A stretch of DNA of 64,000 nucleotides from Obelidium mucronatum. Lineage: Eukaryota; Chytridiomycota; Chytridiomycetes; Chytridiales; Chytriomycetaceae. Shown piece by piece: positions 1 through 64,000 of the stretch (position 1 is the stretch's first letter; each line of letters opens with the position of its first letter). The notes beneath the pieces are model-generated. The model saw nothing but the letters and a program-made list of their open reading frames with translations, ran no database searches and was not told the origin of the DNA. Location of the stretch: contig JAIVFH010000038.1 in assembly GCA_025765595.1 (NCBI GenBank), positions 1 through 64,000 on the forward strand, written 5' to 3'. The translations under genes and the position numbers were made by a program.

Positions 1-1190
1 ATTGGTGTTGTATAGTGTGTAATAGGTGTGTATCAGCGCGCGTAGCGCATTTGCGTATATTCCGGCATACCCTCCCCCGCGCGTTGAGTCCCCCATTACG
101 GGCGACCTGTCGCGCAGTTGCGTTTTACCGCAGGAGTGGCTGTGGGGACTGCACGTCATGTGCCATATCCAGGGTCGCCATATAGGCCTACTCGACTCCA
201 TGATTGTGTCCCCACTACTCGACCGGGGGGACATCGGTCTTTCGGTGCTTCTTTGCATATATTGTGTTTGTGTGTATATCAGCGCATGTAGCGCATTCTC
301 GTGTATTCCGGAGTACCATCCCCCACGCGTTGAGTCCCCCATTACGGGCGACCTGTCGCGCAGTTGCGTTTTACCGCAGGAGTGGTGGTGGGGACTGCGT
401 ATCACTCGCCATGTCCAGAGTCGCCTTAAAGGCCTACTCGACTCCACCCAGTTGCCCACCACTTTCGGGTGGGGCTTTTCGCAGTGTCCTCCGTCCAGGT
501 CATTCCTGCGGGTCTTCCAGGTGCTGTAGCTGCTGTTGCGGCTGTGGCACCCCACCACTCTTTCCTTATCTCCCTCGCCCGCCCCTCCACTCCTGTCCAC
601 GCCATCGCGTTCGGCTCCAGCAGTTGCCCCACTTGTAGGGGTGCTCTGTGCCAGCCGTGTATGTCGCCGTCGATGGTGCATGGCCACTTTAAGGGTGGGT
701 TTGCGTCCCCCAAGTGGCCCACCGCTTCGTGGTATCCAGATGTGCCCAGCGGCGACCCTTTTGCAGCTGCTAGCGTCGCTGTTGCAGGATCGCCGCATGC
801 GCCGCATGCGCCCCTCCGGCCCCAAGCCCCGCCCCACCGCTTCCCTTCCCTCGCCTGTTCCCGCGCGTCCGTTTGCTCGGCCATCCTCTCCACGTCCGGC
901 GCTTGCGTCCGATGCGTTGGGGTGCCCTCTTGTCCGGCCCCCTTGCATCGGTCGCACGTGTTGAGACTGTCGATGCTTGGCCGCTTTTGCATCGCGCCCT
1001 CTGGAAGGAGCGACGCTTCGCGGTCTTTGGACCCGGTTCCCGGCAACGACTCCGTTGCTGCTGCTGGCGTCGCTGCTGCTGGATCGCTGCTTCCCGCCCC
1101 CCTCCGGCCCTAAATCCCTCCTCACCTCCACGCCTCCTGCCGCAGTCCTGCCCGCACTGCCACCTTGAGCCACTGCGACAGTTGCGCGGA
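1..1190 (-). mobile_element. 5' region of a LINE, reverse orientation, running off the window's left edge
   Basis: This GC-rich block is the reverse complement of 14599-15788, where the same sequence leads directly into the LINE ORFs at 15917-22391. It should therefore be the 5' region of a second LINE copy, transcribed leftward, with its ORFs outside the window. The 5' boundary is judged from the change in base composition near 1190-1320 and is only approximate. Long open frames exist on both strands, which is expected of GC-rich sequence and is not proof of coding. Confidence 0.7.
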
Positions 1191-1318
1191 GGTTCCCGTT
1201 GAACGTTCGCTCCTGTTGCATTCAGGTGGTGGTGGTGTTAGAACTTGTGTTGGCAGGTGGCTTACCACTTCGCGTTTTCAACAAAGTTTTTTTTGCGTGG
1301 GTGGGAAGCCATAGACAT

Positions 1319-2378
1319 ATGCAAAGTACATACACATCCAGCAATATTATGTTTGAGGGTGAAGCACATTACCGTCATGTGAAATCACTCCTACAGTCTC
1401 CAACTCAAAACATCAATGGAGGACAGCTGGAACAGCTTGGTCATGTATGTTGAGGGTTGGTGATTTGCTTTCCATTAAATCAATTTTATCAGTGTATACG
1501 AGTGTCATTCCTTCAAGCCGGCTTTGTTGTTGCAATTGATGAGGCATTGTCTCCCGCATTCCTCCTCAACTGTTTGGAGGCACCTCTGACTATGTACACC
1601 AAGCAGATGGTTTTAGATTTGAAACCTGGGTTTTTAGGTACATTTCTATTGTCAAGAGACAATCCAGAAGAACTGGAGTTGATGAACCTCTACATGAGTC
1701 AAGCAGGAATAGCAAACACAGTGGTGAGAGGTTTTCGAGTATTAATCAAGGAAATTAACCTGAAAATCTCTCAAGGGTTGTATTGATTACACTTGCAAAG
1801 AAAACTGGGAGCAGTTTTTGATTCATACTGAGTTGGTGAAAAAGAGAGAGCCCTATATGGCCTCTGTTTGGATTGGAGTTCGGAGTGTTATTGGCAGCAA
1901 CACTAGCAGCCTTTTGGAGGCAGTTCACTTGCTTTCCATAAGGGACACAACTCCTGCAGAGTTTATAGCCCTGTTTGATCACTCCAAGAAGCCTATGGTT
2001 GAAGATACGGACAGATTAGAATCTTTGAATTTGGTTTTTGAGATTTTGGGAACATGGGATTCAAAGCAGTTACAGCAGAGCATGATGACTCTCATGGGCC
2101 ACAATATCTTACCTGCTGCACAGAAAATCAAGCTGTTGTTTAAAGGTAATAATATTGGAAACATTGAACAGGTCGGGTTGGAAACAGCGGATGAAGTAGC
2201 TGCAAGAACAACAGATTCCACTGGATATCATATTAGACAATTTGAGGATGTTGTTCCCATCAATGTGGCAGCATGCAATGCGTTTTTGACTTTGCCAGCT
2301 TGCACAAATAAGGAGTTGATGGAATCTGCAATGATAGGTGCTTTTTGCGGGGATGCCGGAATGTTGAACAAAGCATAA
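1319..2378 (+). CDS. HECT-like ubiquitin-ligase C-terminal domain protein (transposon-associated?)
   Basis: Three exons can be joined without a frame break: to 1444, 1493-1723 and 1776-2378. The introns have 48 and 52 nt with GT..AG ends. The ATG at 1319 is the first in a frame open from 1199, and the true start may lie in an upstream exon removed or masked by the LINE. The last 45 residues fit a HECT C-lobe: a Cys lies seven residues before the Pro of an 'LTLP' motif, the spacing seen for the catalytic Cys in 'TCFNxLxLP'. The earlier 'FEGE' and 'LLEAV' segments are compatible with a degenerate N-lobe. HECT domains occur in mobile-element genes as well as host E3 ligases, and the TE context favours the former. 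An AATAAA follows at about 2409. The fold call is moderate. Confidence 0.5.
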
Positions 2379-3267
2379 AGAACAGTGGTTCCTTTTCCTT
2401 TTGTTATTCAATAAAATTAAATTGAATATAGTTCTTACTGATTCAAAATCATCACTTTGGTGCTTCCACTAATCATAGCTTTGGTGCGTACCCTAAAGGG
2501 GCGATCATAGCACTTGCCGGAATTCAGCCGGTATGCTGCCAGCCGGCAACCTCCTCGACCAATGAGATTAGTGGCACGAGACCGGCATTGTGACCTCTTC
2601 TGACCGTTTTGTGATGCCGTCTCGTGCCAAGCCGGCAACTGGTAACAAGTGGTAAGTTTGGTAAAAACCAAGCATCAAAAGCAAAAATCATAAAGATTCC
2701 CTAGCTTGCATCATCAGACTCACTGCATTTCCATCTCACTCTCGCTGCATTACCCTCGGTGGATTTCATGCAATCAAGGCATCAGCTGCTGTTCCAAACA
2801 GGTTTAAGTGCCGGCATAACCTGGTCCTGCCTCAGTGAGTTAATATTGAAATGAAACAGCGACGCAACCAGGGTCAACCACCTGCTGCTGTCAGACCATG
2901 GCTGTCGCGTACGCCTGTACACGCACAGCACACACCAAATGTCGCCTCAAGCGCCGGCAGTACAGCAGCAGCAACAACGGCAGCCCTCCTTTCGGAATGC
3001 CGGCACTCCTACAGCGGCTGTCAACTACAGTTAGTAACCTTTTCCCTTTATCTTTATTTGGATGATACTGACTCTTCTGTAATTAGATTCTGTGACATTC
3101 CCCAAACCCATTTCTTGCGACATCAGTTTCTTCCACCTCTTCAGGAATCCTTACAAGGATCCCCACAGCCACTGCAACACCCCTGCCCAATACTGGTCCA
3201 AGTGCCAAAATAGCTTCTGCCCACCCAAAGAATTGTGCCGGCCCCCCACAAGGTGCAACACTCCCCA

Positions 3268-3753
3268 CCCAAGCATCCTCGATTATCTATCGAGGAAAAA
3301 ACTATGGCCGACTCTGAAAGCGAAAGAATTTGTCCACCAAACCAATTGTCCATCTTGGAACCCTTGTTAAATTCGAAGTTTGACTATCGCTGCAAGGAAA
3401 AAACGATTCAAAGTCAGGAATTACAACATGGCGCTTCAGTTGTGTGAGCCAGTCGACAGCAGCGCCTTGTAAAGCTCCTATTTGGGTCACCAAAGGGATG
3501 CAAGGCTGGTGTGTTGTATGATTTTATTTTCTATTTTGATGACCATCTTTCAGGGATGTTGAGCGGAACAATCCGCACAAACAACCCTTTGGAAGGCTTC
3601 AATCGTGTCTTGAACAAAACCTACCCAAAGTCTCACCCAACGCTACCATATTTATGGATGGAATCAAAGATATTTTGGATCACTATGTGGGCCGCATTTG
3701 TGATATTGGTGAAGGAGTCGGAGTCGCTCCTAGAAGGGAGCAACATGATTATG
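3268..3753 (+). pseudogene. MULE transposase fragment: FLYWCH-like finger joined to transposase C-terminus
   Basis: Around 3268-3500, in more than one frame, there is a FLYWCH-like pattern (IIYRG, then TTWRFSC, then CKAPIWVTK). It is followed directly at 3511-3753 by the C-terminal MULE signature 'TNNPLEGFNR' plus 'HPTLP'. The whole catalytic core between the two is missing. One-base shifts interrupt the frame near 3310 and 3650. The Copia insertion cuts the gene after codons reading EQHDY. The frame resumes after the Copia at 28679 and stops at 28725, which restores a continuous C-terminus. Confidence 0.6.
3749..3753. repeat. Copia target-site duplication, left copy (TTATG)
   Basis: TTATG lies immediately before the 5' LTR (TGTTGAAC...) and is repeated at 28674-28678 immediately after the 3' LTR. 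A 5-bp duplication is normal for Ty1/Copia integration. Removing one copy plus the element restores the MULE reading frame. Confidence 0.92.
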
Positions 3754-4005
3754 TGTTGAACGCAATCACATATGTGAAACACGATACATTTTATTTTCTG
3801 TTTCATTTACTCAACCACCCCCTTGTATTTTACTATATAATGTTTCATTCCCCCTTTGAGTTTTCTTCACTTCTTGCTCTGAATCTCTTGTGTTGTGCTC
3901 CCAATAACTCACACGCACAACGTTCCTTAGGTAAAATAAACAACACTTCTTGCTCTGAATCTCTTGTGTTGTGCTCCCAATAACTCACACGCACAACGTT
4001 CCTTA
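3754..4005 (+). repeat. Copia 5' LTR (252 bp)
   Basis: It begins TGTTGAACGC and ends CGTTCCTTA. It matches the 3' LTR at 28346-28673, except that it holds two copies of a 76-bp tandem unit where the 3' LTR holds three. Apart from that copy number I see no difference between the two LTRs, which suggests a young insertion. A TATA-like run (ACTATATAATG, near 3832) lies in the LTR. The sequence after 4005 (GATTAAGACG) does not start with the usual TGG of a tRNA primer site. Confidence 0.93.
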
Positions 4006-4006
4006 G

Positions 4007-5353
4007 ATTAAGACGTCTTCTGCCCACCAAACGAGCAACCTTAAAACAACCGAACCCGTGACGACGCTTACGCCTCTCACATGGGCAAACTCCCGCACCT
4101 TCTACGCCCAATGGAAATCCAATCTCATGGGGGAAGTCCATGCACACCAACCAAAAACAGGCTACTATGCCCTCTCCTACAAGTACAGAACAACCAAGTC
4201 CAGTCCAGGAAAACCTGTCAAGGATAATACGGCCACTGACATTACGGACCTCAAGGACCATTTAATCCTTGGATACGAGGACCCGACCATCGACATGATC
4301 AAGGCTGGATCTACCGCTACATTTGCAGAAAAACAGGCACATCGTACTGCCATCCTCCAGAACAAGTCCACCGACTCAGCCATCTTGAAAATCCTTCGAG
4401 GCTCCATCGATGACCAGCTTATCAAATCAATTGTCAATGCTGGAAATGCAAATGAGGCATGGGACCAACTCAACACCATGCTCAATCGTGAGATGAATGA
4501 CATTCACCCAGAACTACAAAAGAAATGGGATGACATCAAACAATACAACTGGGAGACTTACCAGGACTACTTGATCCGTGCCGAAGAACTAATCTTTGAA
4601 ATGCGCACCAACGGGATGACCATTGAAGAACCTGAAATTTACAACAAAATTTCGGCTCGTTTCACTATGGAAAACCAAGAGCACGTCAGCAAATTCAAAA
4701 CCAACGAAAACAACAACGCCACTCTCGGGGACATCAAGGGCTACTTCAAGGACCTGTACAACCTGTACCGCAAAGCAGCCACTGAAAGAAACGAGATCAC
4801 TACAGACGAAACCATCTACATCCTGATCACCAACTGGCCAAAGGAAGGCCGCCCAACCTCACCAAAGAAGAAGGAAAAGGCTCACCTCACTGAACAAAAA
4901 CCAATGGAAGGAAAGCCTGCAACCAAGCCAGCTGGCGGAACACGTGAAATGCACCCGTGCGACAAGTGCCATGCTATTGACTGCTACTTTCTCAAGCGAG
5001 GCGACAAGATCTGCAACCAATGCGAAACCTGTAAGCTCTATGGTCACATGCTCCCATGCAACGATTTCAAGAAGGCAAAGTCGCAAGGAAGATTGGATAA
5101 GTGGAATGAAAAGCAAAACAACAATAAAGCCGAACCATCTACCAATTATTACTCTCCTCTCCAAAACCTCTCTAATGATGAAAGCGACGATGAAGAACTA
5201 CCCGAAATCCTCAAAGTGACAATTCTAGCCAAAAATGAAAAACCAACAAAAACAACAACACCAACGGAAACCAACAAAAACAACAACACCAACGGAAACC
5301 AAAAAGACAGACACACCACGTCCACCACCACCGCCACTGCCATCACCAAATGA
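4007..5353 (+). CDS. gag: Copia Gag polyprotein
   Basis: The frame is open from 4007, just after the LTR, to the stop at 5353, about 448 codons. There is no in-frame ATG near its beginning: the first is at 4127, and a GTG lies at 4058. Initiation may therefore be non-AUG or may follow splicing. The middle has the helical capsid-like pattern of Copia Gag (for example 'WDQLNTML' and 'LIRAEELIFEM'). Towards the C-terminus is a Cys-rich nucleic-acid-binding region with repeated CxxC pairs (CDKC, CNQCETC), not a standard CCHC knuckle. The tail is Thr/Asn-rich and overlaps pol by 119 bp in the +1 frame, so pol may need frameshifting. Confidence 0.8.
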   Translation: MKTSSAHQTSNLKTTEPVTTLTPLTWANSRTFYAQWKSNLMGEVHAHQPKTGYYALSYKYRTTKSSPGKPVKDNTATDITDLKDHLILGYEDPTIDMIKAGSTATFAEKQAHRTAILQNKSTDSAILKILRGSIDDQLIKSIVNAGNANEAWDQLNTMLNREMNDIHPELQKKWDDIKQYNWETYQDYLIRAEELIFEMRTNGMTIEEPEIYNKISARFTMENQEHVSKFKTNENNNATLGDIKGYFKDLYNLYRKAATERNEITTDETIYILITNWPKEGRPTSPKKKEKAHLTEQKPMEGKPATKPAGGTREMHPCDKCHAIDCYFLKRGDKICNQCETCKLYGHMLPCNDFKKAKSQGRLDKWNEKQNNNKAEPSTNYYSPLQNLSNDESDDEELPEILKVTILAKNEKPTKTTTPTETNKNNNTNGNQKDRHTTSTTTATAITK

Positions 5354-8300
5354 AACAGCAGCACCAATCCAACAAAATACAACACCGCCACCACAACCGC
5401 AGCAAACATATGCGCAAGTCGCATCTCCACAAAAGAAACCAACACAACAACAGCAAGACACCCATCAGCAAAAATCAGGATCAACGTCAACAAACCTGAA
5501 AACCTTGAGTGGTGAAGATGGAAGTTGTGCTCCACCTTCGAGTTGCCTGAGTGAAACCCCCACAGCGGTGAAGCCAACGATGGCTGATTCACGCACAGAC
5601 CAAATGGGGGTGGATCTCGACAACTCACATTATGTGAGTTGTCCCAATATTAACATAGAACCTGCGTGCTCTCACGTCACTATTTCAGAATCCAACTGGG
5701 AAACTCATCAGAACACAAACCAACCAACAACCACCGAATCAGCAAACATAGCTCAGAACTCTATTCCACCGTCAGCGATCACTCTTCAAACCCATCACTT
5801 ACGCTTCAATCACCTCAATATGGAAGCAGTTAAAGCCACAGAAAACATTGTTCGAGGAATGAAAATCTCCAACGTCAAACTGGACGGCACGTGCCCATGC
5901 AGAAAACCACACTGCAGTAGTTGCATCCTCACAAAAATCAACCGCTACCCTTACAATGGTAACGATGGTCACCATAAATATGGAGTCGCGGAAGTATTCC
6001 AATGTGACGCAGTCTTTGCCAAAATTCCCGACGCATATGGAAACGTTGGATCACTGGGAATATCATGCCAAGCAACAACAATGCGATTTGTATTCAACTT
6101 TAAACACAAAGACCAACTCTATGAAGATGTTGAATACTTTATCAAATGGGTTGAACGTATCCATCCAGGAAAAACAAGAATCTGGAAATTGGACGCTGGA
6201 AGTGAAAACACGTCAGGAATGTTGGAAGACATCTTCAAAAGACTCGGAATCCAACAGAAAATCAGCGGACAAGGACAACATCAAAACGTCTACCAAGTCG
6301 AACGATATAACTCAACTTTATTTGACAGAATACGTGCAGTCCACAAGGAAACTGGAGTAAATGACAGATACTGGGGCTGGACAGCAAATAACAATGCGTA
6401 CACAGACAACCGCTCCAAAAACACAACATCTATTGACACAAACAAAACCGCATTCGAACAGTGGTATGGATACAAACCCAACGTGTCCAACCTCAGAACT
6501 CCATTCTGCATCACAGTATCACGAAAGTCAGACTTTGTAATTGAAAATCAAAACAAAGTTCAACCACGCGGGGAGGAAGGAAGATTTTTGGGATATGGAG
6601 ATTACGACGGACATCAAAAACAATACGCAGGATGGGCAATAGCAATTCGCGGAAAACCAATCAACGCGAAGCCAAAATACACTCGAAACATGTACGCATA
6701 TGAACACAAGTACAAATTCGAGGACGTACAGGACGGTGATGAAACACAACTTCAAGTAAAGGAATCAGTATGGAAACTCGAGAATGAACCAACAGATATC
6801 CCACCAACTACTCAACCAGCAATCACAAATCTACCAACAACACAACCTGCAAAACCGAAAAATCAAACACCACCAACACAACAGCCGACAGCACAACAAA
6901 AACCAGTACCAACACCAAAACCACCAACACAACACGATGAGGGACTGAATACCAAGCTACCTACAGAACTTGCTATCCAAAATCAACCCACACGACAAAC
7001 CAAACAACCGGAAAAACTCAAACAAGATGACATCAGAAAACCAACTACAACACCAAAACCACTACCAAAGCGAGGTGAACCAGGCTACATTCCTCCCACG
7101 TCTCGCCGCAACACAACAATCACACCATCTTCAACAAAATCAACCACAACACCAATAGCATCAAAACCCGCAACTACATCAAAATCCACACCAACAACAA
7201 AAACATCAAAACCACCAACAACAAAGACTGGATCGGCATCAACAGCAATTGAAACCCCGAGTGGTGTCGATGGAAGTTGTGCTCCATCTTCGAGTTGCCT
7301 GAGTGAAACCCCCACAGCGGTGAAGCCAACGATGGCTGATTCACGCACAGACCAAATGGGGGTGGATCTCGACAACTCACATAATGTGAGTTGTCCACAT
7401 CAAACTAAACTTGAACAATCGTACTCTCACTCAACCCAATCAGAAACATCAATGCTCATCGATGGTGGATGTACTCACCACATGCTACCGTCAGCCTCAA
7501 CAATGAACAACACACGAAAAGACACAGCACGAATCTACTCCACATCCCACAAAGGAGCATTTATTACAGGATCAGGGACATACGGAAACCAACAACTTGA
7601 AACAACTATTCCAATCAACTTAACAAACGTGGAAGAAGTACCTTCAGCATCAAAAGGACTAATATCTGAATCCCAACTTATGCGCGAAAATGGCCTGGAC
7701 ATTTGGAACGACTCCAAAACAATGAAGAAACATCTGGGAATTTTTGCAAGGGACAATGAAGGAAACCCGATCGGATTTGAAAAAATCTACGCATCAATTT
7801 TGGAACAAAACGGAACATGGACGGTACCAGTTCGAACGGCCACAACAAATACTGCAACCTCAACTAACATCAAAAATGAAAAATCCTCAAATGGTGTCGA
7901 TGGCAGTTGTGCTCCATCTTCGAGTTGCCTGAGTGAAATCCCCACAGCGGTGAAGCCAACGATGGCTGATTCACGCACAGACCAAATGGGGGTGGATCTC
8001 GACAACTCACATAATGTGAGTTGTATTATCGATTTATTCACTGCACTAGCTTGCTCTCATGAACTTCTTCAGGAAGAAAGTGACCTCGCATTTGCCATTG
8101 ACGATGAACTCAAATTCCTATGCATGCTAGCCCAGAACGATACTGCCTTGGCTACACAATACACAACAGCAAATACCGCACTTACCACTTTCGATGGACC
8201 ACGGAACATCAAAGAAGCAATGAATAGTCCAGACTGGCACTTATGGGAAGCGGCGATTGCAAAAGAACTCAAGGCACACCAAATCAAGTATAAAAGCTTC

Positions 8301-9153
8301 CAATTAGTCAAACGGGAAAAAGGAATGCTGGTACTACCAACAATGTGGGTATTCAAGATTAAACTGGACGATTCAACTGGAGTCCAACAATACAAGGCTC
8401 GAATGATTGTCCACGGTGGACACCAGATTAATACAGACCCTCACACCACATTCTCTCCAACAGCTGAATGGCTGGACTATTTATTATTCTCTCTCTCATG
8501 GCCAAACGGGATATGACACAATTCAACTGCGATTTCTCATCAGCATTCCTGAACGCATTCACGCGATACTCAATATACGCGCAACAAGTGCCAGGAACAA
8601 AGGAGCCAGGAACCGAAAACCTTGTAATGCTTCTACTCAAATGCATCAATGGAATCAAGGAAGGACCCCGCTGGTGGCATGACACATACAGTAAAAAAGT
8701 CATTTCGCTAGGATACACAGAATGCAAGGACATGCCATGTCTATACTACAAATGGGTGGATAAGAAATTGTTAATACTATTCACTTGGGTGGATGATCAA
8801 AAAGGCTTATGCGACAAAGGAGCCGAATCAATTATGGAACATGACATCGCAAACATCAACAAGGATTTCCCACTTAGGGATACTATCAATGCACCATTCC
8901 TATCAATTCAAATTATCAAAGTGGAAGGAGGGGTGATTGCACACCAAAAACCAGCCAAAGAAGTTCTTTTGAAAGCATATTGGGACAGTACCACAAAATA
9001 TGAAAACCCAATGCCGTCTGTCTACAACAAAGAATGGGATCAACCAGCTACGACCGAAGATGCACAATTTTTCCGTCAAAACAACATTAACTATCGAAAA
9101 GCAGTGTCCAGTATATCATACTTTATTTTTACTGACCCATATCTGGGTAACCC
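5235..9153 (+). CDS. pol: Copia Pol polyprotein with shuffled order INT-PR-RT (interrupted)
   Basis: The integrase comes first, about 5790-6750. It has a zinc-binding HHxxFNH..CxxC-type segment and a D-D-E triad in QCDAVF, KLDAGSENTS and YQVERYN. The retropepsin follows at 7450-7800, with active-site motif MLIDGGCTHHM and the downstream NLTNVEEVPSxSKGLIS pattern. Reverse transcriptase runs from about 8200, with NCDFSSAFLNA and FTWVDDQ, where the usual YVDD is WVDD. Pro/Thr/Gln-rich linkers and three copies of a 137-bp repeat separate the blocks. A frameshift near 8480 splits RT (frame of 5235-8516, then that of 8468-9153). The frame is then cut by the Gypsy LTR, and RNase H lies at 27707-28339. 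In known Copia elements PR precedes INT. Confidence 0.85.
5507..5643 (+). repeat. 137-bp Copia linker repeat, copy 1 (gag|INT junction)
   Basis: It is nearly identical to 7259-7395 and 7889-8025, and all three copies lie in the same reading frame. The unit can fold into a long imperfect hairpin: GTTGTGCTCCACC near its start pairs with GGTGGATCTCGACAAC near its end, and CCCCCA pairs with TGGGGG inside. It closes with a 25-nt near-perfect palindrome (5619-5643). The inverted-repeat copy of this region ends inside this unit, at 5564. Confidence 0.9.
7259..7395 (+). repeat. 137-bp Copia linker repeat, copy 2 (INT|PR junction)
   Basis: This is the same unit as 5507-5643, with a few substitutions. 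It encodes the same peptide, including SCLSETPTAVKPTMADSRTD. It separates the integrase plus Pro/Thr-rich linker from the protease block. The 25-nt palindrome at its end is conserved. Confidence 0.9.
7889..8025 (+). repeat. 137-bp Copia linker repeat, copy 3 (PR|RT junction)
   Basis: This is the third in-frame copy, closer to copy 2 than to copy 1 (shared SCAPSSSC and DNSHNVSC codons). It lies between the protease block and the reverse transcriptase. The last base of the closing palindrome is changed. Confidence 0.9.
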
Positions 9154-9643
9154 TGTTAGAACCAGATAGTCAATAAAAGACTTAAGGGTTCTTGAAGGCA
9201 CGAGGGCTTAGGGGGCACGAGGGCTTGTCTAATAACGGCTTGAGGTCACGAGAGACGGGATCGAAGAGTTACAAAACTGAAGACTAACACAGAATGTATT
9301 GAAACTGAACTAAAACTCAGAGCAGAAAGCTTGCTATTTATGCAAGTTCTGGAATTTCAAATAACAAAAGTTCAAAACTGAAAACAAACTGAAAATCAAA
9401 CAGAAATTGTGATAGCAAGAGTGATAGCACAATAATATGTGAAATCAAGAATGATATCACAAAATGAAACTGAAAACTTAGTAAAGTGACAAATCAAAGA
9501 TGACAAATACAAAAATAGAAACTTAAAGTAAAATGTTACTAGCGGGAATCGAACCCGGGTTTCCACCGTGATACTCGCGCGTAATGACCACTAAGCTACG
9601 GAACTATAGAGAAATATCCCTATAAGACGGGTGATTCCTAACA
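9154..9643 (-). repeat. Gypsy 3' LTR (490 bp)
   Basis: Read on the minus strand it starts TGTTAGGAAT and ends TTCTAACA, with perfect 6-bp terminal inverted repeats TGTTAG/CTAACA. It matches 27015-27504 at a constant offset of 17861. On the minus strand a polypurine tract (AAGAAAAGAAGGGGATGA) directly precedes it and overlaps the last pol codons. This fixes the boundary. Confidence 0.88.
9538..9606 (-). other. tRNA-like sequence inside the Gypsy LTR
   Basis: The minus strand carries an A-box-like TAGCTTAGTGG, a perfect B box GGTTCGAATCC and a following TTTT run, in the spacing of a tRNA gene. The sequence around the anticodon loop (GTATCAC) resembles Asp/Glu-type tRNAs. The D-stem, anticodon stem and acceptor stem pair poorly, so it is a tRNA-derived relic or an internal Pol III promoter, not a working tRNA. 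The other LTR carries the same sequence at 27399-27467. Confidence 0.55.
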
Positions 9644-10222
9644 TCATCCCCTTCTTTTCTTGCGATTGCGAACACTTGCAGCAATCGCACCAGGACCAGG
9701 CTTATCGGGATATTTGGCATGGAATTCAGAAACCAACTCAGCAGAACCAGAAACATTGGCAGCAGGCTCCCAAGAGCGGTCAGAGTTAGAATAACCCATC
9801 CAGTGGACTAAATATTGAAGTTTGCTGTAGAAAACGCGAGAATCCAAGATTTCTTGAACTTCCCATTCTTCAGTGTTGTCCACGATAACTGGCGGAGGCG
9901 GAGGTTGGGTAAACGCGGCGACAATATTCTTAGTCTTGGGATGCAGCAAAGACGCGTGGAATACTGGATGAATACGCATGGTTGAAGGTAAGGCAAGCTC
10001 AAAGGCGACTGGGTTGATGACGCGCTTGACTTTAAAAGGACCAAGTTTCTTATCATCAATCTTTTGAGAAAAACGATTAGTCTTGATATTGCGGCAATCC
10101 AAAAAAACCAAGTCCCCGGGCTTAATTTCAGGAACCGGTAACCGAGATTTGTTGGCTTGTGTGGTGTAACCTTCCTGGGCAAACTTTAAGTTCGCACGAA
10201 GGTCTTCAAGAATAGTTTTCAT
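9644..10222 (-). CDS. pol: Gypsy Pol C-terminus: integrase tail plus chromodomain (separated exon-like fragment)
   Basis: This frame continues the Gypsy pol broken at 22568: the residues before the insertion (RLASMKT) and after it (ILEDLRANL) join at the duplicated 12 bp. It contains the GPY-type integrase C-terminal region (LGPFKVKRVINPVAFELALP, then HPVFHASLL). A chromodomain follows (EEWEVQEILDSR, YLVHWMGY, SWEPAANV), which classes the element as a chromovirus. The TGA stop touches the 3' LTR. Confidence 0.9.
   Translation of the reverse strand: MKTILEDLRANLKFAQEGYTTQANKSRLPVPEIKPGDLVFLDCRNIKTNRFSQKIDDKKLGPFKVKRVINPVAFELALPSTMRIHPVFHASLLHPKTKNIVAAFTQPPPPPVIVDNTEEWEVQEILDSRVFYSKLQYLVHWMGYSNSDRSWEPAANVSGSAELVSEFHAKYPDKPGPGAIAASVRNRKKRRG
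10211..10222. repeat. LINE target-site duplication, left copy (AATAGTTTTCAT)
   Basis: The same 12 bp recurs at 22556-22567. Both copies are the Gypsy codons for MKTI read on the minus strand. They bracket the 12.3-kb inserted segment exactly. Between this copy and the start of homology at 10225 there are two extra bases (GA). Confidence 0.92.
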
Positions 10223-10224
10223 GA

Positions 10225-10554
10225 TGTGGGGGTTTCACTCAGGCAACTCGAAGGTGGAGCACAACTTCCATCTTCACCACTCAAGGTTTTCAGGTTTGTT
10301 GACGTTGATCCTGATTTTTGCTGATGGGTGTCTTGCTGTTGTTGTGTTGGTTTCTTTTGTGGAGATGCGACTTGCGCATATGTTTGCTGCGGTTGTGGTG
10401 GCGGTGTTGTATTTTGTTGGATTGGTGCTGCTGTTTCATTTGGTGATGGCAGTGGCGGTGGTGGTGGACGTGGTGTGTCTGTCTTTTTGGTTTCCGTTGG
10501 TGTTGTTGTTTTTGTTGGTTTCCGTTGGTGTTGTTGTTTTTGTTGGTTTTTCAT
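10225..10554 (-). pseudogene. Truncated start of Copia Pol (inverted copy)
   Basis: It is identical to 5235-5564, covering the Pro/Gln-rich pol N-terminus and part of linker repeat 1. It then runs into the Gypsy sequence and stops at 10219-10221. It has no catalytic domain. Confidence 0.9.
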
Positions 10555-11782
10555 TTTTGGCTAGAATTGTCACTTTGAGGATTTCGGGTAGTTCTTCATC
10601 GTCGCTTTCATCATTAGAGAGGTTTTGGAGAGGAGAGTAATAATTGGTAGATGGTTCGGCTTTATTGTTGTTTTGCTTTTCATTCCACTTATCCAATCTT
10701 CCTTGCGACTTTGCCTTCTTGAAATCGTTGCATGGGAGCATGTGACCATAGAGCTTACAGGTTTCGCATTGGTTGCAGATCTTGTCGCCTCGCTTGAGAA
10801 AGTAGCAGTCAATAGCATGGCACTTGTCGCACGGGTGCATTTCACGTGTTCCGCCAGCTGGCTTGGTTGCAGGCTTTCCTTCCATTGGTTTTTGTTCAGT
10901 GAGGTGAGCCTTTTCCTTCTTCTTTGGTGAGGTTGGGCGGCCTTCCTTTGGCCAGTTGGTGATCAGGATGTAGATGGTTTCGTCTGTAGTGATCTCGTTT
11001 CTTTCAGTGGCTGCTTTGCGGTACAGGTTGTACAGGTCCTTGAAGTAGCCCTTGATGTCCCCGAGAGTGGCGTTGTTGTTTTCGTTGGTTTTGAATTTGC
11101 TGACGTGCTCTTGGTTTTCCATAGTGAAACGAGCCGAAATTTTGTTGTAAATTTCAGGTTCTTCAATGGTCATCCCGTTGGTGCGCATTTCAAAGATTAG
11201 TTCTTCGGCACGGATCAAGTAGTCCTGGTAAGTCTCCCAGTTGTATTGTTTGATGTCATCCCATTTCTTTTGTAGTTCTGGGTGAATGTCATTCATCTCA
11301 CGATTGAGCATGGTGTTGAGTTGGTCCCATGCCTCATTTGCATTTCCAGCATTGACAATTGATTTGATAAGCTGGTCATCGATGGAGCCTCGAAGGATTT
11401 TCAAGATGGCTGAGTCGGTGGACTTGTTCTGGAGGATGGCAGTACGATGTGCCTGTTTTTCTGCAAATGTAGCGGTAGATCCAGCCTTGATCATGTCGAT
11501 GGTCGGGTCCTCGTATCCAAGGATTAAATGGTCCTTGAGGTCCGTAATGTCAGTGGCCGTATTATCCTTGACAGGTTTTCCTGGACTGGACTTGGTTGTT
11601 CTGTACTTGTAGGAGAGGGCATAGTAGCCTGTTTTTGGTTGGTGTGCATGGACTTCCCCCATGAGATTGGATTTCCATTGGGCGTAGAAGGTGCGGGAGT
11701 TTGCCCATGTGAGAGGCGTAAGCGTCGTCACGGGTTCGGTTGTTTTAAGGTTGCTCGTTTGGTGGGCAGAAGACGTCTTAAT
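10436..11782 (-). CDS. gag: Copia Gag (inverted second copy)
   Basis: This is the mirror copy of 4007-5353 with identical translation, including the Cys-rich C-terminal region. It is attached to one LTR copy and has no pol, so it cannot act alone, although the frame is intact. Confidence 0.85.
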   Translation of the reverse strand: MKTSSAHQTSNLKTTEPVTTLTPLTWANSRTFYAQWKSNLMGEVHAHQPKTGYYALSYKYRTTKSSPGKPVKDNTATDITDLKDHLILGYEDPTIDMIKAGSTATFAEKQAHRTAILQNKSTDSAILKILRGSIDDQLIKSIVNAGNANEAWDQLNTMLNREMNDIHPELQKKWDDIKQYNWETYQDYLIRAEELIFEMRTNGMTIEEPEIYNKISARFTMENQEHVSKFKTNENNNATLGDIKGYFKDLYNLYRKAATERNEITTDETIYILITNWPKEGRPTSPKKKEKAHLTEQKPMEGKPATKPAGGTREMHPCDKCHAIDCYFLKRGDKICNQCETCKLYGHMLPCNDFKKAKSQGRLDKWNEKQNNNKAEPSTNYYSPLQNLSNDESDDEELPEILKVTILAKNEKPTKTTTPTETNKNNNTNGNQKDRHTTSTTTATAITK

Positions 11783-11783
11783 C

Positions 11784-12035
11784 TAAGGAACGTTGTGCGT
11801 GTGAGTTATTGGGAGCACAACACAAGAGATTCAGAGCAAGAAGTGTTGTTTATTTTACCTAAGGAACGTTGTGCGTGTGAGTTATTGGGAGCACAACACA
11901 AGAGATTCAGAGCAAGAAGTGAAGAAAACTCAAAGGGGGAATGAAACATTATATAGTAAAATACAAGGGGGTGGTTGAGTAAATGAAACAGAAAATAAAA
12001 TGTATCGTGTTTCACATATGTGATTGCGTTCAACA
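11784..12035 (-). repeat. Copia 5' LTR (inverted copy)
   Basis: It mirrors 3754-4005, again with two 76-bp units. It lacks a partner 3' LTR on this side, as expected for sequence carried in by another element. Confidence 0.92.
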
Positions 12036-13299
12036 CATAATCATGTTGCTCCCTTCTAGGAGCGACTCCGACTCCTTCACCAATATCACAAATGCGGCCC
12101 ACATAGTGATCCAAAATATCTTTGATTCCATCCATAAATATGGTAGCGTTGGGTGAGACTTTGGGTAGGTTTTGTTCAAGACACGATTGAAGCCTTCCAA
12201 AGGGTTGTTTGTGCGGATTGTTCCGCTCAACATCCCTGAAAGATGGTCATCAAAATAGAAAATAAAATCATACAACACACCAGCCTTGCATCCCTTTGGT
12301 GACCCAAATAGGAGCTTTACAAGGCGCTGCTGTCGACTGGCTCACACAACTGAAGCGCCATGTTGTAATTCCTGACTTTGAATCGTTTTTTCCTTGCAGC
12401 GATAGTCAAACTTCGAATTTAACAAGGGTTCCAAGATGGACAATTGGTTTGGTGGACAAATTCTTTCGCTTTCAGAGTCGGCCATAGTTTTTTCCTCGAT
12501 AGATAATCGAGGATGCTTGGGTGGGGAGTGTTGCACCTTGTGGGGGGCCGGCACAATTCTTTGGGTGGGCAGAAGCTATTTTGGCACTTGGACCAGTATT
12601 GGGCAGGGGTGTTGCAGTGGCTGTGGGGATCCTTGTAAGGATTCCTGAAGAGGTGGAAGAAACTGATGTCGCAAGAAATGGGTTTGGGGAATGTCACAGA
12701 ATCTAATTACAGAAGAGTCAGTATCATCCAAATAAAGATAAAGGGAAAAGGTTACTAACTGTAGTTGACAGCCGCTGTAGGAGTGCCGGCATTCCGAAAG
12801 GAGGGCTGCCGTTGTTGCTGCTGCTGTACTGCCGGCGCTTGAGGCGACATTTGGTGTGTGCTGTGCGTGTACAGGCGTACGCGACAGCCATGGTCTGACA
12901 GCAGCAGGTGGTTGACCCTGGTTGCGTCGCTGTTTCATTTCAATATTAACTCACTGAGGCAGGACCAGGTTATGCCGGCACTTAAACCTGTTTGGAACAG
13001 CAGCTGATGCCTTGATTGCATGAAATCCACCGAGGGTAATGCAGCGAGAGTGAGATGGAAATGCAGTGAGTCTGATGATGCAAGCTAGGGAATCTTTATG
13101 ATTTTTGCTTTTGATGCTTGGTTTTTACCAAACTTACCACTTGTTACCAGTTGCCGGCTTGGCACGAGACGGCATCACAAAACGGTCAGAAGAGGTCACA
13201 ATGCCGGTCTCGTGCCACTAATCTCATTGGTCGAGGAGGTTGCCGGCTGGCAGCATACCGGCTGAATTCCGGCAAGTGCTATGATCGCCCCTTTAGGGT
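12036..13299 (-). mobile_element. MULE-like fragment (inverted copy)
   Basis: It mirrors 2490-3753, with the candidate terminal inverted repeat at 13260-13299 and the FLYWCH/transposase C-terminal fragment at 12036-12521. It carries the same frameshifts as the left arm. Confidence 0.85.
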
Positions 13300-13410
13300 A
13301 CGCACCAAAGCTATGATTAGTGGAAGCACCAAAGTGATGATTTTGAATCAGTAAGAACTATATTCAATTTAATTTTATTGAATAACAAAAGGAAAAGGAA
13401 CCACTGTTCT

Positions 13411-14470
13411 TTATGCTTTGTTCAACATTCCGGCATCCCCGCAAAAAGCACCTATCATTGCAGATTCCATCAACTCCTTATTTGTGCAAGCTGGCAAAGT
13501 CAAAAACGCATTGCATGCTGCCACATTGATGGGAACAACATCCTCAAATTGTCTAATATGATATCCAGTGGAATCTGTTGTTCTTGCAGCTACTTCATCC
13601 GCTGTTTCCAACCCGACCTGTTCAATGTTTCCAATATTATTACCTTTAAACAACAGCTTGATTTTCTGTGCAGCAGGTAAGATATTGTGGCCCATGAGAG
13701 TCATCATGCTCTGCTGTAACTGCTTTGAATCCCATGTTCCCAAAATCTCAAAAACCAAATTCAAAGATTCTAATCTGTCCGTATCTTCAACCATAGGCTT
13801 CTTGGAGTGATCAAACAGGGCTATAAACTCTGCAGGAGTTGTGTCCCTTATGGAAAGCAAGTGAACTGCCTCCAAAAGGCTGCTAGTGTTGCTGCCAATA
13901 ACACTCCGAACTCCAATCCAAACAGAGGCCATATAGGGCTCTCTCTTTTTCACCAACTCAGTATGAATCAAAAACTGCTCCCAGTTTTCTTTGCAAGTGT
14001 AATCAATACAACCCTTGAGAGATTTTCAGGTTAATTTCCTTGATTAATACTCGAAAACCTCTCACCACTGTGTTTGCTATTCCTGCTTGACTCATGTAGA
14101 GGTTCATCAACTCCAGTTCTTCTGGATTGTCTCTTGACAATAGAAATGTACCTAAAAACCCAGGTTTCAAATCTAAAACCATCTGCTTGGTGTACATAGT
14201 CAGAGGTGCCTCCAAACAGTTGAGGAGGAATGCGGGAGACAATGCCTCATCAATTGCAACAACAAAGCCGGCTTGAAGGAATGACACTCGTATACACTGA
14301 TAAAATTGATTTAATGGAAAGCAAATCACCAACCCTCAACATACATGACCAAGCTGTTCCAGCTGTCCTCCATTGATGTTTTGAGTTGGAGACTGTAGGA
14401 GTGATTTCACATGACGGTAATGTGCTTCACCCTCAAACATAATATTGCTGGATGTGTATGTACTTTGCAT
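13411..14470 (-). CDS. HECT-like domain protein (inverted copy)
   Basis: It mirrors 1319-2378 with the same three exons (14345-14470, 14066-14296, 13411-14013) and both introns kept. The introns survive because this gene would have been antisense in the proposed LINE read-through RNA. The catalytic-type Cys is present here too. Confidence 0.5.
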
Positions 14471-14567
14471 ATGTCTATGGCTTCCCACCCACGCAAAAAA
14501 AACTTTGTTGAAAACGCGAAGTGGTAAGCCACCTGCCAACACAAGTTCTAACACCACCACCACCTGA

Positions 14568-15938
14568 ATGCAACAGGAGCGAACGTTCAACGGGAACCTC
14601 CGCGCAACTGTCGCAGTGGCTCAAGGTGGCAGTGCGGGCAGGACTGCGGCAGGAGGCGTGGAGGTGAGGAGGGATTTAGGGCCGGAGGGGGGCGGGAAGC
14701 AGCGATCCAGCAGCAGCGACGCCAGCAGCAGCAACGGAGTCGTTGCCGGGAACCGGGTCCAAAGACCGCGAAGCGTCGCTCCTTCCAGAGGGCGCGATGC
14801 AAAAGCGGCCAAGCATCGACAGTCTCAACACGTGCGACCGATGCAAGGGGGCCGGACAAGAGGGCACCCCAACGCATCGGACGCAAGCGCCGGACGTGGA
14901 GAGGATGGCCGAGCAAACGGACGCGCGGGAACAGGCGAGGGAAGGGAAGCGGTGGGGCGGGGCTTGGGGCCGGAGGGGCGCATGCGGCGCATGCGGCGAT
15001 CCTGCAACAGCGACGCTAGCAGCTGCAAAAGGGTCGCCGCTGGGCACATCTGGATACCACGAAGCGGTGGGCCACTTGGGGGACGCAAACCCACCCTTAA
15101 AGTGGCCATGCACCATCGACGGCGACATACACGGCTGGCACAGAGCACCCCTACAAGTGGGGCAACTGCTGGAGCCGAACGCGATGGCGTGGACAGGAGT
15201 GGAGGGGCGGGCGAGGGAGATAAGGAAAGAGTGGTGGGGTGCCACAGCCGCAACAGCAGCTACAGCACCTGGAAGACCCGCAGGAATGACCTGGACGGAG
15301 GACACTGCGAAAAGCCCCACCCGAAAGTGGTGGGCAACTGGGTGGAGTCGAGTAGGCCTTTAAGGCGACTCTGGACATGGCGAGTGATACGCAGTCCCCA
15401 CCACCACTCCTGCGGTAAAACGCAACTGCGCGACAGGTCGCCCGTAATGGGGGACTCAACGCGTGGGGGATGGTACTCCGGAATACACGAGAATGCGCTA
15501 CATGCGCTGATATACACACAAACACAATATATGCAAAGAAGCACCGAAAGACCGATGTCCCCCCGGTCGAGTAGTGGGGACACAATCATGGAGTCGAGTA
15601 GGCCTATATGGCGACCCTGGATATGGCACATGACGTGCAGTCCCCACAGCCACTCCTGCGGTAAAACGCAACTGCGCGACAGGTCGCCCGTAATGGGGGA
15701 CTCAACGCGCGGGGGAGGGTATGCCGGAATATACGCAAATGCGCTACGCGCGCTGATACACACATATACACACTATACAACACCAATGAACAAAGGCATC
15801 TGTTTACACAATACAACATGCACCACACATACATACAACACACTCGAAAAAGACAACAAAAAGGCACACAGAAATAAGGAAACAAAAACAAAAAGAAGGA
15901 AAGCAAATGCCCTGAAATGGGCCGAAACTGCAGAGTAA
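14568..15938 (+). CDS. Candidate LINE ORF1 (or repetitive 5' leader)
   Basis: This is a 456-codon open frame that starts at ATG 14568 and ends in TAATG at 15936-15940, so its stop overlaps an in-frame ATG of the next ORF. The product is basic and rich in Arg/Gly/Ser, with no recognisable RNA-binding domain or zinc knuckle. Much of it is internal DNA repeats: about 190 bp at 15341-15530 is repeated near 15586-15775, and a second pair begins near 14680 and 14960 (GGGCCGGAGGGG.., GCGACGCYAGCAGC). Such repeats resemble promoter monomers. Whether this is protein or leader is open. Confidence 0.4.
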   Translation: MQQERTFNGNLRATVAVAQGGSAGRTAAGGVEVRRDLGPEGGGKQRSSSSDASSSNGVVAGNRVQRPRSVAPSRGRDAKAAKHRQSQHVRPMQGGRTRGHPNASDASAGRGEDGRANGRAGTGEGREAVGRGLGPEGRMRRMRRSCNSDASSCKRVAAGHIWIPRSGGPLGGRKPTLKVAMHHRRRHTRLAQSTPTSGATAGAERDGVDRSGGAGEGDKERVVGCHSRNSSYSTWKTRRNDLDGGHCEKPHPKVVGNWVESSRPLRRLWTWRVIRSPHHHSCGKTQLRDRSPVMGDSTRGGWYSGIHENALHALIYTQTQYMQRSTERPMSPRSSSGDTIMESSRPIWRPWIWHMTCSPHSHSCGKTQLRDRSPVMGDSTRGGGYAGIYANALRALIHTYTHYTTPMNKGICLHNTTCTTHTYNTLEKDNKKAHRNKETKTKRRKANALKWAETAE

Positions 15939-18900
15939 TGACACCAACCAACTTTGAAAATGAGCCAAACCTGAACAAGAATAGAAAAGCCACAAGCGCA
16001 ATTAAATCTGCCATCCAGGAGATGTACAGATCAGGAGAGCTAACAGAGGAGACAGAAAGGAAAATCAACGCCCTCCAAGATAAAAAAGATGGGGAGTTCC
16101 CACAAGGAGGAGGCTCCAGCAAAGAGCAACAAGACATCCTACGGCAGAAGAGGCACATGTGGCTCTCTAGTAAACTGAACCAATACAAAAACCTGGAAAA
16201 CTACACCCAAACAAACAACAAAACACAAGAGCAAAACAAAGGAAAAAAAGAAACAACGCCAAACAAAAAGCCTGAAAAAAGACAAAAAGAAACAACCACA
16301 ACCCAAAATACCAAGAAGAACAAAACGGCAACACTACCAACAGGGCCACAAAAAAAGAGACCAATTGAAGAAGAAGAAGCAATGGAGGAAACCACAACAG
16401 AGGAGGGACACAATGAGGGAACAGCTGACAATGGCGAAACCCTTCCAGACCAAGAACAAACACCAGACTTTGCTAGAAGGGAAATCAGATCAAATCGAAA
16501 CAAAATGGAACTTAGCGTGACAACATACAACACAGCCTCACTCAAAGTCGAAGAAACACAACATATGCTGACCACATTTGGAATCATGATAGGATGCATC
16601 CAGGAAACTAAAGTGCCCAAAGAAGAGGGGGAAAGAAGATGGAGAGGAAGAACAAAAAACAACGAAAACGGAAAAACACCAGACACCGAGCACAACTACG
16701 ATACAGCGGAATTTGCAAGTGCAGAAGGGAAGTCAGGAGGAGTGGCTATCATAATCCGATCTGATATCGCAAAACACATTGGACAAAAAATCAGAAAGGG
16801 AAACTGGCTCATTGCTATAACCCTACATCTCAAAGGAGGGGAAATAAGAGTAGTGAACATGTACATCCCCCCAAATCTCAGCAAATCGAGTGAAAAATAC
16901 AAAGAAATCTCTGAAACAATAGAACAAATACAGAAAGAAGATGACAAAGCAGGAAGGGAGACAATATGGACGATGGATGCCAACAGCTACAAAAATGGAG
17001 AGGTGGATAGATTCCCGGCCACAAAGGAAAAAGACACAGGAATAATCCCCATCCTCGAAGAATGCGGGCTTACAGACATCTTTAGACACCATAACCCAGA
17101 GCTTAGAAAATTCTCCAGGAGTAAAAGGAACCCCAAAGGAAAAGTAATATACGGATCAAGAATCGACGCCATATTTGCAACTCCGACTATCGCAGGAATG
17201 ACCAAACACTGTGACATACTAACAGAAATGGAGGAGCTGAGAATCTCTGACCACGTCCCAGTAGTAGTCTCATTTGACCTAACGAAAACCCACAACAAAG
17301 GACCCAAGGCCCCCAAAAAATCAGGGCGAGTGGTGGACTGGGACAAAGTGACAGAAAAGGAGAAAAAGGAATTTGAGGTTGGATGTGCAAAAATATATGA
17401 AAAGAACAGAGCAGAGTTACAAGACCAATGCGCAGGATTCCAGGTAATTGCTGGCAACCCTGAAAGAATCCAACAACACACAGAACTCGCAAACTTGACA
17501 CTAAAGTGCACCCCGCCATCAGCAACCGAAAAACTGTGCGACCTAAAAGAAAGAGAAATAGTGAGAGGAATAGTGGGACAAAACGCAGAAAGAACACAAA
17601 AGGAAATTGAAAAACTGGCAATGGAAACATTACCCAGTAAAATCCTTGGGGGGGACCGGAGAACTCCAGGTGAAACAGAATCAGCCAAGTGGTATAACCT
17701 ATTCAAGACAATGGGAGGGGCAATTACCGAAGCCCACAGGGGACCAATAAACACAAACACCTGGGACGAAATCAAGAGAAGGGCAACAGAGATCAAACAC
17801 GACTGGGATACACCCGCACCAGAAACAGACCAAACAGACCCAAATAACACCATCAAATGGCTGAGGGGAGAGCGAAATAAAGTGGAAAGAAAAGCCATAT
17901 CGCTGAAAAAGGCCCAAACAGCCGACCAAATAAGAACAGCAATTACAAAGAGAAACGAGATGTTCCGCACCCAAAGAAAAAGAATGTTTGACAGAATCCT
18001 CGACAGAGGGAGAGGAAACTCAGACATCGATAAGGTTAGAACCAAAGACGGCACAGTATTCGAATCAGAAGAAGTCAAACTGGAAACAGACAAGGTCTTC
18101 AAGGAAGTCTTCAAACAACGAGAAACAAAAGATATAGACCCGGAATCACCATTTGCACAGGAATACACGCCCAAAGAGTCAATAGACCCAGCAATATATG
18201 AAGAGCTAGAAAAAGAAATAACAACAGACCAAATCATGGAAGCACTCAGACAAATGGGAAAAAACAAGGCACCAGGGCCATCAGGGACTACAAGGGAAAT
18301 GCTGCTGATGGGGGGAACTGAAGCATGCAAGTACTTCCGCACAGTCATCCAACTATGCAAAGACTACATGTTCACACCAGAAACTTGGACAAAGGGAAAT
18401 ATCCGACCAATCCCAAAAACAGAAGAGTGGGCTGGAGACCTCCTAAAAACAAGGCCAATTGCCCTGCTTGAAATACCGTACAAACTAATGGAAACTATCT
18501 GGTACAACCCGCTCAAGAAAATCCTAATGGAAAACAAACATGTACTAGCAGGCCGAAACTTCAGCGTCCTCCCAGGGGAGTCAACAGAAACCTCCCTACA
18601 AATGATTAATGCCATCATCGAATACTGTAAAGAAAGGAACATGACAGCATACCTCCTATTCAATGACATTGCAAAGGCCTTTGACAGCGTTGGCCCCACA
18701 GCAGTAATGAGAAGCCACAGGAGGCTAAAAATCCCATATAAATACTCAGCATGGAAATGGGACACACAACAACACATGACAGTTAAAGTACTAACCACAT
18801 TTGGACCAACAGAAGGCTTCAAATGCGGAACCATGATACAGCAGGGGAGTGTACTGGCCCCCCTAGAATGGAGAATCTTCTGGGACACACTGCTATGCAC

Positions 18901-20776
18901 GCTAGACAAAGAAACAGAAGGGATAACAATAAAAGCCCAACACACAACCCGCATAAACCTAGACGGCACTACAACCGGCCAGACCCTACAAGAACGGCTC
19001 ACGGGGGAAGCATTTGTGGACGACACAGGCGCCTTTGCTGGAAACTGGAAAGAGGCCGAAAAGCAGGCTGCACTAATATATGAATTCCAAGAACTGAACT
19101 CAATCAAATCCAACACAAAAAAGATGGCAATGATTGCGATAAACCCAGATGAGAGCCGCAAGTACCTCAAATGGCCAGACGGCAGCAAAATCACCATCAT
19201 CAACAACAATGACAGCGAGAGAGTCCTTGGAAACTGGTTCTCAGCAGACAACCAGCACAAAGAATCAAAGCAACTCATCACCCAAATTGTCACAAATATG
19301 TGCAACCTCCTTGCCAAGAAGGAGATAACAGAAATCACTGCCATCACCATAGTAAACACAGTACTCCTTGCCAAAGTACAATACATCTGGAAAACCATGA
19401 CAGTCAGCGAAGCCTGTGTGGACAAGTGGTATAAAAAGTGCCTCAAAATGGTAAAACAGAAGGCAAGGCTGGCCCAAAGCACGCCCACCTCACTCCTAGA
19501 AAACCCAACACTATATGGCCTGGAGAACTGGAACCGCCACTACACGGCAGACAAAGTAAACAACCTCCTTATCAGCCTCAACGAAAACACACTGCTGGGC
19601 AGAATAACTCGAATCAGGCTATTAAACCTGCAAGAAGACCTGGCACTACCCCACTGCCCCCTCCAGGAACCCTTCCAACCATCACTTAAAAGGGGAACAC
19701 ACAGCATGGGCCAACTCCTGGGCAGAATGGCAAAAGACCAACTGTCAATCAAACCCATTGAATACAAAAACGAAGATAATGGACAAACAGAAACCTTTGG
19801 AAAAATTGAAGGAGGAAACACAACAATCTGGGAAGCACTTGGGAACTGGGCTATATACGACAAATTCAGACCACACCTCAAAAAAGACAACATCATGTTT
19901 GTCGACCAAATAGCTTCCCGGGATGGCAGAAAACTCCTCAACAGAAAAGACCTGATCAGGAGATACAAAAAAGACAACAGATCATATGGGTGGTACGAAG
20001 AACTAAAAAGACACATGGAAACAAGACAGAGTGAAGAAAACCAAACACCCTTTGAAAGAGCGAAAGTAACCAACCCAAACCCATATGCAACCGAAACCTC
20101 CCAGCGACCAATTACAGACTTCTGGCGAAGACTAAATGAGAACGAAACAGAAGAAACAGAAGCAGAGGAACACAGGATGAGAAGGGAGGCTGAGGCGGAA
20201 ATGGAAACAGCAAACAGAATCCCCACAACTGAGCCTAAGAAGCTGGAAAAGACACCACTGGAAAAGGACAACGTTGAAAACATAAACAATGCAGGAACAT
20301 ACCTCCTGTGCTCCCAAAATCTGCTTAAAGCAATAGGAACATGTGTAGTGGAGGATAACCCAGACCCAAAGCCAGACACAATATACACAGACGGCTCTAG
20401 ACACACTAACAGCATGGGAACAGGGGGGATATGCACAGAAGGTACCAACAGAGGACGAGAATGGTGTGCTAAAGTAACCGGTTGGTCATCATCCAAACTA
20501 CCAGAAGCCATGGGGGCAATCACAGGGATGATAGGAGCAAAAAAGGGACTCACCATTATCAAAATTGACAACGCAGCAGTGATAAAAGATGGCAAGGACG
20601 TAGTAAAAAGCAACGGAGAGATCAGCACCAGAGACCTTATGGGAAGAGCATGCATGCTACAAGTGGCAATGATGGCCCAAATCGTAAAAGACTATAGTAA
20701 AGAAGGGAGGCTCTTCCAATTCACCAAGGTAGAAGGACACTCCAAAATCTCTGGAAAGGACAAAACAGGAAAATGA
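15917..20776 (+). CDS. LINE ORF2: endonuclease, reverse transcriptase, RNase H
   Basis: The product has 1619 residues. An APE-type endonuclease is seen at residues about 195-450 (VTTYNTASL, CIQETK, TMDANSY, GSRIDAIFAT, ISDHVPVVV). Reverse transcriptase follows at about 760-1180 (NIRPIPKT, RPIALLEIPYKLMETI, FNDIAKAFDSV, QQGSVLAPLEW, AFVDDTGAF with the FVDD catalytic pair). An RNase H starts near 1490 (IYTDGSRH) and runs to VEGHSKISG. The frame then shifts, and the last RNase H motif (ENDIADKNA) lies in the next frame. APE plus RT plus RNase H suits I/R1/Tad-type LINEs. Translation may start at the second ATG (15938), which overlaps the stop of the upstream ORF. Confidence 0.92.
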   Translation: MGRNCRVMTPTNFENEPNLNKNRKATSAIKSAIQEMYRSGELTEETERKINALQDKKDGEFPQGGGSSKEQQDILRQKRHMWLSSKLNQYKNLENYTQTNNKTQEQNKGKKETTPNKKPEKRQKETTTTQNTKKNKTATLPTGPQKKRPIEEEEAMEETTTEEGHNEGTADNGETLPDQEQTPDFARREIRSNRNKMELSVTTYNTASLKVEETQHMLTTFGIMIGCIQETKVPKEEGERRWRGRTKNNENGKTPDTEHNYDTAEFASAEGKSGGVAIIIRSDIAKHIGQKIRKGNWLIAITLHLKGGEIRVVNMYIPPNLSKSSEKYKEISETIEQIQKEDDKAGRETIWTMDANSYKNGEVDRFPATKEKDTGIIPILEECGLTDIFRHHNPELRKFSRSKRNPKGKVIYGSRIDAIFATPTIAGMTKHCDILTEMEELRISDHVPVVVSFDLTKTHNKGPKAPKKSGRVVDWDKVTEKEKKEFEVGCAKIYEKNRAELQDQCAGFQVIAGNPERIQQHTELANLTLKCTPPSATEKLCDLKEREIVRGIVGQNAERTQKEIEKLAMETLPSKILGGDRRTPGETESAKWYNLFKTMGGAITEAHRGPINTNTWDEIKRRATEIKHDWDTPAPETDQTDPNNTIKWLRGERNKVERKAISLKKAQTADQIRTAITKRNEMFRTQRKRMFDRILDRGRGNSDIDKVRTKDGTVFESEEVKLETDKVFKEVFKQRETKDIDPESPFAQEYTPKESIDPAIYEELEKEITTDQIMEALRQMGKNKAPGPSGTTREMLLMGGTEACKYFRTVIQLCKDYMFTPETWTKGNIRPIPKTEEWAGDLLKTRPIALLEIPYKLMETIWYNPLKKILMENKHVLAGRNFSVLPGESTETSLQMINAIIEYCKERNMTAYLLFNDIAKAFDSVGPTAVMRSHRRLKIPYKYSAWKWDTQQHMTVKVLTTFGPTEGFKCGTMIQQGSVLAPLEWRIFWDTLLCTLDKETEGITIKAQHTTRINLDGTTTGQTLQERLTGEAFVDDTGAFAGNWKEAEKQAALIYEFQELNSIKSNTKKMAMIAINPDESRKYLKWPDGSKITIINNNDSERVLGNWFSADNQHKESKQLITQIVTNMCNLLAKKEITEITAITIVNTVLLAKVQYIWKTMTVSEACVDKWYKKCLKMVKQKARLAQSTPTSLLENPTLYGLENWNRHYTADKVNNLLISLNENTLLGRITRIRLLNLQEDLALPHCPLQEPFQPSLKRGTHSMGQLLGRMAKDQLSIKPIEYKNEDNGQTETFGKIEGGNTTIWEALGNWAIYDKFRPHLKKDNIMFVDQIASRDGRKLLNRKDLIRRYKKDNRSYGWYEELKRHMETRQSEENQTPFERAKVTNPNPYATETSQRPITDFWRRLNENETEETEAEEHRMRREAEAEMETANRIPTTEPKKLEKTPLEKDNVENINNAGTYLLCSQNLLKAIGTCVVEDNPDPKPDTIYTDGSRHTNSMGTGGICTEGTNRGREWCAKVTGWSSSKLPEAMGAITGMIGAKKGLTIIKIDNAAVIKDGKDVVKSNGEISTRDLMGRACMLQVAMMAQIVKDYSKEGRLFQFTKVEGHSKISGKDKTGK

Positions 20777-22391
20777 CATAGCAGACAAGAACGCAAACTT
20801 GGGGAACTCCGCAGAGGTAATCAACCTTAAAACAGGAGCCCAATCTCTCATACGATTCATGACAAAAGCTGGAGACAGCCTCATTGAGGGGCAAGTATGG
20901 GAAAACCTCAAGACTATCAACAAAATACACTCATACCTGGGATGGCAAGAACAACACTCATTTAGACACATCAAAGGCTACCTCGACAACATCGACCTTG
21001 ACATGACAATAACAACAGTAACTTGTGGCCGCAAACCCACAACCCCCTATACATCCACAGGGGAATCCGCCGCAATCAGATACAATGTACAAGCACTACA
21101 CCACCTTAGACCAACACAGTCAGTAATGAAACAAAGGTACCCACACATATACCCAAACGGGAACTGCAGGTGCTGCGACAACCAAGAAGAGGAAACAAAC
21201 TCCCACATCATGAAATGCAAAGCATTTGAGGAAAAAAGGACAGAAATCCTAAACAACTTCATCAAGGAGGTTGCAAGTGGATGCGACAATGGAGGAGGCA
21301 ACGAAAAGAAAGAAGGATGGACAAAGGACCTCACAAAATGGGCCAGACCATGGCAACACCACCTCAAGGACACAAGACCCGAGGGAGAATACCAGGGGAA
21401 ATGGCAGAAAAAAGTAAACAACCTAAGAGCTGAAGCTATATTAGAAGGGGCGGTCCCAGAAGTACTCAAAGAAATTCTCACAACCGTATGCGGCCTAACT
21501 GCCCAAAAAACAAGAACAATCATCATCAATGCAATGAAAAACGTGACTAAAGCGGCCAGAGAAATGTGGAAAGAGCGATGCGACAAAACAGTCAAATGGG
21601 AACTAGAACAAACACCTGCAATAACTGCGACCACCAAGAAATCCGCAAAAACGGCAAACTGGAAAAGGAAGGAAGCAGAAGAGGAAGTATTAGAGGAGGA
21701 TGAAGAACCCACCGAAGAAACACAACACAACCCAGGACCGGAAGTAATCCCAGAGAAAAGCCCGACTAAACGGCAAAAAAGAATATCAGGAAAATGGTGC
21801 CTAGTCTGCAACCAAAACATGGACAGCAACCCAGACGAGTTTGGATTCCACACACACGATAACAAATATGAGAAAAGGGCAAGAGCCATTGAAATGTGGT
21901 TCAACCACAAAACCGGAAAACAAATCCTCAGACCTGGGATGATAGAAATCTCAAAAGCTGCGAGAGAGGCCTACGAGAGCAACTCACCACAAGAAACAGA
22001 ATGGATCGAAACTGAAGAACCAACAGAGAGCCCCAAAAGGAGCCCTGATAGCAGCAGCAAACCAAACCCAAAACCAAGGAAGAAACGCCTGAGAAAAGAC
22101 CGGAGGAGACATAGGCGCAACCAGTCTAGAAAACCAGCAGCAACGAAAACCCACCAAGCAACAGAAACAGCAAGGGCACCAAGCACGCTAGACGGAGGAA
22201 TGATGGAATGGACAACAAGCCAGGACGACAGCGACCCGGACGAATGGGAGGATCTCAGCCAGAGACCTCAGGACCAAGACAAGCAAGCAAGACACAAGAT
22301 GGAGGAAGGGAGGCTGGATGGGGGCACTCTTTTCCCCACAGGGGTTTTTAATGAGGCCCCCAAGGCTTCTACTGGTGGTAGCTCCTGGTGA
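20777..22391 (+). CDS. LINE ORF2 C-terminal part (other frame): RNase H end and zinc-binding tail
   Basis: This frame carries the missing RNase H motif (ENDIADKNA, about 20769-20795) and continues the ORF2 protein for some 530 residues. It holds a CCHC-like cluster (CRCCDNQEEETNSHIMKC), usual downstream of RT in such LINEs, and a later CLVC..H..H pattern (VCNQNMD, FHTHD). The break in frame near 20750 is a single-base shift next to short A runs. It may be a mutation, a sequencing error or, less likely, programmed frameshifting. Confidence 0.75.
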
Positions 22392-22555
22392 GCTGGGGGA
22401 TGGGAGGGGGGATTGGGAGTTGAGGAAGGAGTTGGAAAAACAAGTCTGCCGCCTGCACAAGGCTGGAGGGTTTGCTCCGTGGCGAGGTTGGAAACAGCAG
22501 CGACATACTTTATTTTAAACAATGGAGTGAGGAGAATAAACCACTTTAAAAAAAA
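22392..22555 (+). other. LINE 3' UTR and short poly(A)
   Basis: This region is non-coding and contains AATAAA about 15 bp before a run of about ten A. The run merges with the 12-bp target duplication. Confidence 0.8.
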
Positions 22556-22567
22556 AATAGTTTTCAT
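22556..22567. repeat. LINE target-site duplication, right copy
   Basis: AATAGTTTTCAT, identical to 10211-10222. Confidence 0.92.
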
Positions 22568-25500
22568 AGACGCGAGGCGATCTTCAGCGTCAGGAACAGA
22601 GGATTCACGAATAACAGAGGGGTCAAAAATTGGATTGTGACCAGAGTTTGCGAAGAACGGTGTATGACCAGTAGTGGTTACCAAAGAATTGTTGTAGGCA
22701 AATTCGCAAAGCGGTAATTTGGATACCCAATCGTCTTGCTGGTAGTTACAGTAAACGCGTAGGTATTGCTCAATGACTTGGTTGAGGACCTCAGTAGATC
22801 CATCAGTTTGAGGGTGAAAAGCGGTAGAAATATTAAGTTTAACGTTTAGGAGTTCCATAAAACGTTGCCAGAAACCACCTGTAAAACGCGGGTCGCGATC
22901 GGATACAATGGATCTGGAAGCACCGTGAAGTCTAAAAACTTCCCGAATGTAGATGTCTGCAGTATCAGCACCAGTAGAAGTTTTTACCGTAGGAATAAAA
23001 TGGGCTTGCTTGGTAAGCCGATCTTTTACCACAAGTAAGGCATCAAAACCTTGACTAATAGGCAAGTCAGTAATCTAATCCATAGAGATATCCATCCATG
23101 GTTTGGAAGGAACAGGTAAAGGTTGGAGAAGGCCAAATGGAGCATGGCGAGAAGGACGAGAACGCTGACACGCGTCGCAGTTTGCGATGAAACGCTGAAC
23201 TACGCGCCGCATGCGCGGAAACCAGTAATCGCGAGAGATTAACTCAACTGTTTTAGCAACGCCAAAGTGGCCAGCAGCGGGAGCACAGTGACGTTGACGG
23301 AAAACTTCAAGTTGAAGCTCCTCAGTTGGAAGGTAAATAAGTTCATCACGAAAGATGAGACCGTTGGATTCAGTGAAGATAATGTGTAACTTGCGCTTCT
23401 TGTGTAAGGCGTACAGAGCGGACTTGGAAGTAGCGAGGGTGACGCGATCGATCCAGCTTTTGTCCGAATTGACAATGGTAATGTCATCAATATCCACACG
23501 TTGGAATAGCTGAATAAAGTTTTGTTTATGCAGCTCATCGCCTTGCTGAGTGACGTAATCAGGGCGGCGGGACAGCGCGTCTGGTTTTCCGGAAAGTCGG
23601 CCAGGGCGATGAAAAATTTTAAAACTAAATTCCGACAACTTAGTCATCCACCTATATTGGCGACGGGTCAGTTGTTGAACGGCAGTAAAGTTTTGAAGGC
23701 GATCATGATCAGAGAAAACAATGATCGGATCCGAAGGCTCAACGGCTATCAGGTAATGTCTCCAAGCCGCGAACGCGTCTACGATGGCAAGCAGTTCCTT
23801 GTCGTGAGTATCGTAGTTGATTTCCGCTGGAATTAACTTGCGGGAATGAAAGGCAACCGGATGTAACCTTCCATCCGAACCGAACTGGGATAAAATTGCG
23901 CCCAGTGCAAAATCTGAGCAATCAGTTTCCACATACACGGTTTTACTGGGATCGAAGTGAATCAGGACCGGAGCGGTGGAGAAGGCATGTTTAAGGTTTT
24001 CAAAAGCCGATGCCGCGGCTTCGGACCATGGAAAGGGTCCAATTTTGGCTTCCTTACGCGTTAGGCTTGTGAGCGGTAACACAATATCGGAGTAGCCGGT
24101 GATAAATTGGCGGTAAATTGACAGACTGAGGTACCGGCCAACTGGAAACGGTAGCAACCTTGGCAGGATCCATCTTGACACCATCGGCAGAGAAGATATG
24201 GCCCAGAAATTCCGTAGAACTGGTATGGAAAGCACATTTGGCAGGGTTAACTACCAAGTTGTGTTTCCGCAAGCGCTCCAAGACTTCCTTAACGTGACGT
24301 GCGTGTAATTCTTCATCTTCGGAAAAGATTAGAATGTCATCCAAATAAACAATGACAAACACGCCCAGTAAGTCCGAAAAAATGTCATTCATGAAGTACT
24401 GGAAGGCAGCTGGAGCGTTGGTTAGGCCGAAACTAACCACATTATACTGGAAATGGCCAAACTTGCAGCGAAATGCAGTTTTCCATTCGTCACCAGAGCG
24501 TATTCTTAGTAAGTGGTACGCGTCCGGGAGATCCAAGTGAGTGAAAATTTTAGCCTTGGATAATTTTCCCGCAAGATCCGTGAACAGCGGTAGCGGAAAT
24601 TTGTTCTTGACTACAATGTTGTTGATGGCACGATAGTCAATACAGAGGCGGAAACCACCATTTGGTTTCTTGACAAAGAAGCAAGGGGCAGCGACCGGAG
24701 AGGTAGAGGGAGATATCCAGCCTCTAGCCAAGGCATTAGTAAGATATTCCTGGAGAACTTTTTCTTCGGCTGGGCTCAGTGGATAAATTTTCCCAGCCGG
24801 CGGTAATTTTGCCGAAGTTCCATCTTCATTCTTAACGATCTCGATAGGCAAGTCGTAAGGGCGATGAGGTGGAAGCGGCCGAGGAGTCTCAGACTTGGGT
24901 GCAAACACGTCCGAGTACTGCTTGTAGCGTAAAGGCACTCCTCTATCGTCAGAATCGATAGCAGACTCCTGATAGTCCTTTGTATTAATCACAGCAGAAA
25001 TTGACACGGTGGGAGTGTCATCATCTTTTAGAAGAAGTGACATCCATTCGAGCGGCAAAGATAGTAAGCCCGTGTTTCTTGGCAATGCCAAAGAACGCAG
25101 TGGTATTAAGCAACTCAACGTCCGGTGTAGAACTCGCTGGCGGATTTTCCGTTGGGATTGAAACAGAAGCGGTAGCAACCTCCAGATCCTTGACAGCTGG
25201 ATCGTCTGGAGGAGAATAAGGCAAGGCGGTAAAAGCCTCAGGGGGCACGTGGTCAGCTGACAGGCAAGCCCCATCGGAGAATGTGACCAACATGTGACGC
25301 CAATTAACGCGAGGGTTATGGAGTCGAAGCCATGGAAGACCTAAAATAAGCGGGCATGAAATATCCGCGACAAGAAGAGACATCGTTTCGGTATGAGAAC
25401 CAATTCGACAAGTTAAAGGTACTGTTTGTTTAGTAATGGAGCGAGAACGCGAACCATCTGCTAAATTAACATTGTACAAAGTGGAGGAAGGAATAACAGG

Positions 25501-25704
25501 TATTTTATTTCTTAGAGCGAAATCTAAGGAAATAAGGCCGAAAGCCGAACACCCACTATCCACGAAGGCACCCAAAGAAAAGGGCTTGGTAAGGTTTGGA
25601 GATGAAGAAGAAGAAAATTTTTCCCCGACAACAAGTGTACATGGAAGCACGATCTTGGAATCCGATGATGAGGGAACGGAAAGGTTGACAGTTTGCATCG
25701 CCAA
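22568..25704 (-). CDS. pol: Gypsy (chromovirus) Pol: PR-RT-RNaseH-INT, interrupted and frame-damaged
   Basis: Reading from 25704 leftward: protease (FVDSGCSAF); reverse transcriptase (RLCIDYRAINNIV, FTHLDLPDAYH, VIVYLDDILIFS); RNase H (YVETDCSDFALGAIL); integrase with HHCC zinc finger (H-x6-H..CDACQ) and D-D-E core (IVSDRDPRF, QTDGSTEVLNQ). Frame changes occur near 25030 and 24135, and a TAG stop splits the integrase start at about 23072, where related elements have the first Phe of 'FITDLP'. The remaining C-terminus lies at 9644-10222 beyond the LINE insertion. PR-RT-RH-INT order plus chromodomain identifies Ty3/Gypsy. Confidence 0.88.
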
Positions 25705-25719
25705 ACTGGGCGGGGAAGT

Positions 25720-26993
25720 TTACGCCTGAGCACCCCTTCCTTGGGCGCTCCGAGCATTTTTTGCAACCAAGAGAGGGCAAGCCTTGGTGTCAGAAGCACC
25801 CTTGCAACCATCTTGACCACAGTAAGCGCAAAGACCTTTATCCTTGCGACGTTGACGTTCCTCGTGCGTAGGCTTGCCAGACTTGACATCAGCAGCGGCA
25901 ACGTCAGCAGACCCAGAGGGCTTGGAAGCAGGCGCCTGGGTTATTGGAGCGAGAGCTGGAACCAGAACCTTGGTTACCCTTGGAGGATCCAGAACGTTTG
26001 TTGTTAGCAAACACGCGCTCATCGAAGACAATGGCCTTGCGCATGAGCATGGAGAGGTTGGTTGGTTGAGGTTCCAGACCATCAATATAGTTCATCACGT
26101 GGAGCTTGAGACCCTGCTTGAACATCAACATCTTGGTGTAATCGTTGTGTTGAGTACCAGCAATCCAACGGAGAAAATCGCGGGCGTAGGCTTGACAAGA
26201 AGTAGTTTGGGTCAAGGTCTTGGCTTTATCGTTGGCAATTGCTTCAGCGACACGTGGATCTTCGCCGAAGAAGGCGGCAAAGACGTCAGCAAATTCCTGA
26301 AAGCTCTTGAACTGGAGCTCAGGCTTGGCGACGTGGTTGATGTACCACTTGGCAGCATTACCACCAAGGTAGGAAACCACGAAAGCAATCTTGGACTTGG
26401 TGGAAAGAATTCCCTTGGGTCCAGAATTATCAAAATTGAGATAGACTTTGAGCATAAAGTCATCAAAATCATCAGTAGCGAGACCCTTGAAAACAGGAGG
26501 CTTGGCAATTCGAAGAGAAATTTTGTCAGATTCGGAGGATTCGAACCGGGAACCCGAGTCGGACTGATCATCAGAGTCCGAAGCACTACCAACTGGGCTA
26601 ACTGAACGTTGACAATGCACTTTACGATCGGTGTTCGATGACGCAGCAAATGCTTCAATTACTTTATCAAGACGACTAGATTGATTACGGACAAGACGAG
26701 AAAGAGCCAAAAGATCCGTACGGAAAGCATCCATGGATGTGGCCACATCAAATTCATTATCAGTGTTGGCTTCCATGTAGCGACTGGCCTCGTCAATTCC
26801 ATCCAGGACATTGTTGGTTTGTTGCTCAGATCCATCATCAAAATCATTCTTGAGAGAGACAAGGTCGGGAGCAACGGAGCGACGAGCAAGCAAAGACTGG
26901 TCAGCGGAGGGGTTTGAAGGATCCGCGGCCGAGAGTAGCGGCAAAACCGACAGATTTCCGAGGAGCGGTAGCAGGAGGAGTATCAGCCATTAT
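25720..26993 (-). CDS. gag: Gypsy Gag, frameshifted
   Basis: The ATG at 26993 follows the 5' LTR by 21 bp and starts MADTPPATAPRKSV. The frame shifts near 26930 into the main Gag frame (to 25904) and again near 25920. The core has the Ty3 Gag pattern (KPPVFKGLATDDFDDFMLKV, YLGGNAAKWYI, FKSFQEFADVFAAFFGE). A zinc-knuckle-like CAYCGQDGC...C is near the end. It ends just before pol. Confidence 0.8.
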
Positions 26994-27014
26994 TGTATTT
27001 TAGTTTCAATACTA

Positions 27015-27504
27015 TGTTAGAACCAGATAGTCAATAAAAGACTTAAGGGTTCTTGAAGGCACGAGGGCTTAGGGGGCACGAGGGCTTGTCCAATAACGGC
27101 TTGAGGTCACGAGAGACGGGATCGAAGAGTTACAAAACTGAAGACTAACACAGAATGTATTGAAACTGAACTAAAACTCAGAGCAGAAAGCTTGCTATTT
27201 ATGCAAGTTCTGGAATTTCAAATAACAAAAGTTCAAAACTGAAAACAAACTGAAAATCAAACAGAAATTGTGATAGCAAGAGTGATAGCACAATAATATG
27301 TGAAATCAAGAATGATATCACAAAATGAAACTGAAAACTTAGTAAAGTGACAAATCAAAGATGACAAATACAAAAATAGAAACTTAAAGTAAAATGTTAC
27401 TAGCGGGAATCGAACCCGGGTTTCCACCGTGATACTCGCGCGTAATGACCACTAAGCTACGGAACTATAGAGAAATATCCCTATAAGACGGGTGATTCCT
27501 AACA
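27015..27504 (-). repeat. Gypsy 5' LTR, shared with a truncated upstream copy
   Basis: It matches 9154-9643 and includes the tRNA-like block (27399-27467). To its left, in minus-strand sense, lies gag. To its right lies the 3' end of a second pol, so one LTR serves two head-to-tail copies. Few differences from the other LTR are visible (for example CC for CT near 27090). Confidence 0.88.
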
Positions 27505-27705
27505 TCATCCCCTTCTTTTCTTGCGATTGCGAACACTTGCAGCAATCGCACCAGGACCAGGCTTATCGGGATATTTGGCATGGAATTCAGAAACCAACTC
27601 AGCAGAACCAGAAACATTGGCAGCAGGCTCCCAAGAGCGGTCAGAGTTAGAATAACCCATCCAGTGGACTAAATATTGAAGTTTGCTGTAGAAAACGCGA
27701 GAATC
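27505..27705 (-). pseudogene. Fragment of a second Gypsy pol (chromodomain end)
   Basis: These 201 bp repeat 9644-9844. The fragment is cut at 27705 inside the chromodomain, directly against Copia sequence. There is therefore no LTR end or target duplication at the right border of the Gypsy insertion, which implies a deletion or unequal recombination there. Confidence 0.88.
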
Positions 27706-28339
27706 CCTAACAAACTCATTCAGAACCCTGGCACGACGATTTGATACGCCACGAAAAATTCACTGGGAACTATTTCAAAGATTAATTGGATATATTGCTC
27801 GGACCATCAATTATGGTTTATTCTTCCCCAAAAATGGCGATTTAACACTCAAAACATACAGCGATTCAGACCAGGCAAAGAACTTGGAAGACCGAAAATC
27901 AATCTCAAGCGAAATTCACACTCTAGGAGGAACGGTTATCCAATCAAAATGCGTATCCCAACATTCTACGTCTACATCAGTCTTGGAAGCGGAGATTATC
28001 TCAGCCAATGCTGCATCAGAAAACACTATATGCCATCGTCGTATCCTCAATGAGATAGGAATTTTTCAAATCGCGCCAACTCAACTTTATTGCGATAACG
28101 ATACTGCAATCGCGATTGCCCACAACAACTGTCACCGCAACAAATCTAAACATATTGACGTCAAACACATGGCACTCCGCGAAAGACAAAACCAAGGACT
28201 TATAAATGCATCAGTTATTGAAAGCATAGACAATCCGGCAGACCCAAATACCAAACCAGTCTCAAAATTTGATCTTCAAAAACACAAGGAATTTATCAAT
28301 GTAATTGATCTCTCAAAGTACCTACCGGGTTCCAGTTGA
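27706..28339 (+). CDS. pol: Copia Pol C-terminus: RNase H
   Basis: It continues the frame interrupted at 9153. Copia RNase H motifs are present: YSDSDQAKN, LEAEIISA, YCDNDTAIAIA, KHIDVKHMALRER and NPADPNTKPV. It ends with a TGA directly before the polypurine tract (TTGAGGGGCA) and the 3' LTR. Confidence 0.92.
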
Positions 28340-28345
28340 GGGGCA

Positions 28346-28673
28346 TGTTGAACGCAATCACATATGTGAAACACGATACATTTTATTTTCTGTTTCATTT
28401 ACTCAACCACCCCCTTGTATTTTACTATATAATGTTTCATTCCCCCTTTGAGTTTTCTTCACTTCTTGCTCTGAATCTCTTGTGTTGTGCTCCCAATAAC
28501 TCACACGCACAACGTTCCTTAGGTAAAATAAACAACACTTCTTGCTCTGAATCTCTTGTGTTGTGCTCCCAATAACTCACACGCACAACGTTCCTTAGGT
28601 AAAATAAACAACACTTCTTGCTCTGAATCTCTTGTGTTGTGCTCCCAATAACTCACACGCACAACGTTCCTTA
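28346..28673 (+). repeat. Copia 3' LTR (328 bp, three 76-bp units)
   Basis: It starts TGTTGAACGC and ends CGTTCCTTA like the 5' LTR, but has one more tandem unit of 76 bp (starting GGTAAAATAAACAACACTTC). It is followed by the TTATG target duplication (28674-28678). Confidence 0.93.
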
Positions 28674-28678
28674 TTATG

Positions 28679-29152
28679 GCAGTGAAGAGATTGTGGCTTC
28701 TCTAGCTGAGTATTTGAAGAGATAGCATGCATTTTACCTTTCTTGATTGTCCAAAAATAAAATTATATTGATTTAAATTGATTATACCCAAAACGTGTTA
28801 AATATCTGAATTTTAATATTTATTCAACAATGAAAAAGATGCTCAAATTGTTGACCACGACAACCCATCACTGGCAGACAGGCTAGGCCGCCGTTTCCCT
28901 GACTGCACAAAACACCTTTGCCCCCTTTTCCTGACAACAGTAACGTACTTATTGCGCTTGCTTTGTCTTGTATCAAAAGTCTAGGACTAACTGCTGGATT
29001 GCTTGGCTGCTAAGCATTGCCGATTAACTGTGGAGCCGGTGGCCCGTTGCCAGGTGCCGGTCTGCCGGTGCTGGTGCCGGTGCCGGTGCCGGTAGACTCC
29101 GGCAGCCGGCCGGCGCGATTCCGGCAGACAGGATTGGCCGCCCCCTAAAGGT
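28679..29152 (+). mobile_element. Right end of the MULE-like element
   Basis: Codons 28679-28725 finish the transposase fragment (GSEEIVASLAEYLKR, then TAG). The non-coding rest includes a GCCGGT tandem run (about 29063-29095) and the candidate right terminal inverted repeat (about 29095-29152), which mirrors 2490-2540. An AATAAA-like signal is at about 28755. Confidence 0.55.
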
Positions 29153-30600
29153 GGGTTGAGTCCAAAGAGATGCTATCATAAACAGTAGGTGACACAGCAC
29201 CGGACAATCACAGTCGCTAGACGCTGTATGGCTAAGAGGCAGCTTATGACTCTCAGGGAAAGGGGTGGTGGACGTCGCTCGCACACGAGCTTACTTCCGC
29301 CGAAGCGACAAGGGTGAAGTATCGTGCACGTGCACACTTCTCCGCATGTTCGTCCCTTTCCGGTGAAGGGGCTGGTGGATATGGGACAGGCAAACCCTGT
29401 CCCATATCCCAAAGCTCCGGAATCTGCAGGTGCAATCCGCCGCACCGGAATGTACACTTCTAAGAATAAAAAGACTGAACGGAAGTTTATTGGAAAAACT
29501 GTGCAATTATTGTTGTTTGTGACTTAAAGAGAGAACACTGCCGCCTTAAGCCATCACACTCTCCTTTTGCTCTTGTACACAAGCTTTGGATTTTCGCTTC
29601 TTTGACAATTGATTGCTGTTCTTGTGGTGAATTCTTTTCTTTGTAATTGATGGCTCTGCCGCTCTTGTTGGCATAATCACAGCCTCTGCTGTTCCAGTCA
29701 TTGTTGCATCCACGGAACACAAGGCCAAGCATCTCCAGGAGCAATTTGCGGCACTATATCAATACCCACAAGACTAGAAATTCCAGTAACGGCCGTTGGC
29801 GCCACTGGCGGTAATTGAACAGCCACCACTGACGCTCCAACATTCGTTGTAGCCATTGGAACAGAGCCATACTTCAGGATACTAAAAGAAGTAGGGGATG
29901 TCAAATAGTTGCGTCAGACGACCTGCTCTATTACTTTCGGGAGTTTGAAGAACCAGCGGAAACTGCTTATTTGCGACTGCTTCTTGGAAGCGTAGTCTTG
30001 CTCACCATTTTACTTTTATTATTATTATTTTCGTGGTATTTTCGTATTTTTCAACAATTATTTTGCTCGGGACAGAATAAAGACATCACATGAGCGTTCA
30101 AACGCGTTCAAACACGTACGTGTACCATTGCATTTATACCTTCAGAGCTCTGAAACACGGGGGTGCTTCCTAAGAACTCTGCTCCGCACGCCTACAGGTT
30201 CTAACAGTGTGTGTATAAGAATAGGCTGGATTCTGACGGCAAGTGTGACAATTAGCAGCCAGTGTTGAGCTATGGACAATAGGTAACCTTCAACAGCACG
30301 TCAGTAATTGACAGTTTCCACGCGTGACAAAGCAAGTTAAGGGAGAGTGGCAATAATAACCTTCAACAGCGCTTCAATAATCAACAGTTCCACAAGCAAC
30401 GAAGCAAGGTAATGGAGAGCTGCAATAATAACCTAGTCAAGAGGAAGTTGTTGCAAAAGTAAAGCAATTGACGAGTAGAAAGGATGGAGTTATAAAACAG
30501 AATAAGAAATAAACAAAGGGCCAAGCATGAAGAAAATAAGATTCACTAAAAATTCCAACACAAATATCCAAGCACTTTTCAATCAAGGGGAAAAAGAAGA
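29153..30600. other. Intergenic stretch with no recognisable gene
   Basis: It contains only short open frames. One perfect hairpin (14-bp stem, 5-nt loop) lies at 29377-29409. An imperfect direct repeat of about 70 bp occurs at about 30285-30350 and 30355-30430 (CTTCAACAGC...CAATAATAACC). The rest is AT-rich without clear features. Confidence 0.6.
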
Positions 30601-31028
30601 ATGCAAAAAATCATGAAATTGTGCAATGATAAATGTGAAAGAAAAACCTAATAATAAGGGTGAGGGTTGTAACACTGAAAGTATCATATTGGGTGATATT
30701 CCTGAGGCCACTCATGTGAAGTGGCGACCAGGTTTTGAACCCTCGTCTACGTGGGCAACTATAATGGTGAAATACCTTTAGTGCTTTGCTGCGGTCATTT
30801 GAGGGTGGCAGGATGGCGTTTACTGTGCGGAAGCTGTAAAGGGTCTCTCCGCTGAACTCAAGAAGCGCCTTCACAGTCATTGCGCAGGTTAGTGTTGGGC
30901 CGTTGATGCAAGCTTGGAGAGGAGACATACCTGTTGATTTTGCTAATCACATGGAGTGCTATTTTTTAAATCAACAGGTAGTAGTCGAGCGCAGGGTCAC
31001 GTGCAGCAACCAAACACGTAGTTGTGAG

Positions 31029-31553
31029 TCAAGCAAGGGAGAACCAGGGCGCGGTGGAGAAGCGTGATGTCTGTGGAATCTGTAGGTGTGAAGCCTTTGA
31101 TGTCCTTGAAACACCCCTGTGGTTCAGAGTTCTGACGGTATAAATTGGAGGAGGATTTCTCCACTGGAAAAGGGAGGAACATGTGGAGAAGTGTGCGCAT
31201 GCACAATACTTCGTCCTTTTATCTAGCGCTACACCACTCTTCTTTTCAGCATAATAGATCCAGTTTAGAAACTCAGGAAGGACTGCAAGTTCCAAATAGG
31301 CATCCATTGAATACACAAGGACCCCTTCTCCAAATTCTTGTAGAGCTTGGGAACTGGTTTGAGGAGGAGATCGGCCATAGAAGGCACAGCGATCTTTGTA
31401 GTAATGGTGACTTTTGTTGGAGCGGAAGCACGGTAACTTGGAAAGACCAAATACAACATGCTGGTGGCGTTTCCAATCTTCGATGCAAGGGAAGTGGTCG
31501 GCATATGGGATCTCGGGCAGGGGCAGCTTGTACTTGATGTATGGATTGAGCAT
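31029..31553 (-). CDS. Unrecognised open frame downstream of the tyrosine recombinase
   Basis: The frame of 174 codons contains a segment that looks protein-like (PLPEIPYADHFPCIEDWKRH, then AFYGRSPP and LVYSMDAYLELAVLPEFLNW). I do not recognise a family. It lies on the same strand as the transposon-type genes to its right and may be a 3' exon of a mobile-element gene. The first codons lack a strong start context. Confidence 0.3.
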   Translation of the reverse strand: MLNPYIKYKLPLPEIPYADHFPCIEDWKRHQHVVFGLSKLPCFRSNKSHHYYKDRCAFYGRSPPQTSSQALQEFGEGVLVYSMDAYLELAVLPEFLNWIYYAEKKSGVALDKRTKYCACAHFSTCSSLFQWRNPPPIYTVRTLNHRGVSRTSKASHLQIPQTSRFSTAPWFSLA

Positions 31554-31610
31554 GGGCGTGAGACTGACGGCCTCATTTGCATCTAGATAAAAGTGGTTAA
31601 AATTCGAACT

Positions 31611-33942
31611 CTAGGACAATGAAAAGACGGTACCGGAGCGGATCGCTTTTTTCCGAAGTGTTAAACTAGTCTCCTCCTCCTCCTCCAAATCCCAGTCCTC
31701 CTCCAGCATGGCATCGGAATCGGAACCAGAGCTATCCTCCCAAGAAGGCTGTAAATAAAATAGTATCAGATAGGTGTAAAAGAGAAAAAAGCAGAAAAAA
31801 GAACAGCTTGGAAGGCTTTGCAACTACTCCATTTGGAGAAAAAGCACAAGTTAAGTCCTTTATTCCCGATTGGAAACAAAGAACATCCAACGCAAAAAAA
31901 AGATGGTTTGGGCTTTGCCAATACTCCGTTTGGAGAAAAAGGCACAAGTTAAGTACTTCATTCCCGTTTGGGAACAAAGTACATCCACTTGAAGAAGAGA
32001 AATAGCTGGGCAACCCACCTCATCAACCGCTCTCCTTTTGTCTGGGTCATCAAATTTTGATGTGTCACTGTTGCTATCGACATCCGAGAGATTTTGTTTC
32101 AAGACTTTGACAGAGTTCATTTGCTGTTCAACATATCCTGAAAAGGCTGTAGACGATGCCCAACGGCCTGCATTTTGAACAATGGAGAGGACCGCAGCTG
32201 AGACACCACCACAAAAATCAAACAGACAGATACATGCCCACATGAGAAATGTATGCCGTCTTGAATGGGTTGTGTAAGACGGAATAAAGTATCCTTTTAT
32301 GTTCAAGAGCGGCTCCTGGGTTGTGGGTTCTTTGGACAAGGCCAGCAGTAATTTGAGTGTTTCGAAATCTAATTTAATGAAAAATATTTCCATTAAAATA
32401 AATCAAAATATTCCAGGAATTATAGATGTAGCATACCTTTCAGTTTCTTCACTTGGTGTCATCATTCCTTCAATTCCAGTGAGTGGGTTACCATCGGCAT
32501 CAATTTTTGGAAACAAGTATAGCACATTCCCAAAGAACTTCCACAAATACCACTGAAGAACGCAAACCCATAGAACTGGGTCTACAAGACGGTCTGAAAA
32601 AAAAGAGGTAAGCATGGGAGCAAGATACTTGCTTTTGACTTACTTGGTGTTCAATTTAAGTGCATAAAGCAAGAAGCAGTAGATCCCTTCATTTCCGGAA
32701 CTGCAACTTCCAGGAATTTCAGAAACCCGTCATCGTTACGCCACGGCTGATTGTCAATTGGATTTATGGGGTGTTTGACATTGGCTAGCTCAATGGGACC
32801 AATTTCAGCACGGCGCAAACCCAAAGGCATCGAAGCAAAAAACGTAGCACCGTCAATGAATTTTGAAATCCATCCAGGGCTTGGATTATGGTCTGGTAAG
32901 TGAGATGTTGCAATAGCAATTGCATCCACCAGAATGTCCATTTTAGGCGCCCGCATCACCGCATATTTGTAACCCTCTGCTAATCTTTGAATGGCAGCCA
33001 TGGATTCCTAATATTTGGTTTCTACTTGTTAACATATTTTTGGTGATGCCAAACAACACAATTCTCACCTCAACAACTGGATCTCCCAATACATAGCCTT
33101 GCTTCAAGGCAGAATTGTATGGTCCAGTATGCAAGTTAATTTTGAGCATGATCCTGATGACATTGATTGTCTTGTCAAAATCAGATGGCCCGCACTGCCG
33201 CAACGCCATAACTTCTTGAGCCCGTTCCAGCAACGCCAACGCCTCATCATCATCCATATCTGAATCAGAATTTGCTTCAATGTAAGCTTCGATTAGACTT
33301 TGCTGAGTTTCAGGTCCAATTGGGTCATCCTTTCGCACACACTTGTAATATCCAAACAAGATAAGTGCGCCTGGTGATGGCGGAGAGAGAGTGATATCAA
33401 ACGGCTAGCCAATTGACTCGCAGAATCTTTCAAAATGGCGAAAGAGTGTCCCGTACTCCTTGAGTGTCTTGTCTGTGGCAGCGGTAGCATTTCCTCCTCG
33501 AGAAATACTCTTTTTGACATTTGCATGGTTCACATTCAGAAGAAACCGCTGAATAGCGGAACCAGACTGTACCACAATCAGGAAATCGACTTGTGAGGGA
33601 CGTTTTTAGCATATCGGCATTAAAGTACCAGGTTTGGATACCCCCAATGTGATCGTCGTACCGGAATTGAGCATAGCCATCCTTTGCTGCAGGGGATTTT
33701 CGGATTTTCGAAATAAACAGTTCATCTGGAGGTTGCATGGCTGCAACAATGTTAGCAGCCCCTTCAAGTTGTTGATCATGTGCATCGTCGTCAACTGGTT
33801 GAAGTCCCAGCAAGTCATTCAAAATATTCGGTTGGATTTGATCTCCCGTAATTTGCTGATAATCTGCCAAGAGAAGCCGCTGCGTCTCTTCCTCACTTGG
33901 AGGGGCGGTGCCATTCGTTGCAGCAGGCAAGTTGGCTGCCAT
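31611..33942 (-). CDS. Crypton-like tyrosine recombinase, multi-exon
   Basis: The ATG at 33942 starts MAANLPAATNG. Several short exons follow, with GT-AG breaks near 33545-33360, 33080-33005, 32640-32600 and 32430-32400, not all resolved. The catalytic pattern is complete: first Arg in MPLGLRRAEIGPIEL, the HxxRH box in YTTHSRRHTF, the GRW motif, then Tyr in FSGYVEQQ. The last intron (31749-32018) holds an imperfect duplication of about 100 bp. The final exon (31611-31748) is very acidic (DAMLEEDWDLEEEEE). Tyrosine recombinases with introns and this motif set occur in Cryptons. There is no LTR or RT nearby, so DIRS/Ngaro is unlikely. Confidence 0.65.
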
Positions 33943-34074
33943 TCGGTCACAAGTCTCAAGTCAAGATTTCAAAATTTTTATTTGTTCTCTCAAGTCTCTT
34001 AAGTCTGACCGTGAATTGAAGAAGGACTGGCTCCTATATGGTGGACACACCTTTCGGTTTGGAATCAAGATCAA

Positions 34075-34140
34075 GTTTCAGAAAGAAAAAGAAAGAAAAA
34101 GAAAGAAAAAGAAAGAAAAAAAAAGAAAAAGAAAAGTAAG
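34075..34140. repeat. GA-rich microsatellite
   Basis: Repeats of AAAGAAAAAG occur just upstream of the recombinase start, between it and the neighbouring minus-strand gene. Confidence 0.85.
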
Positions 34141-34193
34141 AAGAAAAACAGTGCACTATAGTGTTATTTATTGATGGTATTAATTAGTTAATG

Positions 34194-35966
34194 TCATCCT
34201 GTACACTTGTTGGTTTTCTGCCATGCTCGCGGACACTTGGTTTTTTTGCACAGAGGGCATGTGTTAGGCGCTCGTTTTTTCTTGGTTGCGGAAAATACAA
34301 CAGGCTCTTGTGTTGGCAGCATTGTGCCAAGAAATTGTGGTGCAATTATCACAGGTGCTAGCGCCAAAGGTTGTGTACGTCCTTTTGGAGCAGATGCAGC
34401 TGCAGATTGCGTGGATACATAAGGAGGAGAAATACTGACTGGCGTTACAGTTGGCATTGTAGCAGAAGCAATGTCTGTCTCAACAAGGAGATGATTGACA
34501 GCATCGGAACTTCCGGATTCTGGTTGATGAATCAATTTTAAACATACACTTACGCAGATTGAGCCAGTTGGGATTGCTGAATGGAGCAAATTGTTGACAA
34601 GTAAGCCAACTCTTGTTTCCCATGGGAGTACGTGTAGTTTTCGCGAATTATGTGGTGCACTTTTGTGGGGCCAGTTCCGTGGGCAATGGAGGAGCGTATA
34701 TGGCGAACAAGTTCAAGATCCAGGCCAGATCGGTGAGATAAGAGAGCCGGGAATAGGTCTTGAGCTTCTTGAGGCAGCAATTGCAGTATGGCCTTGTCAG
34801 AACCGAGATATGTGTGATTGCAAGCCTTAACTTTGCAATGATATCTAAACATTCAAGTGCTGGTGAGCCACCACAGCAAAGAGAAGAAATAACACTCGCG
34901 AGCGCGAAAACAACAGATATCGCTTGTTTAAGCTATAGATCCAACGGGGAGCATTTACCCAGCCTTTTGGTCCCAAATGACTAAGTTTCCCATTTGACCG
35001 GCATGAAGGACAAAGCAGAGTCACGTCTGGAAAGCTCTCGTGAGGTGCCCAGATAAAAATTGATAATCGAAACATGAGAGAAGGGTCTGGGATATTTCCC
35101 TTCTTTACTTGTTCCTTTATGGCATGGGGACCGTTTTCAGGATGAATCCAAAGGTCTTTGGAGCGGATCTTTGCAAGGAGGAAATGATTGGCCTTTCGAA
35201 CTTTAAGAGTTGTTTGATGTACATAATCAACGCAAGGGCCAGAGTAGCGAAAGCTTGGACGAGTTCTCAGCTTCTTTTGCAACGGCTCAGATCCATCTGC
35301 TGCGTCCTCCTCATCATCAACGTCCTCGTCCGGATTGTCTTCACCAGCATCCGGATCTTCACCGTCTTTGTCATCGTCATCCAAAGCAGCGCAATTTTGC
35401 AGAGATTTCGAATTGAATACACGTGTGGGGGCAGGACCTGATGACGATTCTGCAGCTGAGGGAACGGCAACGGAGGCAATTGCACCCTTGACAACAGACG
35501 CAACAGAAGCGATGACAGAGGACCCGAGAGCTTGGAAGCTTGCAAATAAGGACTTCGGTTTTTGCTGCAACGGCGTCAAGACTAGAGTAGTTGCAACAAC
35601 TTCATCGCTATTTTCTGTATCAGAGAGTTCTGGCGAAGTTTCGACAGTAACACTAGTAGATGCCACGGAATGAATAGAACGCTTTCCGAGGGCCTTTTCG
35701 GAAGCTACAACAAAATTAGAATACTGCAAGTGCCTGACAGAAACCTACGCAATGGTTCCAGCGAATTTGAAGGCGTCAAATTTGAAGCAATTTCTGAGGA
35801 GGGAGCAAGCAGTTGCGGGAGCTAAGACAGTTGCTGTTGTGCCTTTTGTTGCTTTTTTCTTTGCACCAGCGTTTGACCTCTTTCCGCCCCATTGTCCTTT
35901 ACTGGATTCCGGGGCTTGAGGGAGCCACATGGCAGGTTTTATGGGGTGATTTTGTAGCGTTAACAT
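34194..35966 (-). CDS. Zinc-ribbon protein resembling the transposon-associated DUF6729 family
   Basis: The start is at 35966 or at the ATG 48 bp downstream (MWLPQAPESSKGQWGGKRSNAG, a common opening in such proteins). The first 150 residues after the first intron are low complexity and acidic. The core follows: LLCPSC, then GWVNAPRWIYSLNKRY, a second Cys pair (YHCKVKACN), LPQEAQDLFPALLSHRSGLD and TGPTKVHHIIRENY. The C-terminus has NTCPLCKKTKCPRAW. At least three introns interrupt it (near 35756-35720, 34905-34853 and 34560). It lies head to tail with the tyrosine recombinase and may belong to the same element. The family name is from memory of its motif, so the call is moderate. Confidence 0.5.
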
Positions 35967-35999
35967 CTGTAGGTGTCATGCTTTTCATCAAGACTTACA

Positions 36000-36295
36000 T
36001 TTTGTCGTTGGTGGCAATGGTCGAATTTCTCGTGGGGATGGCTGCATTGATCTGATTGGTCGAGCGAACGGATGAATCTGATTGGTTGAGCGGATGGTGA
36101 GCCAATGAGCGACGAGCCAGATTTTCTCTTATTGTGTTTTTGGGGTTCTGGTGGTTTTGGTTGTTAATTTTTGTTGGTCAATTTTTGTTCTTTTTGGCGT
36201 ATCGAAATTAAAATATTTTATAGATTGCTTTTATTATTGCACATGCTTGCTGAACAACTTGACACTATGAATGAAACTTAGGATTCAAATGAATT
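36000..36295. promoter_or_regulatory. Intergenic region with several CCAAT-type boxes
   Basis: ATTGG occurs twice in near-repeated context (CTGATTGGTCGAGCG at about 36050 and CTGATTGGTTGAGCG at about 36079), with CCAAT at about 36100. These lie upstream of the minus-strand DUF6729-like gene. Their function is inferred only from the motifs. Confidence 0.3.
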
Positions 36296-37045
36296 TCAGA
36301 GCTCTTCCAGAGGAATCGCTTCATAGACTACTGTGGCCCCTGTCCTGGTTGCCGTAGGCGCTTCCGAATTCCAGTTGTAGTGTTGAGCGACCAATCCAGC
36401 TGCTGCTGTCCATCCGCATCCAAGCGAGCCAAACTTTCCGAATCCACACCACGAGATGTATGTTTTACAGAGACTTTCTTGGTCAATGAAGTTTGCGATG
36501 GTTGCGAAAAAAAGGACAAGAGCGACACTATGGCTGAAATAGAAGAAATCTTTGTCAAAAACAGTCGTGCGAGCCACACCAAATACAAAAGACTCACTCG
36601 ATGAATAAGATTTTCTCACGGATCGTTGTTGGATGAGCGCAGTTTCTCGGGCCAGCTCGGCAGCTTGGCGGGCAAGCTCGGCGGTGCGCTCGTCAGCTTG
36701 GCGGGCAAGCTCGGCGGTGCGCTCGTCAGCTTGGCGGGCAAGCTCGGCGGTGCGCTCGGCAGCTTGGCGGGCAAGCTCGGCGGTGCGCTCGTCAGCTTGG
36801 CGGGCAAGCTCGGCGGTGCGCTCGGCAGCTTCAGCAGCTTCGCGAGCAATAACGAGGCTCTGGCGCTCGGTGCAGAGCGTCCGCAGCATATGGTCGGCGG
36901 CCACGAAGAAAGCTAGAAGATGCGCCGGGACGTCCGACGGCTCGCCCGCCGCCGCGTGCGCGCGCCGCAAATCGGCCGCGCAGTCCTCCAGTTTTGTTTC
37001 TTGCGCGGCGATGCGCACGTTGAGTGCTTTAATGCCGTCGTCCAT
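36296..37045 (-). CDS. Uncharacterised protein with 11-residue ERTAELARQ repeats and a membrane segment
   Basis: The frame is open to 37276, but the first ATG with a sensible context is at 37045 (MDDGIKALNVRI), giving 249 residues. The N-terminus is helical. Residues about 75-130 are five tandem copies of [A/D]ERTAELARQA (33-bp DNA units at about 36650-36830), a hendecad pattern typical of straight coiled coils. A hydrophobic stretch follows (VALVLFFATIANFI), then a Cys/Gly-rich tail. I do not recognise the family. The repeat DNA alternates between two unit types (A and D), a sign of recent expansion. Confidence 0.6.
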   Translation of the reverse strand: MDDGIKALNVRIAAQETKLEDCAADLRRAHAAAGEPSDVPAHLLAFFVAADHMLRTLCTERQSLVIAREAAEAAERTAELARQADERTAELARQAAERTAELARQADERTAELARQADERTAELARQAAELARETALIQQRSVRKSYSSSESFVFGVARTTVFDKDFFYFSHSVALVLFFATIANFIDQESLCKTYISWCGFGKFGSLGCGWTAAAGLVAQHYNWNSEAPTATRTGATVVYEAIPLEEL

Positions 37046-37284
37046 TGAGGTATTTTGAAACAGAAAACTTTTCTTGGTGACGTAAAGCCGCGGGAGTTGC
37101 CGGGGGCGCGTCTGCCGCCGCCGCCGCCGCCGCAAGCGCCGGGGAAGCTGGGTAAGCTGGGCCAGATTAAACGGCACATTGAAAAGAAGCGTTATGTTTA
37201 GAGAGTTTAAGTACACCCAACGTTTGATGGGGCGACATGGCACAGAATCAGTGGAACACAAACCAAAATCAATCAATCAATGAA

Positions 37285-38158
37285 TCAATGAATCATCATT
37301 TCCGACAATCGGCGTGCTGGTGATTGAACTTGCTGTGGCTGCTCCCCATCAAACGGAAGAACCGGTGAATATCGGAATACTTCAAACATGCTCGCATCCA
37401 AAGACCGACGCTTCTCATTCACGAGAATCGAATGTGACGCTTGTACACCTGGATCAATCGACGTGCAAGACATGACAGACCCATCCAACGATCTTCTCCG
37501 CTCTCCAAAAAGAAGCGACGAAGAGCCCAGATGAAACATGGATGATGAAGCCGAGTGGTGGTGGGATGCTTGTGGCGCCAGCAACAGTTGGTTGTAGCTG
37601 GGTTGGTGCTTGTGAAATTGATGACTCATTGATTTCGCATCTGTTGATAGAGATCCTGATCGGTTGAGTTGTTGCTTCGCGACAGCTCTTGTGGAAGTTC
37701 TTGGATGGCATTGGGAATCAGCAGCGCCGTCACTGCCGCCATGGGACAGCTTCGCTTGTTTGCGCCGTGCCATTCGGAGACGGAGCGGGCACCAGGTGTT
37801 GTCGACTGAAACAGTGAGTGGCGTGTGTGCAACTGGGCGTGGGTGTAGCCAAAGTGCGTGGGCGTTGCGTGCAGCGCCAGCGCAGGTTCGGACGGCGCCG
37901 GCGACGACTCGCCGGGCGCAGACTGGGCTCGCCGAATCCGAACCCGGTTGACCCGAGCCCCGCTGGCCCGAACCCGGCGCCCCCGAAGCCGACCGCCGCC
38001 GCCGCCGTCGCCAGCCGCTTGCGCACGCGCGCGTCGCCCGAGTCGCTGACCGACCCGCTGTCGTCGGCCATCGCCGCCGCCGGCTGCGGCGGGTCCGACG
38101 TGCCGCGCTTGCGCCTGCCCACCCCCCCGCTGAACTCAAACAGCGGCGGCGTCGGCAT
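37285..38158 (-). CDS. Uncharacterised Ser/Arg-rich protein, gene model uncertain
   Basis: Two overlapping minus frames look coding. The 5' part (from ATG 38158, MPTPPLFEFSGG) is Gly/Ala-rich and GC-rich. The 3' part (to 37285) is Ser/His-rich with two similar basophilic phosphosite-like motifs (RRRSLDGSVMS and KRRSLDASMFEVF). They need an intron or a one-base correction between about 37930 and 37750; an acceptor-like CTGTTTCAG is at about 37803. I do not recognise a family. The RxxS pairs suggest a regulated phosphoprotein, which is inference only. Confidence 0.45.
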
Positions 38159-38200
38159 GAAGTCAAACCCAAAAAAAGATGATCGCCGAACCAGAATATT

Positions 38201-39468
38201 TTATTGTTTTCCTGCATTTTTGCGCAACTTGACGCCGCCTTCCTTCACACGTGTTTCGTCGAGAACATCAACGCCATTGTCTTTTTCGAGACCCATTTTG
38301 TCGATTTTCGCCGCCTTCTTTCCGCTGCGGTCCCCATCATCGTCGTTCTTTTTCTTATCACCGTGACCATGTTTGCCACCTTTTGCAAAGCTTTCCACAG
38401 CAATTCCTGCAAAGACAAGCAGAACTGCGCACCATTGTCCCAGAACGAGCTTGTGGTCATACAAGAAGACGCTGATTAAAATGGATCCCATCTTTCGGGT
38501 CACAGTTACAGTCACTGATTCAAAAGAATTTTTTAGTAGTCATAGGGGAATCAAGATCCATACAAGCACAAACCCAAAAACATTGCTCCAAATCTTTCAA
38601 TCGTATGGAAAATGAAACATTGCCCAAGTGCACCACACAACCCAAACAAAACAACGTCATAGAGAACTTGTGGGTGCATCGTGACAAATGCGATGGCATT
38701 ACTCAACTCCTGGGTGTACGAATCGCTGGCAACCAAAAACACAGCCATGATGATTGATGAAAACAGATTCATAAAGAACATCATATGGAATCCACTGAGT
38801 GTACGGAATGTACGAAAAATCTCATCTTGAGTCGAGTTGGTTACTCCATCCAAAATCAAGTTGATGCATAGCAGCATGATTCCCCACAGTTTTTGAAGTA
38901 AAGGAATGTCTGCGTTTTTGTCCTTCTTCTTTGATCCTTTTGGATTCATCAACATGAACATTGTCATTCCGGCTGTGATGAGAAGCACGACCAGGTACTT
39001 TTGCCAGGGAAATGACTTGCGATACAGGATGATATTCATGAGCATAACGGGCACTAGTTTTCCGCTCTTCCCTAGGATCATTGTCGGATAGTCAATATAT
39101 TTCAGGGATGCATATCCAAATGGAGCAGCGCAGACTGAAATTATTGATAGCTGAATAAACTTGTTGCGTAGAGGAACGCTGGGCAGTTGTACTTTCATGT
39201 TGCGACTAAACAAGTAGATCCAGGCTACAAACGACGCAAGAATTGATTGAATCACATTCATGAAGCTACAAATACAGGGCAATGCTTAGTCCCTTAACGA
39301 GGCTCGACAAGTCACTCACATGAAGTACTTGAACTTGATCTTGTCTCCTGACTCCTCATCCACGTACTGTCTTGTAGTGACTCGCTCTTGCAAAATTCCC
39401 CAGCTGAAGAAGCAAACATATATCCCAATCACGCAAAGCGCCTTCTCCAATGTTGTTGTTGCTGTCAT
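38201..39468 (-). CDS. Nucleotide-sugar transporter, SLC35B1/HUT1 type
   Basis: Three exons join in frame: 39468-39320, 39265-38574 and 38514-38201 (384 residues). All introns are GT-AG, of 54 and 59 nt. The protein is a multi-pass membrane protein with SLC35B landmarks: the opening LCVIGIYVCFFSWGILQERV, SLKYIDYPTMILGKSGKLVPVM, TNSTQDEIF in the middle, and FGAMFLVTVTRKMGSILISV near the end. This subfamily acts in the ER membrane, moving UDP-sugars or related nucleotides to support glycosylation. The C-terminal tail is unusually long and Lys/Asp-rich (cytosolic), without a clear KKxx signal. Confidence 0.9.
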
Positions 39469-39680
39469 ATTTTGTAGATATTTCTCAACCAATCAGGATT
39501 TGACAAACCAAAGAAGTCCACCAAACAGGGTAGAAAAGTGTGGCAAATCGACTCCGGTTATTGCACACATTAGTACTAGAGCTGAGTATCCATCAAGATT
39601 GCCGACGATTTTTTTCTTTCTCTTTTCAATACTCATTAAATTTTAGGTCTATGATATTTCATCATTCATGAATGTTATAT

Positions 39681-39754
39681 GCCTCCTTAGCTCAGTTGGT
39701 CAGATCGCCTGCCTAGTAAGCAGGAAGTCAGCGGTTCAAATCCGCTAGGAGGCA
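39681..39754 (+). tRNA. tRNA-Thr (anticodon AGT)
   Basis: The cloverleaf is complete: acceptor GCCTCCT/AGGAGGC, D arm with TAGCTCAGTTGG, anticodon stem CCTGC/GCAGG around loop CTAGTAA (anticodon AGT), T arm GCGGTTCAAATCCGC, and discriminator A. There is no intron. A T6 terminator follows at once. Confidence 0.96.
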
Positions 39755-39907
39755 TTTTTTGCGTACTTTATATTGCTATTGGGGCCCATTCGCGTTCGAT
39801 CTTACTGCGGTCGATTTTTTACTGTTAAGATTCAATGAAATAATCAGTGCTGAGAGTATGATAAGTAAATGAAAAATCTCCAAAAAAAACTACTTTGATT
39901 TGTCAAA

Positions 39908-42073
39908 ATGGATGCTGCACCAGCGGCCGAGGGTTTCCAACCCTCAGAGCTGTTCAAAACATCGCCTCTCGATCTACTTCGCGCGCCACACATCAAGCCA
40001 AACCTAAAATATAAACATATTCCTTCGAAAACAATCAGCAGACGCGGGTCCCAAGCCGATCTTGAAGCCACAAAATTACAATCAATCAACACATCAACAG
40101 CTCATCGCCAGCAACAAGACAAAAAAAGAACCTTTCCTTCAAAATCGAGTGATCAAAAATCGGCCTCAGAGCATCGAACATCAACTCTCGAAAAGCCTGA
40201 CAATTCACACGCAGTCTTGTTGTCAAGTTATCCTGAAACTCTCACAACTCTCACCGAGTCCAAAGCCGCCGAACAGTACCGCCTTCTTTCTCAAGTGACT
40301 GCTGATCGCGCCGAACATGAGACAACACATCTGTTGACAACTGCAGCTGACCACGAAAACCAACACGCTGAGCAAGTTGCAAACCACTTGAAGGGAATGC
40401 AAAAGTTCATGGCTACACGCCTCCGCACTGGAGGAGTTTTTGTGGATGGCGGGCTGGTTTCTTTGGGAACGGCGGACCGTCTTGTGGAAGCCGAAAAGGC
40501 AAAACAAAAGAAGGAAGCGGAAAAGAAACGTGTTCACCAACTTGAACTGATGGAGGCGGAACTGCAACAAAAGGCAAAGATTGAAAGGCAGAAAAAAACG
40601 GGTAAAGGAAGGAGGAGGCTGGCTGTATTGGAAGGGGGCACTGGGGATATCCCTGTTGGATTCTTGACCAAACGAAACGATTTTAGACCATTGCCAGTTG
40701 GTTCAACGGATAAAAAGCCATCACAAGATTCTAGTCGCGTGTATGATAGTATGTCGCTTTATGAAATGCTTTCCAAAGAAGATGTGGACGGATTGGTTGC
40801 AAATGATGAAAATCGTGCTGGTGAAGAATCGGAAGTCGATGTAATGGAAGCACTCAACAATAAGCTGGAATCCATGAAACTTCAGCTTTGCCAAACAACA
40901 GATCGCCTCGAAGAGCAGAAGCGACGAAAAGAAAATCCCGGTACTCCACCACCAACAGAAGAAAGAGCTCAAGTCGTTTCTGCTTCCAAAAAGCCATCTT
41001 CTAAATTTGTCAAGGTGGATTCTTCAGCGTCTCTTCTTTCCAGAGGTGTTTCTGCTGCTATTGTTAGACGAACGAGTGGGAGGGGTGGACCAAGAGTTCC
41101 ACTCGAGGTTGCAGCCATCTGGAAAGCAAAGGAAGAAGGGCGTTTTATTCAGGATCACAATGACTACATAGTATCCCACATTCAAGCGATCCCTGATCCT
41201 GTTGCAGAGAATTTAGAGGCCAAACCAAAACGTCTCGTTCCAAGGAGGCATGCAGCTGATTCCGATTTTGTGTCATTTAGTGATTCTGCGAATATCTTGA
41301 ATCTTAAACAGGTTCTTGATGTTCAAAATGCTAAAATCGACCAACTGGCAGAGGAAGTTCTTGGACCATATGACACACACGTTGAAGAAACCAAACCTAT
41401 TGCCTCTATTGATCCTCAATTTATTGCAAGCTCCGCAGAGGAGATTATTTTAAACCCCCTTCAGTATGAAGAAAGCGACACCACTAGATCCAAACCATTT
41501 CAAATTGACGCCGTTACAGAACAGTTTCCTTCATATGATTACAGATATGAGGAGGAACCTCTTCGAAAGTGCGATCCACCCCCTGAACCGGTGATTTTCG
41601 CATTTCCCCATTCTTCCGCAAGACTTTTAGATGCTAGGAATCGACGAATCAACCCCACATCATCTTCTGAAATAATCCAACCACGGCTCCCAACGAACCC
41701 ACAGTCTCTTAAAATACAAAGCAGCATTCATAACATATCTCAGCCACCGACTTTGAGTGCGTCGGCATATGCAGCATCCAGCAAGGTTGCCGAGGCTTGT
41801 ATGAAAAATCAGTTCAAAATGGCACCGACCTTATCATTAATGGAGACTGGGGGTGGACTCAAATCGAATCCTGTTGTGAATCTACCAGAAAGGAAATTCG
41901 TGGGAAAGTTGGAGCATGTTTTTGGCCTGAGTTTTGAGGATCTGAAACTTGGGAGTGGCGCCAACAAGCGTGATTCAAAGTCTGCTCATCATTCCACTGT
42001 TACTGATTCTGTTTTGAGCAAGTTGGGTGTTGAATCGAAACATGCAAAGGTTGCAAAAAGCGGAAAGAAGTAA
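39908..42073 (+). CDS. Uncharacterised 721-residue coiled-coil protein
   Basis: This is a single intronless frame with ATG at 39908. The N-terminus (LDLLRAPHIKPNLKYKHIPS) is basic. Residues about 110-240 are strongly helical and charged, with Lys/Glu heptads (EKAKQKKEAEKKRVHQLEL). A second short coiled coil is near 305-340. The rest is Ser-rich and probably disordered, ending in a Lys-rich tail. There is no signal peptide, membrane segment or enzymatic motif. I do not recognise the family. With CFAP58 in the same neighbourhood a cytoskeletal role is possible but unsupported. Confidence 0.8.
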   Translation: MDAAPAAEGFQPSELFKTSPLDLLRAPHIKPNLKYKHIPSKTISRRGSQADLEATKLQSINTSTAHRQQQDKKRTFPSKSSDQKSASEHRTSTLEKPDNSHAVLLSSYPETLTTLTESKAAEQYRLLSQVTADRAEHETTHLLTTAADHENQHAEQVANHLKGMQKFMATRLRTGGVFVDGGLVSLGTADRLVEAEKAKQKKEAEKKRVHQLELMEAELQQKAKIERQKKTGKGRRRLAVLEGGTGDIPVGFLTKRNDFRPLPVGSTDKKPSQDSSRVYDSMSLYEMLSKEDVDGLVANDENRAGEESEVDVMEALNNKLESMKLQLCQTTDRLEEQKRRKENPGTPPPTEERAQVVSASKKPSSKFVKVDSSASLLSRGVSAAIVRRTSGRGGPRVPLEVAAIWKAKEEGRFIQDHNDYIVSHIQAIPDPVAENLEAKPKRLVPRRHAADSDFVSFSDSANILNLKQVLDVQNAKIDQLAEEVLGPYDTHVEETKPIASIDPQFIASSAEEIILNPLQYEESDTTRSKPFQIDAVTEQFPSYDYRYEEEPLRKCDPPPEPVIFAFPHSSARLLDARNRRINPTSSSEIIQPRLPTNPQSLKIQSSIHNISQPPTLSASAYAASSKVAEACMKNQFKMAPTLSLMETGGGLKSNPVVNLPERKFVGKLEHVFGLSFEDLKLGSGANKRDSKSAHHSTVTDSVLSKLGVESKHAKVAKSGKK

Positions 42074-42137
42074 TTATACCATTACTATTTGGGAACATAT
42101 TTTAAATCAGTATTTTTAATTTGACAAGAACGCTCTA

Positions 42138-43004
42138 CTAAGAAGAAATAAAAGAAATAATGGCATCATAAACATCGTTTGGGGCTTCTGCTTGTGGATA
42201 ATGGCCAACCCCATCAACAATCTTTTGGGTCACCTTAACACCAGCGCGTTCAGTAATGCTCCTTGCAACAAATTCATTTTCAGCGACTGGATCCTTGAAA
42301 TCGGGGTCTTTGCTTCCCATGATCAACAAAACAGGGCTTTTGATTTCAGGAACCAACGCCCAGGCTGGTTCTTTGGTGGCGCGAATCATTGCTCCAATAA
42401 TTCCAGCGTGATCGCAATTTGATAGCATTTTTGCCTTGACGGCAGCGCAGTATTGTTCAACATCGGCGGGTGGTTTTCCAAAGAATCCCTTGAAAGCCGA
42501 AAGCCAGACAGGTTGTCCCCAAAAGTGATTAAACAACAACGGCGTCAAAGGGCGGAAGTAAGGATCATTTGGCATATCTCTGAAGAATCCGCCCAAAGTG
42601 ATAATCTTTTCGACTCGGTTTGGGTTCTTTGCAGCAAACGTTATGGAAGCAGCGGCTGAGAGAGAGTTTCCAACAACCACGACTGGCTCATTGATTTCTA
42701 AATGGTCCAAAACGGCTGAGCTGTCTCGTGAGCATTCTTCGATGGAATATCCAGAGAACTTTGTGCCAGAATCACCAACTCCACGAAGGTCTTGACAGAT
42801 GACGCGGTGGCCGGCAGCAACCAGTTTTGGTGCCAAAAATCGGTATGTGTGACGGAAATCACCGATCCCGGGGAGGCAATAGAAGATTTTGCCACTGGAG
42901 GTTTGGGTGGTTGGCCCAGAGTCCTCAAAGGCAATGGAGCTGTTCTCCACAGGAATTGAAAGCGTTCGTCCGCCAAAGATTGTAGCGAGTGTGATTGAGC
43001 TCAT
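42138..43004 (-). CDS. Alpha/beta-hydrolase fold protein
   Basis: The product has 288 residues with no intron. It has the nucleophile elbow GNSLS (VVVGNSLSAA), the acid loop LLIMGSKDPDF and the catalytic His in VGHYPQAEAP. The early segment YCLPGIGDFRHTY fits the oxyanion-hole loop, and LRGVGDSG is the usual strand-4 motif. There is no signal peptide, so it is probably cytosolic. The substrate cannot be told. The group includes epoxide hydrolases, haloperoxidases and esterases. Confidence 0.88.
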   Translation of the reverse strand: MSSITLATIFGGRTLSIPVENSSIAFEDSGPTTQTSSGKIFYCLPGIGDFRHTYRFLAPKLVAAGHRVICQDLRGVGDSGTKFSGYSIEECSRDSSAVLDHLEINEPVVVVGNSLSAAASITFAAKNPNRVEKIITLGGFFRDMPNDPYFRPLTPLLFNHFWGQPVWLSAFKGFFGKPPADVEQYCAAVKAKMLSNCDHAGIIGAMIRATKEPAWALVPEIKSPVLLIMGSKDPDFKDPVAENEFVARSITERAGVKVTQKIVDGVGHYPQAEAPNDVYDAIISFISS

Positions 43005-43094
43005 GATTTAGAATAGTCTGTTCACAACTTGACTCTGTTGTTTTTGATGGGGATAAATCTGGGGTAGCTTGTCGTGCTTATATCAAACTTGAGT

Positions 43095-43118
43095 CATTAA
43101 TAATGATCATTATTAATG
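43095..43118. promoter_or_regulatory. 24-bp perfect palindrome in the promoter of the hydrolase gene
   Basis: The sequence is an uninterrupted palindrome centred on TGATCA, about 90 bp upstream of the hydrolase start on the minus strand. It could be a homodimer binding site or a cruciform-prone AT-rich element. Confidence 0.5.
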
Positions 43119-43359
43119 GTTCCAAAACCCACGCCAACCGATTTGATATACTTTTAAGCTCTAAATATTATAAAATTAAACGATTGATTTAACTATTTTA
43201 CTGTACCATTGTGCTTGCCATTCAGCGGACACAGAGAAGGGCCCTTATTTCCACGTTATTTCCTTCCACAGAGATACATGAACATCCAAAGAATAATAAG
43301 ATCGTCAAATATTCATTGCAGGTTTATTTTGAATCTAATGGACACCGGAGTAATAATGG

Positions 43360-43608
43360 TCATAGTGATGACTGTCGCTTTGGCTCATCTGTCAAGTTCT
43401 CACTAGAACTCAAAAGGTTTGAGTCGCTGAAGATCAATCGACTTTCTCGTGGTGGTTTATCAAATCGACGCCAAGCCGTTGGGTGTGGTTGAGACGCCAG
43501 GTCTCCCTGTGAAATGCGGACTGCTTGAGTGTCGTCTGGCTCACTGACGGCCGTCGCCTCATCAACAGTGGTCTTGAATGCGCTAATTGGGTGCGTAATT
43601 TCACTCAT
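43360..43608 (-). CDS. Small unknown protein (82 residues)
   Basis: The ATG is at 43608 (MSEITHPISAFK). It contains a patterned segment (GDLASQPHPTAWRRFDKPPR) that looks conserved rather than random, and ends in a Ser-rich tail. I do not recognise it. It is divergent from the vWA/alpha-kinase gene (start 43806), so the two may share a promoter. A further exon is possible. Confidence 0.45.
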   Translation of the reverse strand: MSEITHPISAFKTTVDEATAVSEPDDTQAVRISQGDLASQPHPTAWRRFDKPPRESRLIFSDSNLLSSSENLTDEPKRQSSL

Positions 43609-43805
43609 GCTTGTACGTTTCAATGTTGCTTTCTTTTCTTTTCCAGGGAACTTTAAGTTTTAGGGCAAGAATAATATTGTGCCCAGTTTCCTCCAGTTTC
43701 CCACTCCACATTCACCACGTTTTGAAAAGTGGACTCCACCACAATCGCTTGCTTGTCAATAAACAAAAAAAGAAAACAAAGTTAAAAAAACAAAAACACC
43801 CAAGA

Positions 43806-45922
43806 ATGAGCAGCGTCGCCGGCACGCTTCTCTCGAGCGTCCACGGACGCGACCGCCGCGCGCTGCGGCAAATCGACAAGAAAGACCTGCTTGCGGCTGT
43901 GCGCTTTGGCGTCAAGGAGCGAGGCTACCCGTGCCGCGTCACGTTTGCGCCGCGGTGGAAGTACACGTTTGCCAACATTGTGTACATCACCGACGCGTCG
44001 AGCAGACACGAAGTGACGTCGTACGTGCTGCCGCTGGACATCGAACGCGTCGCCGTGTCGCGCGCCGACGAGGAGCTGCATGCGGCCTGGACCGCCGCCC
44101 TCGCGGCTAACCCCGCAATGTGCACGGCGCACACAGTCCTCGTGGTCGACCAGAGCGGGTCGATGAAAACATCGGACGTAACAGACTACAGAACACGGTG
44201 CGTCTCCTTGCGAGTCGCTTTGCAATCCGTGGTCCAACTAAAGGCGGTTGTTTGCCAGATCCGATGCTGTCTTTGGAACAATTGCTTTGGATCTCGTAGG
44301 GAAATCCCTCGACTCTGGTCAAGCCCTTCCTACAAATGCTCTAACCCTCATTGAATTCCATGACTCGGCTGCAGTAACAATCAACCGCGAACCAATCACA
44401 AATGTACTCTTCAATAAACTCCTCTCGAAAAGAACTTCTGCAAAACCAAAATCTCATGGTAACTATAAGTCAGCGCTCGATGTTTGCGAGCAAGTTTTGG
44501 CCGAAGATGAAGGAAATGGGTCATGTGCTATCTTGCTTTCTGTCTGACGGGAAACCAAGCGATCACTTGTACGACTATACTCAAACTCACGCACAAATAT
44601 TTGGAGACCAGATTCGTTTGCTGAGTGAGAGATTCAAGGGTCAATTGACAGTTGGTACGATTGGTTTTGCAGCTGAAGGTACCGATTTTGGCGTGTTGGA
44701 GCACATGGCCAAACAAGCATGCGTTGGGGGATCAGTAGGCTTATTTCAAAAATCGCAAGCAAGCTCCGTTGGCTTGAGTTCTGCTGTTAGTTTGTTGGGT
44801 TCAAAGCTGTCTCTTACTCAAACAAGATTAACGGCACTTGCCGGAACGCGTCTTGCAGGTGCTGGAACCAAAAGAATTCTTGAGTCGGAAGGCTATCAAA
44901 TTGTCATGAACTCGGGTGACCTTGTTGGTTGGAAATCATACACTCGTGACGTGAAGAGAGTGGAATGGGTGCCGAACCGCAAAGTAAAAGGGGGCGGAAA
45001 CTGGCAACACCGACCCCTTTTCACTGAAGAGGCTTTGGGTGTTGCGATTCGTACAAAGACCCTGGGGTGTGGTGCAGAACGTGTCGTCTTTCAATTGAGA
45101 GAAATCAAAAAGGATAAGGATGGATTGATGCATTTGGTCGGATCGGATTTGGTTGCAAAAGAGAGTATTCATGTCGAGTTCATGGAAATGAAGCGGGACT
45201 TCCATCGTGTCTTTTGTTCCACTCAGAAGAAGTCCCAAGACCTGGCGAATCAATTCAATGATGCTGTTCGAAGAGCCTGCCCAAATCATCAACATAAACT
45301 TCCAATTATTCAGTTTTTGGACTGCTGCGTGTATAGCATGTATGACGAAGACAATAAGGAATATCGTGGAGTGTTGGTGGAGAAGATGCTGGATACATCC
45401 AAATACATCAAGTGGAACGGAAATGATGGATCTGTTAAGGGCATATCTCAAGAACTTGTCATGATGCAGCTCTTTGGAAAAGGTCTTCATGTCTCCGAGC
45501 CTGAGGAGGCCAATCCTCAATCTGTCCCTCAACTTGGAATGATTATGGAGGAATCCGAGAATGAATCTGATGATGACACGGATGAGCCTGACATTCATGA
45601 TCACGTTATTCCTGTTTCTACTGTCCAGGCTCCAGATTGGAACTTTGAAGATTTCCCACAGGCTTTCTCTCACTTTACTCATCGCCGCAGTAACCGCAAG
45701 CTTTTGGTCTGTGATCTTCAAGGAGTGTTGGATACTTCCAAGACACCTCCCGTTTTCGAATTAACTGATCCAGTCATCCACTACGAATCGTTTAATCGAA
45801 AGAATGTGTATGGAAGAACAGACCATGGCCGTAAAGGATTTGGAAAGTTCTATGCCACGCACAAGTGCAACAGAATTTGCAGTTTATTGGGCTTGCCCAG
45901 TGATTATGGCCCAAAGAAGTGA
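43806..45922 (+). CDS. vWA-domain alpha-kinase (VwkA/MHCK type)
   Basis: The N-terminus leads to a vWA domain with the MIDAS start VVDQSGSM (about 44146) and later the LSDGKPSDHL strand. The C-terminal alpha-kinase domain has GCGAERVVFQL, LVAKES, YIKWNGNDG, LLVCDLQGV and the zinc-binding end GRKGFGKFYATHKCNRICSLL. Alpha-kinases with a vWA domain act on myosin or vacuolar targets in Dictyostelium and fungi. The frame is broken at about 44192, 44260 and 44540. Each break is corrected by one base in a short homopolymer (A, C, T), so sequencing error is more likely than decay. The first 400 bp is GC-rich with few restrictions on the other strand. Confidence 0.85.
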
Positions 45923-45993
45923 TTTGTTATAGGAGTATGGTGCTGTTTTGCAATAAATAGTCGTTACATTATTATTTATTTTGAATTAATCGC

Positions 45994-47401
45994 TCAATAA
46001 TCTGTGTAGCCCTTCACTGGATTCTCTCCCACTGTGTAATATGTCGTATAATCAGAGTCCTTGAAAGGTCCATCGCTCTGCAACAGTTCTGGCAAGTTGG
46101 GGTTACCTGGTTGGGGGCTGTTAGAAACTTACTAAATAGGACACAACCTGACTTACTGATGAACAAACGACCAAACACTGCACCATGAATCGCGCCTCCT
46201 TGAACACCTTGTCCATTCAACTGCTTTTCAGCAGTCTCGGCATCCAAGCCAGTGTTGTTGAAAACAAGTGCGTTTTTAATCAAAGGTCTGAACTCATCCA
46301 GAACCACAAGCTTATTGGCTCTTGGAGACGGAAATCCTTGACTCAATTGAATGTATCCAATATCGAGCTTGTCCAGTTCTTGGATCTTGAGAAGTCTCAA
46401 TTGTTAGCAAAAAATCAAAGTCCAAAATCAACTCGAAGCGAAAGTACTTACCAAGTACGAGTATTCTTCTCTGGCGAGATGATCGTCGTCACCCATATCG
46501 TTGTACCCACCAGCAGGTGAAAGCTTTATTCCCACACGCTTGGAGTCACCCCATTCAGCGATGGATGCTTTCACAATTTCCAAAACAAATCTGGACCGAT
46601 TCTCAATGCTTCCACCCCATTTGTCCGTTCTCTTGTTGCTATTGGCTTCAATAAATTGGTGTGGAAAGTCTGAGGGAAATAAAAGTTAAGCTACGACATT
46701 CGAATAAGGCAGGCTAAGAGAAGAGAACTTACATCCGTTCGCAGCATGAATTTCAACACCATCAAACCCAGCTTCTTTGGCTAATCGCGCTGCTCTGCGG
46801 TAGGTTTCCACGTACACTTGTGGATCTTCAATAGGAACTGGAGTCACGTAACCAGGTTCACCCGCGAGTAAACGGAATTTACCACCCTCTGCACGAATAG
46901 CAGATGGCGCCACGTTGGGTCTCCCCGCTTGGTGCAGTGGGTGGGCGACACGACCAATGTGCCACAACTGGCAGAAGATGAGGGAGCCGGCTTCGTGGAC
47001 CGTAGACGTGACTTTCTTCCATCCTTTGATTTGGGCCGGGCTGTAAATTCCAGGTGCATTGATCCATTCTATGGATTTTTTTGATTTTTTTTTTTCAGTT
47101 TTGGTTTGACTTCAGAGGGCGGGAATAAATTTACCTCCTCCAATTTCTTCAATGAAAGTTCCTTCAGACAAGATGAGACCGGCGGTGGATCTTTGTTTGT
47201 AGTAAAGAGCCATCAAATCGTTTGGAACACCGCCTGGAGAGCCGCGGTTACGTGTCAGGGAAGCCATCAAGACTCTATGATTGATTATTCCAAACATGTT
47301 TTAGAAACACGACACTGGCTGAAACAAATTTATAAATACCTGTTCTTGAGAGTCAAAGAGCCGAGCTTAAGAGGACTGGCGAGAATTGGATATTTAGGCA
47401 T
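45994..47401 (-). CDS. Old Yellow Enzyme (NADH:flavin oxidoreductase / 12-oxophytodienoate reductase family)
   Basis: Six exons join in frame: 47401-47340, 47274-47135, 47068-46733, 46669-46452, 46385-46157 and 46106-45994 (365 residues). Motifs run in order: [15 protein letters not shown] (N-terminal strand), [53 protein letters not shown] (substrate-binding HxxN-type region), [22 protein letters not shown], and AVFGRLFIS. This is the FMN-dependent ene-reductase family, acting on alpha,beta-unsaturated carbonyls. The Tyr expected after the HxxN motif is seen near YFPHQF. Confidence 0.92.
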
Positions 47402-47903
47402 GTGCTGTTTTTTTGTTTTTGGAAATGGGAGAAATTGTCAAAGTGGGAAGTTCCCTTTTTATTCTTTTTTTTTTGTCAGTGACAAATCGGGTTGATTTCA
47501 AACCCGATTTCAAACCGAGGCTTTCATTTGATATGAAATCTGGCGAGAGCTCCTTAAAACGTGAATCTATGCTTGTGGTATAATGAGTTTGAGTCCTTCA
47601 ACAGGCACTGACGCACACACGCACACACGTACCCTACAAGGGGCCAGCTTCAACTAATAACTTGTAATAAACTTAAACAAAGGGAGAAAGATTATATGTA
47701 CTTGGCAGTGAATAATGTTGCTTTCACTGCCGAAGTTTTCAAACGAGGACTTCTCATGAACCAAGGACACTTGAACTCGAAATAAACGAGCCAAAATGAA
47801 AGAGCTTACATAATAATATACCTTGATGTGAGTCTCTTAAGTTGAAACTGTTGTTGTAGATGCCACATAATCATTTGAAAAATCATCAAATCCTTGGGAG
47901 ACA
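47402..47903. other. Divergent intergenic region
   Basis: This about 500-bp AT-rich promoter region lies between the Old Yellow Enzyme and arrestin genes. I see only a short repeat of AAACCCGATTT/CAAATCGGGTTT type near 47482-47515 (inverted). No further gene is visible. Confidence 0.5.
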
Positions 47904-50828
47904 ATGGGCAGTACAACTACAATCACTATAGAGCCCCTTCCTGATGCCGAAGAAGACACTCAAATAGGAAACTCCCCTTTTGTGTATGGATACTGTGGTT
48001 TAGAAGCCTGCTACTTGAGGTATAGTTTGCAATGAGGTTTCTGCTTGGGTCTGACTCTAAAACCTCAGAGGAATGGTTCGCATTGAACACAAGGGCCGCA
48101 ACCCGCTTCCGATTAGTTCCTTAACGATCGAGTTTAAAGGCGAAACAGTTTTGTCGTTTGCGAAAGAAAACGGAGAGCGAATGAAAGTAAATAAGGTGTG
48201 GCATTTTGACTGCCCGACTCAGCGTACCTCCAACTCAAAACCAGACCAACTCAAAACAATTAGATTTTGGTTCTTGTCGCTGAAATTTTGCTCAAAGACG
48301 AAACTCTTCCGCCTGGAGCAATTCTCTCACTTCCGTTCCAACTTGCATTGCCTGAACCGTCGTCGCGCCATGCTGAACTTGTCAAACAATCAGTTCGATT
48401 GGCAAATATCCTAACGCCGCCGTCAAAATTTACGGGAATTTCGACCCACGGAGCACCATATGACGGAGCCACAACATATACCCTTAAAGCAGAACTCAAA
48501 GAACAACCAGCTCCTTCCACGTCCTTCTTTTCATCCCCCATAGCACCACCTCCGAAATCTGTAACCGTAGCTGTATTCCCATTCCTCATCCATGACCCCC
48601 GACAACTCCCATTACTGATCCAACCTGATGGGAAGCGGTGGCGAAGCGCACCTGGAGATTCACCAGTTGAATACGAGATTGAAATCACGTCAACAACTTT
48701 GGGTCCCAAAGACACGTTTTCGTTTCTGTATAGACTCGCTGTTGCTCGAGATGCTGCTGCAAAGGGAGTTCGCGTCAAGAAGGTTGTTTTGGCACTGAGA
48801 GAGCACAAGACGCTTGGAACCACGATTTCTCATTTGGTTCCTCCGAGCTATAAGTGCATTCGGGGAAGTATTGAAGTCAAGAGGTGGGACTTTGAAGAAG
48901 CTGGGTGGAATGGTCGGAAGAGTGGCACCACACGTGCGAACGGCTCGGATTTATTGGTCGAAAGTAGTGAAGACGATGATGGATATCAGGATTTTGGGTT
49001 TGAGATTGAAGGGGACGGCGTTGCTTCTGCTGCCGAAGATGATGACCAGTGCCAAAATGGCAATAATGACGATGATCTAGAAGATGACGGAACCGGAACT
49101 GAAGATGGGAGTGGTGCGGGATCATCCACATTTAGTGGAAGCAGGGAGCTCTCACCTCCTCCTTCAGCATCCCCTTTAAATAAGACGCACCCTCAAAAAA
49201 TCAAGGTCCAATCAAGGCAAACAAGAAGTAGCATGCAAAAGTTGAAACCTAACACTAAATTTGCTTCTCGTGGTCGTCGGCAGAACAGAGGATTCGATGC
49301 GGGGATTGTGGAAATGTCTGAACTCAGGCCGCGACGAAAAATGGTGGAAGGAATGTCAACATACAATCCGTCTCACGCTCTCTCCACTAATGCCCAGTCA
49401 TACGATCATGCTCTAAGACGACGAGCGAACACGTTTGCAGATGGATGGAGTGGTGGCCCAGGTGGCGATGGACTTTACGTTGAAAATGAGGCCATCATTA
49501 CAATGCCATCTCTATCAGCTTTTGTACCGGATACCTTCAAAACTTCAGATAATAACTTGATGTATCCAAACCCGCACAATCACATGTACTCTTCGGTTCC
49601 CTATATAGAAGTGAAACACACACTTCAAGTTCGTGTGGAATTGACAGGTGTAGAGAAAGCGATTGTTCACGAATGCTGGGTCACTATTGCCAGTGTGGGA
49701 AAGCAAGAGTGTTATAGCATTTTGGATGATCGAATTGAATTGATGCCTACCATGGACTATGACAAGATATTTGGAACAGACACTTGGGTTCCTGCATACG
49801 TTAAAATTGATCCCTTTTTGGGTGATCTTGGAGGCAATTCATCTTCGTCGACTGTCGCTTCAAATCAAGCGGAAGATGAAGACGAATTTGATGCTTTTTT
49901 TGGACCTTTGAAACACCTTGTCAAGAAGCCGTACCCATCTCCGGCAACCAATCATCAAACTTCGCAGTCATCGTCTTCGAATGCGATTATACCGCAATTT
50001 CAATTTCGTTCACCTGAAATCTCTTCATCATCTTCTGCGTTTACATTTCCCCAACGATCCATCACACCATCCCCAAATCGCATTCCTCCGCATTCTCAGT
50101 ATCCGCAAACAGGAAGTTCTCCGTCGAAGGATTTCTCCAACAATTACTTTCAGAAGCGGCCCTCCATTTCATCAATCCTATCGTTTACAGCAATCAAACA
50201 CAAGAGCCCACATTCTCCATCAGCATCAGAATACAATGGAAGCGATTTTGAAGAATCCGAAAATGAGGACCAAGTGCTTCCAACATCATCATCGTCATCG
50301 AAAGCAGTTGGGCGAGGAGGAAAGCGGAAAATGTCTATCCAAACAAACATGCCAAACCTAGAACCCCCTCCACTCCCAAGTGCTCATACATTATTATCCG
50401 GAGACGCATTGGTTGCAATGCAAAGTCCCACAAACCAGAGGTTGTTTCAAGAGTTGGTTGAGGACCGAAGTTTCGCCGAAAGCGTTGGAATGTCCGGAGA
50501 GGGTAGAGAGCAACAGACAAGATCAACTGCTGCTTTGCATTATCCTCTTGCTTGCGTGGATGTGAGTCCGTCGGACGGGAGGGGTGAGGAAGATGCATCG
50601 TCTGTTTCCGGGGGCGAAGTTGAAGAGCAGTCAGTTAAGCACCCGCTTCTCCGAGAGGAAGAAATAGAAGCGAGAAGGAGGAAGGTGCTAGAGCTAAAGC
50701 TGGAGAGAAAGAGTCGCAGTTTAGCCACAACTTCTGAAACTGGGCATCAGGAATATATTTATGCGGACAGGAGGAAGAGTACGCCGCCAGTTTTGGATGG
50801 AGAGGCGCCTCCCTTGTATTCACCTTGA
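47904..50828 (+). CDS. Alpha-arrestin-like protein with PPxY tail
   Basis: A first exon (47904-48019, MGSTTTITIEPLPDAEED) is spliced to 48069 over a 49-nt intron. The N-terminal arrestin fold is suggested by FVYGYCGLEACYLRGMVRI, SSLTIEFKGETVLSF and PGAILSLPFQLALPE. A second beta-rich part is around 48640-48840 and again at 49600-49800 (EVKHTLQVRVELTG). The middle and C-terminal parts are acidic/Ser-rich and disordered. The end GEAPPLYSP holds a PPxY motif, used by arrestin-related trafficking adaptors to bind Rsp5/Nedd4 ubiquitin ligases for endocytosis of transporters. One frame change near 48255 (an extra or missing base) is needed to join the two parts. Confidence 0.75.
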
Positions 50829-50962
50829 GAATTCGGAGTTTAAAAGTTGAAAATTTAGGGAGGGACAAAAAATAGTGTCAAAACAACAGAAAACAAACTG
50901 TGTAAAAAACCAGGCCCCAAAACCAACTCAAAGCAATCAATCCACCAACTGTCAAACATTCA

Positions 50963-51839
50963 ATGGATTTAACATCGCCAGCTTCGACTGCTTCTTTCTC
51001 CTCAACGGCTTCGTTGCCCTTCTCTAAACGCCAACGAAAGAACCCAAAGCCAACGCGGTCAGTCCAGGCGCCAAAGACAGAGCAACGCGACGACCTCGGA
51101 ATAGTGAAACTAGACGTGTTTGCTGTGTACTTTGCGAATCCAACACAACTGCTGGAAAAGTCAAACAACTGTAACTCAAGTATTGTCAGTGCCAAACTGG
51201 TATCTGCTTTGCCCCTTCCAAGTTCAACAACAGCCATTCCAGTAAGAGCTTCACAGAGACAATTGAGAGAAAAGGCGCTGCTCGGTAATTGCATCCTATG
51301 TCCGAATGTCGTCTTTCTCTGCCATCTAAAAAATTGCCGCACTTTGACACAGACTCTAAGAAGCGACACAGACCGAAGCAACATCCCGTTTCCATTCAGC
51401 TGGAGCCCATGATTCATTTCTCCTTCTCTTCTAGCAATAATAACAGCAATGGTGCACCGTGCTCACGGCCTTTAAGTCCAGTTTCGAGTGTTATGGATTC
51501 GGACGAGGAGAATGACGAGGAAGAAACTGCGTCAACTGCTGCGACACGTTTGGTGCAGAACTTTGGACCATTTACTCGTGATAGCTTACCCCGGAGTTCA
51601 AAGAGCAAAACCGTGGACTATGGTGCAGATATTCCAGGTAACGACAACCTTCTCCCTCACTCATTGCCTTGCTTTGTTTTTTACGTTTAGTGATGTTAGG
51701 GGTAGCTGCGAACAGTTTTTACGTCAAGAAACAACAACAGCAACAGCAAACAGGAGTCGGAGCAAATAGAGGCAATATTCGCCGGACTGGAGCGCCAATT
51801 CCAGTTGTGGATGTGCGAAGAGTTGGGCGTGCAGCATGA
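50963..51839 (+). CDS. Uncharacterised Ser-rich protein with Gln-rich tail
   Basis: A first frame (50963-51412, MDLTSPASTASF) overlaps a second (51289-51640), and one must shift into the other near 51300. After 51640 a GT-AG intron (51641-51690) leads to a last exon (VMLGVAANSFYVKK, then Q6, ending VRRVGRAA). The middle is acidic (SDEENDEEETAS). No domain is recognised. A similarity to small mitochondrial or membrane proteins in the last exon is too weak to use. Confidence 0.5.
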
Positions 51840-51966
51840 AAAAACACGTACTCTATAAGTCAGACAGACAGAGCAAGAAACGGGACTCTTTAATTACTTT
51901 ATTTTTGCTTTGATAGAATTGATATAGATTTGTTTGATACTTCATTTATCATTATTTGTTTACAAA

Positions 51967-53163
51967 ATGCACGTCACCCTCCTCACGACACTGGTTGCTG
52001 CTGTGCTCCCCCTAGCATCTGCGCAAGATTTGTTTCAAGGATCTAGTTGTAATTTAAATATTCCAAGCTTCAACTCTGCACATCCATCCTTGCCAGTTAC
52101 CAGTTGAGTTTCAGCAACTAGTTTTCGGTGTGTGACTGACCTGTTCTGACAGACGGAAAGGCTGACTATATCAACGGCCAACTAGTCATGACGCTTCTGC
52201 CTCCTTCGAATCCATCCGACCGTACCGCTCCTGGGGTCTCTGTCAAAGGTATTAATAGAGTTACACCCTTGTTTGAAACAACCTCATTTGGGGAAATCGA
52301 AACACCAAAAAATAGCAACCTCAACTCTGTCCCTTCTGTATGGATCCGTTGAAGCCACGATTCAGCAATCTACCATCGGGGGTGCCGTTACGTACTTGAC
52401 TTTGATTAGTGATATCTCTAAGGATGAGATCGATTATGAATGGATTGGAAATGAACGTAACACTGTCTGGACAAACTTCTTCTACAGAGGAAGAAGAGAG
52501 CGTGATCCAATAACGTTGGACGAGGTGTGGTCGAAGCAAGTGGTGAGTTTGGCTGAATCATGTTTCAGAGTTGAACTCACCCTTAATTTCTAGCCAAACA
52601 GCCCCGACAACAGCGTCAACTCCCATACCTATAGGATTGATTGGTACCCTGATGCAATCACATGGTACATTGATGGCCAAGTTGTTCGTACCCAATTTAG
52701 AAATGGAACTTACGAACGCGCGAATGAAGGTGATGGTTTGCCATACGACCACTACCACTACCCAAACACCCCTATGACTATCAACTTCGGTATTTGGAAC
52801 TACCAAGGACCTACTTGGGCCAATGGACCTATTGATTGGACAAACAACGCTTTGGCGAATGGGGTGACTGCCAAAATCTCGAATTTGAAAGTGACTTGTT
52901 ACAATGGTTTGATTCCTGTCTCCACGGACCCAATTGTTGTTCCCGCTGGCCCTGACGTTCTGAGAAGCGGTCCACAGACTGTGCCCCCTCCAACAACGAC
53001 TGAGTCATGGGTCCCGATTGGTCAAGCAACTGGAACCGGAAGTGCTACTTCACGTTCTACTGGACCTCCAGCTACTCTTACCGCTTTGCCGACGAAAGCG
53101 GCCAGCAGTGGATTCAAGTCCGGAATTTCAGTCTTGACCGCTGTTGCCGTTTTTCTCCTTTAA
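51967..53163 (+). CDS. GH16 Crh-type cell-wall transglycosylase, GPI-anchored (tandem copy 1)
   Basis: Four exons: 51967-52102, 52153-52248, 52316-52542 and 52594-53163. The signal peptide is at residues 1-19 (LVAAVLPLASAQD). The mature start SSCNLNIPSFN is shared with its neighbours. The catalytic GH16 motif is DEIDYEW (ExDxxE pattern with nucleophile and acid/base Glu). Downstream LPYDHYHYPNTPMTINFGIW and WANGPIDW are Crh-family hallmarks. A Pro/Thr/Ser stalk and a hydrophobic end (VLTAVAVFLL) fit a GPI signal. Crh enzymes link chitin to beta-glucan in the wall. It is the first of four tandem paralogs. Confidence 0.92.
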
Positions 53164-53304
53164 AGTACCTCGTTTATTCATTCGACGCAGCCTCTGTCAC
53201 CAATCTTCAGTAGAATACTTTTTTCTTACACGGCGTCGCCCTCATTTTTTTTTGTTGTTACAGCCCCCAACTCTAAATATACTATTTTTGTTTTTGTGAA
53301 AATT

Positions 53305-54542
53305 ATGCTGCTTGGATTGACAGTCTTCGCAGTTCTGGCACCACTTGCAAAAGGGCAGGAACTGTTTAAAGGATCATCCTGCAACTTGAATATCCCCAAA
53401 TTTAATGGTCCTAACTCTGCACTGACAACTGGTTAGTCAAACGAATGGTACAAGCCTCGCTAACATTTTTCCCTTCAAAAAGGTGGTACCATTGCATATG
53501 AAAATGGACAGCTTATTATGGCAGTTACTCCACCTGCAAATAAATCAGATATTACCCAAACCGGACTGGGGTCGATAGGTTTGTGCTGCGTAACAGGGAC
53601 GTGTTCTATATTTAACTCATGGTCGGTCATCAGCGACAACAAATCTCGCTTTACTCTATGGTACAATCGAGGCGACAATACAGCAGTCAACAATTGGTGG
53701 TGTTGTGACATACCTTACATTAATTAATCAAAACACAAAAGACGAGTTGGATTTGGAGTGGATCGGAAATGAGCGCGAAACTGTCTGGACCAATATGTTT
53801 TATCGAGGGCGAAGAGAAAGAGAGGCTGTTACTCTAAACGAAATTTGGTCCAAACAAGTGGTAACCGTCGCCTCGTTTCAAAAAAAAAATCATTTCTCAT
53901 TATCAATTCTAGCCTGCATCGCCTGACAATAGTGTCACGGCACACATATATCGTATAGATTGGACTCCCGAATCGATTACTTGGTGGGTCGATGGTACAA
54001 TGTCGCGTGTATTGCGAAAATCAGATACATTTGAAGCAGCAGGAACTGGTGATCAGCTTCCTTATGATCATTATCATTACCCAAATACTCCAATGACAAT
54101 CAATCTTGGGATTTGGAATAGTCAGGATAAAATCTGGGCCAATGGACCAATTGATTGGACAAATCCAGCGTATTCTCAAGGTCTTTCGGCGCGATTTTCA
54201 AGCTTAAAGGTTGCATGTTATGAGGGTGCCGTTCCTACAGTAACTGATCCATTGATTGTCCCATCGTTGACTGTTACCATATTTGACGATGGTAGCCACG
54301 GAAAGACTCCTGCCACAACCCATACGGCATCGAGTAAAGAAACACCGTCAACAATCGCGAAATCTAAATCTTCGACGCCACAAGCATCAGTTTCCACAAG
54401 TCCCACAGCAACCACAACCACTTCTGAGAGTGCAACGGTGGCGCCGAAACCGCCTCCAACGTCAACGGCAGCGACGCGAAGCTCCTCGATTCGTCACATA
54501 TTAAATTTTGCCTTCATGTGTATTCTGGCGCTGTTTCTATAA
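53305..54542 (+). CDS. GH16 Crh-type transglycosylase, GPI-anchored (tandem copy 2)
   Basis: It has the same four-exon design, with introns starting at about 53433, 53578 and 53860 at the same protein positions as copy 1. The signal peptide is LLGLTVFAVLAPLAKGQ. The catalytic motif is DELDLEW. It shares LPYDHYHYPNTPMTIN and WANGPIDW. The Thr/Ser-rich stalk is longer, and the end (FAFMCILALFL) is again GPI-like. The coding frame is intact. Confidence 0.9.
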
Positions 54543-54593
54543 ATTGTATAATTTTGTTATCCATAAAAAGTGCAAAAACGCCGATAGCCGAAA

Positions 54594-56002
54594 ATGTTGT
54601 TTGTTACAATTGCTGCTCTCGCATCAGTTCTGGGCCAAGCAAATGCTCAGAGTTTGTTTAGTTCTCCAGTGAGCTGGCCGGGGTATCCTTCCGATGGCTT
54701 TTCGTACGGTTGGTCTAAGAGAGCAAGCAAAGCTCAACAATTACTGATCCAGTGGATTTGTACTGTAGGTGGCAAAGTAGACAATGTTAACAACCAAATG
54801 GTGTTTACTCTTTTGCCTCCCGCGAACTTGACAACGAATGATATTGGATATGGTGCCATCGGTGAGAGTTTTCGTTTGATTGCAAGTATTGTCCCTCCTG
54901 ATCCTCTCTCGTCCGATCAGCAACCTCGAACCAGGCTTTACTCTATGGAACTGTTGAAGCTACTGTGCAACAAGCGACCGTTGGTGGGTGCGTTACTTAC
55001 CTGACCCTGATCAACCAAGAGGCAAGTCCAAGCACAATCTCAACAAGCGTACTAACTTCTACTAAAGACTAAAGACGAAATCGACTTTGAATGGATCGGA
55101 AATGAGCGAAACACTGTGTGGACAAACATGTTTTATCGAGGGCGCCGAGAAAGAAGGCCAGTCACTATGGATGAAATCTGGTCGGCCCAAATCAACACCG
55201 GCTCAACTGACAACTCTGTCCTTGGATCACCATTCACCTATCGAATTGATTGGACTCCAGATTCCATTACTTGGTGGGTCAATGGCGCGGTTATTCGAGT
55301 GTTGAACCGAGCATCCACATTTGAAGCTGCCAACACCGGCGACAAGCTTCCATACGATCACTACCACTACCCAAACACTCCCCTTACAGTGAATTTTGGA
55401 ATTTGGGATGATCAGGACGTCATTTGGGCAAACGGCCCTATTCATTGGAATGACACGGCTGCTCAGAAGGGGTTCACTGCCAAAGTCTGGGATATTAAGG
55501 TGATTCCTTATGGGGGCAATATTCCAATGCATACAGATCCTCTTGTAGTTCCTGCATTGACAATCACCAATTTTGTGGATGGTCTCCCAACGGCTTCCCC
55601 ACCACCTGCTTCCCCATTGCCAACTAAGACTGAATCCATTGCTACTACCTTCAACTGCTGCTATTTCAAGCTGTTTCATCATCAATGACTGTTTCTGTTG
55701 AGTCGAACAGCTTGGCAGTCAGCAACAGGAATCTCTTACTACAACAGCACAAACCTCAGGAACATCCTCCTCTAGTTCCACAGTCACTTCTGGAAGTCTT
55801 TCGTTCCGCTTCTTCAACTTCTTCCTCTACTTCTACTACTTCCTTTAGCACCAAGAAAGATACTCAGCAAACGGTTGGTGACAATTCTGGAAAGGCCCCA
55901 GCCACTGCAAACGGAAGCAATGAATCTGCTTCCAATCAGAAGTCGTATGCAATCAGAGTTTTTGTTTCAGCTATTCCTGTTTTGAGTATGTTGTTGGTTT
56001 GA
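54594..56002 (+). CDS. GH16 Crh-type transglycosylase (tandem copy 3), altered N-terminus, GC-AG intron
   Basis: The signal peptide is FVTIAALASVLGQANAQ. The catalytic motif is DEIDFEW, with LPYDHYHYPNTPLTVN and WANGPIHW. The intron before the catalytic exon uses a GC donor (GAG|GCAAGT, about 55020) and ACTAAAG acceptor. The segment CNLNIP at the mature N-terminus of the paralogs is missing here; instead SLFSSPVSWPG is read, perhaps a different splice. The C-terminal stalk shifts frame near 55650 in a Ser/Thr-rich tract, and the GPI-type end (VFVSAIPVLSMLLV) lies in the new frame to 56002. Confidence 0.8.
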
Positions 56003-56148
56003 GAAGTAAAGCTGATTTTGAGTTTCTGATTCCAACGGAACCTTTAGTATTTCGGTATGCACTAATCTCATTCAATTATTCAATGTATGGCATGCATTCC
56101 AAAAGTCAACGTGTGGGCTTGAAAGTTGAAAACCAATTTGGTGTAAAT

Positions 56149-57228
56149 ATGCTGGCTCTGTTTTGGACCTCATTTCTTATCTCTTCTGTCTTCGCCCAAG
56201 GACTTTTCGAGGGAAGCAATTGCAACTTGAACGTGCCCAGCTTCGGTTCCGCGAACAGCGCCTTCATAACTGGCGGCAAGATTGACTATTCAAATGGCGT
56301 CATGACTATGACTATGACTGCTCCTACGAACTACATCAGATCCTGATGCATACGGAATCGAAGCGATCATGACATCTAAGCTGTACTTGTTGTACGGCAG
56401 TGTCGAAGTTACCCTTAAGCAGGCGCCAATCGGTGGTATCGTCAGCTACCTCACTTTGATCAACCAACAAACCAAAGACGAGATTGATGTTGAATTGATT
56501 GGAAACGAGCGAAAAAAGCTTCTGGACAAACTTCTTTTACCGAGGGCTTCGTGAGATTGATCCCGTGAAGCAAATTGAAAAGTGGAGTGCGAATCCAGCA
56601 GTTTCCAGCGATAACAACCAGAACTGGCATACATACAAGATTGATTGGTTGCCAGACTCTATTACCTTGGTCAGTGGATGGTACAAGTTGTTCATGTACA
56701 AAATAAGGCGGACACATTTGAGAAGGCGAATACAGGGGACATGGCGAAAGACTCAAACGGAAACGGATATGATCACTTTCATTATCCCACGGACTCCCAT
56801 GACTGTAAATTTGGGCATCTGGAACTCTCAAAGTCCAATTTGGGCGAATGGCCCGATTAACTGGAAAGATCCTTCTACAGCCAATGGATTCTCTATGCAA
56901 GTCGCGTCTGTAAAAGTATCCTGCTATATGCCACCTTCTCCTCCACCTGCTGCTACCACCACCACTGCTGTTGTTGATTTGCCTCCTCCCTGTGATTGTC
57001 ACACATCCACCACCACCAGCTCCTCCAGTGACAACCACTACATCTGTTCAAACCACCGATGCAGAAAAAACAGCCACTGTTTCAGTGGATTCTACTTCCA
57101 CGTCCACTACTCGCTCGTCCACAACTGCTACAGGAACAGCGTCTGTCGTGCGAACCGTGACGACAAGCAAAGCTTCACAAATCGTGATTAGCTTCCTTTA
57201 TGTTCTCGCTTCATTCATTCTATCTTAA
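56149..57228 (+). pseudogene. GH16 Crh-type transglycosylase (tandem copy 4), intronless and frameshifted
   Basis: The signal peptide (FWTSFLISSVFAQG) and mature start GSNCNLNVPSFG are intact. The coding sequence runs without introns through all positions where copies 1-3 have them. The catalytic motif is DEIDVEL. At least four single-base frame changes occur, near 56335, 56510 (A-run), 56670 and 56800, plus one in the stalk. A GPI-like end (SQIVISFLYVLASFILS) remains at 57228. Loss of all introns suggests a retrocopy. The shifts could be decay or sequencing errors. Confidence 0.7.
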
Positions 57229-57292
57229 TTGAAAACTAGATAAATAAAAAATTAGAAAGTGATTCTCTTAATTTTGGAGGTTGCTGTGACCT

Positions 57293-57315
57293 GGAACGTT
57301 CGAGAATGTTCACGA
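57293..57315. promoter_or_regulatory. Heat-shock-element-like site upstream of RPL10
   Basis: GAACGTTCGAGAATGTTC is four perfect alternating nGAAn/nTTCn units, followed by a weaker fifth (ACGAG). It lies about 145 bp upstream of the split RPL10 start codon and about 65 bp downstream of the last GH16 gene. An HSF trimer site is inferred from the motif alone. Confidence 0.55.
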
Positions 57316-57457
57316 GTGCCAAATAGCTAACTTATCCACACAGCTTCAAACAGTCGCACTACGGGTCCCAATTTGAAATCATAATGGGCGGAGTGGTCTT
57401 TGCTTTTGAGTTGGATGTTGGCACAATTTTTTTTGGACGTCACAACTTGAATTCAAA

Positions 57458-58568
57458 AGTGAGCACTGTCACCTCTCCATCCCAACACAGCAGCCCCATC
57501 GCACCATCGTCCTGTGTCCATCGGCAGCAGCGTCTGGATGTATGATTGGCATCAAATGCAACCAGGTAGCGAGACTTGTGGCTCTGATGGATGTGATCAA
57601 CATGAAACAGTGGATGGCATCTTGTTGGGGGGGTGTCTTGGACTGTGCCCTTGGCAACTCATGGTGTATGAGTTGGAGCACTCGGGAGGATTGGCTCGGC
57701 CCCGCATTTGCATGTGGCTCGTGTGTGTGGTATTGCAGGGTATCCTTGATTCCGAATCAAATGATTTCAAATGGGACGTATTGTGCAATGACCACGCCTC
57801 GCAGAACCTCTGGATGCCGTCATATGTCCTTTACCTTGACTGCCTCGCCGCCCTCGCTTTCTATTACCTGATTCACAAAACTGATCAAAATTGTCCTTAA
57901 TTTTTATAGTGGGTCGTCGTCCAGCTAGATGCTACCGTTACTGTAAGAACAAGCCTTACCCAAAGTCCCGTTTCTGTCGTGGTGTCCCCGACCCAAAGAT
58001 TCGTATCTACGACTTGGGACGTAAGAAGGCTACCGTTGATGAGTTCCCACTCACCATCCACTTGTTGTCTGACGAATACCAGCAAATCTCCTCCGAATGT
58101 CTTGAGGCTGCTCGTATCTGTGCCAACAAGTACATCACCAAGAACTCTGGAAAGGACTCCTTCCACATGAGAATTCGTGTCCACCCATTCCACGTTATCC
58201 GTATCAACAAGATGCTTTCCTGCGCCGGAGCCGATCGTCTCCAACAAGGTATGCGTGGAGCTTTCGGTAAGCCAACCGGAAAGGTTGCCCGTGTCAACAT
58301 TGGTCAAGTTCTTGTCTCTATCCGTACCCGTGACAACAACAAGGACATTGTCTACGAAGCTCTCCGTCGTTGCAAGTACAAGTTTGCTGGACGTCAGAAG
58401 ATCATCGTCTCTGACAAGTGGGGATTCACCAAGTTGACTCGTGCTCAGTACGCCATTGACAGACAGGCTGGTTTGCTCCAACCTGACGGTTGTTACGTCA
58501 AGTACCTCGCTGAGAAGGGTCCTCTTGTCAAGTCCCTCTTGCAGTTTGAGAGAGCCCAGAACGCTTAA
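57458..58568 (+). CDS. RPL10: Ribosomal protein uL16 (RPL10)
   Basis: The main exon, 57910-58568, begins TGGGTCGTCGTCC after a TTTTTATAG acceptor. The protein starts [20 protein letters not shown], so only the A of the ATG is missing. A donor AAAA|GTGAGC at 57458/57459 would supply that A and give a start codon split by a 451-nt intron. The product is then 219 residues, normal for the family ([43 protein letters not shown]). uL16 sits near the P site of the large subunit and is needed for late 60S maturation. The first-exon assignment is inferred from splice signals. Confidence 0.9.
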
Positions 58569-58878
58569 GTATAGTTCAAAAACTCACTGCTTAATGGCTG
58601 TCTATTGATTTTATTTTTTTGTTTTGAAATAACCTTGAAAAGCTTGGAATAAAGTCTTTGATGCCATTTTCTTTTTTACAACACGTTTGTTCCCTTCTTG
58701 TTCTGATGTTTGTTGAAATCCTTTTCCAAAATATTTTTCTTGAGACGCGATTCACAAACCCCTCCTTTCGAGATTTACATCAGACGAAATCCCAACCACC
58801 GTTGCCAACGCTGCCAACCAGTTCCCCTATCCGATCAACAGCCGACTATCCCCCCAAAAAAGACAGAAAGGCGCGTAA

Positions 58879-61800
58879 ATGGCTGACCACGGCAACCACG
58901 AGGAGGCCCTAGACCCCTCCCAGGAAAACCACGACGAAGAAATCACACAAGAAGACATTGAAGCGCACCTTGCCGCGCAAGAGCGCCAACAAACCGCCAC
59001 CGCAACGGAAACGGCAACAACGCCGTCCACAAGCAGCAGCAGCGGCGGCGGCGGCATCAAACCAACCACCGGCGAAACCAACAACAACAACGACTCAGAC
59101 GACCACCACGAAAACACAGCCCTCAGTCTCCTCACTTCGATCGTGAAACAACACACTGCCTTTGACGAGGAAAAAGAAGAAGAAGAAATCGCGCAACTCG
59201 TGAAAGTCGCGCTCCAAGAAGACACGGCGCGGCCGCCCAACGCTCAAACCCCAGACGGAACTGGCGGTGAAGAGCACCGAGAACTCACAGAAGACGAGAA
59301 GATTATGCAACAGGTCAAAAACACGATCCGTTTCTTGCAAGAGAATATCGCAAACCCAAACTCTGCAAACATGGATGATTATAACCACGCCAATGTAGGG
59401 GATCCCAACTTCAACGTTCGGATGAGAGCCGAGTACGAGAACTTGTATCGCTTGTTTATAACAGCTCGAAGGAATAATCAAGGGCTTGTGAAAAAACTGC
59501 GAGACATGAAAAACGAGATTGTATCCAATGCAACCAAAGTGGAAGCAGCCATGAAGATTTTCCAGGAAGACCGAATACTGATTGCGAGTTTGAAAAAAGA
59601 AGTCAAGAAGGCGTGGACAGTTGTGGAGTTGACAAAAGACCGTGAAATTAAAGCAAAAGATACAGTGTTTAATCTCAAGTTCCAGTTGGATACTGTCAAG
59701 AAAGAGTTGGGAAAGGTTACTGGAACGGATTATCAATCAAAAAGTGGGACTGATAAAGGCGTGAATATGGTTCAAATGAATTTGGAGCTTCAGATGAAAA
59801 TCGATCAGCTTGACAAGGTTAAACTCTAATCCTGCTGAACCAACAAAATAATGTTACTAAATCGAAACAAAACTACAAACAAAAACATACACCACATCAC
59901 AGGATAAAGTCGAACTAAACCGCAAACTCTCTGTCGCAAACGGAGACATCCGCATCCTCAACACTGAAGTCCAAGACCTCAATGAAAAAATCAATCTTGA
60001 AAAGCGCCAAAAAGAAAAAGCAATCGAAGAAATGGACCTCGTAAACAACCTCCTTCAAACCGAAAAAATCCGAGCAAGATCGCGAATCACGCATCCGCTG
60101 ATAAACTAGAAGCCTCGATTGACGATAAATCCTCCACCATCCAGAAAAAGACTGTCCCAAATCAATGAAAAAGCTGGCAGAAATAAAACTCCTCAAGGAA
60201 ACGATAAATCGACTCGAAATGCAAGTCAAGGATGAAAAGTTGAAAGTCGACAAGGAGGCAAACGAGAAACTTGCCGCAATGTCAAGGATTATGCGATTGC
60301 AAACTGAAATGGAGGAGCAAAGGCACAAGATTTCCAAATCTAAATCTGAAGCTGCTTCGCATAATGGAAATGCTGCTGAAGACCATGAGCTGTACAAGTG
60401 CAAGGAAGAAATCAAAAACTTGCAACGCACAAATGATGCGTGCCAAAAACTGGCAAAAAGCTTCGAAGAATCAAAACTAGCTGCAGAAATCGAAAGAGAT
60501 GCAATCAAAGTGGGGTTTCTCTTTCTCCTTCGAGCCCCTCCAATATTGACGACAGATGTTCTTTTCCTTGTTAGGGAACAAACCACTCTCTCGTTCGCGA
60601 AACAGATAGCATGAAGAAAACAACTTGAAGAATGCATGAAACACGTTGAACTCATCACCAAAGAACGCGACGTTGCTCAAAGAAACTTTGTAAAAGCCAC
60701 AGGCGCCACACAACGCCAATTCAATGCCGTCAAAGCTATCTGACCAAGCTCAACGAACCCTTGAGCACTGAAATAACGGCCTTCAAAGAAGAAGCAGCGA
60801 AAATGAGAAAGGTATGCTATGCGTGCGTTAGAGAAACGCATCTCCCTGCTGCTTTTGTTAAACCTTGTTATGCTTGATTTGTTTGGGGGGCTAGATCATA
60901 TACTCTTTAGAAAAGGAGCGAGACCACCACATGACGGAATTCAACAAACTCCAACAAGACCTTGATCCTAAAAGACGAAGACTTGAAAATGAAGGACATG
61001 TTAATTTTCGACGGCCGCAAGAAAATCGCCGAACTCGAACGCAAAAAAAAGGAACAAGCAAAATCTGTATGAAACTGTCCGTACAGACCGAAACTTGTAT
61101 TCCAAAAACTTGATTGAATGCGAAGATGAGATTACAGAACTTAAGCGGAAACTCAAGATTATGGGGCATCAGATTGAGCAGTTGAAGGAAGAGATTTCCA
61201 TGAAGGAGACTGGTAAGTCCAGATGGGAAGAATGGGGATTTTTATAAGGAAGCCCCTTTTTTCTAAAAACAAAAAAAAACAACTTTTGTGAACCAGATCT
61301 TGCGAAAAGCCACTTTGAACACAACAAGCTCGAAAAAGAAAAAGAAGGCCTCGCCTTCCAAATTGCCAAACTCCAAACTCAGCTTGAAGAATCACAAGTC
61401 GAATTGAAAAACAGACTTGCAGAAGAAAACAAGCTTCGTCATGTGATTGACGAAGGCGATGCTGCTCGGTCAAAGTTGAAGAAGGACTATGACTCTGTTG
61501 TTCAAGCCAGGGTAAAAATAATTTTATGTTTAAATAGAGAGATATATTTTTTCCGAGTGTCTCTCCTAAAGAATACAAACACAGGATGTTCTTGGAAGCC
61601 AACTCATTCGACGAAACGAAGAAATCTCACTCCTCTATGAAAAAATCAAAATCCAAACATCCACTTTAAACAAAGGGGAGTTGCAATACTATGAGCGTAT
61701 TGAAGACATTCGAGTCTTGAAACTGGAAATCAAGAAACTGCGACGCGAAAAGGCGATTCTCCAGACTGAAACTCAAAATGTGGATGGTTTGAAGAAACGA

Positions 61801-62666
61801 AATTTTCAAGCTACATAAAGACGTGTTGAAGGAAAGAACGCGAGTTAAAGTCCTTGAAGGTGTGTATGCGTTTCTGTGTTTGCGCATTCACGTAATTGAA
61901 ATTACTGTTCCATTTCTTTAACAGAGGAGCTTGAATCACCAATGAACATTCACAGATGGAGAAAACTATCCGGCTCCGATCCAACAATGTTTGAATTAAT
62001 CACCAAGATGCAAGCCCTCCAAAAGCGCCTCATTTTCAAAACGGAAGAAGTAGTTGAAAAGGAAACAATCATTAACCACAAGGACAAGTTATATTTGGAA
62101 GTCAAAAACTTGTTGCAAAGACAGCCTGGTCCTGAAGTGTTGGAAGAATTGAGGACCTTGAAGGGAACCATCAAGACAAAAGTTCGGGAGTGCAAGGTAA
62201 TTTTTTTCTTTTAGTTGGTTGAACCTTCTTTCCTGATTTTTTTTTCTTTTCCCAGTCGTTGGCGTCTGAGCTGAATATGTATCATTCCCAAGTTAATGAA
62301 TACAAATACGAAATCCAACGACTCGGTCAGGAATACCAAGACTTGAAGAAAAAGTACTACGAGCTCAAGAAAAAGGACCGGGAAGACCGACTCCTGCGAA
62401 TCAGAATTGAACAGGAGCAAGTAGGATACGGTGTGTTGAATGAACGAACGAGTCTAGGGATGATTGGGAAGGGAGGGAAAGATTACGCACTCATGCCGCC
62501 ATCAAAAGAAATTAGTCCCACAGCTTTACCGGCATTGAAGCCCCATCTTTCGAGTGGGCCCAAGTTTAGTGGTGGCGGATTCAATATGGGTGGGCTTCAG
62601 GGGCGGAGTTCTACGGCAGTTGCGGCTGAGGAAAAGAGACAGACGGCTGATAGAATGGCATCTTGA
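58879..62666 (+). CDS. CFAP58: Cilia- and flagella-associated protein 58 (CFAP58/CCDC147)
   Basis: A multi-exon coiled-coil gene. Exon 1 (58879-59817) has a low-complexity acidic N-terminus, then ENLYRLFITARRNNQGLVKKL and SLKKEVKKAWTVVEL. Later exons run to the conserved end: LITKMQALQKRLIFKTEEVVEKE, LLQRQPGPEVLEELR, LASELNMYHSQVNEYKYEIQRL and QDLKKKYYELKKKDRE. These match the CFAP58 family, an axonemal and assembly factor of motile cilia. Introns include 59818-59904, about 60512-60575, 60814-60895, 61213-61296, 61511-61585, 61860-61923 and 62196-62255. Homopolymer indels break the frame near 60065 and at other places. Confidence 0.85.
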
Positions 62667-62832
62667 ATAATTTATTAATTTATTGTCTTTTACGCGTATC
62701 AATCACACGCTCGCCTTTCTCTACTAATACAGTACATACAATACAGCTCGTACACATACATACATTAAATAATCGAAACGCCTATTCTTTTATATTTTTT
62801 TTTGTTTTGGTTAAAACCTCAGTGAAAACCCT

Positions 62833-63526
62833 ATGACCTCATCCTCATTGTTACCAGACATTACAGCCGCCCAGGTACAGTTTTTGGACACACTAGTTGC
62901 GCAAGTCGTGGCTCTTCCAATTTGCGCCAAAGACTGCTGGTTTCTGGTAAGCTCAATTGTGTGATGGTGATGGCTATCGCCACCTCTCCTTCAGTCTCAC
63001 CTCCATCTCACAACATCAACAGTACAATGCCAAGGAATCAGACCCATTGACAATGATCACCAATGTTTGCAAAAGCCAAATCAACTTCATCAACACTTAC
63101 AATGCCTGCTCGACAGAGTTTGGATGCATCGATTCAGATATTTACTTGAGTCAGGCGCAATCGATCGTCAATAGTCTTCCAACCACTTGCAGTACTTTGA
63201 ATACGTTGTTTACACCGATTGAAACTGGGTTGGGCGCTTTTGCGTCGCAGACTTTGGTAGATTCCTGGAACACAACTGGAACCATCTCCAACTTCAAGTC
63301 AAGCACCACCAGTAGCACTAGTACTACTATGACAACAACTTCAACGACCTCTACAACGACCTCCACAACAATCGCGACCTCATTTGCCACAAGCACCGCT
63401 ATTTCTTCTCTTGTATCGACACCAACAGGAACTGCCGTGTCAAACAAGAGTTCTGGATCAATAATGACTCATTCTTTTCCCTCATTCGTTATGGCAGTCG
63501 CTTCAGTTGTTTTTCTTTTTCTTTAA
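62833..63526 (+). CDS. Cys-containing, Thr/Ser-stalked GPI-type surface protein
   Basis: Exon 1 is 62833-62946 and exon 2 is 63023-63526, joined in phase 0. The folded part has six or more Cys (PICAKDC, NVCKS, NACS, GCI, TTCS), reminiscent of small Cys-rich extracellular domains such as CFEM but not clearly one. A Thr/Ser tract follows (STTTSTTIATS) and then a hydrophobic end (FVMAVASVVFLFL) fitting a GPI signal. No clear signal peptide is visible before LVAQVVALPIC, so the true start may be in another exon. Confidence 0.6.
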
Positions 63527-63682
63527 AAGTATAGACTTTCAACTTGAAAAAAGGGAGAGGGTGCTTCATCAATTATGCACGGTGCTCAGTTTACAACATT
63601 TGTTTTTCATTTTCCAATTTTGGAGTTCCCTCTGTAACACCGCACCACACCGAAAGCGAATAGAGACAGCTAGAACTTAGAG

Positions 63683-64000
63683 ATGGCGCAAGGAACAACA
63701 TCCTCGTCGGATGCGCTTCAGCTGTCATTCGTTCCGCTGACAGGGACGCTGTTTGACATTGAGCGGCCTGGTGAGTGAGGGCTTGACTTTGAGATTGATC
63801 AGACGCATCGGACGCACGCTGACCAAGCAACGACCAGGATCGGCGGCGGCCGAACTCACGACGTCGATGTACGGCAACTGGCGCATGCTCTGCGCGCCGG
63901 CGGTGACGCGGTCCGGCGCCGTGTTCCAGGCGGTCGGCGACGCCAGCGGGCGGCTGGCGGTCGTTGCGTTCGGCGCAGAGGCGGGCGCGGGCGCGGGTGC
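63683..64000 (+). CDS. 5' end of an unrecognised gene, cut by the window edge
   Basis: Exon 1 (63683-63770, MAQGTTSSSDALQLSFVPL) is spliced over a 67-nt intron to 63838 (GSAAAELTTSMYGNWRMLC...). The second exon is GC-rich and open to the window end, with Gly/Ala-rich coding. WRMLCAPAVTRSGAVFQAVGDASGRLAVVAFG could be the first blade of a beta-propeller, but too little is present to say. Confidence 0.55.

Follow-up and report, generated by a model that had tools for sequence, protein, structure and literature searches.

A Chytrid LINE Insertion That Appears to Carry Kilobases of Its Own Upstream Flank

Results

A LINE Insertion with a Long 5' Extension

A stretch of 64,000 nt from Obelidium mucronatum (positions 1 to 64,000 of contig JAIVFH010000038.1, 306,879 bp; hereafter the window, whose base 1 coincides with the contig start) contains what is supported by its sequence as a single target-primed LINE insertion, which bears the element's own upstream flank and landed 4.66 kb away in inverted orientation. 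This reading follows from the combination of a target site duplication (TSD), a poly(A) tail, and an empty site. The event appears real; as to how the flank was picked up, 5' transduction through a read-through RNA is, as a full account, assigned a probability of just under one half (about 0.48).

The insert forms a block of 12,333 bp (10223–22555) that interrupts a Gypsy element (9154–27706, minus strand) with a terminal direct repeat of 692 bp (99.86%) and with reverse transcriptase, RNase H, integrase, and chromo-domain pieces according to Pfam. The block lies between two copies of AATAGTTTTCAT, a 12-mer that occurs exactly twice in the window, as the 5' copy (10211–10222) and the 3' copy (22556–22567) of the TSD. 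To interrogate the empty site, the block was removed in silico and the Gypsy flanks were joined; 40 of 44 candidate matches in the genome were scored, of which 30 cross the join (20 without net length change), the remaining ten being the window's own two halves and eight pieces that end before it. A 27-mer of the TSD and its right flank is found exactly at eight other sites, all within rows that cross the join. The perfect 12-bp duplications claimed in the initial annotation were thus confirmed, both copies being exact and the site being found empty elsewhere. A private variant within the TSD was considered as added proof and rejected, as the same base is present at 9 of the 14 exact sites, a count that includes the window.

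From 5' to 3', the block consists of two extra bases, GA (10223–10224), a copied upstream flank of 4,271 bp (10225–14495, plus strand), and a LINE copy of 8,060 bp (14496–22555, plus strand). The flank is identical to the reverse complement of 1294–5564 and holds the 5' part of a Copia element in antisense, part of a DNA transposon, and a gene remnant with both introns unspliced. The LINE ends in AATAAA and an A-run (22535–22557), whose last two A's overlap the TSD. The block shows three features of a LINE 5' transduction: a TSD around the insert, a LINE 3' end with poly(A) directly at the 3' TSD, and a full LINE 5' terminus preceded by 4,271 bp plus 2 nt of non-LINE DNA before the 5' TSD. No ribozyme or other known RNA was detected at the copied 5' end (no Rfam match at E ≤ 1 over 1–32000).

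The Left Arm as the Source of the Copied Flank

Self-comparison of the window shows that bases 1–5564 are the reverse complement of 15787–10225, at an identity of 99.96% and with a spacing of 4.66 kb between the two arms. The inverted pair of 5.5 kb reported initially therefore stands, with its right border corrected from 15788 to 15787. The arms differ solely at left bases 21 and 25, both near the contig end, and the 5,539 bp from 26 to 5564 are free of mismatches; the junction of LINE and flank is identical in both. In a genome search, the piece 3000–3600 of the copied DNA was matched in the two arms only.

The left arm is supported as the source of the copied flank, since the flank sits there in a continuous nest, reading from the outside inward gene, DNA transposon, Copia, and Gypsy. 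The outermost component is the 3' part of a multicopy gene (1294–2490, plus strand; annotated protein P0032, with two introns removed, as read against the DNA by eye), which is interrupted by the presumed source LINE. A DNA transposon in the 3' flank of this gene (2500–29142) has an exact 9-bp target duplication, CCCTAAAGG, on both sides (2491–2499 and 29143–29151), and when the gene flanks are joined across it, they align continuously to a paralogue at 95.4% (L015). The transposon is interrupted by the Copia element (3754–28673, plus strand; LTRs at approximately 3754–4005 and 28346–28673, identical at 253 of 253 positions over 3754–4006), which has the target duplication TTATG at 3749–3753 and 28674–28678 and is in turn interrupted by the Gypsy element. 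The outer duplications of the nest thus close at 29143 (DNA transposon) and 28674 (Copia). The copied flank ends within Copia, at 5564/5565, a point across which another Copia copy (on contig C15; 93%) runs uninterrupted. The right arm was rejected as the original, the nest being continuous on the left side only and the right arm being broken in the middle of Copia.

The gene had been labeled HECT, a designation that we do not retain: its piece in the window gave no Pfam family at E ≤ 0.1, a hand-joined version of 388 amino acids from the paralogue on C140 gave none at E ≤ 1, and the single match of P0032 in the PDB, to a phosphatase at E = 2.1, is not convincing. For the DNA transposon, labeled MULE, one frame piece of 70 amino acids had no Pfam match at E ≤ 1.

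The left arm begins with the 5' end of the presumed source LINE (1–1293, minus strand), which equals 14496–15787 except at bases 21 and 25, has the family 5' terminus, and contains two repeats spaced 247 bp apart. The earlier reading of a reverse-oriented LINE at the left edge, with its upstream flank carried in the insert, is in agreement with this arrangement: the left arm holds the flank together with 1,293 bp of LINE 5' end, and the rest of that LINE would continue beyond the contig start. Searches of the assembly yielded no body, 3' end, or far flank for it. Three paralogues of the gene (on C140, C124, and C101) extend past the LINE junction, C124 by 114 bp only, and upstream parts of the gene, as expected beyond the source LINE, were located on these three contigs only. 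Among the best 40 of 76 candidates, LINE 3' ends elsewhere reach at most 97%; the stretch beyond the arm, 15783–15990, is present at full length in the window only, with six partial matches elsewhere (82–87%).

The LINE Copy and Its Relatives

The element is assigned to the LINEs by its reverse transcriptase ORF, its poly(A), and TSDs of varying length; it is fungal, with distant protein relatives only. ORF2 (15917–20776, plus strand) encodes the reverse transcriptase (Pfam RVT_1, E = 1.2e-14) and, judged by eye, seems to continue in another frame at 20799–22391. The family 5' terminus at 14495/14496 is common to 11 of the 12 other aligned copies, and AATAAA with an A-run is likewise present at all 14 other 3' ends of the family that were listed. 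A stretch of approximately 2.1 kb with ORF1-like frames, present in the copies on C30 and C131, is missing from the window LINE. Of the initial description, AATAAA plus an A-run after a full LINE, the first part is therefore upheld and the word "full" is not, given that the ORF1 stretch is absent and the ORF ends at 20776. The window LINE diverges from its relatives from approximately 15783–15787, the counterpart of the first bases of the contig.

Eight other copies were inspected for TSDs, which were found in three of them; in the remaining five, the 5' end was not located. In the relatives with the family 5' terminus, on C30 and C87, the TSD (17 and 16 bp, respectively) lies at most two bases away from it; on C19, a 20-bp TSD adjoins a start further inside the element. 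The TSD in the window sits 4.27 kb further out from the family 5' terminus. From the best 40 of 76 candidates, with 15 rows left out, 24 LINE loci were counted on 23 contigs, and no other close pair was seen among the rows counted, a statement limited by the placement of a pair on C21 among the rows left out. This pair consists of two 116-bp LINE matches (90%) approximately 15 kb apart in opposite orientation, possibly a second inverted pair.

How the Flank May Have Been Acquired

Read-through RNA as the origin of the flank would require a source LINE in reverse orientation within the gene at the left edge and a minus-strand RNA that starts upstream of it, at Copia base 5564 or further out. 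This RNA would extend leftward through Copia, the DNA transposon, the gene remnant, and the LINE, with polyadenylation at the AATAAA of the LINE itself. Proteins of a LINE, perhaps of another copy, would then nick the nearby Gypsy element and reverse-transcribe the RNA at the target; the product would be the 12,333-bp insert with its 12-bp TSD, in outcome an inverted 5' transduction of 4,271 bp. The TSD, the empty site, the A-run after AATAAA, the family 5' terminus, and the continuous source nest count in its favor. The borders of the insert, its duplication, empty site, A-run, and LINE 5' terminus, and the direction of copying can be read from the sequence; the passage of the flank as RNA, the start of that RNA, the missing body of the source LINE, and whether proximity reflects chance or a local bias are matters that we infer.

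Several observations count against the RNA account. The naive chance of landing so near the source is approximately 4.5e-4 (21.6 kb, that is, 4.66 kb on each side plus the insert's own length, in 48.3 Mb), the 24 counted LINE loci on 23 contigs include no other close pair among the rows counted, three AATAAA motifs on the RNA strand of the flank would have been bypassed (11994, 12261, and 12731), the product is without the ORF1 stretch, and the body of the source LINE was not recovered from the assembly. As to these motifs, however, three more also precede the final one within the LINE body (17746, 17876, and 18928). The retained introns are not decisive, as they would be kept by an RNA and a DNA route alike. 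The initial annotation had placed the 3' end of the source LINE approximately 6.8 kb left of base 1; this may be wrong, given that the ORF1 stretch is absent from the present copy, whose divergence at approximately 15783–15787 coincides with the first bases of the contig. If the RNA route is true, the source LINE should be identical to 15788–22555 and be followed by poly(A) and a duplication ending in CCCACCCACGC.

The low chance of so near a landing makes a DNA-coupled route a serious rival, somewhat less probable as an explanation. Target-primed reverse transcription (TPRT) of a LINE RNA would start in the Gypsy element, and the nascent cDNA, whose 3' end has homology to the 5' sequence of the LINE, would use that end to invade the neighboring source LINE approximately 9 kb away, be extended on chromosomal DNA through the gene, the DNA transposon, and half of Copia, and finally be linked to the target through 2 nt of filler, making a long RNA unnecessary. 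This accounts better for the proximity of donor and target in a family whose counted loci are otherwise scattered, and it accounts for the exact copying of unspliced DNA; the divergence at approximately 15783–15787 together with the missing ORF1 stretch could mark a switch from cDNA to the DNA of another LINE. Human chimeric L1s, which form by strand annealing of TPRT intermediates, lend it further plausibility. However, a targeted, limited literature search found no precedent for flank capture on a kilobase scale, and the continuous copy from 10225 to 15787 suits RNA equally well. We consider it possible, if rather tentatively, that the flank was never RNA and that nascent LINE cDNA copied at least 4.3 kb of chromosomal DNA before being sealed with a normal TSD. 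If so, LINEs could build large local inverted repeats through TPRT coupled to DNA repair synthesis, and a DNA-templated class would fall under the term 5' transduction.

An improbable alternative is that the reverse transcriptase jumped from the 5' end of the LINE RNA to a separate antisense RNA of the gene, DNA transposon, and Copia, 1–1293 being a false extension of the contig end from reads of the right arm. Such an extension would fit the stop of the left arm at the contig end, the confinement of mismatches to the first 25 bases in otherwise identical LINE 5' parts, and the lack of a source LINE body in the assembly, but two separate events would be needed, the acceptor RNA would need to stop precisely at the LINE junction, and the missing half of the gene, if uninterrupted, would be expected somewhere, whereas only the three other paralogues were found. 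It is even less probable that a normal LINE insertion in Gypsy was lengthened later, with the inverted LINE serving as donor in gene conversion or break-induced replication: two inverted LINE 5' ends would presumably be a suitable substrate, but the copied DNA must have reconnected at the precise position of the old 5' TSD while gaining no more than 2 nt. An assembly artefact or fold-back chimera, suggested by the start of the repeat at contig base 1, was rejected as the least probable of all, given that the arms are 4.66 kb apart, that the borders coincide exactly with the TSD, empty site, and LINE A-run, and that the nest is closed by its outer duplications on the other side.

Discussion

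Chimeric LINE insertions arise by template switching or strand annealing, and resemble the present case in that sequence from another locus is joined to the element during TPRT; in the presumed chytrid source, however, the LINE and its flank are already joined, and strand invasion as a means of acquiring flank on a kilobase scale would be new. The likeness to 5' transduction by human L1 is that the TSD of a new poly(A) insertion encloses upstream flank of the source. In contrast to human L1, the chytrid LINE has distant protein relatives only, the flank measures 4.27 kb and is unspliced, and the insert came to lie in inverted orientation, at a distance of 4.66 kb, within the very nest that was copied. 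In a study of 1,019 human genomes, transductions are reported for 466 of 5,311 L1 insertions, mostly at the 3' end (82.2%; 350) (PMC12350158), and passages of two further studies likewise concern mainly 3' transduction (PMC10191854, PMC12458276). SVA elements provide a second comparison, as transcription starting upstream likewise places flank inside the TSD; their 5' transductions have a mean of 172 bp and a median of 124 bp, lengths span 9 bp to 4 kb when both kinds of transduction are considered, and template switching or strand annealing is proposed for one SVA (PMC12593883). Set against that median, the chytrid flank is approximately 34 times longer. Literature searches, covering part of the matching titles, turned up neither an account of LINE transduction in a chytrid nor a dedicated paper on the transposons of the O. 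mucronatum genome.

The locus provides base-pair borders for a chytrid LINE insertion that brought kilobases of upstream flank with it, leaving a perfect inverted repeat at close range. When large and identical, such repeats are fragile and can provide material for RNA silencing, and for both reasons their origin matters. With source and product side by side, RNA and DNA modes of flank capture could be told apart at a single locus.

Insertion of a LINE with Additional 5′ Sequence into a Gypsy Element

As proposed in the initial annotation, the insert at 10223-22555 is bounded by a perfect 12-bp target site duplication (TSD) within a Gypsy element: AATAGTTTTCAT is found at 10211-10222 and 22556-22567, with no further copy in the window. 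When both Gypsy flanks were joined over one copy of the TSD and scored against genome rows (40 of 44 candidates), the join was crossed by 30 of the 40 scored rows, 20 of these without net length change; the other 10 were the window's own two halves and eight pieces ending short of the join. The TSD together with the right flank (27 bases) is exact in eight other copies, all eight among the rows crossing the join. Four other Gypsy loci compared have AATTG where the window has AATAG, a one-base difference; genome-wide the window form is the commoner one, with 9 of 14 exact sites, the window included. The 3′ end of the insert, AATAAACCACTTT followed by an A-run, directly abuts the TSD, and the AATAAA and A-run previously noted here match 14 other LINE 3′ ends, all with the ending AATAAA(A)CC(A/G)C and A-runs; two of these (loci L042 and L054) have a common 3′ flank.

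The 5′ ends of 12 other copies of the same family or near relatives were lined up. The sequence (A)nCTTTGTTGAAA, in this or a closely similar form, opens eleven of them, and the remaining one starts about 15 bases further in; their flanks differ, save for a common flank of loci L022 and L023. In the window LINE (14496-22555, forward strand), this terminus falls at 14495/14496, separated from the TSD by 4,271 bp (10225-14495) and two bases (GA). A TSD was found in three of the eight other copies examined, and the 5′ end was not located in the other five. The TSDs of the copies on contigs C30 (17 bp) and C87 (16 bp) lie at most two bases from the 5′ terminus, and that on C19 (20 bp) abuts a more internal LINE start. 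The TSD thus sits at the LINE edge in both copies that have terminus and TSD, and in the window 4,271 bp and GA lie in between.

The Inverted Repeat and Its Original Arm

The left arm (1-5564) corresponds to the opposite strand of 15787-10225, so that the 5.5-kb inverted repeat described earlier stands: the arms differ only by an additional A at base 21 and by G in place of T at base 25, with no difference over 26-5564. A test piece (3000-3600, 601 bases) was found in the genome only as its copies in these arms.

On the left side the elements form an ordered nest whose outer members close on the far side. A DNA transposon interrupts a gene remnant, with the duplication CCCTAAAGG at 2491 and 29143, and the gene flanks, once joined across it, align to a paralogue with 95.4% identity and two small gaps; a Copia element, whose LTRs are identical over 253 bp, interrupts the DNA transposon (TTATG at 3749 and 28674); the Gypsy element, with no clear target duplication seen at its borders, interrupts Copia, and the LINE insert interrupts Gypsy. 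The Copia reading frame continues through 5564, and another Copia copy (93%) also extends across this point, whereas in the right arm Copia breaks off abruptly at 10225. This closed nest and the course of Copia in the two arms identify the left arm as the original; both arms lie on one stretch, with the joins confirmed by the duplications.

The MULE label given to the DNA transposon is not supported beyond the 9-bp duplication: a 70-aa piece of reading frame has no Pfam match. The Copia LTRs carry a 76-bp tandem unit, twice in the left (3868-4005) and three times in the right (28460-28673), their shared part being otherwise identical. The Copia reading frame contains three copies of a module of roughly 150 bp (5488-5642, 7190-7430, and 7842-8024; 84-91% alike), which includes a perfect short hairpin (ACAACTCACAT...ATGTGAGTTGT) and has no Rfam match; the end of the copied flank falls within the first module. 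To the right of the right-hand Gypsy LTR, a 202-bp copy of the Gypsy internal 3′ end (27505-27706, matching 9644-9845) looks as if it were the trace of a recombined or dimeric element. Outside the nest lies an alpha-kinase gene (44402-45919; Pfam PF02816, E=1.8e-36).

The Presumed Source LINE at the Contig End

The window comprises bases 1-64000 of contig C38, and its base 1 is thus a contig end (306,879 bp, in a genome of 48.3 Mb in 694 contigs), which bears on every statement about the left side. Three paralogues of the gene remnant (C140, C124, and C101; 93-99%) all extend past the LINE start in the left arm, that on C124 by 114 bp only, indicating that a reverse-oriented LINE interrupts the window gene copy. 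The body and far flank of this presumed source LINE were not found in the assembly, where a search for the upstream gene parts gave only the three known paralogues; other LINE 3′ ends reach at most 97% identity among those scored, and the LINE stretch just beyond the arm has a full-length match only in the window itself. The 6.8 kb predicted to lie before the end of the source LINE presuppose that source and product are alike. Like C38, a second contig (C149:1-2744, locus L005) starts within the 5′ part of a reverse-oriented LINE from the family, and this region may be hard to assemble. The name HECT for the interrupted gene found no support in Pfam or PDB sequence searches, and a protein search with the gene gave a single match, the window's own annotated model.

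Capture of the Flank through RNA or DNA

The flank would have been carried by a transcript started upstream of the source LINE, as in the 5′ transductions via upstream starts that have been described for L1 and SVA (PMC12350158, PMC4859970, PMC12593883). As an established process, this route is favored slightly; the length of the flank and the landing place speak against it. The naive chance of landing so near the source is about 4.5e-4 (21.6 kb of 48.3 Mb); any bias toward transposon-rich DNA would make it higher. The 24 counted loci of the family lie on 23 contigs, with no other close pair; this count uses 30 of 45 match rows, pieces at most 12 kb apart with complementary ranges being taken as one copy, and leaves out 15 short matches. 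Two of the latter (C21:192277-192392 and C21:207345-207460) are 116-bp matches to the LINE 3′ region at 90%; they face opposite ways at a separation of about 15 kb and may be a second inverted pair. An RNA would also have passed three AATAAA signals in the flank, which weigh little against it given that the LINE body has three more before its last.

Almost as much weight is given to capture at the DNA level, in which the nascent cDNA would have copied neighboring DNA; this accounts for the closeness of the landing site, but we are not aware of a published case involving kilobases of flank. Antisense RNA had been offered as the reason for the kept introns; their retention is expected from a transcript, and equally from copied DNA.

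A LINE without the ORF1 Stretch

The window LINE was initially regarded as full, but it lacks a stretch found in the copies on C30 and C131. In these, the interval from the 5′ repeats to ORF2 spans about 2.1 kb and holds open frames resembling ORF1 as well as a zinc-knuckle-like motif (recognized by eye); in the window LINE it spans 0.2 kb. Divergence of the window LINE from related copies sets in at about 15783-15787, only a few bases from the counterpart of contig base 1; as the region is AC-rich, this coincidence may be due to chance or an assembly effect. The ORF2 protein (15917-20773) has only distant database relatives (10 proteins at E<=0.001), the best match, from Geosiphon pyriformis, covering 33% of the query at 24% identity. 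By eye, the long ORF stops prematurely close to the RNase H region. With the ORF1 stretch absent and this ORF ending early, the window LINE (14496-22555) probably moved with the proteins of another copy. If the source LINE has ORF1, the window LINE would be a composite, and the simple RNA model fails.
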